DNA of 42,943 nt from Prevotella sp. (GTDB lineage: Bacteria > Bacteroidota > Bacteroidia > Bacteroidales > Bacteroidaceae): contig JAFZAH010000005.1 of the NCBI GenBank assembly GCA_017548275.1, forward strand, positions 1 to 42,943, in the 5' to 3' direction. The notes below the pieces were generated by a model, which saw only the letters and a list, made by a program, of their open reading frames with translations, made no database searches and was not told the DNA's origin. The translations under genes were made by a program, and so were the position numbers. This document shows positions 1 through 42,943 of this stretch, in pieces; within the stretch, counting starts at the first letter, position 1; every line of letters starts with the position of its first letter.

Positions 1-186
1 ACCCCTCCAGGGGGTCAGTTGTTCCTTATTACAACAAAGGTATACAACTTATCCCGTTTGTGGAAGTTTTTTACTGAGATTTCATTCATCAAGTGCTCTC
101 TAATCTTCCACGCCGCAAATTTAGAGCAGGGGTGGTTTGTAAAAAGAATAATACATCCACGGAAATACTTTATACTCAACCAGTTA

Positions 187-222
187 CATACCCCGCCCCT
201 TAGAGGGGTGGGGAGTGGGCTG
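187..222. repeat. GC-rich palindromic element, copy 1
   Basis: CCCCgCCCCT and AGGGGtGGGG are near-perfect inverted arms around a TAG loop. A GAGTGGGCTG arm follows on the right. This has the same layout as the other palindromic elements in the window. A partial palindrome, ACCCCT-cc-AGGGGG, lies at 1-14, so the AT-rich stretch 15-186 is bracketed by two such palindromes. Confidence 0.6.
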
Positions 223-321
223 TCGCCCTTGAGAAGTTTGATGTCATTTACCGGACACCAATAATTTATGATATTCAATGCCCTTAATTTGTTGTTCAAT
301 CTTCAAGGTTATCTTTATAGG

Positions 322-443
322 CATAAAAAATTGGGACTGACTCACGTCGGCCCCAAATTTGAAATGAAAATACAAAAACTGCTAAAACTATTATTGATTG
401 ATTTGTGCTAAACACAAGAAGCGACGCAAAGAGCGTCATTTCA
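322..443 (-). ncRNA. Candidate small RNA (unproven)
   Basis: On the minus strand a TATCTTTG box (450-457) is followed by about 120 nt with a nested 5' hairpin (CACAAG...CTTGTG at 413-449 enclosing GACGC/GCGTC) and then a 3' hairpin at 328-360 followed by T residues. The promoter box, absence of an open reading frame, and intrinsic terminator together suggest a short independent transcript. No known RNA family was recognised and no -33 element is clear. It could instead be a second terminator for the operon to the right. Confidence 0.28.
323..360 (-). terminator. Intrinsic terminator, minus strand
   Basis: Arms at 346-360 and 328-341 pair with one mismatch, one G-U pair and one bulge around a four-base loop. 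Read on the minus strand the hairpin runs into a T-run (plus-strand A-run 325-330). Confidence 0.55.
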
Positions 444-581
444 CTTGTGCAAAGATAATATGATATGATGAAATGTTTTTATTAAAATGTATCAAAGACT
501 TTGCAAATTGTTTCATACATCTTTCAAAGGTGCTTTTTTTCGACATAAGAACAATTTTTTTGACAAAAGGACAGATAAAAA

Positions 582-610
582 CAGAAGCGAGTAATTGCTA
601 CTCGCTTCTG
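582..610 (-). terminator. Terminator of the xylan operon
   Basis: This is a perfect 12-bp inverted repeat, CAGAAGCGAGTA / TACTCGCTTCTG, with a 5-base loop. On the minus strand it is followed by TTTTTATCTG. It lies 25 bp beyond the stop codon of the last gene of the leftward operon. Confidence 0.85.
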
Positions 611-634
611 ATATATACATCTATTTATACATTT

Positions 635-2167
635 TTACTTTTTAGCCGGTGCTGCGGGAGGCGGACCGGGGAATTCAGGTGCGGGAGGGATAATGGGTTC
701 ACCCATCTCTGATGCTTCTACATCCTGATCATTGAGTTTGAAGAGCATGAACTTCGGGCTCTCATTGGTGCAGGGAGTCCAGCCGAGACCTTCACCCTCG
801 CCGTTAGGATCGCTATACTTGGCGAAGTTGGTCCATGCGGTGAGCATCTTCTCTGCCAAGTTCCAGTCACCTTCTGTCCATGGACGCCAGCAGTGTTTCA
901 ATGACTTGAATACGAACCACAGGTCACTGCTGTGGAAAGCACCCTTCAGGCGGTCGGTGATTTCAGGATGTTTGCCATCATCGGGCAACGGACGTGCAAA
1001 CTCGTAAGCCCAAGCCTTGCCGCCTTTCTCCTGACGTACTTTACAGAACTCAGCGATACCAGCCGACATTGAACCCATGTCATTGAGCGTATAACCAATC
1101 ATATAGGGAATATCAGCAATAGTTCCCTCGCGTGTGGCCTCATTGAAGTTCTTCAGGCTGACATAACCATCGACAATGGGTCGCTCCATGAGGAACAGGT
1201 CGGTCTTGTTCACCATATTATATAATGTTCCTACGGTGTAGAGAATCTCGGTAGAGGCTTTGCGCATTTTTTCCAGGTCAGTCAAACCGGCCCAGTCCAT
1301 CACTTTCTTCGTTTCAGCCTCAGCCTCCTGAAGGGTGGGGTTGTAAGTGAAGAACTTGTTCATAGGTGTGGCGGGTTTAGCCTCCTCACCTTCCTTGGCG
1401 GGCACATCGATACCGCCACCGCTCATGATGACAGCCTTATGGAACAATCCGCGGGCCAATGGTGACTCACACAACGTGCGGACGCTGCCTGCACCGGCAC
1501 TCTGACCGAAAATAGTGACATTGTCAGGATCACCGCCAAACTGTGCGATATTTGCTTTAATCCACTTCAACGACTGTATTTGGTCGAGGATACCATAGTT
1601 GCCCGACACGTGGTTGGGACTTTCAGCCGATAACTCAGGATAAGGCATAAATCCGAAGATACCCAGACGGTAGTTGATGGATACGAGCACCACATCTTTC
1701 GATGCCCACTCCTGACCGTCGAACTCAGGTTCCGAACCCCAGCCCTCGCGGTAGCCACCGCCGTGAATCCACAGTGCCACGGGCAGTTTCTTATCTACCT
1801 GTCCGGGGGCTTTCGTCCATACATTCAGATAGAGGCAGTCCTCACTGTAGGGAGCCTCGTCGCCATAACCCCATTCCGAGGCATAGTAACCGGGATAGTG
1901 TACTGCCTGATAGCCGGGATGACCGAACTTGTCGCAGATGCGGATGCTGTCCCATGCCTCGACGGGCTGCGGTTCTTTCCAACGGAGGTCGCCGATGGGA
2001 GGTGCGGCATAAGGTATGCCACGGAACACATACACGTCAGGATTCTCAGCCTTCACACCCTGAATTTTTCCACCCTCGATGGTCAGCACAGGACTGGTGG
2101 CATCGCCATTATCTGACGAACAGCCTAAAAAGGTTAACAGTGGTAAAAGCAACAATAATTTTTTCAT
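635..2167 (-). CDS. Type-B carboxylesterase lipoprotein
   Basis: An alpha/beta-hydrolase of the COesterase family (510 aa, normal length), probably removing acyl or acetyl groups from xylan fragments; the substrate is inferred from context. The N terminus is a lipoprotein signal with Cys16 in a TFLGC lipobox, so the enzyme is membrane-anchored. Visible catalytic features are the oxyanion loop HGGG (135-138), nucleophile Ser223 in GQSAGAG, and His412 in FHSSDLW. The usual acid motif D-E-G is replaced by N-D-M-G (362-365), so Asp363 probably acts as the acid. The C terminus is a Pro/Ala-rich tail (about 491-510). It is the last gene of the operon, 31 bp after the GH43 gene, with a strong terminator downstream. 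Family call is firm, substrate uncertain. Confidence 0.85.
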   Translation of the reverse strand: MKKLLLLLPLLTFLGCSSDNGDATSPVLTIEGGKIQGVKAENPDVYVFRGIPYAAPPIGDLRWKEPQPVEAWDSIRICDKFGHPGYQAVHYPGYYASEWGYGDEAPYSEDCLYLNVWTKAPGQVDKKLPVALWIHGGGYREGWGSEPEFDGQEWASKDVVLVSINYRLGIFGFMPYPELSAESPNHVSGNYGILDQIQSLKWIKANIAQFGGDPDNVTIFGQSAGAGSVRTLCESPLARGLFHKAVIMSGGGIDVPAKEGEEAKPATPMNKFFTYNPTLQEAEAETKKVMDWAGLTDLEKMRKASTEILYTVGTLYNMVNKTDLFLMERPIVDGYVSLKNFNEATREGTIADIPYMIGYTLNDMGSMSAGIAEFCKVRQEKGGKAWAYEFARPLPDDGKHPEITDRLKGAFHSSDLWFVFKSLKHCWRPWTEGDWNLAEKMLTAWTNFAKYSDPNGEGEGLGWTPCTNESPKFMLFKLNDQDVEASEMGEPIIPPAPEFPGPPPAAPAKK

Positions 2168-2181
2168 AAACGTATAATATT

Positions 2182-2202
2182 GGTTTGAGATTTGAGATTT
2201 AG
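2182..2202. repeat. LKPQ-type word repeat, intergenic copy
   Basis: Plus strand reads GGTTTGAGATTTGAGATTTAG, i.e. iterated 'ctcaaatct' words on the minus strand, directly after the stop codon of the GH43 gene. It resembles the repeats that encode LKPQ inside two glycosidases of this window. Confidence 0.5.
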
Positions 2203-4253
2203 TTGATTAAGAATACTTTCTCCTTGCCCTGATAGACGCAACGGACAGTGGCGCGTCCGTCAACGATGGGGCTGACAGTGACAGTAACACCAGGTTGTGA
2301 GGCGGTCACCTCGATGTTGGAATTGCTCTTCAGCGGACCATAGACCTGATAATGCAGAGCGTCGGTCAATCCATTGGCATTGGTGCTGCGCACGGGAATA
2401 GCGGGGATGTTGAGGGGGTTGCCGTCAGCCTTGATGGTGATTTCAGGCGTGACAGGCACTTTCCATGAGCCACCCTTAGCAAAACCGATTCCGTGGAGGT
2501 CGAACAGACCCTCGGGACGCTGCGGCTGCATGGGACGACCACCACCAAAGCGACCATCGTGACGGGGTTGCTCCACATCAGCACCCTCAGCCACCAGATA
2601 AATGGCATGCTTACCTGTCAGACCCTCTACAGCGGGCACAGCCACTTGATAGTCCTGAACGGTGCGCGGAGCATCGGCGGGGATTTCGATGACACCGATT
2701 TCCTGACCTTTCCACTGGGCATTGGCGTAAGGACCGTCGAGCATCACATGAATCTTAGCGGCACCATGACCACCAGGGGTCAACAGCAAGTGCAGAACAG
2801 TACCGTCGCCCTTGCTGATGCCTTGGAAGGCTTTCACACCCTTGCTGTCCTTAGCGAGACCACCGAAACCGAAATATTTGAAACCTACGACACCACCGTT
2901 GGAGATACCTGCCAAATCCATGCCGTTACGCCACACATCGTGGTTGTCTTGCATCCACTCATTGCTGTTGGGACCAGCCATGTAGCAGGCAATACCGGCT
3001 GAATAGTATTGATAGGGGGGCAGACCGTAAATTTGGAAGCCCTCGCTGGTGATTTCGGCACCGGTGTATTCTGTGCCGTCACTGGCTTTGGCTGTCCACT
3101 CGTTGTTTTTCACAAACGGGTCATAACCCACGATGCGCACGGTGCCACCGTCGGCCACTTTTTTCTTGTCCCAGACGATTTTCACGGGGGCGACCATCGC
3201 CTGACGCGCATAACCGAAACCGCGCGGCGGACGGTGATAGAACACATACCATTGGCCGTTAATCTCCTGAAGAGAACCGTGGGTATTGTGGCCGGCATTG
3301 GTAGTCATGAGATGCGAACCATCCTCGTTGGGTACCACGCCGCGTGAGTCGACGAGCACACCACCCGAACGCCAAGGACCGAGCGGACTGTCGCCGTAGG
3401 CATAGCGCAGAGCGCTGTTGGTGCTACCTAAACCGTAATCGGGACCGCTGTAGCCCGAGAACACCATCACATATTTGTTGCCCACCTGACGGATAGATGA
3501 TGCTTCAAAGAAATTGAAGTCGCCAGGGTTCTGTCCTTTGTATAATGAGGGATACGTCGTGCCTTCTGGGTCGCGCACTTGTCCGTAACTGGCACTGGCA
3601 GGGATAAAATAGTCTTGCAACTGTGTACCGGGGCGCATCGAATACATGGTGTTCTGGTCAAGTTCGCACGCTGTGGAATGTTGGAATCCATAGAACACAT
3701 AGGCACGGTAACCTTTGTCGTAATCAGGGTCTTTCTTGTTCTCTACCGGCTCGATAAACACAGAAGGGTCAAAATCGATGAGTGAGCCGGGAAGACACTC
3801 CGAACCGTCGGCCGTGACATTCACTGGGGTGAAAGGTCCGTCGGGGCGGTCGCCCTTACACACCATAGCCACACGGCGCCAACCGCGCGAATGTGGATAG
3901 AGCCAATACGTCTTTTTGCCCGTGACGCGGTCTTTCACCTCGACCAAGTCTGGCGCATACATCGTGTCCCATTGTCCATTGACATACCACGAGAAAATCG
4001 GACCCTCGTCGCGCCATTGTGAGAGGTCTTCCACGGGTGCGGACCACAGACGGACATCATTGCCGCAATATTGGGTATAATGCGTATCGTGTGAACCGAC
4101 GATATAAGCACGATACTTACCGGGATTGTCGGGGTCTTCAAACACACGCGGTTCGCCGTCAGGCAAATGCTCCCACAAAGGCAGATAGGGGTTTTGCGCA
4201 CTGGCCGACATCACGGCGAACATGAAAGACAGAAATACAAATAATCGTTTCAT
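2199..4253 (-). CDS. GH43 glycosidase with CBM6-like C-terminal region
   Basis: An exported five-bladed beta-propeller hydrolase (684 aa), probably an arabinofuranosidase or xylosidase acting on arabinoxylan fragments. The signal peptide is cleaved after residue 19 (SASA-Q). GH43 landmarks are the base Asp about 40 (FEDPD), the MYAPDL blade motif (98-103), the pKa-tuning Asp162 (DFDPSVF) and the acid Glu250 (FFEASSIR). Residues about 390-684 form beta-rich domains resembling CBM6. They contain a Gly/Arg/Pro/Gln-rich insert (about 560-582) absent from ordinary domains. It lies 45 bp downstream of the GH8 gene in the operon. Exact GH43 subfamily and specificity are not certain. Confidence 0.85.
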   Translation of the reverse strand: MKRLFVFLSFMFAVMSASAQNPYLPLWEHLPDGEPRVFEDPDNPGKYRAYIVGSHDTHYTQYCGNDVRLWSAPVEDLSQWRDEGPIFSWYVNGQWDTMYAPDLVEVKDRVTGKKTYWLYPHSRGWRRVAMVCKGDRPDGPFTPVNVTADGSECLPGSLIDFDPSVFIEPVENKKDPDYDKGYRAYVFYGFQHSTACELDQNTMYSMRPGTQLQDYFIPASASYGQVRDPEGTTYPSLYKGQNPGDFNFFEASSIRQVGNKYVMVFSGYSGPDYGLGSTNSALRYAYGDSPLGPWRSGGVLVDSRGVVPNEDGSHLMTTNAGHNTHGSLQEINGQWYVFYHRPPRGFGYARQAMVAPVKIVWDKKKVADGGTVRIVGYDPFVKNNEWTAKASDGTEYTGAEITSEGFQIYGLPPYQYYSAGIACYMAGPNSNEWMQDNHDVWRNGMDLAGISNGGVVGFKYFGFGGLAKDSKGVKAFQGISKGDGTVLHLLLTPGGHGAAKIHVMLDGPYANAQWKGQEIGVIEIPADAPRTVQDYQVAVPAVEGLTGKHAIYLVAEGADVEQPRHDGRFGGGRPMQPQRPEGLFDLHGIGFAKGGSWKVPVTPEITIKADGNPLNIPAIPVRSTNANGLTDALHYQVYGPLKSNSNIEVTASQPGVTVTVSPIVDGRATVRCVYQGKEKVFLIN

Positions 4254-4298
4254 GGGGTTATAAGGGTTATTATTATTCTATTTTCTGAGAATTCGGAA

Positions 4299-5627
4299 TT
4301 ATTTAGAAGGGAAGATGACTTGATAATGACCGCTGAGGTGCATGAAGGCGAACAGGCGGAGCAATCCGTCATAGTAGGCATCGAAATAACCGTCTTCGAA
4401 AGGCTCGTGACGGGCGTTCCACAGGGCTTGTACGAACTCCTTGCTCTTCTTATGATTGCACATGACAGATGCAGCGGCTGTAGTAGCCACCAGTCCGATG
4501 CTATGACGCAGTTTGCGGAATCCGCCGGCGGGCATGATTTCATTCTCTTCGGGCACTGTGCCGTCAATGCGATATTGGTCGTAGAAATCGTTGATACCTT
4601 GCGAATAGAAGAAATTCTGGATGCGCTCGCCATACTGCTGCTGCCACTCGCGGTCGGCACAACTCCACTCATAGTCGAGAGCGATATTCATCGGCACACG
4701 CCAAGAGTCATAGCGGAAATTGTTGCCGGCATTGCGGCGACCGCCCCACCCTTCCATCAACGAACCGTCGTAATTGCACATATCGGGGTTGAGGCCGGTC
4801 ACAGGATTGATAGCCACATGGAGAAACGCGCGCGATTTCTCGGCACATTCGCGCCAGAAGTCGCTGCGTCCGTCATCGGCCCAACGTGCCCACACCTCAT
4901 AGAATGCGGGAATATGATAAGAGGGGTCGGTATAACGCTGTCCGAAACCGTCGGGCGTGAAGGTGATGAGATGTGTCTCCGGGTCAATGAGATACATCAT
5001 GCGCGGTCCCTGCTGTTGCTGCTCCTGACCAGGTCTTCTGCCCATACCGGGGAATGTGGGTTGCGGGCTGTTATCCTCGCGCGGTTGGATGCAATTGAGG
5101 ATATGCTGTGCCTCGGCTTTGTAGTTGATGCCGGTGTCATTGCCCCAACGGTTGGAAGCGAAGATGAGCGAGGTGATGAAATACAACTCTCCATCGCTGG
5201 CTGCTCCCTGCGCATTGCGGGTACCGTCGGTCTTGCAACTCCATGCGAAATAACCCTCGCGCGGTCCGTCCTGGTGCTGCATGTATTTCTTGCTCCAGCG
5301 CCACAGGCGGTCAAAGATATCTTTCTCACCGAACTGCACGGCAATCATCATGCCGTAACTCATGCCCTCGGTGCGTGCGTCGTGGTTCTTGATATCAGAG
5401 ATGTATCCCATCGAGTCGCCTACCTCGAAATAGACCTTGTTGGGGCCGCGAAACACATCGTTGAACACCTCTTTCAGTTTGGCCTCTACTTGGGCTTTCT
5501 TATATCCGTTCTCGACAAAGACATTACGGTATTTGCGGGTTTCGAAACCGCCTTTTGTCCAGGGTTTCTGGGCAGATGAGCCGAGAACGCTGACAAGCAT
5601 GGCAATCAGTAATAATGCTTTTTTCAT
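4299..5627 (-). CDS. GH8 reducing-end xylose-releasing exo-oligoxylanase
   Basis: A family GH8 (alpha/alpha)6-barrel enzyme (442 aa) of the Rex type. These remove single xylose units from the reducing end of xylo-oligosaccharides (EC 3.2.1.156). The signal peptide ends near residue 19 (GSSA-Q). Likely acid Glu87 lies in RTEGMSYGMM. ASDGELYF (143-150) is a conserved GH8 block. Likely base Asp307 lies in FRYDSWRVPMN. A Gln-rich low-complexity loop occurs near residues 195-209. It sits between GH43 genes in the operon (63-bp and 45-bp gaps), fitting a role in final breakdown of oligosaccharides in the periplasm. An endoxylanase or chitosanase role is less likely given the neighbours. Confidence 0.85.
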   Translation of the reverse strand: MKKALLLIAMLVSVLGSSAQKPWTKGGFETRKYRNVFVENGYKKAQVEAKLKEVFNDVFRGPNKVYFEVGDSMGYISDIKNHDARTEGMSYGMMIAVQFGEKDIFDRLWRWSKKYMQHQDGPREGYFAWSCKTDGTRNAQGAASDGELYFITSLIFASNRWGNDTGINYKAEAQHILNCIQPREDNSPQPTFPGMGRRPGQEQQQQGPRMMYLIDPETHLITFTPDGFGQRYTDPSYHIPAFYEVWARWADDGRSDFWRECAEKSRAFLHVAINPVTGLNPDMCNYDGSLMEGWGGRRNAGNNFRYDSWRVPMNIALDYEWSCADREWQQQYGERIQNFFYSQGINDFYDQYRIDGTVPEENEIMPAGGFRKLRHSIGLVATTAAASVMCNHKKSKEFVQALWNARHEPFEDGYFDAYYDGLLRLFAFMHLSGHYQVIFPSK

Positions 5628-5645
5628 TATTGTTTTTTGGTTATT

Positions 5646-5690
5646 GCCCTAATGGGCTGATTAGTCTTATGTGACTAATGTGATTGAGTG
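5646..5690. repeat. Degenerate 'ATTAGCCC/CTAATGGG' word repeat
   Basis: The gap between two operon genes is made of iterated words such as CCCTAATGGGCTGATTAG and GTGACTAATGTGATTG. Similar 'gggctcattag / gcccaata' words occur at 30732-30782 and 39432-39476. Confidence 0.35.
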
Positions 5691-7310
5691 TTATTTTCCT
5701 TTTTGGTAGCAGAACTCCTCGACATCGACCCATCCTCCGGTGCGCTTGGTGGCATAGTTGAATATGCCGAACTTAGAGCCCATGAAGAAGCGGCGCCAGT
5801 CGAATCGCATACGGTAGTCATTGCCGATTTTCGTCCAGTTTTGACCATCGGTGCTGTAATAGAATTGAGCCAAGTCTTTGCCTCCGAAACGTTCTCCGGC
5901 ACGGAAGTCGGCATCCAGACGCAGGTAAATCACCTTGGATTTGCTGCCCTTGAAGAGTTCGACGCTTTCCACGTCTTTTACTTCCACCTTTTCCACGGCT
6001 TTGTTTTGAGGATTCAGTGTCACCGATTGCTCGCTCATAGTCAAGGTGTATTTCTTGCCGTCGCGTGCAATGGTCAGCACGCCCGACTCATCGTTGAACG
6101 CTGTGAATCCAGCACAGTCGCCGTCGCGCATATTACTTACATCCATAACCACATATCCGCTGCAAGTGGGTCCTTCCATGCGCTGTGTCAGCGTGTTGGG
6201 AGCAAGATATAGGTTTTCAACCACACGGCTGGTTTTCAGTCGTAGGTACCCGGGACGCTCCTTGAGCGACCATGCGGCATCGACGGGATTGTGGTTCCAC
6301 TGCCAGTGCAGACCGAGACGCTGCGACGAGAAATCATCGCTATTGACAATAGAGGCAGCGGGTTGTCCGGAGCGGTAGGGGCGTATTGTCTCAGGCACTT
6401 TTCCGTCTTCGTCGCCAATCATCGGCCAACCGTCAATCCATCGGACAGGCGAGACGGTGAGCACACGCCCCACCCCGCCACGGTCTTGGAAGATGATGCC
6501 ATACCAGTCGCCTTCAGGTGTATCGACGATGGTGCCTTGACCGACGTATGGGAATCCGCCGAAATCAGACTCGAGAATGACGTTTTTCTCGTAAGGTCCA
6601 TGGATATCGTCAGCACGATAGCACACCTCGCGGCGATGGCGGCCGGGGGCATAGACCTGTGAAATCATCTGGAGATAATACTTGCCGTTGTGCTTAATCA
6701 TACGGCTGCCTTCCAACAGACCTGTCTCGTCAGCCTCGCGCTCGAAAATCTTCATGTAAGAACCCTCGATAACATCGGAGAGGTCTTTTTTCAACTCCAT
6801 CAACTCGCCCGTGCCGTAAATGACAAAGACACGGTCGTCGTCATCGAAGAACAAAGAACAGTCATGGAAATGGCGCATACGTGAGACGAGCGTCCAAGGA
6901 CCTTCCGCCTTATCGGCACTATAAATATAAGTGTCGCCCATCGCGCCTTGCTCATTGGGTGCAAAGAGCACATAAAACTTCCCTTTATGGTATTTCAGCG
7001 ATGTGGCCCACTGGCCGCGGCCATAGACCGTACCCTCAGTAGGCGACAGGTCGTATTTGGGCGAGTCGGTCAACCGGTCATAGACATAACTCACCGTCTC
7101 CCAGTTTTTCAAATCACGTGAGCGCATGATGGGTGTGCCCGGCATCAGGTGCATTGTTGTGGAGACGAGATAAAATGTGCCGTCCACCTGAATGATGTCG
7201 GGATCAGGCACATCTGCCCACAACATGGGATTCTGAATGCGCTCCTGTGCCATCACGTTGCTCAGTCCCAGTGACAGCAATGCCACCGCTGCTACAATCA
7301 ATCGTTTCAT
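5691..7310 (-). CDS. GH43 with C-terminal beta-sandwich (beta-xylosidase/arabinofuranosidase)
   Basis: An exported GH43 enzyme (539 aa) of the type that carries a concanavalin-like C2 domain. Related enzymes are beta-xylosidases or arabinofuranosidases. The signal peptide is about 1-21 (NVMA-Q). The catalytic set is visible: base Asp36 (VPDPDII), Asp150 (FHDCSLFF), acid Glu200 (LLEGSRM). The motif GTPIMRSRDLKNW (58-70) is typical. Residues about 325-539 match the C2 beta-sandwich, ending GGWVDVEEFCYQKGK. It lies between the tandem GH43 gene (124-bp gap) and the GH8 gene (63-bp gap). It would release terminal xylose or arabinose from the oligosaccharides that GH8 also trims. Confidence 0.87.
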   Translation of the reverse strand: MKRLIVAAVALLSLGLSNVMAQERIQNPMLWADVPDPDIIQVDGTFYLVSTTMHLMPGTPIMRSRDLKNWETVSYVYDRLTDSPKYDLSPTEGTVYGRGQWATSLKYHKGKFYVLFAPNEQGAMGDTYIYSADKAEGPWTLVSRMRHFHDCSLFFDDDDRVFVIYGTGELMELKKDLSDVIEGSYMKIFEREADETGLLEGSRMIKHNGKYYLQMISQVYAPGRHRREVCYRADDIHGPYEKNVILESDFGGFPYVGQGTIVDTPEGDWYGIIFQDRGGVGRVLTVSPVRWIDGWPMIGDEDGKVPETIRPYRSGQPAASIVNSDDFSSQRLGLHWQWNHNPVDAAWSLKERPGYLRLKTSRVVENLYLAPNTLTQRMEGPTCSGYVVMDVSNMRDGDCAGFTAFNDESGVLTIARDGKKYTLTMSEQSVTLNPQNKAVEKVEVKDVESVELFKGSKSKVIYLRLDADFRAGERFGGKDLAQFYYSTDGQNWTKIGNDYRMRFDWRRFFMGSKFGIFNYATKRTGGWVDVEEFCYQKGK

Positions 7311-7342
7311 TTTTCTTATATTTTTAGTTATTTGGTTTATTG

Positions 7343-7369
7343 GTTTGGGATTACTGAGGCTTGGGTTTT
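7343..7369. repeat. LKPQ-type word repeat, degenerate
   Basis: GGGATTACTGAGGCTTGGG shares the 'ctgaggcttggg' block with the repeat inside the GH2 gene (about 19890-19915). It lies in the gap between two operon genes. Confidence 0.35.
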
Positions 7370-7404
7370 CTGTTCCTCTGAAGGTTCCCGATTATTCGGT
7401 GCAA

Positions 7405-7434
7405 CTCTCCCTCCCTTGGAAGTGTCGGGGGATT
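7405..7434. repeat. GC-rich palindromic element, degenerate copy
   Basis: CTCCCTCCCTTGGAAG followed by TCGGGGGATT keeps the palindrome-plus-arm layout of the other copies but with imperfect arms. The arm abuts the stop codon (7435-7437) of the tandem GH43 gene. Confidence 0.45.
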
Positions 7435-10287
7435 TTACTTAAACTCCCACCAGTCGAGGCGGGTGTCGCCTTTTGCTTGTGAGAAGCAGAGATAGAGGTC
7501 GTGAACGCCTGAGGCATTCTTCACGGCTGTTTTGAAGGCACGGTATTTCTCCACATCGCCAGTGGCATTGACAGTCAGCTGACCGATGACGGGTCCGTCA
7601 ACACTGTCGAGCCGCAAGGTGAGGGTGCACCCGCCCGTAGAAGCCGCTGTGATGTTGAACTGCTTGGCTTCACGGTTGAAATCCACACCACGCAGACGGA
7701 TATACTCGCCGTCATCGATGTCGGTGACGTACATATTGCGGTATCCGGGCGATGCGGGCATGTCTGCCACGATACCCGTGTTAGGGATGCCCATTTTGGC
7801 GGTCTTCAAGCCATAGCCCCACGCCATGGTCTCCGCCTCCACGCGTTGGAAGGGGTTGAACCGTCCGTTCTGGCGGATAGGCTCTTGGTCGAGCCAGTAA
7901 GGCACTTCGGCGATAGTACCGTCAGCGTTATAGGTGATTTCCGTAGCCGACACGCTTCGGCGCTCATGATGTACGAAGGTGTCGAGGTGCATCAGGTCAT
8001 AATTCTGCCCGAAGATATAGGAGCGTCCCTTGAAATCGCAGATGCCGGGATGGTTGCCGCGGTCGCGCTGTGTGGGGCGCATGATATACCCTTTGCTTTC
8101 CCATGGGCCTGTGGGTGAGTCGCTCATGGCGTAACCCAGCGCCTCGGGGCAGCAGGTGGTAGCATAACTCAGATAGTAATGACCGTTGCGTTGATAGAAC
8201 CACGGTCCCTCCTGATAGTTTTCGATATGATAGTCGAGTTTCACGATGTCGCCTTTCAGCGAAATCATGTCGTCATTGAGTTTCACGTAATAGGTGTTTG
8301 GGTTGCCCCAATACATGTACGCCTGTCCGTCGGTATCGACGAAGACGGTGGGGTCGATGTCGTCCCAATGCTCTTTCTGCCACACCAGCGGTTTGCCCAG
8401 CGGGTCAACAAAGGGTCCGTAGGGTGAATCGCTGACCAGCACCCCGATGCCATGACCGTGGAGCGGCGCATAGAGATAGTATTTGCCGTTTCGCTCCACC
8501 GTCTGGATGGCCCAAGCGCCATTGTCGCGCGAACGCCAAGAGAAATCCTGGAGCGAAGCCACTGCTCCGTGCTCCGTCCAGTTGACCATGTCGGTGGTGG
8601 AATAAAGCAGCCAGTCATACATGAAGAATCCTGCCGAACTCCGCTCGTTAGGGTCGGCGATATGCTCGGGCGAGGAGTCATGCGAAGTGTAAAGAAACAA
8701 AGTATCTCCCACCACCAGAGGCGACGGGTCGGCCGTGTATTTTGTCTGGAAGAGCGGCATGTTCACTTGTTCGAGCGAACGCATCTCCCACCAGTCGAAG
8801 TTGAACAGTTTCGGACCTTTGCGGCCTTTGAACACGAGATAGAGGTCGCGGGTGGTGCGTGCGTTTCCGTCGGCGTCTTTCTCCTTGAGCATGGAGATGT
8901 CGGTCAGGTCGGTGGTCAATGTCTGCCAGTTCTCCCATCCGTCGGTGGCGGGCACCTGCAGACTGCCGAGCATAGGACCAGCGATGCTGTCAACATGGAT
9001 TTCTATCATTCCGCCGCGAAGCCCTGATGCCACACGGGCGGTGAAGGTACGGGGAGGTTGTGGTCCGAAAGCGACTTGCTGCAATTTGATGTAGTCGCCA
9101 TTGTGAATATCGCTCACATACACCCCTACAGTCTTGTTTTGCTCGGTTTTCACGCCACGGGAGAAAGCCATCGTCTCTGCCTCAACACGGCGATAAGGGT
9201 TGAAGGTGCCAAGCGCCTGTACGCCCTCGTCGGTAGGCATGATGGTCGGGAATGTCCCGTCGGTGTTGTATTTGAATTCCTCTACCGCCACGCTACGTCC
9301 GAATCCGCCTCCCTGCGGCAGTTTTCCGGTGTGATAGAAGAAATAGGAATGTCCTTTGAAGTCAGTCACACCGCAGTGATTGGTAAACGAGTTGGTCTCG
9401 CACAGCGGCATGATTTCGCCTGCATACGTCCACGGGCCTGTCGGAGCGGGCGCCGTGCTGTAACTGATATGCTCAGGCACACCTCCTGCTGCGTAGAGCA
9501 GGAAATAATTCTTGTTTGAGGTTTGAGGTTTCAGATTTGAGTTTTTTTTCTTGCCTTTTGCCCCGTCTTTGGCGTTTTGAGCGTTGCCTTCAATCTTCTC
9601 CTGCAACTTGTTGGCTAAGGCCATAGGGCTTTTCATCAGCCACGGTCCCTCCACGTAACTGTCCTTGTACTGTTTGCCCTGCACGCGCTCGTTCATGGCG
9701 GGAGAACCGAATGCCTCCTCGGTCATCGGAAGCATGCCCAGTTCGCCCTCGTAGGAAATCATGTCGCGGTTAAGTTTCAGATAATAGACACGCGGATTGC
9801 CCCACATGAGCCACGCCTGTCCGTCGTCGTCAATCATCACCGTGGGGTCGATATGGTCCCAAGAGCCGTTTTCAAACAGCGGTTTGCCGATGGCGTCGCG
9901 GAAGGGACCTGTGGGGGAGTCGCCTACCGCCACACCGATGGCCATGCCCTTCGAAATTTTGGAATGGGCACAGATATACCAGTAAAACTTTCCGTCGCGC
10001 TCGATGCACTGCGATGCCCAGGCGCGGTCATCAGCCCATGAGAAACTTTCTAAGGCCAATGGTGACCCGTGGTCGGTCCAGTTGACCATGTCTTGAGTGG
10101 AATAGACGCGCCACTCCTGCATCCAGAAGAAATCGGCGCCATCCTCGTCATGGCCGGTATAGACATACAGCGTGCCATCATGCACCATCGGTGCTGGGTC
10201 GGAGGTGCACCACGTCTGAACAAACGGGTTTTGGGCGGAAACATAGACTGCTGTTGCCAAAAACGCACTTAGAAAGATTTTTCTCAT
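7435..10287 (-). CDS. Tandem GH43-CBM6-GH43-CBM6 hydrolase
   Basis: A 950-aa exported protein with two complete GH43 propellers, each followed by a CBM6-like domain. It probably removes arabinose or xylose substituents from decorated xylan. The signal peptide ends near residue 18 (VSA-Q). Domain 1: Asp30, Asp147, Glu213 (VEGPW); CBM6 about 361-505 (RVEAETMAFS to FDWWEM). Domain 2: Asp520, Asp645, Glu693 (QEGPW); CBM6 about 807-950 (RVEAETMAWG to LDWWEFK). Both triads are intact. Domain 1 has a 40-residue Lys-rich insert (220-259), absent from domain 2, that includes the repeat-encoded NLKPQTSN. It is the second gene of the operon. Whether the halves have different specificities cannot be told. 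Confidence 0.87.
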   Translation of the reverse strand: MRKIFLSAFLATAVYVSAQNPFVQTWCTSDPAPMVHDGTLYVYTGHDEDGADFFWMQEWRVYSTQDMVNWTDHGSPLALESFSWADDRAWASQCIERDGKFYWYICAHSKISKGMAIGVAVGDSPTGPFRDAIGKPLFENGSWDHIDPTVMIDDDGQAWLMWGNPRVYYLKLNRDMISYEGELGMLPMTEEAFGSPAMNERVQGKQYKDSYVEGPWLMKSPMALANKLQEKIEGNAQNAKDGAKGKKKNSNLKPQTSNKNYFLLYAAGGVPEHISYSTAPAPTGPWTYAGEIMPLCETNSFTNHCGVTDFKGHSYFFYHTGKLPQGGGFGRSVAVEEFKYNTDGTFPTIMPTDEGVQALGTFNPYRRVEAETMAFSRGVKTEQNKTVGVYVSDIHNGDYIKLQQVAFGPQPPRTFTARVASGLRGGMIEIHVDSIAGPMLGSLQVPATDGWENWQTLTTDLTDISMLKEKDADGNARTTRDLYLVFKGRKGPKLFNFDWWEMRSLEQVNMPLFQTKYTADPSPLVVGDTLFLYTSHDSSPEHIADPNERSSAGFFMYDWLLYSTTDMVNWTEHGAVASLQDFSWRSRDNGAWAIQTVERNGKYYLYAPLHGHGIGVLVSDSPYGPFVDPLGKPLVWQKEHWDDIDPTVFVDTDGQAYMYWGNPNTYYVKLNDDMISLKGDIVKLDYHIENYQEGPWFYQRNGHYYLSYATTCCPEALGYAMSDSPTGPWESKGYIMRPTQRDRGNHPGICDFKGRSYIFGQNYDLMHLDTFVHHERRSVSATEITYNADGTIAEVPYWLDQEPIRQNGRFNPFQRVEAETMAWGYGLKTAKMGIPNTGIVADMPASPGYRNMYVTDIDDGEYIRLRGVDFNREAKQFNITAASTGGCTLTLRLDSVDGPVIGQLTVNATGDVEKYRAFKTAVKNASGVHDLYLCFSQAKGDTRLDWWEFK
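9511..9630 (-). repeat. In-frame low-complexity insert carrying an LKPQ repeat
   Basis: Compared with the second GH43 domain of the same protein (QEGPWFYQRNGHYYLSYA), the first domain has about 40 extra residues between VEGPWLMK and NYFLLYA. The 3' part (about 9511-9545) consists of 'ctcaaacct' words encoding NSNLKPQTSN, the same word type found between genes and in the GH2 gene. Confidence 0.65.
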
Positions 10288-10306
10288 TGCTTGATAGATT
10301 TAATAA

Positions 10307-10347
10307 GCCGAGAGTCTATTGCCATCGAGACAATAGACTCTGTCGGC
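10307..10347 (-). promoter_or_regulatory. Strong hairpin between first and second operon genes
   Basis: GCCGAGAGTCTATTG (10307-10321) pairs with CAATAGACTCTGTCGGC (10331-10347), leaving a 2-nt bulge and a 9-nt loop. It starts just after the esterase stop codon (10352-10354). On the minus strand it is not followed by a clear T-run, so it looks more like an mRNA processing or stabilising element, or a leaky terminator, than an operon end. Confidence 0.55.
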
Positions 10348-10351
10348 CTTG

Positions 10352-12316
<1,965 letters not shown>

Positions 12317-12380
12317 TTAGAAAATTCTGAAAAATTCAGTTGACGACAGGGCATAATCCCCCCCTATGTTTATTTTTTTG

Positions 12381-12412
12381 CAAAAATAAATTATTATCAT
12401 TAAATTCAACAA
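12381..12412 (-). promoter_or_regulatory. Promoter of the xylan operon
   Basis: On the minus strand TATTTTTG (12381-12388) matches the Bacteroidota -7 consensus TAnnTTTG. A TTG (12407-12409) lies 18 bp upstream. Transcription would start near 12374, giving a leader of about 75 nt. Confidence 0.6.
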
Positions 12413-12418
12413 TCAGCG

Positions 12419-12447
12419 TGTTACATGAAACGTTCAATTTGTTACAT
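12419..12447. promoter_or_regulatory. Putative HTCS operator: TGTTACAT direct repeat
   Basis: Two identical octamers TGTTACAT (12419-12426 and 12440-12447) are spaced exactly 21 bp start to start, two helical turns. They lie just upstream of the leftward operon's -33 element and about 25 bp upstream of the regulator's own. Spacing and position suit a dimeric AraC-type output domain. Binding is inferred. Confidence 0.5.
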
Positions 12448-12470
12448 AAGTAAAAAAAATGGCGTTTTAC

Positions 12471-12501
12471 TTGGCAAATGTATTTTTTTGAAGTATTTTT
12501 G
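12471..12501 (+). promoter_or_regulatory. Promoter of the HTCS gene
   Basis: TTGG at 12471-12474 and TATTTTTG at 12494-12501, with 20 bp between the TTG and the -7 box, match the Bacteroidota consensus. The transcript would start near 12508, leaving a leader of about 18 nt before the ATG at 12526. This supports the 12526 start over an in-frame ATG at 12478, which would lie upstream of the promoter box. Confidence 0.6.
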
Positions 12502-12525
12502 CAACATCATTACATTCTGCTAAAC

Positions 12526-15500
12526 ATGAAAAGGCACATTTTTTTGTTTATTACATACTTTTGTTGTCTGTTTTCGCATGCCCAGACGGGAGTGTTGTAT
12601 AATACAGGCGACAAATTGTCAAGTAATCTCATTACCCAAGTCTATACAGACCGTTTGGGCTTAATTTGGATTGCCACATGGAATGGTCTTAACATGTATG
12701 ACGGTTACCAATTCAAAACCTATCTGCATGAGCAGAACAATGACAACACACTCGCCGACAATATCGTGAAATGTATCTTGCAGGCTGACGACGGAACCTT
12801 CTACATAGGTATGAGTGGAGCCTTGCAGACGTTACGAAATGACAAGTTTCACAACCTGAAATCAACAGATGTCTATAATAGGGTTATCGTCCCGAACGCC
12901 AATTGCATCTTCCAAAGAAAGAACAAAGAGATACTCATCGGTACATCTGCCAACGGTGTGCTGAGAATCAAAAACGACAACGAGGCACAGGCTGAGCCCA
13001 CGCTTTGCGCACTGGTCACACACCCCAAAAAGATGTTCGAGGACCACGACGGATGGTTGTGGATTCTCACCGAGAACGACGGTATTTTCGCCGTGAAAGA
13101 TAAGCAACACAAGCATTATTTCAACGGGTCGAGATCGTTCAAGGATTTCATCATGGACGAGAACGGCAATATCTTTGCCGCTAACATGAGTGAAGGCGTG
13201 TATGTGAAGAAGTCGGGCCACAACGATTTTGAACCCCTTCCTTTGACCAGCGGCATCAGGGCACAGTCTCTCTGCATGACCAGAAAAGGTAAACTGATTA
13301 TCGGAACCAATGCGCAGGGTCTTTCTATCTATGACACGAAAACCGGACAGATAGAGCACAATCCCTATTTCAGCAACCAGGTTAACCTCTCACGTGGAAA
13401 GGTGGAATCCATCATCGAGGATAATTTCGGCAACATTTGGCTCGGACTGCTTCAAAAAGGTGTTTTCAAACAGTCCACTTTCAACTCCCCCTTTGCTTAT
13501 ATGGGTTACAAACTGGGCAATAACAACACGCTCAGCAGCGAGTGCATCATGAGCCTACTCGAGACACGCGACGGTGTCAGATGGGTCGGTGCCGACAATG
13601 ACGGACTCTATGCCGTAGGCAAAGGTGCCAACCAAATCAAGCACTTCACACCGGGTCCCTCTCCAATGAATGTACCTTCGACCATTCTCTCCATGGATGA
13701 GGATGACGAAGGAAGACTGTGGGTCGGTTCATGGCTTAAAGGCGGCGGATGGGTGGATAAAAACACAGGCACATATCACCGGCTGGACTTTACCACAGGA
13801 AAAGCAGAAAGTGTCTTCGGTGTCAAAGCAGACAAAAGAGGATACATTTGGGTGGGAACCTTGGGCGACGGCCTGAAGCGATATGACACAAAGACAGGCG
13901 AGGTAAAGTCTTATTATGCGAAGGAAAACGCTCCGCAGGAACCCTCCGTCAACAGCCTCGTCAATGACTACATATCCCAACTTTTCCTCTCCAAAGACCA
14001 AAAACGGCTTTACGTAGGCACCAGTCTCGGATTGTGCTGCCTCGACATCGACAAAGACAGTTGGATTAGTGTATTCGGCAGAAACAACATTGTTCCCAAC
14101 AAAGCCGTAAGTGACATGAAGGAAGACGAGAACGGAAACATTTGGGTAGGTGTGCCCGACGGTCTCTATTGTTACAATCTCCTCACCCGTCAGACCAAAA
14201 CCTACACCAAAGAACAACGTCTGGCCGACAATCACATCGCTGCTGTCGAGATAGACAAACAGGGGCATCTTTGGGTCAGCACCAGCCACGGATTGTCATG
14301 TATCAACCTGAAAGACAACAGCGTGGAGAATTATTTCGCAGGCGACGGCCTCCAAGACAATGAGTTCTCGGAGGGTGTGTCGATGATGGATGAAAACGGT
14401 ATCATTACCTTCGGCGGCATGGGCGGCATCACATGGTTCGATCCGCGCAAGATCGTGAGGCATAAACGCAATTTCCAAGTACACCTCACCAATTTCTACA
14501 TCAACGGGCATCCCGTACAGGCTGGCACGAAGTCGGGCGGATACACCGTCACCGACAGCACGGCTATCGACGCCAACCGTTTTGAACTGGCACATCAGGA
14601 CAACTCCTTCTCTATCACGCTTTCTACGCTAACGTTCGACAACCCCGAACACATCTCCTACCAATACAGTATCAACAAGGAGAATTGGAAAAGTATGCCT
14701 GACGGCACGAATGAACTGACATTCAGTCACATGCCGGCAGGTACCTATCGTTTCCGCATCAAGGCGGTCATCAACCATGAGGAGTCTGACATCCGTCAGT
14801 TTGTCGTAGTTGTTCACCCTGAATGGTACCGCTCCACCTTGGCATATATCATCTATCTGCTGCTTTTGGGAGCGCTCTTGTGGTGGTATTTCCGCAACAG
14901 ACAGCAAAAAGAGCAGACTCGTCTGCGTATGCAGGCGCACATCCATGCCGAGCAGATGAGCGACTCACGGCTGAAGACATTTATCAATATCAGTCATGAG
15001 TTGCGTACGCCTATGACGCTTATTTTCGCACCGCTGGAGACGCTCATGAAGGGTGAGAAAGACCCGCGGCGGCTGAAGATTTTCAATACCATCAAGCGCA
15101 ACGCCAACCGCATGATGAGCCAACTCAACCAGATGTTGGATTTGAGAAAGATTGACAAAGGGCAGTTGAACATGAAAATGCGCGAGACGGACCTGATAAA
15201 GTTCACGGAAGACTTGCTCACGCTCTTTGAGCATCAGGCCACGACAAAACAGATAACCCTCGCCTTTAACCATCCCGAACAGTCATTGCCCGTTTATATT
15301 GACCGGGGACAGTTTGACAAGGTGCTCATCAATCTGTTGGGAAATTCCTTCAAATTCACACCCACAGGAGGACATATTACTGTCAACGTGCACCGCGATG
15401 GCGAACAGGCTGTCATCGGTATCACCGACGACGGCATCGGCATACCCGCCGAAAAACTACCGCGTATCTTCGACAGGTTCTATCAGGTGACTACAGGAAA

Positions 15501-16575
15501 GGACAACAACACAGGTACGGGTATCGGGCTCGATTTGGCTAAATCGCTTGTTATGCTCCACCACGGAAACATCACCGCCGCAAATAACGAAGGAGAGGAT
15601 GAGAAAGGATGCACCTTTACCATCACCCTGCCTTTGGGCAAGGAGCACCTCACTCCCGAAGAACTGGCAACAGAGACCGATGAGGAAAGCGCCATCAACC
15701 TTTATGAACAGCATGATGAAGGCATCGAGGAAGAGGAGGTCAAGGAAAGTGACACCAACGAAGAAGAGGCCGCTCCAGAGAATGACGCTCCCGCTACAGG
15801 CAGCAAAAAACGTAGCATTGTGGTGGTGGATGACGACCCGGATATACGTGAATTCCTCGAAAGCGAATTGAGCAAAGAGTATCAGGTGACCACATACACC
15901 AACGGACGTGAAGCGCTCACCGGCATTCTGCAGCATGTGCCCGACCTGATCATCTCCGACTATGTCATGCCCGAGGTGGATGGTGCCACCCTGTGCAGCA
16001 AACTGAAATCGCACGTCAACACCAATCACGTACCCGTTATTCTGCTAACAGGAAAAGACAGCGAGGAAGATCAGTTGGTATTGCTCGAATTAGGTGCCAA
16101 CATGGTCATACACAAACCGTTCAACCTCGAAATCCTTAGGGTGAATATCGACAATCTGTTGCACAACCGCGAGGTATTGCGCAATAAGTTCTCGGGAAAC
16201 GAGTCAGCGGAGAATAAGATTACGAAAGTGACCGCGGAATCACCCGACGAACGTCTGCTCAACCGCATCATCGCCGTTATCAATAAAAATCTCAGCAATC
16301 CCGATTTTAATGTCAATGCCATCGCCGAGGAGGTGGGTGTGAGCCGTGTTCACCTCTTCAGAAAGATGAAGGAACTGACCAATCTCTCGCCCAGTGTCTT
16401 TATCAGTAACATACGATTGAAACAGGCTGCGCAACTGCTTTCCGAGCAGCATCACAGCATCGAGGAAATCACTTACATTTGCGGATTCGGCTCACCGTCG
16501 TCATTCTCCCGAAAATTCAAGAGTTTTTATGGCATGTCGCCCCGTGACTACATGAAGGAGCATTTGAATCATTAG
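12526..16575 (+). CDS. Hybrid two-component system regulator (HTCS) for xylan use
   Basis: A 1349-aa inner-membrane sensor, kinase and transcription factor in one chain. A signal peptide (about 1-20) leads to a periplasmic region of repeated propeller blades (motifs such as GLIWIATWNGL, GNIWLGLLQKG, GYIWVGTLGDG) and a Y_Y_Y domain, then a transmembrane helix (about 770-790). Cytoplasmic parts are HisKA with His824 in SHELRTP, an HATPase domain, a strongly acidic linker, a receiver with Asp1145 in ISDYVMPE, and a C-terminal AraC-type helix-turn-helix (about 1250-1345). It is transcribed divergently from the xylan operon, which it probably activates on binding a xylo-oligosaccharide. All catalytic residues look intact. 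Start chosen because a signal peptide begins at MKRHIFLF. Confidence 0.92.
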   Translation: MKRHIFLFITYFCCLFSHAQTGVLYNTGDKLSSNLITQVYTDRLGLIWIATWNGLNMYDGYQFKTYLHEQNNDNTLADNIVKCILQADDGTFYIGMSGALQTLRNDKFHNLKSTDVYNRVIVPNANCIFQRKNKEILIGTSANGVLRIKNDNEAQAEPTLCALVTHPKKMFEDHDGWLWILTENDGIFAVKDKQHKHYFNGSRSFKDFIMDENGNIFAANMSEGVYVKKSGHNDFEPLPLTSGIRAQSLCMTRKGKLIIGTNAQGLSIYDTKTGQIEHNPYFSNQVNLSRGKVESIIEDNFGNIWLGLLQKGVFKQSTFNSPFAYMGYKLGNNNTLSSECIMSLLETRDGVRWVGADNDGLYAVGKGANQIKHFTPGPSPMNVPSTILSMDEDDEGRLWVGSWLKGGGWVDKNTGTYHRLDFTTGKAESVFGVKADKRGYIWVGTLGDGLKRYDTKTGEVKSYYAKENAPQEPSVNSLVNDYISQLFLSKDQKRLYVGTSLGLCCLDIDKDSWISVFGRNNIVPNKAVSDMKEDENGNIWVGVPDGLYCYNLLTRQTKTYTKEQRLADNHIAAVEIDKQGHLWVSTSHGLSCINLKDNSVENYFAGDGLQDNEFSEGVSMMDENGIITFGGMGGITWFDPRKIVRHKRNFQVHLTNFYINGHPVQAGTKSGGYTVTDSTAIDANRFELAHQDNSFSITLSTLTFDNPEHISYQYSINKENWKSMPDGTNELTFSHMPAGTYRFRIKAVINHEESDIRQFVVVVHPEWYRSTLAYIIYLLLLGALLWWYFRNRQQKEQTRLRMQAHIHAEQMSDSRLKTFINISHELRTPMTLIFAPLETLMKGEKDPRRLKIFNTIKRNANRMMSQLNQMLDLRKIDKGQLNMKMRETDLIKFTEDLLTLFEHQATTKQITLAFNHPEQSLPVYIDRGQFDKVLINLLGNSFKFTPTGGHITVNVHRDGEQAVIGITDDGIGIPAEKLPRIFDRFYQVTTGKDNNTGTGIGLDLAKSLVMLHHGNITAANNEGEDEKGCTFTITLPLGKEHLTPEELATETDEESAINLYEQHDEGIEEEEVKESDTNEEEAAPENDAPATGSKKRSIVVVDDDPDIREFLESELSKEYQVTTYTNGREALTGILQHVPDLIISDYVMPEVDGATLCSKLKSHVNTNHVPVILLTGKDSEEDQLVLLELGANMVIHKPFNLEILRVNIDNLLHNREVLRNKFSGNESAENKITKVTAESPDERLLNRIIAVINKNLSNPDFNVNAIAEEVGVSRVHLFRKMKELTNLSPSVFISNIRLKQAAQLLSEQHHSIEEITYICGFGSPSSFSRKFKSFYGMSPRDYMKEHLNH

Positions 16576-16580
16576 GAGAA

Positions 16581-16610
16581 ACCCACCCTGGCCCTCCCTA
16601 GGGGAGGGAA
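16581..16610. repeat. GC-rich palindromic element, copy 3
   Basis: The arm ACCCACCCTG (16581-16590) is followed by the palindrome CCCTCCCTAGGGGAGGG (16592-16608). The arm starts 5 bp after the HTCS stop codon. It is nearly the same sequence as the inverted copy inside the argB reading frame. Confidence 0.75.
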
Positions 16611-16623
16611 AGGTTTACCCATA

Positions 16624-16648
16624 CCCCCTCCAAAAGAGGGGGCTTTTT
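16624..16648 (+). terminator. Terminator between convergent HTCS and CPBP genes
   Basis: CCCCCTC (16624-16630) and GAGGGGG (16636-16642) form a hairpin followed by CTTTTT. It serves the rightward HTCS gene and overlaps the stop codon region of the leftward CPBP gene. Confidence 0.7.
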
Positions 16649-17417
16649 ATCTCTTCATCCTTAAATTCAGTTGCAGCAACGCCGGGATGAGCAAACAGAA
16701 AGAGAATCCTATCGCCATGAGTATACGATGCTGGTCTTCCCCGAATAATTGGGTGAAGGTAAGGTCGTTCATACCTGGATAAATGTTGGAGAGGACGTAA
16801 GCCACCGTGTTGTTTACCCAGTGCAGTAGAATGCCGGGGATGATACTGCCCGTACGCCAATACATCCACCCTAGCAAGATGCCCATGAGTAAGGCATGTG
16901 GCATCTGTGCCAAGTTGAAATGGGCTGCGGCGAAGAACAGTGCGCTCACCACAATGGCTATCCAAGGACGGTAAGATTGCAAGAGTGCCCGGAGAATGGC
17001 TCCGCGAAACACCACTTCTTCGACCAACGGGGCAAAGATGCAGATGGACAGGTATCCCCATGGTGATGCCATAATGCCTTGAAACAGTTCCGCATTGCTG
17101 TCGGGCAAGTCCAATTGTCCTGCCAGCCATTCCGATGGAATAATAGTTCCCAAAGCCGCTATAACCACCCAGAAAAGCACCCCGTATGGGCGTGAACGGA
17201 GATAAGTGCGCTCGACGACACACCAGCGGCATGCCAGAAAAATGACCAGTAACACCAGACTATAAACCGCTGATGACACAATGACTACGGGTGCTTTTGT
17301 CATCAGGGTTTCGTCTAAACCTGTGCCTTCCGCCCATGACCAGATAATCATCACAGCAAACGTGCAGATAATTTGTACGGCGAGAAAAACAACTAAATAG
17401 AATAATGCTTTTTTCAT
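16647..17417 (-). CDS. CPBP family intramembrane metalloprotease
   Basis: A multi-pass membrane protein (256 aa) of the CAAX protease and bacteriocin-processing (Abi) family. All three signature motifs are present: E133-E134-x-x-x-R138, F162-x-x-x-H166 and H199-x-x-x-N203, which bind zinc and form the active site inside the membrane. About seven hydrophobic segments are visible. The substrate is unknown. No bacteriocin or prenylated-peptide gene is nearby. It is the last gene of a leftward group after ribF, separated by a repeat-filled gap of 107 bp, so it may be transcribed on its own. Domain assignment is firm, role open. Confidence 0.85.
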   Translation of the reverse strand: MKKALFYLVVFLAVQIICTFAVMIIWSWAEGTGLDETLMTKAPVVIVSSAVYSLVLLVIFLACRWCVVERTYLRSRPYGVLFWVVIAALGTIIPSEWLAGQLDLPDSNAELFQGIMASPWGYLSICIFAPLVEEVVFRGAILRALLQSYRPWIAIVVSALFFAAAHFNLAQMPHALLMGILLGWMYWRTGSIIPGILLHWVNNTVAYVLSNIYPGMNDLTFTQLFGEDQHRILMAIGFSFCLLIPALLQLNLRMKR

Positions 17418-17470
17418 TTCTTCTAGGTTTAGGGTATTTTTGAGGAAGTTAAAGAAGCGAGAGCCGTAAT

Positions 17471-17566
17471 TTAGGAGTGAAGGAGTGTAGGAGTTTAGAC
17501 ATTAGTGCTCTATCAGCGGGCTTTCTACTCCCCTCTCCCCTTGGAGAGGGGTTGGGGGTGAGGCTT
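17471..17566. repeat. Composite repeat: GGAGT-word repeat plus palindromic element
   Basis: GGAGT words lead to GGAGTTTAGACATTAGTGCTC, then AGCGGGCTTTCTACTC, then the palindrome CCCCTCTCC/GGAGAGGGG (17530-17538, 17543-17551) and the arm GGTGAGGC. The reverse complement of 36275-36376 matches this order over about 95 bp. The palindrome and arm encode the last residues and the stop codon of ribF. Confidence 0.8.
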
Positions 17567-18478
17567 CTTCAGGCATTTTATATCCTCTTTCAACTGTTCA
17601 GCCAACGCTTCGGGGGAATCGAATTGACGTTCTGGGCGTATATGGCGTCGGAAGGCGACGGTAAGGATCCTGCCGTACAAATCGCCATGGAAATGCAAGA
17701 TATGTGTCTCGAGCGTGACATGGTCGCCATGAAACGTGGGGCGCGTGCCGATATTCATCATGGCGGGCCGCCACTGCTCCTCGCCATCTATCCGCACATC
17801 TACGGCATACACGCCCGTGGCTGGTATCAAAAGGCACGGTTCCGACAATGACAGGTTGGCGGTGGGAAAACCCATGCGGCGCCCTTGTTGTTCGCCGCCG
17901 ATGACGGTACCCGTCAGCGTATAGGGATGCCCGAGGTAGTGGTTGGCTTTTTCCACTTCGCCCCGATGCAGACACGCACGGATGAGCGACGAACTGACAC
18001 ACTCACCGTCCATATCCACCTCCTCGGCACGCTCTACACGAATACCCAGTTCCTCGCCATAACGTACATAGTTATTAAAACCCTCGTTACAATCGTGGCC
18101 GAAACGATGGTCATAACCCACCACCAGATGGCGGACATTCATCTGCCGTGCCAACACCTGTTTCATGAAATCATATGCGCTCATGGAAGCCATTGCCGCG
18201 TCGAACGGTAGTATCATGCATTCATCCACGCCCGTGGCAGCCAGCAATGACAGTTTCTCTTCAAATGAGGCAAGCAATTCAGGACGGAATCCTTCCTGCA
18301 CCACCTGCCGCGGATGTACGGCGAAGGTGATGACCGTCGATACAAGTCCCTCGGCGGCAGCCATGTCGCACACGTGCCGAATCAGGAATTGATGCCCCAG
18401 ATGTACACCATCGAAGAAACCGATGGTGGCTGCGCAGGGCATCATGTCCGATAAGCCATCAGCACTTATCACTCTCAT
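17525..18478 (-). CDS. ribF: Bifunctional riboflavin kinase / FAD synthetase with repeat-encoded tail
   Basis: Makes FMN and FAD from riboflavin in the cytoplasm (317 aa). The N-terminal FAD synthetase half shows GFFDGVHLGH (20-29) and GYDHRFGHD (about 120-128). The C-terminal flavokinase half shows RRMGFPTANL and MNIGTRPTF. The start codon lies 11 bp downstream of the GH2 gene stop, so the two are probably co-transcribed. The last 12 residues, PHPQPLSKGRGE, and the TAG stop come from a GC-rich palindromic element and are not part of the ribF family. The enzyme proper ends near IKCLKK. The tail should be harmless to the fold because it follows the final helix. Confidence 0.92.
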   Translation of the reverse strand: MRVISADGLSDMMPCAATIGFFDGVHLGHQFLIRHVCDMAAAEGLVSTVITFAVHPRQVVQEGFRPELLASFEEKLSLLAATGVDECMILPFDAAMASMSAYDFMKQVLARQMNVRHLVVGYDHRFGHDCNEGFNNYVRYGEELGIRVERAEEVDMDGECVSSSLIRACLHRGEVEKANHYLGHPYTLTGTVIGGEQQGRRMGFPTANLSLSEPCLLIPATGVYAVDVRIDGEEQWRPAMMNIGTRPTFHGDHVTLETHILHFHGDLYGRILTVAFRRHIRPERQFDSPEALAEQLKEDIKCLKKPHPQPLSKGRGE

Positions 18479-18489
18479 GTCTATTGTTC

Positions 18490-21693
<3,204 letters not shown>

Positions 21694-21702
21694 TCAAATT
21701 GA

Positions 21703-22521
21703 TTAAAAACTCATGAGCCATGATTTCAACTCCGTCATCATCTCCAGATGGTATTTGAAACCGATGCGGCTTCCCCATCCGTGACCGCCGGTGGGATAGA
21801 CGTGGAGCGAGGAGGGTATGTGATGACTGTTGAGGGCATTGTAATAACTCACGCCGTTGACGGGCAGCACCGCGGTGTCGTCATCGCTCAGCGCAATCCA
21901 TGCGGGCGGAGTGTCTGCCGTCACCTGCAATTCGTTGCTGAACAGGCGCTCCATCTCTTTCTGAGGGTTCTTTCCGAGCAGGAAATCGTGCGACCCCTGA
22001 TGTGTGGTGGCGGGGTCCATTGTGATGACCGGATAGAACAATATCTGGAAATTCGGGCGCGCGTCGGTTGCCGCATGAGTCGCAACGGTAGAGGCGAGAT
22101 GGGCGCCAGCCGATGACCCCATGATGCCTACGTCGTTGGGGTTGATATGCCAGTCCGCCGCATGACGGCGCACCATGCGTATCGCCTCCTCGGCATCGCC
22201 GACAGGCACACGGTAATTGCCGTGAGGCATCCGGTATTTGAGGACCACCACAGCAATACCCATGTTATTAAAAAAACCAGCGAAATCCTTGCCCTCATGG
22301 TCTATCGCCAAATGGATATAACCGCCGCCGGGACAGATGACGATAGCCCGACCAGTGGCCTTGGCTGCATCGGGCAGGTAAATAAACACTTTCGCCGTGT
22401 CGGCAGGATTGCTGCTTACTACGGGTGCACCGTCAGGCCACAACAGGCTCTCGCTTTGAGTCTGTGCAGCGGCACTTATCGCCATGAGCGACAGGAGTGC
22501 GACAAATATTGATTTTCTCAT
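21703..22521 (-). CDS. Exported alpha/beta-hydrolase, acetyl xylan esterase-like
   Basis: A 272-aa esterase with a signal peptide (about 1-19, SAAA-Q). The fold is seen in the oxyanion-type ICPGGGY (62-68), nucleophile Ser137 in GSSAGAH, an acid among Asp213-215 (LSDDD), and His247 in GGHGWG. Such small exported hydrolases of the BD-FAE/lipase-like type deacetylate xylan or xylo-oligosaccharides in related loci. It is the first gene of a leftward group with GH2 and ribF and has its own -7 box upstream. Substrate is inferred from family and neighbours. Confidence 0.82.
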   Translation of the reverse strand: MRKSIFVALLSLMAISAAAQTQSESLLWPDGAPVVSSNPADTAKVFIYLPDAAKATGRAIVICPGGGYIHLAIDHEGKDFAGFFNNMGIAVVVLKYRMPHGNYRVPVGDAEEAIRMVRRHAADWHINPNDVGIMGSSAGAHLASTVATHAATDARPNFQILFYPVITMDPATTHQGSHDFLLGKNPQKEMERLFSNELQVTADTPPAWIALSDDDTAVLPVNGVSYYNALNSHHIPSSLHVYPTGGHGWGSRIGFKYHLEMMTELKSWLMSF

Positions 22522-22545
22522 GGGTTAGGTAGTTGAATGATTGTG

Positions 22546-22553
22546 CAAAGTTA
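22546..22553 (-). promoter_or_regulatory. -7 promoter box for the esterase-GH2-ribF group
   Basis: Minus-strand TAACTTTG fits TAnnTTTG and lies 24 bp upstream of the esterase start. No convincing -33 element was seen. Confidence 0.45.
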
Positions 22554-22626
22554 CATTTTTTGCACGAGAATGATGCGAAAACGATTAAAAAAGCGGAGAT
22601 GTGTCATAAAATTGGAGAAAAAAAAC

Positions 22627-22634
22627 TAATTTTG
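22627..22634 (+). promoter_or_regulatory. -7 promoter box for the SGNH esterase
   Basis: TAATTTTG fits the consensus and lies 43 bp upstream of the ATG at 22678. The -33 element is unclear. Confidence 0.45.
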
Positions 22635-22677
22635 CCTTCGGAAATTACACGTAAAACAAAAACGCTATCTTAAAAAC

Positions 22678-24108
22678 ATGAACAAACGATTATTGACCAT
22701 CTGCGCGCTTACCCTATTTGCTATAGGAACGCAGGCGAAAGTGAAGTTGCCGCATGTCATCGGCGACCACATGATATTGCAACAAAACACCGAGGCTCGT
22801 CTGTGGGGTTGGGATAAACCCGGAAAGAAAGTGAAAGTGTCACCCTCATGGGATAACGATACTTACACGGCAAAAACAGATGATGAAGGCCGGTGGCTCG
22901 TCAGCGTGAAGACGCCCGCAGCCAGTTTCACAGAATACAGCATTACTTTCGATGACGGCGACAAAACCACCATCAACGGGGTGATGACTGGTGAAGTGTG
23001 GGTTTGTGCCGGACAAAGCAACATGGAGATGCCTGTCAAGGGGTTCGGCAACTGTCCCGTTGAGGGGTATAACCTCGCTGTGACGGATGCGGTCAACTCC
23101 CGTGGCGTGCACTACGTCAAGATTCCCAGTGTGATGTCGATGACTCCGCTCGAGGATGCCGACTGCGAATGGAAGGTGTGTGACCCCAATACCGTTGGCG
23201 ACGCTTCTGCCACAGGTTATTTCTTCGCGCGGCTGGTCAGCCGCACGCTCAACATTCCTGTCGGACTGGTCATGGCGAACAAAGGAGGTACGCGCGTGGA
23301 GAGTTGGCTCACACGAGATAACCTGCAGCGCTATACACAGGAGACACTCGACTCGATGGAGATGGTGCGTCGCTTCCCGTGGGATTATCACCGTCCGCTG
23401 CTTTGGGGCAACGGCACCTTCAATCCCATTCTCAACTACACGGTGAAGGGCATCCTTTTCTATCAGGGCTGCTCCAATGTGGGCGATCCGGGTAACCAAT
23501 ACTCCGACCGTCTGGCACTTTTGGTCAAACAGTGGCGCGAGCAGTTCGGCTTGGGCAACATACCCTTTTATTTCGTGCAGATAGCCCCCTATTATTATGA
23601 TGACGACATCAATGGCCTCAGCGGCGCTTTGTTGAGAGAACAGCAGTTCCGCGCTGCGCAGATTATCCCCAACAGTGGTATCGTCTGCACCAACGATCTC
23701 GCCTATCCTTGGGAAACTCAGCAGATACACCCATGCCAGAAACAACCTGTAGGAGAACGTCTCGCATTCCTCGCGCTCAATAAGACATACGGCATGGCGA
23801 GCATCATGTGTGAAAGTCCGTCGTTCAAGGAGATGACCATCAAGGGCGATACCTGCTTCGTTAGGTTGCAAAATGATTATGACGGTATCAGCCGCTACGA
23901 AGACATCCAAGGGTTTGAGATGGCTGGCGCAGACCGTGTGTTCCACAAGGCCAATGCTTATTACTATTGGACCAAGGGCATCATCATCACTTGTCCCGAA
24001 GTGAAAGAACCAGTGGCAGTGCGCTACTGTTTCCGCAATTTCCAACTCGGAAACGTTGCCAACCAAGCCTTGTTGCCCCTCTTCCCCTTCAGAACGGATC
24101 AGTGGTAG
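22678..24108 (+). CDS. Sialate O-acetylesterase-type SGNH esterase
   Basis: An exported carbohydrate acetylesterase (476 aa), divergent from the esterase-GH2 group and probably deacetylating plant or host glycans. The signal peptide is about 1-20 (GTQA-K). Residues about 25-100 form a beta-sandwich with the HMILQQN motif. The SGNH domain has Ser114 in CAGQSNME and His351 in IHPCQKQPVGERLA. In the block that usually reads YQGES this protein has YQGCS, with Cys265 in place of Glu. The same Cys variant occurs in Bacteroidota relatives as far as I recall, so it probably does not mean loss of activity. Sialic acid itself need not be the substrate. Confidence 0.82.
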   Translation: MNKRLLTICALTLFAIGTQAKVKLPHVIGDHMILQQNTEARLWGWDKPGKKVKVSPSWDNDTYTAKTDDEGRWLVSVKTPAASFTEYSITFDDGDKTTINGVMTGEVWVCAGQSNMEMPVKGFGNCPVEGYNLAVTDAVNSRGVHYVKIPSVMSMTPLEDADCEWKVCDPNTVGDASATGYFFARLVSRTLNIPVGLVMANKGGTRVESWLTRDNLQRYTQETLDSMEMVRRFPWDYHRPLLWGNGTFNPILNYTVKGILFYQGCSNVGDPGNQYSDRLALLVKQWREQFGLGNIPFYFVQIAPYYYDDDINGLSGALLREQQFRAAQIIPNSGIVCTNDLAYPWETQQIHPCQKQPVGERLAFLALNKTYGMASIMCESPSFKEMTIKGDTCFVRLQNDYDGISRYEDIQGFEMAGADRVFHKANAYYYWTKGIIITCPEVKEPVAVRYCFRNFQLGNVANQALLPLFPFRTDQW

Positions 24109-24110
24109 TT

Positions 24111-24233
24111 TTAGGAGTGTAGGAGTTCAGGAGTGTAGGAGTTCAGACAATAGTACTCTTATTGGGAGTGTAGGAGTTCAGGAGTGTAGGAGTTCAGACA
24201 ATAGTACTCTAGTTGGGAATTCAGACAATAGCA
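24111..24233. repeat. Tandem GGAGT-word repeat, 51-bp period
   Basis: A unit with GGAGTGTAGGAGTTCAG, AGACAATAGTACTCT and ATTGGG or GTTGGG occurs twice, offset by 51 bp (GTTCAGACAA at 24141 and 24192), followed by a truncated third copy (TTCAGACAATAGCAC). It fills the gap between the esterase and the NUDIX gene. It is open in the frame of the NUDIX gene, so an upstream start would add a spurious repeated peptide. Confidence 0.8.
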
Positions 24234-24259
24234 CATTTTATAAACCTCAAACCGATTCC

Positions 24260-24784
24260 ATGCATCCGTTAGATAAATTCACACATTGCCCGGTATGCGG
24301 GAGCAAGCGATTTGACATCAACGACGGGAAAAGCAAGCGCTGTGCCGACTGCGGTTATGAGTATTACCTCAACCCGTCGTCGGCGAATGCCGCCTTTGTG
24401 GTTAATGACCGGCGCGAACTACTGGTGGAACGTCGTGGCCGTGAACCGCAAAAAGGCATGCTCGACCTGCCCGGTGGATTCGCCGACATCGGTGAGACCG
24501 CCGAACAAGGTGTCATCAGAGAGGTTTTGGAGGAGACGGGACTGGTCGTAGCAAGGGCGGAATACCTTTTCAGTTTCCCCAACACCTACCTCTACTCCGG
24601 ATTAATAGTGCCCACGCTCGACCTCTTCTTCCGCTGTTATGTCGCTGATTTGAGTACGTTGCGTGCCGCTGACGATGCCGCTGAGGTAATGTGGATACCC
24701 TTTGAACAGGTTCATCCCTGTGATTTTGCCTTCGATTCCATCAGAAAAGGCGTGGAAGAATTCTTAAAAACCGTTAATTTCTAA
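24260..24784 (+). CDS. NUDIX hydrolase with N-terminal zinc ribbon
   Basis: A 174-aa pyrophosphohydrolase. A four-Cys zinc ribbon (CPVCGSKRF and CADCGYEYY) precedes the NUDIX domain, whose box GGFADIGETAEQG continues into REVLEETGL (the G-x5-E-x7-RE-x2-EE-x-G pattern). This layout resembles NADH pyrophosphatase and ADP-ribose hydrolases; the substrate is undetermined. The ATG at 24260 (MHPLDKF) is chosen. The reading frame is open upstream to 24056, but that stretch is the end of the esterase gene plus a tandem repeat encoding a meaningless peptide. Confidence 0.85.
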   Translation: MHPLDKFTHCPVCGSKRFDINDGKSKRCADCGYEYYLNPSSANAAFVVNDRRELLVERRGREPQKGMLDLPGGFADIGETAEQGVIREVLEETGLVVARAEYLFSFPNTYLYSGLIVPTLDLFFRCYVADLSTLRAADDAAEVMWIPFEQVHPCDFAFDSIRKGVEEFLKTVNF

Positions 24785-24854
24785 TTTATACCGACAAAGT
24801 CTTAAAAATCCTTAAATATCTGCCTATATAATAAGGTGGATAAAAACTTATGCT

Positions 24855-24862
24855 TACTTTTG
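24855..24862 (+). promoter_or_regulatory. -7 promoter box for topA
   Basis: TACTTTTG fits TAnnTTTG and lies 29 bp before the topA ATG. No clear -33 element was seen. Confidence 0.45.
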
Positions 24863-24891
24863 CGCCCCAAACATAGCGACTAACAAAAAGT

Positions 24892-27207
24892 ATGCAAGAA
24901 AATTTAGTGATTGTAGAGAGCCCCGCAAAGGCTAAGACTATTGAGAAATTCTTAGGTAAGGATTTCAAGGTGATGTCCAGTTACGGACACATCCGCGACC
25001 TGAAAAAGAAGGAAATCAGCATAGATACGGACACCATGATGCCCGATTACGAGATTCCCGATGAAAAGAAAAAACTGGTCAGTGAATTAAAAAGCAATGC
25101 CAAGAAGGCAACGAGTATATGGTTGGCATCCGATGAAGACCGCGAAGGAGAGGCTATCTCATGGCACCTCTGCGAAGTGCTCGGACTGGATGAGAAAAAC
25201 ACCAAACGCATTGTTTTTCACGAAATCACAAAACCCGCCATCCTCAAGGCTATCGAAGAGCCCAGACAACTGGACATGAACTTGGTGAACGCTCAGCAGG
25301 CTCGTCGCGTGCTCGACCGTATCGTCGGTTTCAAACTGTCGCCCGTCTTGTGGCGCAAGGTGAAACCCGCCCTTTCAGCCGGTAGGGTGCAGAGTGTGGC
25401 CGTCAGACTCATTGTGGAGCGTGAGCGCGAGATACAGCATTTCGAGAGCGAAACCTACTACCGCGTCAACGCCATCTTCGCACTCACACTGCCCGACGGA
25501 GGACAGGCGGAGGTGAAAGCCGAACTCAATACCCGTTTCAAGACCCATGAAGAGGCGACGGCTTTCCTCGAGAAATGCCGCGACGCACAATTTACTGTAG
25601 ATACTATCTCCAAGAAACCGCTCAAGCGCACACCCGCGCCTCCCTTTACCACCTCAACGCTTCAACAGGAGGCGGCAAGGAAACTCGGTTTCACCGTATC
25701 GCAGACCATGATGGTGGCACAGCGACTCTACGAGAACGGTCTCATCACTTACATGCGTACCGACTCGGTCAACCTCTCTACGCTTTGCATCGGTGCGACC
25801 AAAGAGGAGGTGACGCGACTCTTTGGAGAGAATTACAGCCGTCCGCGCAACTTCCAGACCCGTTCGAAAGGTGCACAGGAGGCACACGAAGCCATCCGTC
25901 CCACCTACATGAACAACACCGAAATCACAGGAAATGCTCAGGAGAAACGCCTCTATGACCTGATTTGGAAGCGCACCGCCGCTTCGCAGATGGCTGAGGC
26001 TCAGATAGAGAAAACCACCGTCGGCATCAGTGTCAGCGGTTGTCAAGAGCAATTTGTGGCCAATGGCGAGGTGGTGGTCTTCGACGGTTTCCTCAAGGTG
26101 TATCGTGAATCGACCGACGATGATGACAATCAGGCAGAAGAGATCACACACGTGCTGCCCGCCATGAAAAAGGGCGACCAACTCACCCGCCGTGAGATAG
26201 TGTCCACACAGCGTTTCACGCTCGGCCCCGTGAGATATACCGAGGCAAGTCTGGTGCACAAACTCGAAGAACTGGGTATCGGACGTCCTTCGACCTATGC
26301 TCCCACCATTAGCACTATCCAACAGCGCGACTATGTGCAGAAAGGTGACAAGAAAGGCGAAGACCGCACCTATATCGTCGATACGCTCAAAGGCACTAAA
26401 ATCACCTCAAGAAACAAAAAGGAGATTGTTGGCAGCGACAAGGGCAAACTGTTGCCTACCGACATCGGCATCGTGGTCAATGACTTCCTGCAGCAGTATT
26501 TCCCCTCCATCATGGATTACAACTTTACCGCCAAGGTGGAGACACAATTCGACAAGATAGCCGAGGGCAAGGCCGACTGGACAGCCATGCTCAAGAAATT
26601 CTACAAGGAATTTGAGCCGACCGTGGAGAAAACCATCAACATACGCGCCGAACACAAAGCCGGTGAACGCGAACTGGGCGTTGACCCCAAGAGCAGCAAG
26701 CCCGTCTTTGTGAAAATCGGACGTTACGGCCCTATTGTGCAGATTGGCACCGCCGAAGATGAAGAAAAGCCGCGTTTCGCACAACTGCCCGCAAGTCAGA
26801 GCATGGAGAGCATCACGCTCGACGAGGCGCTCGAACTCTTCACGCTGCCGCGCGTCATCGGTCAGTATGAGGGTTCCGATGTGACCATCGGTGCCGGACG
26901 TTTTGGTCCCTATATTCTCCACAACAAGAAATATGTGTCGCTGCCCAAGACGGAAGACCCGCATACAGTGACCCTCGAGACGGCCATCGCGCTCATCGAG
27001 CAAAAACAGCAGCAGGAGCAGCAGCGGCATCTCAAAAAGTTTGAGGAAGACGAGAAGATGGAAGTGCTCAACGGCCGTTATGGTCCCTACATCGCTTACG
27101 ACGGAAAGAATTACCGACTGCCCAAGGCGAAACATGCCAAAGCCGCAGAACTCACCTTTCAGGAGTGCATGGACATCGTGAACGCCACCAACAGCAAGAA
27201 GAAATAA
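24892..27207 (+). CDS. topA: DNA topoisomerase I
   Basis: A type IA topoisomerase (771 aa) that relaxes negative supercoils. The Toprim domain starts at once (VIVESPAKAKTIEKFLG, 6-22) with the acidic triplet in SDEDREGEAISWH. The catalytic Tyr287 lies in GLITYMRTDS. SAGRVQSVAVRLIVERERE and GIGRPSTYAPTI are further core motifs. The C terminus carries repeated GRYGPI / GRFGPYI / GRYGPYI modules (the topoisomerase C-terminal repeat) instead of four-Cys zinc fingers, as is usual in Bacteroidota, with a Gln-rich spacer between them. aroK starts 4 bp after its stop, implying an operon. Confidence 0.96.
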   Translation: MQENLVIVESPAKAKTIEKFLGKDFKVMSSYGHIRDLKKKEISIDTDTMMPDYEIPDEKKKLVSELKSNAKKATSIWLASDEDREGEAISWHLCEVLGLDEKNTKRIVFHEITKPAILKAIEEPRQLDMNLVNAQQARRVLDRIVGFKLSPVLWRKVKPALSAGRVQSVAVRLIVEREREIQHFESETYYRVNAIFALTLPDGGQAEVKAELNTRFKTHEEATAFLEKCRDAQFTVDTISKKPLKRTPAPPFTTSTLQQEAARKLGFTVSQTMMVAQRLYENGLITYMRTDSVNLSTLCIGATKEEVTRLFGENYSRPRNFQTRSKGAQEAHEAIRPTYMNNTEITGNAQEKRLYDLIWKRTAASQMAEAQIEKTTVGISVSGCQEQFVANGEVVVFDGFLKVYRESTDDDDNQAEEITHVLPAMKKGDQLTRREIVSTQRFTLGPVRYTEASLVHKLEELGIGRPSTYAPTISTIQQRDYVQKGDKKGEDRTYIVDTLKGTKITSRNKKEIVGSDKGKLLPTDIGIVVNDFLQQYFPSIMDYNFTAKVETQFDKIAEGKADWTAMLKKFYKEFEPTVEKTINIRAEHKAGERELGVDPKSSKPVFVKIGRYGPIVQIGTAEDEEKPRFAQLPASQSMESITLDEALELFTLPRVIGQYEGSDVTIGAGRFGPYILHNKKYVSLPKTEDPHTVTLETAIALIEQKQQQEQQRHLKKFEEDEKMEVLNGRYGPYIAYDGKNYRLPKAKHAKAAELTFQECMDIVNATNSKKK

Positions 27208-27211
27208 GGCG

Positions 27212-27757
27212 ATGATACGCATCATCATCATCGGTTACATGGGCGCTGGGAAGACAACCGTGGGCCATGCGCTGTCGAAACAACTGGGCATACCCTTCTA
27301 CGACCTCGACTGGTATATCGAGACGAGGATGCGAAAGTCTGTGGCGCAGATATTCGCGGAAAAAGGCGAGGAAGGGTTCCGCAAAATCGAGTACAACATG
27401 TTGCACGAGGTGGCGGAATTTGAGAATGTCATCATCAGTTGCGGCGGCGGCACGCCCTGTTTCTTCGACAACATGGATTACCTTAACGGCCAGGGAGAGA
27501 CTATCTATTTAAAAGCAACGCCTGACGTGCTCTATAAACACCTGAAAATGGGAAAGACCGTCAGACCTCTGCTGCTCAACAAAACACCCGAGGAGACGCA
27601 AGAATTCATCCGCCAGCAACTGACGCAGCGAGAGCCCTATTACTCGAAGGCACGCCATATACTCGATGTCAACCTGCTCGACAATTACGAGAAAATCAAA
27701 ATCTCCGTTGAGAGAATCAAGGACATGCTTCACCTCTCAACAGAGAATAACCAATAA
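27212..27757 (+). CDS. aroK: Shikimate kinase
   Basis: Phosphorylates shikimate in the chorismate pathway (181 aa). The P-loop is GYMGAGKTT (8-16, Lys14). Other family motifs are DLDWYIE (the Asp-x-Asp that binds Mg and shikimate), SCGGGTP, a lid region with RPLLL, and REPYYSKAR. It is 4 bp downstream of topA, so translation is probably coupled. A 63-bp gap with a 'ctagagattctaga' word repeat separates it from speA. Confidence 0.94.
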   Translation: MIRIIIIGYMGAGKTTVGHALSKQLGIPFYDLDWYIETRMRKSVAQIFAEKGEEGFRKIEYNMLHEVAEFENVIISCGGGTPCFFDNMDYLNGQGETIYLKATPDVLYKHLKMGKTVRPLLLNKTPEETQEFIRQQLTQREPYYSKARHILDVNLLDNYEKIKISVERIKDMLHLSTENNQ

Positions 27758-27761
27758 TAAA

Positions 27762-27790
27762 CCTAGAGATTCTAGAGCATCTAGAAATCC
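27762..27790. repeat. CTAGAGATT word repeat
   Basis: CCTAGAGATTCTAGAGCAT followed by CTAGAAATC is an iterated near-palindromic word in the aroK-speA gap. It appears only once in the window but has the same degenerate 'word' character as the other intergenic repeats. Confidence 0.4.
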
Positions 27791-27820
27791 ATCAATAAAA
27801 ACCGCCTAAATACAACCATC

Positions 27821-29713
27821 ATGAAGAAGTGGACCATTGACGACGCGAGAGAACTCTACAACATCAACGGGTGGGGCACCTCCTATTTCGGCATCAACGA
27901 CGCGGGTGATGTCTATGTCACACCTTGTAAAGACCAGACGCAGATAGACCTGCGCGAAGTGATGGACGAACTGGCACTGCGCGATGTCACATCGCCCGTG
28001 CTCCTGCGTTTCCCTGATATCCTTGACAACCGTATCGAAAAGACGTGGAGTTGTTTCAAAAAGGCCGCCAAGGAATACGAGTACAAGGCGGAAAACTACG
28101 TCGTCTATCCCATCAAGGTCAACCAGATGCAGCCCGTGGTAGAGGAAATCATCAGCCATGGAAGAAAGTTCAACCTCGGACTGGAGGCGGGTTCGAAACC
28201 AGAACTCCACGCCGTCATCGCCATGCAATGCCAGAGCGACAGCATCATCATCTGCAACGGCTACAAAGACCAGAATTACATCGAATTGGCATTGCTTGCA
28301 CAGAAGATGGGCAAACGAATCTTCATCGTTGTGGAGAAACTCAACGAACTGGATATCATTGCCAAGATAGCCAAGAAACTCGATGTCAGGCCCAATATCG
28401 GCATACGCATTAAACTGGCATCCAGCGGCAGCGGAAAATGGGAGGAAAGCGGCGGCGACGCCTCAAAATTCGGACTTACAGCCAGTGAACTGCTTGACGC
28501 CCTCGAGACACTTGACAAAAAAGGTCTTCACGACTGTCTCAGACTCATCCACTTCCATATCGGTTCACAAATCACCAAGATACGTCGTATACAAGCCGCA
28601 TTGAGAGAGGCTTCACAGTTCTATATCCAACTCCACAAAATGGGCTACAACGTCGATTTCGTGGATTGCGGAGGCGGTTTAGGCGTGGACTATGACGGTA
28701 CGCGTTCGCCTAGCAGCGAGAGTTCGGTCAACTACTCCATTCAGGAGTATGTCAATGACTGTATCTATACCTTTGTGGAGGCATCCAACAAAAATGACCT
28801 CCCCCACCCTAACCTCATCACCGAGAGCGGACGCTCGTTGGCAGCGCACCACTCCGTGTTGGTCATCGACGTGCTTGAAACGGCTTCTCTGCCTGAGATG
28901 CCCGAGGAATTTGAACCCGATGAGACCTCACATCAGTTGGTGAAAGACCTCTACGACATTTGGGACAATCTCTCCGCACGCAATGTTTTGGAAGACTGGC
29001 ATGATGCCGAGCAGATACGTGAGGAAGTGCTCGACCTCTTTGCCCACGGCATCGTGGATTTGAAGACACGCGCAGAAATCGAGGCGATGTATTGGAGCGT
29101 ATGCCATGAAATCAATGCGCTGGCCAAGAACCTTAAACATATCCCTGAGGAACTGATGAATATTGATAAGTTGTTGGCTGACAAGTATTTCTGCAACTTC
29201 TCTTTGTTCCAAAGCCTCAGTGACTCCTGGGCCATCGACCAGTTGTTCCCCATTATGCCCATCCAGCGGCTCAACGAGCGTCCCACCCGTAACGCCACAT
29301 TGCAAGACATCACTTGCGACAGCGACGGAAAGGTGGCCAATTTCGTGACCAACCGCCACAATTCACACTCCCTGCCCGTGCATGCGCTTCGCAAAAACGA
29401 GAAATATTACCTTGGTGTATTCCTTGTAGGCGCCTATCAGGAGATTCTCGGCGATATGCACAATCTTTTCGGAGACACCAATGCCGTGCATATCTCCGTC
29501 AAAGACGGGCAATACCATATCGACCAGATTATCGACGGTGAGACGGTCGAGGAGGTGCTCGAATACGTGCAGTACAATCCCAGAAAACTCGTCCGCCAAC
29601 TCGAGATATGGGTAACCAAGAGTGTCAAACAAGGCAAGATTACCCTCGAAGAAGGCAAAGAATTTCTCTCAAATTATCGTTCAGGTTTATATGGATACAC
29701 CTATCTAGAGTGA
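27821..29713 (+). CDS. speA: Biosynthetic arginine decarboxylase
   Basis: A PLP enzyme (630 aa, full length) that converts arginine to agmatine for polyamine synthesis. The PLP lysine is Lys99 in YPIKVNQ. Other motifs are GLEAGSKPEL, HFHIGSQ, the phosphate-binding DCGGGLGVDYDG, and the C-terminal barrel. The stop codon TGA (29711-29713) directly touches a palindromic-element arm. It precedes argB, so arginine synthesis and arginine use are adjacent. Confidence 0.95.
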   Translation: MKKWTIDDARELYNINGWGTSYFGINDAGDVYVTPCKDQTQIDLREVMDELALRDVTSPVLLRFPDILDNRIEKTWSCFKKAAKEYEYKAENYVVYPIKVNQMQPVVEEIISHGRKFNLGLEAGSKPELHAVIAMQCQSDSIIICNGYKDQNYIELALLAQKMGKRIFIVVEKLNELDIIAKIAKKLDVRPNIGIRIKLASSGSGKWEESGGDASKFGLTASELLDALETLDKKGLHDCLRLIHFHIGSQITKIRRIQAALREASQFYIQLHKMGYNVDFVDCGGGLGVDYDGTRSPSSESSVNYSIQEYVNDCIYTFVEASNKNDLPHPNLITESGRSLAAHHSVLVIDVLETASLPEMPEEFEPDETSHQLVKDLYDIWDNLSARNVLEDWHDAEQIREEVLDLFAHGIVDLKTRAEIEAMYWSVCHEINALAKNLKHIPEELMNIDKLLADKYFCNFSLFQSLSDSWAIDQLFPIMPIQRLNERPTRNATLQDITCDSDGKVANFVTNRHNSHSLPVHALRKNEKYYLGVFLVGAYQEILGDMHNLFGDTNAVHISVKDGQYHIDQIIDGETVEEVLEYVQYNPRKLVRQLEIWVTKSVKQGKITLEEGKEFLSNYRSGLYGYTYLE

Positions 29714-29731
29714 CCCGCCCTGACCCTCGCC
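29713..29731. repeat. Palindromic-element arm, left boundary of the DUF559 remnant
   Basis: ACCCGCCCTGACCCTCGCC matches the arm and first palindrome half of the copy at 16581 (ACCCACCCTGGCCCTCCC); the second palindrome half is lost. It overlaps the last base of the speA stop. An inverted copy lies at 29937-29966. Confidence 0.65.
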
Positions 29732-29860
29732 AAGCGTACACAATGGTTGGAAGAAAATGGATATACTGTCCTTCGTTTTACAAACCAAGAGGTTCTTCAA
29801 TCCGTTGAAACAGTTTTACAAACCATAAAGGACACCATAGACAATATAGAATCAGGAAAG
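29714..29860 (+). pseudogene. Remnant of a DUF559 (Vsr-like) endonuclease gene
   Basis: The frame after the speA stop reads LAKRTQWLEENGYTVLRF, then TNQEVLQSVETVLQTIKD. This is the characteristic C-terminal part of DUF559 proteins (R-x-x-x-LE..GY.V.RF.N.EVL). The N-terminal part with the catalytic residues is missing, and there is no ATG before 29891. The fragment is bracketed by a direct palindromic-element arm on the left and an inverted full copy on the right. It runs in the same frame into argB. It is a decayed gene, not a functional one. Identification rests on remembered family motifs. Confidence 0.6.
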
Positions 29861-29890
29861 AACTGGTTATCATCATCAGAGAATACAGAA

Positions 29891-30727
29891 ATGGAAATCA
29901 ATCAATCTCTCTCTCAGGAGGTTCTAAGTGACTCGGTTCCCTCCCTTAAGGAGGGACAGGGTGGGTCTCTTACCATCGTCAAGGTCGGCGGGGCGATTGT
30001 CGAAGATAAAGAGCAATTGGAACGCCTGCTCGACAATTTTTGTGGCATTTCAGGCAAGAAAATACTCGTGCATGGCGGCGGACGCAGAGCCACACAAGTG
30101 GCGTCGCGGCTTGGCATTGAGAGTAAGATGGTCAACGGGCGCCGCATCACCGACAGCGACATGCTCGAAGTGGTGACGATGGTCTATGGCGGACTAGTCA
30201 ACAAGAATATTGTTGCACGTTTGCAAGCGCGTGGCGTGAATGCTATCGGATTGACTGGCGCCGATATGGATGTGATACGCTCACACCGCAGACCCGTGAA
30301 AGACGTGGATTACGGTTTTGTGGGTGATGTGGACCGTGTGGATGCCGACCAACTTGAAATGCTGCTTGAAAAGGGCATTACCCCCGTTTTGGCACCGCTC
30401 ACCCACGACGGCGCGGGTACGATGCTCAACACCAATGCCGATACTATCGCTTCGGTGGCAGCGCAGGCACTTGCAGACCACTATGAGGTGACGCTCATCT
30501 ATTGTTTTGAGAAGCCAGGTGTGTTGAGTGACCCTGACGATGATAACTCGCTCATTCCCCACATTACACGCGAGGATTTCACACGGCTTACCGCCGACGG
30601 TACCATCTCAGGGGGCATGATACCTAAGATAGAAAACGCGCTGCAAGCCGTAGAGGCTGGTGTGCGCCGCGTCATCATCACCCTCGCCACTGCCATTGAT
30701 GGCCAGCACGGCACCATCATAGAATAG
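29891..30727 (+). CDS. argB: Acetylglutamate kinase with repeat-encoded N-terminal extension
   Basis: Phosphorylates N-acetylglutamate in arginine synthesis (278 aa from this start; family members are about 255-260). The kinase proper begins at LTIVKVGGA, with VHGGGRRAT, TGADMD, NINADT-like NTNADTIAS and GGMIPKI motifs. Upstream of it the frame runs through an inverted palindromic element encoding SVPSLKEGQGGS and, before that, a DUF559 remnant. The ATG at 29891 is the only ordinary start near the kinase; a TTG at 29747 would add 48 more residues of the remnant. So either start gives an N-terminal extension. The catalytic core is intact. A terminator follows. Confidence 0.9.
   Translation: MEINQSLSQEVLSDSVPSLKEGQGGSLTIVKVGGAIVEDKEQLERLLDNFCGISGKKILVHGGGRRATQVASRLGIESKMVNGRRITDSDMLEVVTMVYGGLVNKNIVARLQARGVNAIGLTGADMDVIRSHRRPVKDVDYGFVGDVDRVDADQLEMLLEKGITPVLAPLTHDGAGTMLNTNADTIASVAAQALADHYEVTLIYCFEKPGVLSDPDDDNSLIPHITREDFTRLTADGTISGGMIPKIENALQAVEAGVRRVIITLATAIDGQHGTIIE
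29937..29966. repeat. Palindromic element, inverted copy inside the argB frame
   Basis: CCCTCCcttaaGGAGGG followed by the arm ACAGGGTGGGT is the reverse complement of the 16581 type. It is translated as PSLKEGQGGS at the start of ArgB. The arm faces the argB body. Confidence 0.75.
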
Positions 30728-30731
30728 ATAT

Positions 30732-30782
30732 TATTCGCCTATTGGGGCTCATTAGGCTCATAAAGCGAATTAGCCCAATACC
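30732..30782. repeat. GCCCAATA word repeat with hairpin
   Basis: CGCCTATTGGGGCTCATTAG, GCTCATAAAGCGAATTAGCC and CAATA are iterated words; TATTGGG and CCCAATA can pair. It lies between argB and its terminator. Related words occur at 39432-39476 and 5646-5690. Confidence 0.45.
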
Positions 30783-30789
30783 CCCAAAG

Positions 30790-30828
30790 AAAAATCCGGG
30801 TCCTTTCTCAGGGCTCGGATTTTCTTTC
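30790..30828 (+). terminator. Terminator after argB
   Basis: AAAATCCGGGTCC and GGGCTCGGATTTT form a hairpin with a seven-base loop, followed by CTTTC. It closes the rightward topA-aroK-speA-argB region. Confidence 0.75.
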
Positions 30829-30926
30829 GTTAGTATGTTATGAAAAATTTGAGAGAAATTGAAACTTCACAGTTTCAGAATTGTTTTACTAAACATGATT
30901 TTATAGAGAAAGCATAGAAAAATGTC

Positions 30927-31391
30927 TTATCTGATACTCAAAGGGATATGAGCGGTACTATCAATCTTCACGCTGTCGGCACGGGCTACGGAGATACCGT
31001 CTGCTTTGGGCTCTTCTACTGTAGCCACCTCGTTTTGAGCAGGTTTGTCGGTATGGCGCAGCGCCACGGTGACAGCGTTGCCGAGAGTGAGGATGACCGC
31101 CACCACAGCCACGGCTTTGAACAGTGGTTGCAACCGCTGGGTCAGTTTGATGGTGCGGGCTTTGACGGTCTTCTTCTCTCCTACGAGTTCCATCATGCGG
31201 TCGTCGAAGTCATCGTCGAGGGTCTCCTCATGGATGGATGTCTGCTCGTAGGTGAACAAATCCTTGTAGGGCAACAGGGCGGCGGGCACTTCTTTCTGGT
31301 TGAAGAACGTTCTGAGAATCTGCTCTTCTTCCAGTGTCGTCTCGCATTGCCAGTAGCGATCCAAGAGTTGTTCGATGTATTGATAGTTCAT
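30927..31391 (-). CDS. Putative anti-sigma-type membrane protein
   Basis: A 154-aa protein with one transmembrane helix (about 91-111), a cytoplasmic N-terminal half opening MNYQYIEQLLDRYWQCET, and a short C-terminal tail outside. It starts 4 bp after the ECF sigma gene stop on the same strand. Small single-pass proteins cotranscribed with an ECF sigma factor are usually its regulator, so it may hold the sigma factor at the membrane. No specific anti-sigma domain was recognised. The name rests on context. Confidence 0.6.
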   Translation of the reverse strand: MNYQYIEQLLDRYWQCETTLEEEQILRTFFNQKEVPAALLPYKDLFTYEQTSIHEETLDDDFDDRMMELVGEKKTVKARTIKLTQRLQPLFKAVAVVAVILTLGNAVTVALRHTDKPAQNEVATVEEPKADGISVARADSVKIDSTAHIPLSIR

Positions 31392-31395
31392 CTTG

Positions 31396-31905
31396 TTATG
31401 ATGTTTCTAATTGCTGATATTTTTGTTTGACAGCCTGCCGGGCGCGGAAGATATTGATTTTCACCTGATCTTCGCTGATGTCCATGATGGCGGCGATTTC
31501 TTTATAGGTCTTCCCTTCGAAGTCGCGCAATTGCATGCATGTGCGCTGTTTCTCGGGCAGGGCGTTCACGATGCGTCTCACCAGTTCTATCCTGTCTTTT
31601 TGGAGCATTTGCTCGTATGGATTGGTGGAGGATGTAGCACCGTTGTCGAGTTGGATGTCGTCGAGCGACTCGTTTTGGCGGTCTTTCCGTTTGATGCGGT
31701 CAAGCGCCAGATTCCGGCAGACGGTGAGGCTGTATGCCTTGATGGATTCGATGTCTTGCCATTCGTCGCGTTTGTTCCAGACTTTTATCAGTGTATCCTG
31801 CACGATGTCTTCGGCGTCCTCGTGTCGGAGAGTGATGCGAAGGGCGAGCCGGTAAAGCACGTTTTTCAACGGCAGCACATCGTTTCGGAAACTGATATTT
31901 TTCAT
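31396..31905 (-). CDS. ECF-type RNA polymerase sigma factor
   Basis: A sigma-70 family protein with only regions 2 and 4 (169 aa). Region 2 includes EDAEDIVQDTLIKVW (core binding) and YSLTVCRNLALDRIKR (promoter -10 contact). Region 4 is the helix-turn-helix TYKEIAAIMDISEDQVKINIFRAR. Target promoters are unknown. It is followed at 4 bp by the putative anti-sigma gene. A plausible promoter lies upstream (31939-31970). Confidence 0.92.
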   Translation of the reverse strand: MKNISFRNDVLPLKNVLYRLALRITLRHEDAEDIVQDTLIKVWNKRDEWQDIESIKAYSLTVCRNLALDRIKRKDRQNESLDDIQLDNGATSSTNPYEQMLQKDRIELVRRIVNALPEKQRTCMQLRDFEGKTYKEIAAIMDISEDQVKINIFRARQAVKQKYQQLETS

Positions 31906-31938
31906 CTTCTCTCTTTGTGTTGACGATTATACGGGACG

Positions 31939-31970
31939 GAAAGTTACAAGAATTAACAACTTTTAACCAA
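31939..31970 (-). promoter_or_regulatory. Possible promoter of the sigma factor operon
   Basis: Minus-strand TAACTTTC (31939-31946) is one base off TAnnTTTG, with TTGG (31967-31970) about 21 bp upstream. The gene starts at 31905. Confidence 0.35.
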
Positions 31971-32032
31971 TTGGTTGTTTAGGAGACTTGTTGTTTGGTC
32001 GTTTAGGGGTAGAGAGGTTGATTCATTATGTA

Positions 32033-32053
32033 TGTCATCGTGCCACGATGACA
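32033..32053. promoter_or_regulatory. Perfect 21-bp palindrome upstream of the sigma operon
   Basis: TGTCATCGTG and CACGATGACA are perfect 10-bp arms around a single central C. It lies about 130 bp upstream of the sigma gene and just before a GGAGT-word repeat. A dyad with a one-base centre cannot form a good RNA hairpin over its full length, so a protein-binding operator or a mobile-repeat end are both possible. Confidence 0.4.
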
Positions 32054-32070
32054 CATTCTACGGACATTAG

Positions 32071-32137
32071 TCCTCCAATTACGTACTATTGTCTAAACTC
32101 CTAAACTTCTACACTCCTACACTCCTACACTCCTAAT
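32071..32137. repeat. GGAGT-word repeat, reverse orientation
   Basis: On the minus strand 'ggagtgta' words iterate and lead into TTTAGACAATAGTACGTAAT, matching the 24111-24233 and 17471 copies. It ends 9 bp before the stop of the 157-aa unknown protein. Confidence 0.75.
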
Positions 32138-32146
32138 TCTCCTTCC

Positions 32147-32620
32147 TTATTTCTTAAACATGTTCCTAATCCAGCGGATGTTGTCTAACCATTGGATGAT
32201 GGGGCCGATGACGGGCAGCGCGCGTGCTCCAGCCCAGCGCAGACGGTTCACTTCGTCGGGCAGGGCGTGTGAGATGGCTGCTTTCATTTCTATTTCTGCC
32301 ATTGATTTGGCATGTTCCTGTGCAGAGATGCGTCTGTTCTCGGCCTTCATTTCTGCCACCTGTTCGTCAATAGACTGCCCTTGGGCATTGACCACGCAGT
32401 TAGCGTATTTCCCTAACAGCGCATTGTATTCTTGGAAGAGAGGTCCCTGCATCAACTGGTTGTTGAAGGCTGCCTGGTCAGGACTGCTGTATGCCAATTG
32501 GTCGAGTTTCGCAAAAAAAGCGTCAAACTCCTGTTGTCCGGCAGCATCCAGACGGTATTGCTGCTCGACGACATCATGATAGGGTTTTGTCCAAAGATGA
32601 TGTGTTGCCATAATGCTCAA
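32147..32620 (-). CDS. Unknown 157-aa protein
   Basis: Not recognised. The protein is mostly helical and polar with many Ala, Gln and Glu (for example DEQVAEMKAENRRISAQEHA), ending in a hydrophobic, Trp/Arg-rich segment (ALPVIGPIIQWLDNIRWIRN) that could contact a membrane. There is no signal peptide, so it is probably cytoplasmic. It has a good promoter of its own (32662-32693) that lies back to back with that of the FabK-like gene. Met4 (32611) is an alternative start. Codon use looks like that of its neighbours, so the gene is probably real. Confidence 0.7.
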   Translation of the reverse strand: MSIMATHHLWTKPYHDVVEQQYRLDAAGQQEFDAFFAKLDQLAYSSPDQAAFNNQLMQGPLFQEYNALLGKYANCVVNAQGQSIDEQVAEMKAENRRISAQEHAKSMAEIEMKAAISHALPDEVNRLRWAGARALPVIGPIIQWLDNIRWIRNMFKK

Positions 32621-32661
32621 TGATAAAAATGGTTGATGATAAAACGATATGAATCTTTTTG

Positions 32662-32693
32662 CAAAAATAGCATTTTTCGCCTAATTCGCCAAA
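32662..32693 (-). promoter_or_regulatory. Promoter of the unknown 157-aa protein
   Basis: Minus-strand TTTG (32690-32693), 20-bp spacer, TATTTTTG (32662-32669): a full match to the Bacteroidota consensus. Confidence 0.65.
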
Positions 32694-32698
32694 AATTC

Positions 32699-32729
32699 TT
32701 GTCCATATTCACAAAAAGCACTATTTTTG
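32699..32729 (+). promoter_or_regulatory. Promoter of the FabK-like gene
   Basis: TTG (32699-32701), 20-bp spacer, TATTTTTG (32722-32729). It is divergent from the promoter at 32662-32693, the two -33 elements being only a few bases apart. Confidence 0.65.
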
Positions 32730-32758
32730 CATCATCTTATTCGGAAGTAAATAAATAG

Positions 32759-33703
32759 ATGAAACAGAACAGAATCACAACATTATTCGGGATAGAGAAA
32801 CCCGTCATTCAGGGCGGAATGGTTTGGATTAGCGGATGGCGTTTGGCGGCAGCCGTGAGCAATGCCGGCGGACTGGGTCTGTTGGGCGCGGGGTCGATGC
32901 ATCCCGAGACGCTCATCGAGCATATCCATAAGATGAAAGAGGCGACCGACAAGCCTTGGGGCATCAATGTGCCGCTGATGTATCCCGAGATTGACCGTCT
33001 TATTCAGATAATCATCGATGAGGGCGTGAAAATCGTCTTCACCTCGGCGGGTAGTCCGAAAAAATATACCGCGCGACTCCATGAGGCGGGCATTAAGGTG
33101 GCCCATGTGGTGTCCAGTTCGAAATTCGCCCGCAAATGTGAAGAGGCAGGCGTGGATGCCGTGGTGGCTGAGGGTTTTGAGGCAGGCGGACACAATGGTC
33201 GCGAGGAAACCACCACCATGGCACTCATCCCCCAAGTGAGAAAGGCCACATCGCTCCCGTTGATAGCCGCCGGTGGTATCGGCAGCGGCGAGGCCATCCT
33301 CGCTGCCATGGCCCTAGGTGCTGAGGGTGTGCAGATAGGCACATTGTTCGCACTGACCGAGGAGAGTAGCGCATCCGAGGCGTTCAAAGAACGTTGCACA
33401 CAACTTGAGGAAGGTGACACCATGTTGACATTGAAACTTATTTCGCCCACACGCATGGTGAAGAACGATCTCTACTGCCGTATCATGCAGGCTGAGAGCG
33501 AAGGTGCCGCTGTAGAGGATCTGCGCCGTATTTTAGGGCAGGCGGCATCGAAACGCGGCATCTTCGAAGGTGACATCGACAATGGCGAATTGGAAATCGG
33601 TCAGATAGCCTCTGCTGTCAAACAAATCCGCCCCGTCAGCGAGGTGATGCGCCAACTCACAGAAGAGTTCGAAGAAGCCAAAAAGCGCATCGAAGACTTA
33701 TAG
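32759..33703 (+). CDS. FabK-like enoyl-ACP reductase II / nitronate monooxygenase family
   Basis: An FMN-binding TIM-barrel protein (314 aa). It opens with KPVIQGGMVWISGWRLAAA, has the family His in EGFEAGGHNGRE, and FMN-phosphate motifs in AAGGIGSGEAI and GVQIGT. Overall spacing resembles FabK (the flavin enoyl-ACP reductase) more than classical nitronate monooxygenases, but the two groups share these motifs and cannot be separated by eye. It could be the fatty-acid enoyl reductase of this organism. It is a single gene with its own promoter and terminator. Confidence 0.8.
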   Translation: MKQNRITTLFGIEKPVIQGGMVWISGWRLAAAVSNAGGLGLLGAGSMHPETLIEHIHKMKEATDKPWGINVPLMYPEIDRLIQIIIDEGVKIVFTSAGSPKKYTARLHEAGIKVAHVVSSSKFARKCEEAGVDAVVAEGFEAGGHNGREETTTMALIPQVRKATSLPLIAAGGIGSGEAILAAMALGAEGVQIGTLFALTEESSASEAFKERCTQLEEGDTMLTLKLISPTRMVKNDLYCRIMQAESEGAAVEDLRRILGQAASKRGIFEGDIDNGELEIGQIASAVKQIRPVSEVMRQLTEEFEEAKKRIEDL

Positions 33704-33722
33704 ATTTGAAGTTAATGATATG

Positions 33723-33768
33723 AATCGGAGTAATCAGCAAAGCACGATTACTCCGATTTCTTTTTTTA
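33723..33768 (+). terminator. Terminator after the FabK-like gene
   Basis: Perfect 13-bp arms AATCGGAGTAATC and GATTACTCCGATT with a 10-base loop, followed by TCTTTTTTT. Confidence 0.9.
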
Positions 33769-33829
33769 TACGTTCAGATGGATTTGACATTTGTTCGCTT
33801 TCAATAAGTGAACAATAGTTCCCAGTCCT

Positions 33830-35260
33830 TCACTTCTTCACTTCTTTGGAAGGATTAGCCGATATTTTGTACAATCTGATAAGGAATAGCAGTCCGCGGA
33901 TGGTCAGTTCTATCGCCATGGCAACCCATACGCCAACCAAACCGTAACGGGTGGCAAGCAAGGCGGCGAGTGTCAGGCGGATGAGCCACATGCTCCCCAG
34001 ATTGATGGCTGCGGGCCGCAGGGTGTCGCCAATGCCCACACACACGCTATAAGTGACTATAGATGCGGCAAACATCGGTTCGGCGAATGCCTCGATACGC
34101 AAGCATTGTGCGCCTAAGTCGCGTATCTCCGCCACAGGGGTCATCAGACCCATCATCTCGGGTGCGAACACATACATCACCACCCCCATCACCGCCATGA
34201 CAATCATGCCCGTGAACACCGTCATACGGGCGAAACTGCTTATCAGGTCTGGCCGTCCTGCACCTTTGCTTTGCCCGACCAAGGTGGTAGCGGCGTCGCC
34301 GATACCAAAGCCCGGCATATAACACAGGCTTTCGGCGGTGATGGCAAATGTGTTGGCGGCGATGGCAATGTTGCCCAAAGGTGCGACAATCATCGTGCTG
34401 ACAATTTGAGCCGAACCCATCAGAAATGACTGCAATGCCATGGGAGCGCCTATCTTGAAGGCATTGACCAGATACGAAGTCACAAAACGGAAGGGTTCGT
34501 GAGGTAAGCGCAACGACAGCATCTTTGACCGGAAAAAAGCGAACCATCCCTGCCACAGCGACACCACGACAAAGGAAAGTCCTGAGCCTAAAGCCGCTCC
34601 CGTCACGCCCCATCCGGCACCGGGTATCCATACGTTCATGCCCAACAACTGAACGTGTCGGCTGGGGAAAATCAGGAGGAAATTGAACAACACATCCAGC
34701 ACGCACAAAAGAACGCTCATCACACTAGCCACACGCATATTTCCTTCGCACTTGAGCATCGACGATGCCAGCACATTCATCTGGAAGAAAGGACCAGAGA
34801 GGGAGAAAAACAGGAAATAGCGCGAAGAATCGGGCGCGATATCGGCACCGCCTCCTAACCAGAAAGGCAATGGCGAGGCAATGGCCACAGCCAGCAACAT
34901 GATTAACACGCTCAACGAGAAGGTGACGATGAGTGCATGACGGAGCACGTCGCGGGCCCGTACAAAATCGTTGGCACCGATGAAATGTGCCACCTGTACC
35001 GAGAAACCCATCGCCGCCGCAGAGAAAAGACTGCCAAACAACCATGTGGAAGACTCTACCAGACCGATGGCCGCGGAAGCCTCAGCGCCGAGACTGCCCA
35101 CCATGGCCTGGTCGATGAAAAACATCATCACCATGGTGACTTGCGCCAATATGGCGGGCACACTCAACTGGAAAATCAAGTTGAGTTTGTTATATCCCGT
35201 CATCGGTTTGCCCTCACGGATGAGAGCCAGCAATAACTCACTCTTCCGCTGTTTTTCCAT
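33830..35260 (-). CDS. MATE family efflux transporter
   Basis: A 12-helix inner-membrane antiporter (476 aa) that exports drugs or metabolites using a sodium or proton gradient. Motifs such as LSVPAILAQVTMVMMFFIDQAMVG are split here as LSVPAILAQ, FIDQAMVGSLG and MPGFGIGDAATTLVGQSKGAG, all typical of MATE proteins. Its start overlaps the end of dusB by 23 bp, so translation is probably coupled. It is the last gene of the leftward group. The substrate cannot be predicted. Confidence 0.92.
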   Translation of the reverse strand: MEKQRKSELLLALIREGKPMTGYNKLNLIFQLSVPAILAQVTMVMMFFIDQAMVGSLGAEASAAIGLVESSTWLFGSLFSAAAMGFSVQVAHFIGANDFVRARDVLRHALIVTFSLSVLIMLLAVAIASPLPFWLGGGADIAPDSSRYFLFFSLSGPFFQMNVLASSMLKCEGNMRVASVMSVLLCVLDVLFNFLLIFPSRHVQLLGMNVWIPGAGWGVTGAALGSGLSFVVVSLWQGWFAFFRSKMLSLRLPHEPFRFVTSYLVNAFKIGAPMALQSFLMGSAQIVSTMIVAPLGNIAIAANTFAITAESLCYMPGFGIGDAATTLVGQSKGAGRPDLISSFARMTVFTGMIVMAVMGVVMYVFAPEMMGLMTPVAEIRDLGAQCLRIEAFAEPMFAASIVTYSVCVGIGDTLRPAAINLGSMWLIRLTLAALLATRYGLVGVWVAMAIELTIRGLLFLIRLYKISANPSKEVKK

Positions 35261-36242
35261 CTCCTAATGTGCTCTCTATCTCGTCTAAAATATGGGTAAG
35301 TTCGTCCATCGTCGTGGCGCGCAGCATAGCGATACGTGTCTGTCGGAAATTAGGAATACCCTTGAAGATAGGCGACGCAGCCAAGTGGCGGCGCGTATGC
35401 AGGATACCGCGGTATTCGTCGATGCGCTCCACATTGATGCGCAACTGTTCGCGCAGCACATCCAGTTTCCATTTGAAATCCATCGTCGGGTCAGGTTCGC
35501 GCCCGTCCAAATAATTGCGCATCTCCTTGAAAATCCAAGGACGGCCGAAGGTGGCGCGTCCCACCATCACCGCGTCCACACCATAGCGGTCGAATGCCTG
35601 TTTGGCCTCCTCAGGCGAGGTGATGTCGCCATTGCCGATAATAGGGATGTGGATACGCGGATTGCGTTTCACCTCACCAATGAGCGTCCAGTCGGCCTGA
35701 CCCGTGTACATCTGCGAACGTGTGCGTCCGTGGATGGTCAGCGCCTGAATGCCACAATCTTGCAACTGTTCTGCCAAATCGGTGATAATCAGGTTGTTCA
35801 TGTCCCAACCCAGACGGGTCTTCACCGTCACAGGGGTATTTACCGCCTTGACCACCTCACGTGTGATATCGAGCAACAGGGGAATATTGCGCAACATTCC
35901 CGCTCCGGCGCCTTTGCCCGCCACTTTCTTCACCGGACAGCCGAAATTGAGGTCTATCACGTCAGGGTGAGCCTCTTCCACAATCTTGGCCGCCTCGACC
36001 ATCGCCTCCACATCACGACCGTAAATCTGAATACCCACGGGTCGCTCCTCGTCGCTGATGGTCAGTTTGTTGACCGTGCTCTTAATAGACCGCACCAGTG
36101 CTTCGGCACTCACAAACTCGGTGTAAACCATCGATGCGCCGAAACGCTTGCACAGCATCCTGAATCCGATGTCGGTCACATCCTCCATCGGAGCCAGGAA
36201 AAGTGGATAATTCCCAAAGATGCGTTGTATATCTTGATTCAT
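35238..36242 (-). CDS. dusB: tRNA-dihydrouridine synthase
   Basis: A flavin enzyme (334 aa) that reduces uridines in the tRNA D-loop. The start LAPMEDVTD, the catalytic Cys102 in NFGCPVKKVAGKGAGAG, TVKTRLGWD, TIHGRTRSQMYTG and IGNGDI motifs define the Dus family; DusB is the common bacterial type. It overlaps the MATE gene by 23 bp and is separated from dprA by 143 bp of composite repeat (36275-36376). Confidence 0.92.
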   Translation of the reverse strand: MNQDIQRIFGNYPLFLAPMEDVTDIGFRMLCKRFGASMVYTEFVSAEALVRSIKSTVNKLTISDEERPVGIQIYGRDVEAMVEAAKIVEEAHPDVIDLNFGCPVKKVAGKGAGAGMLRNIPLLLDITREVVKAVNTPVTVKTRLGWDMNNLIITDLAEQLQDCGIQALTIHGRTRSQMYTGQADWTLIGEVKRNPRIHIPIIGNGDITSPEEAKQAFDRYGVDAVMVGRATFGRPWIFKEMRNYLDGREPDPTMDFKWKLDVLREQLRINVERIDEYRGILHTRRHLAASPIFKGIPNFRQTRIAMLRATTMDELTHILDEIESTLGDGKTAEE

Positions 36243-36274
36243 ATTATAGAGACACTTCTAAAAACCCACCTAAA

Positions 36275-36376
36275 GCCTCACCCCAGACCCCTCTCCAAAG
36301 GGCGAGGGGAGTAGATAGCCCGCTAATAGAGTGGTATTGTCTGAACTCCTAAACTCCTGAACTCCCGAACTCCTAA
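36275..36376. repeat. Composite repeat, inverted relative to 17471-17566
   Basis: The arm GCCTCACCCC, the palindrome CCCCTCTCC/GGGCGAGGGG and then, in reverse, AGTAGATAGCCCGCT and GTCTGAACTCC words. Its reverse complement matches 17471-17566 in order and spacing, with scattered substitutions and no large gap. It fills the dprA-dusB gap; the arm points to the dusB start. Confidence 0.8.
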
Positions 36377-36385
36377 TTAATGTCT

Positions 36386-37525
36386 TTAACTTCCTAAAAA
36401 CAAATGATACATCCCGCCAGCGAGAGTGCGCACCACGCCTTTCATCTCCAGTTCAAAGAGTAAGGCGGTAAGCCGGTTGACGGGGATATTGGTTTGTGTC
36501 GCCAGCATATTTATCTGCAAGTCGTTGTGACGTTGCAGCACCTCCACGATGGTCTGCTCCTCAGGTGACAGGTCAGGAAAGAGATTGCGCTGGATGCCCT
36601 CGTTCTGGGCCTTTACCATGAGCGCATCGCTCTCCCACCCCATCGCACGGACGAAATCGTCAGCACTGCTGATGAGTGCCGCCCCATTGTCACGGATGAG
36701 GTTGTTGCACCCCTCGGAATATTCATCGCCGACACGCCCCGGGAAAGCGAACACGTCGCGCCCGTAACCGCGTGAGATACTGGCAGTGATGAGTCCGCCG
36801 CCCTTTGCCGCAGACTCCACGAGGATGCAGGCGTCGCTCATACCCGCCACGATGCGGTTGCGCCTGACGAAATTGATTTTGTCGGCATTGGTGCCCGTCA
36901 TGAACTCCGTGAGCAGTCCGCCCTGCCCCACCATACGGTTGGCGGTGTCCTTATGGCGAGACGGGTAGAGATCGTCGAGCCCGTGTGCCAGTACACCCAC
37001 TGTTTCGAAGCCATGTTCCAGCGCATTGCGGTGAGCGCAGATGTCCACCCCATAGGCCAATCCGCTTACAATCAGCACCTCAGGGCAAACCATCCGCAGG
37101 TCGCCGATGAATCGTCGGATAAGGTCCTGACCGTATGGCGTACATTTGCGGGTACCCACGATGTTGATGACACGTCGCTGGTTGAGGTTGGCGTTGCCTA
37201 TGTAATAAAGCACCACTGGCGCGTCGTCGCATTGCTTCAGACGTTCAGGGTAAGCCTCGTCTGTCATGGAGAGAGGTTGTATGCCTTTCGTCTCACAAAA
37301 ATGCAACTCCTCTTCGGCCCTTCGCATCAGCGGAGCAATATCTGCCTGCAAACCCTCTACGAGTCTTGGTCCCGCGTCGGGTATCACTGCGCGGATATCG
37401 TTACGATGCTCCATCACAGCCGTAGCGCTGCCAAGTGTGCGGTAGAGTTCCAAGATGCCAGCCAGATGAAACTGATTCATCCGTGCCAGAACCATCGCAT
37501 TGAGTATTTCTATTTCCAGTGACAT
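36386..37525 (-). CDS. dprA: DNA processing protein DprA
   Basis: Binds incoming single-stranded DNA and loads RecA during natural transformation (379 aa). The Rossmann-like core shows NIVGTRKCTPYG, VSGLAYGVDICAHRNALE, GVLAHGLDDLYPSRH, FVRRNRIVAGMSD and GGGLITA. A C-terminal winged helix (about 315-379, SPEEQTIVEVLQ onward) completes the family layout. Its start lies 2 bp after the thioesterase stop. Presence suggests the organism can process transformed DNA but does not prove competence. Confidence 0.94.
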   Translation of the reverse strand: MSLEIEILNAMVLARMNQFHLAGILELYRTLGSATAVMEHRNDIRAVIPDAGPRLVEGLQADIAPLMRRAEEELHFCETKGIQPLSMTDEAYPERLKQCDDAPVVLYYIGNANLNQRRVINIVGTRKCTPYGQDLIRRFIGDLRMVCPEVLIVSGLAYGVDICAHRNALEHGFETVGVLAHGLDDLYPSRHKDTANRMVGQGGLLTEFMTGTNADKINFVRRNRIVAGMSDACILVESAAKGGGLITASISRGYGRDVFAFPGRVGDEYSEGCNNLIRDNGAALISSADDFVRAMGWESDALMVKAQNEGIQRNLFPDLSPEEQTIVEVLQRHNDLQINMLATQTNIPVNRLTALLFELEMKGVVRTLAGGMYHLFLGS

Positions 37526-37527
37526 CG

Positions 37528-37986
37528 TTAATGGCAGGTATTTAATATCTCATCATACGGACTGTTGACAGCCAACCGCCCGTTGACCATGACCACAAGT
37601 TCCACCTTGGCGCGGAAGCACAGTTGTTCATCGGCTGCGCGATAGATATCTTGGTCGAAGATGAACCGCACACCCTCTTTATGGACGTTCAACCGCGAGA
37701 AAAACTCATCGTCGCACCTGAGAGGTGTCTTATATTGCATGTTTATTCTCGCCACCACCGCATCGATGCCTTGTTTGTGCAAGTCAGCAAACGACGCTCC
37801 CAGACTGCGCAGAAAGAGGTGACGTGTGTGCTCAATATAATGCAGGTAATTGGCATTATTGACGATGCCCTCGATATCGCACTCATAGTCGCGCACTTCC
37901 ATACGGGTCTCAAAGATATAGGGAGCCTCCCCTGTACCCCCTCCCAAGGAGGGGGACTCAAATTGAGACGATTGACGAATACTCAT
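37528..37986 (-). CDS. Acyl-CoA thioesterase (4HBT) with repeat-encoded N terminus
   Basis: A hot-dog-fold thioesterase (152 aa; family about 130-135) that hydrolyses acyl-CoA or acyl-ACP esters. The family region starts at YIFETRMEVRDYECD, with the catalytic-type DIEGIVNNANYLHYIEHTRH. Before it, residues 9-21 (FESPSLGGGTGEA) come from a palindromic element at 37924-37960, so the native start has been replaced. Met29 (37902) is an alternative start but would cut into the conserved first strand. It is followed 2 bp later by dprA and preceded by the DUF2851 gene. Confidence 0.85.
   Translation of the reverse strand: MSIRQSSQFESPSLGGGTGEAPYIFETRMEVRDYECDIEGIVNNANYLHYIEHTRHLFLRSLGASFADLHKQGIDAVVARINMQYKTPLRCDDEFFSRLNVHKEGVRFIFDQDIYRAADEQLCFRAKVELVVMVNGRLAVNSPYDEILNTCH
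37924..37960. repeat. Palindromic element inside the thioesterase start
   Basis: Arm AGCCTCCCCTGTA then palindrome CCCCCTCC-caa-GGAGGGGG (37937-37955), perfect 8-bp arms. On the minus strand it is translated ESPSLGGGTGEA, in the same relation to the hairpin as PSLKEGQGGS in ArgB. The arm faces the gene body. Confidence 0.8.
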
Positions 37987-38051
37987 ATTGGTTTTGTATA
38001 TTGAAAATTGAAACAGATTTTTCCAAGAGGTTTACAATCCTCCTTGTTTGG

Positions 38052-38123
38052 TGTCCCCTTCCAGAGAGGGGAGATGGGGGAGGCTATTTTTTCCCTTCTA
38101 AGGAAGGTGGTAGGGGGAGGCCC
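38052..38123. repeat. Two adjacent palindromic elements at the DUF2851 gene end
   Basis: The first (38052-38085) has CCCCTTCC/AGAGGGGA arms followed by TGGGGGAGGCT. The second (38091-38123) has CCCTTCT/AAGGAAGG followed by TAGGGGGAGGCCC. The second is translated on the minus strand as GLPLPPSLEGKK, and the TAG stop (38084-38086) lies where the two copies meet. Both arms point to the gene. Confidence 0.75.
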
Positions 38124-39409
38124 TTGAGATATTCATATCCTATGCGGCATCGGAGGCACTCTTTGCGGTCGCAATATTCTTTTTTCAGTTGAATGAGCGC
38201 CTGACTGTCGCCGGCGGTGCTCACATCAAGTCCGCATTCGCTCCACATGCGTACGATGTTATTGTTCTCGGCCTTCAATTGTTCCAACAGGTCGAACGCG
38301 CGGTCGCAGAGGCGGTCATCGCCCGTGTGACGCCCATAGGCGAAGAGCATGGGGATGGCAGTATTGATAATCAGCAGATTGAGCGTCGATGCCGACATGT
38401 GTTTGGCATTTTTGTCCGACGTGCTGCCGAAAACATAATGCGTCTCCCAATAAGGGGTCACTCCCACGCGGTAGAGCGAGCGCAGGTCGTCTGCCGTCTT
38501 GCAATCGACGAGTTGTCGCAGGCCGGTACGGTGTTCGATATAGAGTCGGACAAGTTGTGCGATGCGGATGTGTGGGAAGTTTTGCGGCCGCATACGCAGA
38601 AATTTCCAATGGTTTGCGTCAATGGCCGACAGGCTGAACTTATGCGCCAGAAAGAGATATTCATTTCTCAGACGTGTGAAATAGCCCTCTTTGAGTGCTT
38701 CCTCCTGATAACGCTCAGGCATGGCACCGGTATCGAGCAACCCAGCCTGACCAAGAAACAGCGCCTCCACCTGCATAGGATCGTCGCGATGGTGAGCAGC
38801 AGCCCCAAGCGACAGGTTGAGAGCCCATTCTTCAAACACATCGCTGTTGACACCAAAACCATAACTGCGCGCCAGCGTGACGAAATAGGCATCCTCCCAC
38901 GAGCCGTTACAACGCTCCACACGATGCTGTATGTCGGTGGTCTTACGCTCAAGACGCTCTGTCTGAAGGGCACTCAGCCAACTGTGTATCATCAGTGGCG
39001 ACAGGCGGGGAATAATCTGATAGCAAGGCGGATAGCGGTCGGCTTGCAACAGGGCCTCGTAATTGTCATTAACCGACTGGGGCACGCTGATTTGCAATTG
39101 GGGCAACACGCGCCCCTGGGTGGTCGTCACATCGCGCCCTGGACGCCCGCATACATGAAGCACCACGTTGTCGTATGCCGCATCATGGTCGTGTCCATGC
39201 GCATACCAGTCATTGCCGTCGTCGTGTATCTCCACGTTCCCGACCCACAACGTGCCCCCGATTTTCACTTTCGCATTGAAAAAATCGGGCCCCGCATGAT
39301 GGTTGTGCAACCCGGGGTCAATCACCTCCACTTCGCGGCCGTCGGTGGTTCGCAGGTCGCTTAGAGGTAGCAGTTTGTGTTTCCAACAATAATGCAATAA
39401 CTGTTCCAT
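38084..39409 (-). CDS. DUF2851 family protein with repeat-encoded C terminus
   Basis: A 441-aa cytoplasmic protein typical of Bacteroidota, of unknown function. The N-terminal conserved block has GPDFFNAKVKIGG, WVGNVEIH and HGHDHDAAYDNVVLHV, i.e. clustered His/Asp/Glu that could bind metal. The C terminus has a Cys pair region, CDRKECLRCRIGYEYLK, where the family normally ends. The final GLPLPPSLEGKK comes from a palindromic element. It is the first gene of the leftward group with the thioesterase, dprA, dusB and the MATE pump. A nuclease-like role is only a guess from the acidic/His pattern. Confidence 0.8.
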   Translation of the reverse strand: MEQLLHYCWKHKLLPLSDLRTTDGREVEVIDPGLHNHHAGPDFFNAKVKIGGTLWVGNVEIHDDGNDWYAHGHDHDAAYDNVVLHVCGRPGRDVTTTQGRVLPQLQISVPQSVNDNYEALLQADRYPPCYQIIPRLSPLMIHSWLSALQTERLERKTTDIQHRVERCNGSWEDAYFVTLARSYGFGVNSDVFEEWALNLSLGAAAHHRDDPMQVEALFLGQAGLLDTGAMPERYQEEALKEGYFTRLRNEYLFLAHKFSLSAIDANHWKFLRMRPQNFPHIRIAQLVRLYIEHRTGLRQLVDCKTADDLRSLYRVGVTPYWETHYVFGSTSDKNAKHMSASTLNLLIINTAIPMLFAYGRHTGDDRLCDRAFDLLEQLKAENNNIVRMWSECGLDVSTAGDSQALIQLKKEYCDRKECLRCRIGYEYLKGLPLPPSLEGKK

Positions 39410-39431
39410 GGCAGGTGACGGGGATGTTGGG

Positions 39432-39476
39432 TCAATGAGGCTGACTGGGCCAATGAGACGAATATGGCTTATTGGT
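39432..39476. repeat. 'CAATGAGGC' word repeat
   Basis: TCAATGAGGCTGACTGGGCC, AATGAGACGAATATGGCTTA and TTGG iterate similar words. It lies in the 5' leader of the DUF2851 gene and is related to 30732-30782. Confidence 0.45.
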
Positions 39477-39485
39477 TTAGACTGA

Positions 39486-39493
39486 CAAAATTA
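39486..39493 (-). promoter_or_regulatory. -7 promoter box for the DUF2851-dprA-dusB group
   Basis: Minus-strand TAATTTTG, 76 bp upstream of the first gene's start. The word repeat lies between it and the start codon. Confidence 0.4.
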
Positions 39494-39553
39494 CATTATT
39501 TTTGGCAAAAAAACACTACACTGCCAAAAAAATGATTAAAATGTATGTGAACA

Positions 39554-39585
39554 TTTGCTTTTTTACGTGCTTAGGCGTACCTTTG
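39554..39585 (+). promoter_or_regulatory. Promoter of dapB-lepB
   Basis: TTTG (39554-39557), 20-bp spacer, TACCTTTG (39578-39585), 25 bp before the dapB ATG. It is a full consensus match. Confidence 0.7.
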
Positions 39586-39610
39586 CAACCGTTAATTAAC
39601 ACCTACTCAT

Positions 39611-40366
39611 ATGAAAATAGCATTGATAGGCTACGGCAAAATGGGACGGATGATTGAACAAATCGCCCTTAGTCGCGGCCATGAGATTGTGGCTGTCATT
39701 GACATCGACAACCAAGAGGATTTCGACAGTGAGGCTTTCGCCTCGGCTGATGTGGCCATCGAATTTACCTCTCCCACAGCAGCATACGGCAATTATCTCA
39801 AAGCGTTTGCCAAAAACGTGAAAGTGGTATCTGGCTCTACCGGATGGATGAAGGAGCACGGTGATGAGGTGCGCCGCCTCTGCAACGAAGGAGGAAAGAC
39901 GCTCTTTTGGGCTTCTAATTTCTCCGTGGGCGTGGCTGTCTTCTCTGCCGTCAACCGCTATCTGGCGAAGTTGATGAACGGTTTCCCGCAGTATAGTGTG
40001 CGGATGGAGGAAACCCACCATATACACAAACTCGACGCCCCCTCAGGCACTGCCATCACACTCGCAGAGGAGATTATCGGTCAACTCGACCGGAAAGAGA
40101 CATGGACAAAAGGCATACTGACGGCACCCGACGGCACTGTGACCGGCACTGTCGACTGTGATGACAGCGCACTGGCTATCGACAGCATCCGCCGCGATGA
40201 GGTGCCCGGTATTCACTCCATCACCTATGACAGCGAGGCCGACAGCATCACCATCACCCACGATGCCCATTCGCGCAAGGGATTCGCGCTCGGAGCCGTG
40301 CTCGCCGCAGAATACACCCTCAAGCACCAAGGGCTCCTCACCATCAGCGATATGTTTCAGTTTTAG
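39611..40366 (+). CDS. dapB: 4-hydroxy-tetrahydrodipicolinate reductase
   Basis: Reduces hydroxy-tetrahydrodipicolinate with NAD(P)H in lysine and diaminopimelate synthesis (251 aa). The nucleotide-binding loop is LIGYGKMGRM (5-14). The catalytic block is EETHHIHKLDAPSGTA, with His136/His137 and Lys140. The C terminus ends ISDMFQF. It has its own promoter and is followed after 50 bp by lepB. Supplying diaminopimelate links it to cell-wall synthesis. Confidence 0.95.
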   Translation: MKIALIGYGKMGRMIEQIALSRGHEIVAVIDIDNQEDFDSEAFASADVAIEFTSPTAAYGNYLKAFAKNVKVVSGSTGWMKEHGDEVRRLCNEGGKTLFWASNFSVGVAVFSAVNRYLAKLMNGFPQYSVRMEETHHIHKLDAPSGTAITLAEEIIGQLDRKETWTKGILTAPDGTVTGTVDCDDSALAIDSIRRDEVPGIHSITYDSEADSITITHDAHSRKGFALGAVLAAEYTLKHQGLLTISDMFQF

Positions 40367-40380
40367 GATGCACGAGGCCG

Positions 40381-40410
40381 ATTATTCCCATAACTCCCAT
40401 TATCCCCCCA
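40381..40410. repeat. 'ATTATTCCCATAACTCCC' word repeat
   Basis: ATTATTCCCATAACTCCC and ATTATCCCCCCAAATAAT iterate similar words and have weak dyad symmetry. It fills most of the 50-bp dapB-lepB gap. Confidence 0.35.
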
Positions 40411-40416
40411 AATAAT

Positions 40417-41877
40417 ATGATTGACAAAAGAAAAGCAAACCTGAATATGAAGAAACAGTGGACGAAGTTTATCATCGTCCTTGTGTTATATCTCCTGTTC
40501 CTCTTCTGGGTGAAGAGTTGGCTCGGATTGATTCTCGTGCCACTCATCTATGATGTCTATATCAGCAAGAAAATTCGCTGGCAATGGTGGAAAGACTCTG
40601 AGAAACCCATCCGCGTGCTGATGAGTTGGGTCGATGCCATTGTCTTCGCACTCGTGGCGGTCTATTTCATCAATCTCTTTTTCTTCCAGAACTACGTCAT
40701 ACCGTCGTCGTCGCTCGAGAAATCACTCCTCAGGGGCGACTACCTCTTTGTCAGCAAACTGAGTTACGGCCCGCGCATACCGCAGACACCGCTCACCATG
40801 CCCCTGACGCAGCACACATTGCCCATCTTCGGCATCAAATCGTACATAGAGTGGCCGCATTGGGACTACCGCCGTGTCAAGGGACTCGGACATGTGGAAC
40901 TCAATGACATCGTGGTTTTCAACTATCCCGCAGGCGACACCTTGGCCAGCAGCCCCCAATATCAGGCGCAAGACTATTATCAGTTGTGCTACTCGGCTGG
41001 TTTGCAGCAGTTGCAGGCACCCGTGCCCGTCGACTCCATGACGCGGCAGCAGCAGTGGGATTTCTTCAATCAGGTGTTATACCGTGGCGCTGAGGCCGTT
41101 AAAGCCAACCCGGGGGAGTTTGGCGATGTCATTTCCCGTCCCACCGACCGGCGCGAGAACTACGTGAAACGCTGTGTGGGTCTGCCCGGGCAGACGCTGC
41201 AAATCAAGAACCAGATAATTTACCTCGACGGAAAGGCCAACAAGCAACCCGACAAGGTGCAGTTCTCTTATTGGGTACGACTGATTAACGACCTGCCAGA
41301 GTCGACCATGGAGGAACTGGAAATCACTGAAGAAGACCTGCAGCAACTTTACGCCTCAAGACAGCGTGACGGTAGAGGCTACATGCCTCTCACGAAAAAA
41401 GCGGCCGAAGGGCTCAAACAAATGCCCGAATATGTTGACCTTGTGGAGCCTGTCACCGACGCTGACATGGTGGACGGCGGAAAGGTCTATCCCCTGAACG
41501 GCAACTACGGATGGACACGTGACAATTATGGTCCCGTATGGATTCCCGCCAAAGGCAAGACGCTGAAACTCACCATGGACAATATCGCCATCTACGACCG
41601 TCCGATACGTGTGTATGAGGGCAATGAGTTGGAGGTGAAAAACAATAAGATATATATCAACGGCAAAGAGGCCAATGAATATACGTTCAAGATGGATTAT
41701 TACTGGATGATGGGTGACAACCGCCACAACTCGCTCGACTCCCGTTACTGGGGATTCGTGCCCGAAGACCATGTCGTGGGTAAACCCATCTTCATCTGGC
41801 TCTCCATCAACCCCGAAGACATAGGTGCAAAAATCCGTTGGAACCGACTCTTCCGTATGGTGGACAATATCAAATAA
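40417..41877 (+). CDS. lepB: Signal peptidase I
   Basis: Cleaves signal peptides from exported proteins (486 aa), needed for the many exported glycosidases here. Two to three N-terminal membrane helices precede the catalytic Ser99 in PSSSLEKSLLRGDYL (Leu replaces the usual Met after Ser). The catalytic Lys251 lies in NYVKRCVGLPGQTL. MGDNRHNSLDSRYWGFVP is the conserved last box. It is longer than the E. coli enzyme (324 aa) because of a large insert between boxes, as is common in Bacteroidales. Met11 (40447, MKKQWTKF) is an equally plausible start because the membrane segment follows it directly. Confidence 0.93.
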   Translation: MIDKRKANLNMKKQWTKFIIVLVLYLLFLFWVKSWLGLILVPLIYDVYISKKIRWQWWKDSEKPIRVLMSWVDAIVFALVAVYFINLFFFQNYVIPSSSLEKSLLRGDYLFVSKLSYGPRIPQTPLTMPLTQHTLPIFGIKSYIEWPHWDYRRVKGLGHVELNDIVVFNYPAGDTLASSPQYQAQDYYQLCYSAGLQQLQAPVPVDSMTRQQQWDFFNQVLYRGAEAVKANPGEFGDVISRPTDRRENYVKRCVGLPGQTLQIKNQIIYLDGKANKQPDKVQFSYWVRLINDLPESTMEELEITEEDLQQLYASRQRDGRGYMPLTKKAAEGLKQMPEYVDLVEPVTDADMVDGGKVYPLNGNYGWTRDNYGPVWIPAKGKTLKLTMDNIAIYDRPIRVYEGNELEVKNNKIYINGKEANEYTFKMDYYWMMGDNRHNSLDSRYWGFVPEDHVVGKPIFIWLSINPEDIGAKIRWNRLFRMVDNIK

Positions 41878-41890
41878 CAATTTCAAAACC

Positions 41891-41915
41891 AGCCCCATCT
41901 CTCAGAGATGGGGCT
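41891..41915 (+). terminator. Hairpin terminator after lepB
   Basis: Perfect 10-bp arms AGCCCCATCT and AGATGGGGCT with a 5-base loop, 14 bp after the lepB stop. There is no T-run, so termination may be partial. Confidence 0.6.
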
Positions 41916-41997
41916 ATAAGTTAGGTCCGAAAGCATCCATCTTATGACCTCCTCATTGTAAACTGGCTTAGTAAAAAATGTATTTTGAATGCATATA

Positions 41998-42029
41998 TTT
42001 GTAGGTTTACGAATTATATGTTATCTTTG
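41998..42029 (+). promoter_or_regulatory. Promoter of the lipoprotein gene
   Basis: TTTG (41998-42001), 20-bp spacer, TATCTTTG (42022-42029), 37 bp before the ATG at 42067. Confidence 0.65.
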
Positions 42030-42066
42030 TGCCACATATTATTTACCATAGCATTCTTATATAAAT

Positions 42067-42687
42067 ATGAAAACAGTTCTTTGGGCTATCACGCTAATCG
42101 CCGTTTGTTTTTCCTTCGCATCGTGCGGAGGTGGATTGGTAAAAAATGAGACGACATCTGTGGAGAAGGATACTACAGATACTACATCTGAGCGGAAACG
42201 TCTTGAAGAAGAAATAATAGCAAAGCAAAAACGATTAGACAGCCTCAACATGGAGCGCCAAAAAAAGAAAGATCTTGTCGAAGACACCAAAGTGAAAAAA
42301 CCTCTACATAGTCAGATGTTTTATCAGAGATTGTTGGAAGCGTTCTGTTGTGAGCATTTTAACAAAGGTTTTGCCCATGAAAGATTTGGCATAAAGACGC
42401 ATGATATGAAGTATACCAGAGGTAGTCTTCGTGTAAAGAATGCGGCAAATCGTAATGAGAACACAGATATCATAACTGGTGTTATAAGTTACAAGTATAG
42501 TTATAGAAGAAATCGCCCTGATGGGGGATTTAAAGCACTTGTTACTGATAATGGCGAAGGTTATTTTATTGTGACATTTACTCGAGAGGGAGCAGATGAA
42601 AAAGGTCATATTAAGACGATTATGGACCAGCCTTTTGTATATGACAGTGAAGAAAAGAGAGAAGAAGAGTGGGAAGAAGAGTGGTAA
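42067..42687 (+). CDS. Small lipoprotein with coiled-coil, unknown function
   Basis: A 206-aa protein with a lipoprotein signal; the lipid-bearing Cys20 lies in SFASC-GGG. Residues about 40-75 are charged and helical (RKRLEEEIIAKQKRLDSLN), likely a coiled coil. The rest is a small domain with GVISYKYSYRR and GEGYFIVTFTR, which look like beta-strands. The C-terminal tail is very acidic (EEKREEEWEEEW). Not recognised as a known family. Base composition is much more AT-rich than the rest of the window, suggesting an accessory or transferred gene. It is followed 48 bp later by a second lipoprotein gene. Confidence 0.75.
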   Translation: MKTVLWAITLIAVCFSFASCGGGLVKNETTSVEKDTTDTTSERKRLEEEIIAKQKRLDSLNMERQKKKDLVEDTKVKKPLHSQMFYQRLLEAFCCEHFNKGFAHERFGIKTHDMKYTRGSLRVKNAANRNENTDIITGVISYKYSYRRNRPDGGFKALVTDNGEGYFIVTFTREGADEKGHIKTIMDQPFVYDSEEKREEEWEEEW

Positions 42688-42735
42688 GAGAATGTCACCC
42701 ATAGTCTCCATGATAATCATAACTAACAAATCTAC

Positions 42736-42943
42736 ATGATGAAATCAACCTTAATACAACTTCAATTCCTTTTCATTTGTATCTCTTTCTTATCATGTGC
42801 AGGAAACAGCAAAACTGGCAGCAATGGAAAAGAGTCCGTAAATAGTAACCTTATAGATTTGAATAACAAGAAGGATAGTATTGAAGCCCTTATCATGCAA
42901 ACTGAAAGAGAATTAGAAAAATCTAAGGTGCAAATAGGTTTGG
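42736..42943 (+). CDS. Second lipoprotein, cut by the window edge
   Basis: An open frame from ATG 42736 (or 42739) to the end of the window, with at least 69 residues. It has a hydrophobic signal ending in a lipobox (ISFLSC-AGN, Cys21), then a polar linker and a helical, charged stretch (NNKKDSIEALIMQTERELEK) resembling the coiled-coil of the preceding lipoprotein. Like that gene it is AT-rich. Probably a related or co-working surface lipoprotein; the 3' end is missing. Confidence 0.7.
   Translation, partial: MMKSTLIQLQFLFICISFLSCAGNSKTGSNGKESVNSNLIDLNNKKDSIEALIMQTERELEKSKVQIGL

Follow-up and report, generated by a model that had tools for sequence, protein, structure and literature searches.

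Dispersed palindromes with in-frame copies in a Prevotella genome: probable ends of a mobile unit carrying a DUF559 gene

The most plausible reading of the short palindromes dispersed through this Prevotella sp. genome is that they are ends of a mobile unit which, when complete, has a DUF559 gene, or else ends-only derivatives of it. The complete unit consists of a left palindrome with its arm pointing outward, the DUF559 gene, a short linker and a right, inverted palindrome, also with its arm outward. Each of this genome's two complete DUF559 genes lies between inverted palindromes of the kinds present in the window, the term used here for the whole stretch of 42,943 nucleotides that was analysed. 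The original prediction, of dispersed palindromes some of which are coding, was partly confirmed.

Ten palindrome sites had been proposed in the window, and a clear arm followed by a GC-rich hairpin was seen at seven of them. The copy at 190 is divergent, the site at 29713 has an arm only, and at 7405 neither arm nor hairpin was visible on reading the sequence. The features are listed below by window position and strand.

190..220 (-), divergent palindrome copy, read by eye; neither genome pattern matches
16577..16610 (+), intergenic palindrome of the ACCCACCC family, 88% complementary to 29937-29970; pattern match
17525..17566 (-), palindrome of the GCCTCACCCC family, coding for the RibF tail PHPQPLSKGRGE; pattern match
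17525..18478 (-), ribF, for FAD synthetase / riboflavin kinase, ending in the palindromic tail; Pfam FAD_syn, Flavokinase
29713..29728 (+), left-end remnant ACCCGCCCTGACCCTC, abutting the arginine decarboxylase stop codon; sequence reading
29729..29839 (+), DUF559 gene fragment, profile positions 72-108 of 109; profile match, E 2.0e-8
29747..30727 (+), open frame of argB, joined in frame with the palindrome and the DUF559 fragment, start codon putative; Pfam AA_kinase, DUF559
29937..29970 (-), right-end palindrome, read in frame as the start of ArgB (SVPSLKEGQGGS); pattern match
36275..36313 (+), palindrome of the GCCTCACCCC family, between dus and dprA; pattern match
37528..37986 (-), thioesterase with palindromic head; Pfam 4HBT families
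37925..37960 (+), right-end palindrome of the GCCTCCCC family, coding for ESPSLGGGTGEA in the thioesterase head; sequence reading
38051..38087 (-), left-end palindrome, second of a tandem pair; pattern match, inverted partner at 124 nt
38084..39409 (-), DUF2851 gene ending in the palindromic tail; Pfam DUF2851
38091..38121 (-), left-end palindrome, first of the tandem pair, coding for the DUF2851 tail GLPLPPSLEGKK; sequence reading

The solitary arm at 29713 and the palindrome at 29937-29970 are the left and right ends of one unit, and at argB the DUF559 fragment sits between the two. At the DUF2851 and thioesterase genes, left ends and a right end are present without a DUF559 gene.

The element had been said to supply coding sequence in four genes (RibF, DUF2851, thioesterase and ArgB), and all four peptides are indeed encoded as first written. 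When orthologues with and without the element were compared, the peptides proved to be additions, absent from most of those read in the genus. The RibF tail occurs in 1 of 30 and replaces the native tail of the other 29; the DUF2851 tail is likewise found in 1 of 30, one further orthologue (L295) ending in another palindromic peptide. A palindromic thioesterase head is present in 2 of 26, relatives having MK|YIFET, and a palindromic ArgB head in 3 of 30, the native MKEK start of relatives being absent here. The same tails are thus not common to all orthologues, and native tails were ruled out by this comparison.

At least 138 copies were found in the genome with two palindrome patterns. The first, GCCTCMCCCN{2,7}CCCYTC, had 83 matches vs 9 for the reversed pattern, and the second, ACCCACCCN{2,6}CCCTCC, had 55 vs 0; a stricter exact palindrome pattern gave 2 matches only, which are both strands of one place. 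Together with shuffled flanks, the reversed-pattern controls rule out a chance origin. Placement was scored with gene calls from a simple codon-usage caller, copies in broken genes being counted as outside genes: 110 of the 138 copies lie outside called genes and 28 overlap them, 10 of these internally. The extragenic copies lie close to 3' ends (median 36 nt, 69/111 within 60 nt), and few are placed between divergent genes (6/104). Most copies are single, an arms-outward partner within 700 nt being detected for 7 of the 138, a low count because the relaxed finder used for this misses 61/138. Forward copies of the first pattern within called genes fall into codon phases 0, 1 and 2 in the numbers 3, 9 and 3, and the peptides of related-element ends show that at least two reading frames are used. 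The proposal that the hairpin is read in a single frame does not hold as a general rule. Genome-wide, in-frame genic copies do exist, as expected by the original prediction, but the frame is not unique and the majority are extragenic.

Matching ends were found well beyond this genome. Among the 62 DUF559 loci read in the genus, 51 have inverted flanks scoring above the 99th percentile of 1240 shuffles; the 11 below this threshold include 3 of the genus's 7 mid-gene cases (L041, L058 and L093). A flank score above 30 was obtained for 56 of 75 further DUF559 loci, and outside Bacteroidota 5 of the 10 loci read from a plasmid collection had inverted flanks. In 31 of 42 elements the left end is closest to the element's own right end. 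With same-site and same-genome pairs excluded, the correlation between palindrome sequence and DUF559 relationship was weak (rho 0.084, with 33 of 300 permutations as high), and co-evolution beyond site and genome is not claimed.

The DUF559 domain resembles a Vsr-like nuclease close to the homing endonuclease I-Bth0305I, and a nuclease activity may be predicted on the grounds of sequence and fold. Its profile matches 3r3p, a homing-family nuclease, with E 1.1e-7, and by Foldseek (E 6.2e-5) the fold matches 3hrl, I-Bth0305I and, more weakly, Vsr. Across 37 DUF559 domains 17 columns, conserved nuclease residues among them, are invariant. In all 56 of 56 pairs pN was lower than pS, indicating purifying selection, with the reservation that a low pN is favoured because the pairs were selected for protein identity.

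The right end of the unit is often the start of the next protein; elsewhere the whole unit lies in frame within a gene. Among 51 type-A DUF559 genes, 24 run on into the gene behind, and fusion on both sides was seen in 7; in a contig scan 28 of 75 showed it on both sides. Housekeeping genes serve as hosts, and those occupied include the genes for LeuRS, ValRS, IleRS, RecG, MetH, UvrA, an Lhr-type helicase and aminotransferases. All 12 of the 12 genomes tested have a single LeuRS frame above the cut-off, namely the interrupted one; Gillisia marina (L188), a cultured member of the Flavobacteriaceae, likewise carries the insert in its only LeuRS. The host protein presumably functions with its insert; an AlphaFold model of the whole LeuRS with the insert was unusable (pTM 0.34). 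When 29 Bacteroidia LeuRS were compared with phmmer, site 1 was found in three allele states: three sequences carry the element, one carries ends only, and in the remainder the site is 27-32 residues long in 23, and 34 and 45 residues in two. An ends-only insert at site 1 in L063 agrees at 152 of 159 nt with a stretch of the DUF559 element that occupies site 2 of the same gene. Occupancy is patchy, but no pair of LeuRS inserts is more alike than the host genes, so that the inserts do not demonstrate transfer between lineages, and an old insertion followed by losses is possible. In the DUF559 tree, built from few columns and with site labels assigned by eye, 13 site changes were counted against a floor of 11 and 23-29 in shuffles, and genome labels did not cluster. 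DUF559 lineages thus track the insertion site and not the genome.

These palindromes are probably the inverted ends, and the ends-only derivatives, of small homing-type mobile elements that are translated and unspliced. The DUF559 nuclease would cut an empty site inside a gene or at its start, and the element would enter the cut site with the occupied copy serving as repair template. A short host stretch would be replaced in the process, as the comparisons of empty and occupied argB and LeuRS suggest: about four codons including the start codon in argB, and roughly 8-10 loop codons, by eye, in LeuRS. The insert would not be spliced out, nuclease-free copies would be moved in trans, and the hairpins presumably have a part in these events. 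The element may be tolerated in genes because its GC-rich ends are stop-poor and the nuclease frame can enter that of the host, or because it provides the downstream gene with a new start codon. Weighing against this reading are the 11 of 62 loci below the flank threshold, the weak link between palindrome sequence and DUF559 relationship, the predominance of single copies, and LeuRS inserts that are no more alike than their hosts.

Several other explanations were weighed. As the inserts adjoin conserved motifs of essential genes, like inteins and introns, they might be removed from the protein or the RNA. This is the most improbable of the alternatives: a Pfam scan of 16 frames at E 1e-5 gave no intein family (Hint-type splicing domain), no Rfam family, introns included, was matched at gathering threshold in 11 sources, and the frames stay open along their whole length, something for which an intron would have no need. 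It is also highly improbable that these are REP sequences of the usual kind, mobilised by a tyrosine (Y1/RAYT) transposase. The arm and hairpin are REP-like, the copies are many and mainly intergenic, and a single Y1 transposase gene is present in the genome, but that gene is flanked by other palindromes, GCCCTTTCAGGGCG and CCCAGGGCGTTGCCCTGGG, and no GTAG-tagged hairpins were found in the window; with the sole Y1 gene bearing different palindromes, a RAYT/REP origin was rejected.

Recruitment of DUF559 by host genes as a useful nuclease domain, the palindromes being incidental, would agree with purifying selection on the domain and with the DNA-acting nature of several hosts (RecG, UvrA and the Lhr-type helicase). 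We regard it as very unlikely, given that tRNA synthetases, MetH and aminotransferases are hosts as well, that occupancy is patchy (3/30 argB heads, 2/30 helicases, 3/29 at LeuRS site 1) and that the palindromic ends are matched in pairs. Somewhat less remote, though still unlikely, is the view that the intergenic copies, of whatever origin, are terminators or mRNA-stabilising hairpins useful to the host. Their clustering by 3' ends and rarity between divergent genes would fit such a role; the same placement is, however, expected from selection against promoter-near copies, and the role accounts neither for a DUF559 gene between the ends nor for the in-frame copies. The elements proposed here could also give rise to a terminator or stabiliser role as a by-product.

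The proposed translated, unspliced homing-type element shares features with several known systems. Rickettsia palindromic elements, to which the family had been likened, are described as palindromes that frequently occupy unrelated protein genes in frame (PMC10969869, PMC3733652). The likeness extends to in-frame palindromes in protein genes (28 of 138 overlapping genes, and the four window genes), and to a dispersed family that is rare in orthologues. It does not extend to one conserved peptide frame per family, and here complete copies contain a nuclease gene between the ends, the ends measure about 36 nt and the phylum is another. REPIN/RAYT systems (PMC6006769) have an enzyme gene between its own palindromes and enzyme-free copies elsewhere, as here; the enzyme in the present case is a Vsr-like nuclease and not a tyrosine transposase. 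CGTC-tagged repeats are GC-rich palindromes, some of them in ORFs, reported in PMC3733652 as "not associated to transposase genes". No CGTC-tagged hairpin was found in the window, and a DUF559 gene of S. meliloti has CGTC-tagged hairpins on both sides. EDxHD homing endonucleases (I-Bth0305I), the nearest solved relatives of DUF559 by sequence and fold, are described in PMC3943268 with self-splicing introns or inteins, or as free-standing genes. As with homing elements, the same sites are repeatedly occupied and empty alleles are present; unlike EDxHD homing genes, the insert would be translated along with its host, and the Pfam and Rfam scans gave no splicing element. MITEs, too, have inverted ends and enzyme-free copies; in the present elements host sequence seems replaced, as the comparison of empty and occupied argB and LeuRS suggests, and no target duplication is established.

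Whether this is an undescribed selfish class appears evenly balanced: a translated, unspliced homing element with a Vsr/EDxHD-like nuclease between stop-poor palindromes, which would enter conserved sites in essential genes and be kept as an extra protein domain, its ends alone spreading in frame. Among titles and abstract openings of open-access papers that mention DUF559, none was about mobile palindromes, and no enzyme for in-frame palindromic elements is named in the papers cited here. The complete copies bring a candidate enzyme for such elements. If the partnership of DUF559 and palindromes holds beyond Bacteroidota, DUF559 would be the missing enzyme of a cross-phylum class of palindromic repeats. 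For annotation, recurring protein-end peptides of this genome, such as SLTPDPSPKGEG and PHPQPLSKGRGE, are explained. With LeuRS found in all three states, empty, ends-only and carrying the full element, direct tests of insertion, cost and mobility are now possible. The findings suggest how a homing-type nuclease could persist unspliced in an essential gene, and how proteins may come to acquire tails, heads, loops and whole domains.

The original prediction placed about ten palindromes in the window. Seven of these positions hold clear copies, built of a C-rich arm plus a GC-rich hairpin, whereas the sequence near 190 is divergent, 29713 has the arm only and 7405 was not supported. By eye, the window copies form three sequence families:

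17525, 36275: GCCTCACCCC-type palindromes
37925, 38051, 38091: GCCTCCCC-type palindromes
16577, 29937: ACCCACCC-type palindromes

The four peptides attributed to them (RibF and DUF2851 tails, thioesterase and ArgB heads) are encoded in the window as predicted. Pfam identified the host genes as FAD synthetase/riboflavin kinase, DUF2851, 4HBT thioesterase and amino acid kinase (ArgB); the last is preceded by a weak match to DUF559. An extra hairpin directly after the 16577 copy (16603-16637; ACCCATACCCCCTCCAAAAGAGGGGGC, then a T-run) is either a diverged palindrome copy or a terminator. A second repeat family, AACTCCT(A/G)AACTCCT runs adjoining GTATTGTCT or its complement, was observed at 17463-17513, 24111-24212, 32068-32135 and 36316-36375; similar runs adjoin a DUF559 element of another species (L039).

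A search of the 3.22 Mb genome with two exact palindrome patterns gave 83 and 55 matches, compared to 9 and 0 for the reversed controls; the copies are thus more numerous than chance. Called genes overlap 28 of the 138 distinct copies (10 internal and in frame, 14 at C-ends, 4 at N-ends), and the other 110 fall outside them. Since coding sequence makes up 0.81 of the loci scanned, the palindromes avoid genes, as they would if insertions that hit genes were mostly lost. Non-genic copies lie close to 3' ends (median 36 nt; at most 60 nt in 69 of 111). Placement relative to genes is therefore non-random, as had been predicted, but most copies are intergenic, and the single reading frame proposed for the palindrome did not hold genome-wide.

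Comparison with orthologues across the genus (30 loci read per gene) indicated that the tails and heads are foreign to their genes, as originally proposed. The palindromic RibF tail was found only at the window's own locus (51 of 60 genomes matched), where it stands instead of the native tail, mostly 5-15 residues long. The DUF2851 tail was likewise confined to the own locus (53/60 matched); one orthologue, L295, ends instead in PTLNPSPREEL. The thioesterase adjoins DUF2851 in 26 of the 30 loci, and its palindromic head was present in two of these (own and L296), the remainder starting mostly with M-x-YIFET or similar. For ArgB (45/60 matched), three of 30 carry the palindromic head (own, G019 and G028); most others start with MKEKLT or similar, a start missing from the own and G019 genes. 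Two further argB orthologues, L108 and L113, lack an ATG in the region where the start is expected, and L108 shows GGCCCCCC-like letters at that place; these are possible scars of lost elements. In G019 (L049 / L095), the ArgB head has three right-end palindromes in series, and the DUF559 gene is preceded by two left ends; palindromic ends thus multiply in tandem.

In the own genome, the DUF559 family occurs at three places, twice as a complete gene and once as the fragment that precedes argB. Both complete genes sit between inverted palindromes of the window's kinds, arms outward, and the right palindrome of each forms the start of the next protein, these proteins, named from sequence, being EtfA (STPLSPRRGAGGEA followed by VFVYCEIEG) and an RNase H (ECVSASLGGEA followed by WRTSAWAVDAA). 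Across the genus, 37 of 60 genomes contain DUF559, at 81 places; 62 were read, leaving out four near-full-length places and 15 fragments, including the window's own. Tested against 1240 dinucleotide shuffles, the inverted flanks of 51 of the 62 loci scored above the 99th percentile (those of 49 above the maximum), and 11 loci failed. The DUF559 tree splits the 62 loci into 51 of type A and 11 of type B:

Type B: L036, L039, L042, L052, L054, L055, L067, L073, L088, L089, L091

Of 42 type-A elements whose ends are inverted, 31 have a left end that resembles its own right end most, and in 41 the own right end ranks among the top three. Fusion over at least 80 residues to the frame behind was seen in 24/51 of type A, with 7/51 fused on both sides, and in 1/11 of type B. 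Type-B ends often have the hairpin outermost. In the sole fused type B (L091, G058:C6), the frame continues via palindromic peptides into an apparent DprA; the window's dprA likewise adjoins a palindrome (36275). The own genome's only Y1 transposase gene (L001, G000:C36:119113-119451) lies between palindromes of another pair (GCCCTTTCAGGGCG, CCCAGGGCGTTGCCCTGGG) and may belong to a REP system of its own.

Several elements of the genus lie mid-gene:

Elements in frame inside host genes (named from sequence unless stated)
L041: ABC-F-like ATPase
L045, L084: helicase, between GPPGTGKT and LLSYTN
L058: sugar epimerase
L063: LeuRS (aligned with LeuRS)
L083: GAF-type protein
L093: DegT-type aminotransferase (matches aminotransferase models)

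In the helicase (51/60 genomes matched), the element was found in two of 30 loci read, in a loop of variable length in the others; unread loci include frames above 1300 residues. A contig scan for DUF559, whose query was itself Bacteroidota, gave at least 590 matches (at least 575 relatives), of which the best 80, all Bacteroidota by title, were kept, leaving 75 after removal of five duplicates. Among these 75, inverted flanks scored over 30 in 56, and DUF559 was fused behind in 45, in front in 31 and on both sides in 28. Pfam, run on the 16 both-side-fused frames other than LeuRS, placed DUF559 inside RecG (3), MetH (3), class I tRNA synthetases (4), DegT (2), UvrA, an Lhr-type helicase, a poly(A)-polymerase head protein and Ham1, and detected no intein family in any of them. 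By our own reading, the four synthetases are ValRS (L179, L222) and IleRS (L207, L223). In L195, a PorZ-like protein shares a single 1005-residue open frame with Ham1 and DUF559, which looks as though the element had joined two adjacent genes.

LeuRS served as a test case. LeuRS frame lengths were compared in 118 genomes of the phylum. In the 89 that do not belong to the window's class, no frame is longer than 988 residues; in the 29 that do, seven are longer than 1050. All 12 genomes with a DUF559-bearing LeuRS have one frame only over the LeuRS cut-off, genome completeness not being given; in G066 the gene begins in a different frame from the rest. Site 1, directly preceding the TTRPDT motif, was read in all 29 genomes of the class: three carry a DUF559 element (fixed points 176-189 residues apart), one the palindromic ends only (L273, SPRPSPKEREAVKVLSFGEDLGEA), two have 34 and 45 residues with no recognisable palindromic peptide, and 23 have 27-32 residues, L268 among these bearing DUF559 at a different site. 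In L063, an ends-only insert at site 1 is identical in 152 of 159 nt to the left part of the same gene's site-2 DUF559 element.

On the LeuRS host tree, whose rows were partly chosen by the scan, site-1 occupancy takes 8 changes, and inserts are in no case more similar to each other than the LeuRS genes that host them, so that transfer is a possibility only. For 36 loci at 12 recurrent sites, labelled from peptides by eye, the DUF559 tree requires 13 changes of site (floor 11; 300 shuffles, 23-29), with the limits of a short domain and 20 of 58 inner branches unresolved. Genome labels do not cluster, since their 36 changes fall inside the shuffle range (31-39). Homing endonucleases show the same grouping by site; descent at a site with losses would produce it as well.

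A profile was built from 37 DUF559 domains. It matched 3hrl with E 1.6e-29 and I-Bth0305I, a homing endonuclease (3r3p), with E 1.1e-7; PvuRts1I followed, weakly. The predicted fold (mean pLDDT 86.6) matches the same two structures (E <0.001); comparison with E. coli Vsr gave 0.02-0.03. Vsr-like character is reported for a Caulobacter DUF559 protein (PMC12907096). Seventeen columns are invariant, including D52, E63, D65 and H69. In 56/56 pairs pN was lower than pS; the pairs had been picked for a protein identity of 62% or more, which favours low pN. pS is mostly saturated, and the pair L069/L080 shows dN 0.06 and dS 0.44. The present proteins are putative nucleases.

In-frame palindromes are known from Rickettsia, and REPs within ORFs from other phyla (PMC10969869, PMC3733652). 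REP/RAYT pairs provide a model for an enzyme gene flanked by its own palindromes (PMC6006769), whereas homing nucleases in coding DNA are described with introns or inteins, the product being spared (PMC3943268). No paper joining DUF559 (or ycjD) with palindromes was found in the open-access literature searched. Beyond Bacteroidota, 10 of 39 plasmid-collection DUF559 records were read; inverted flanks exceeded the maximum of 100 single-base shuffles in five (Pseudanabaena, Deinococcus, Sphingomonas, S. meliloti and Picosynechococcus) and not in the other five. In this latter group, same-type ends scoring below the maximum were seen in Synechocystis, and E. coli KE47 has hairpins of this kind at one flank. 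The single S. meliloti locus has a CGTC-tagged hairpin on each side of DUF559; CGTC-tagged repeats are reported without a transposase gene (PMC3733652), and this one locus offers a lead only towards an enzyme link.

The simplest account of recurrence at the same sites would be that an empty site is cut and then repaired from an occupied copy. Host sequence at the site is apparently replaced, with argB losing start codons and LeuRS codons of a loop, and the borders would therefore not match a simple insertion accompanied by duplication. C/G runs make up the ends; by eye, the hairpin of the GCCTCACCCC end can be read through in all three forward frames, and a TGA closes one of the reverse frames. 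With its frames mostly open, a copy would have a fair chance of leaving the host frame open. In complete elements, the nuclease frame runs on into the host, or a stop is followed by a new ATG (L002, L034, L035, L037). Making no claim that insertion chooses the frame, we suggest that selection keeps the copies that are tolerated.
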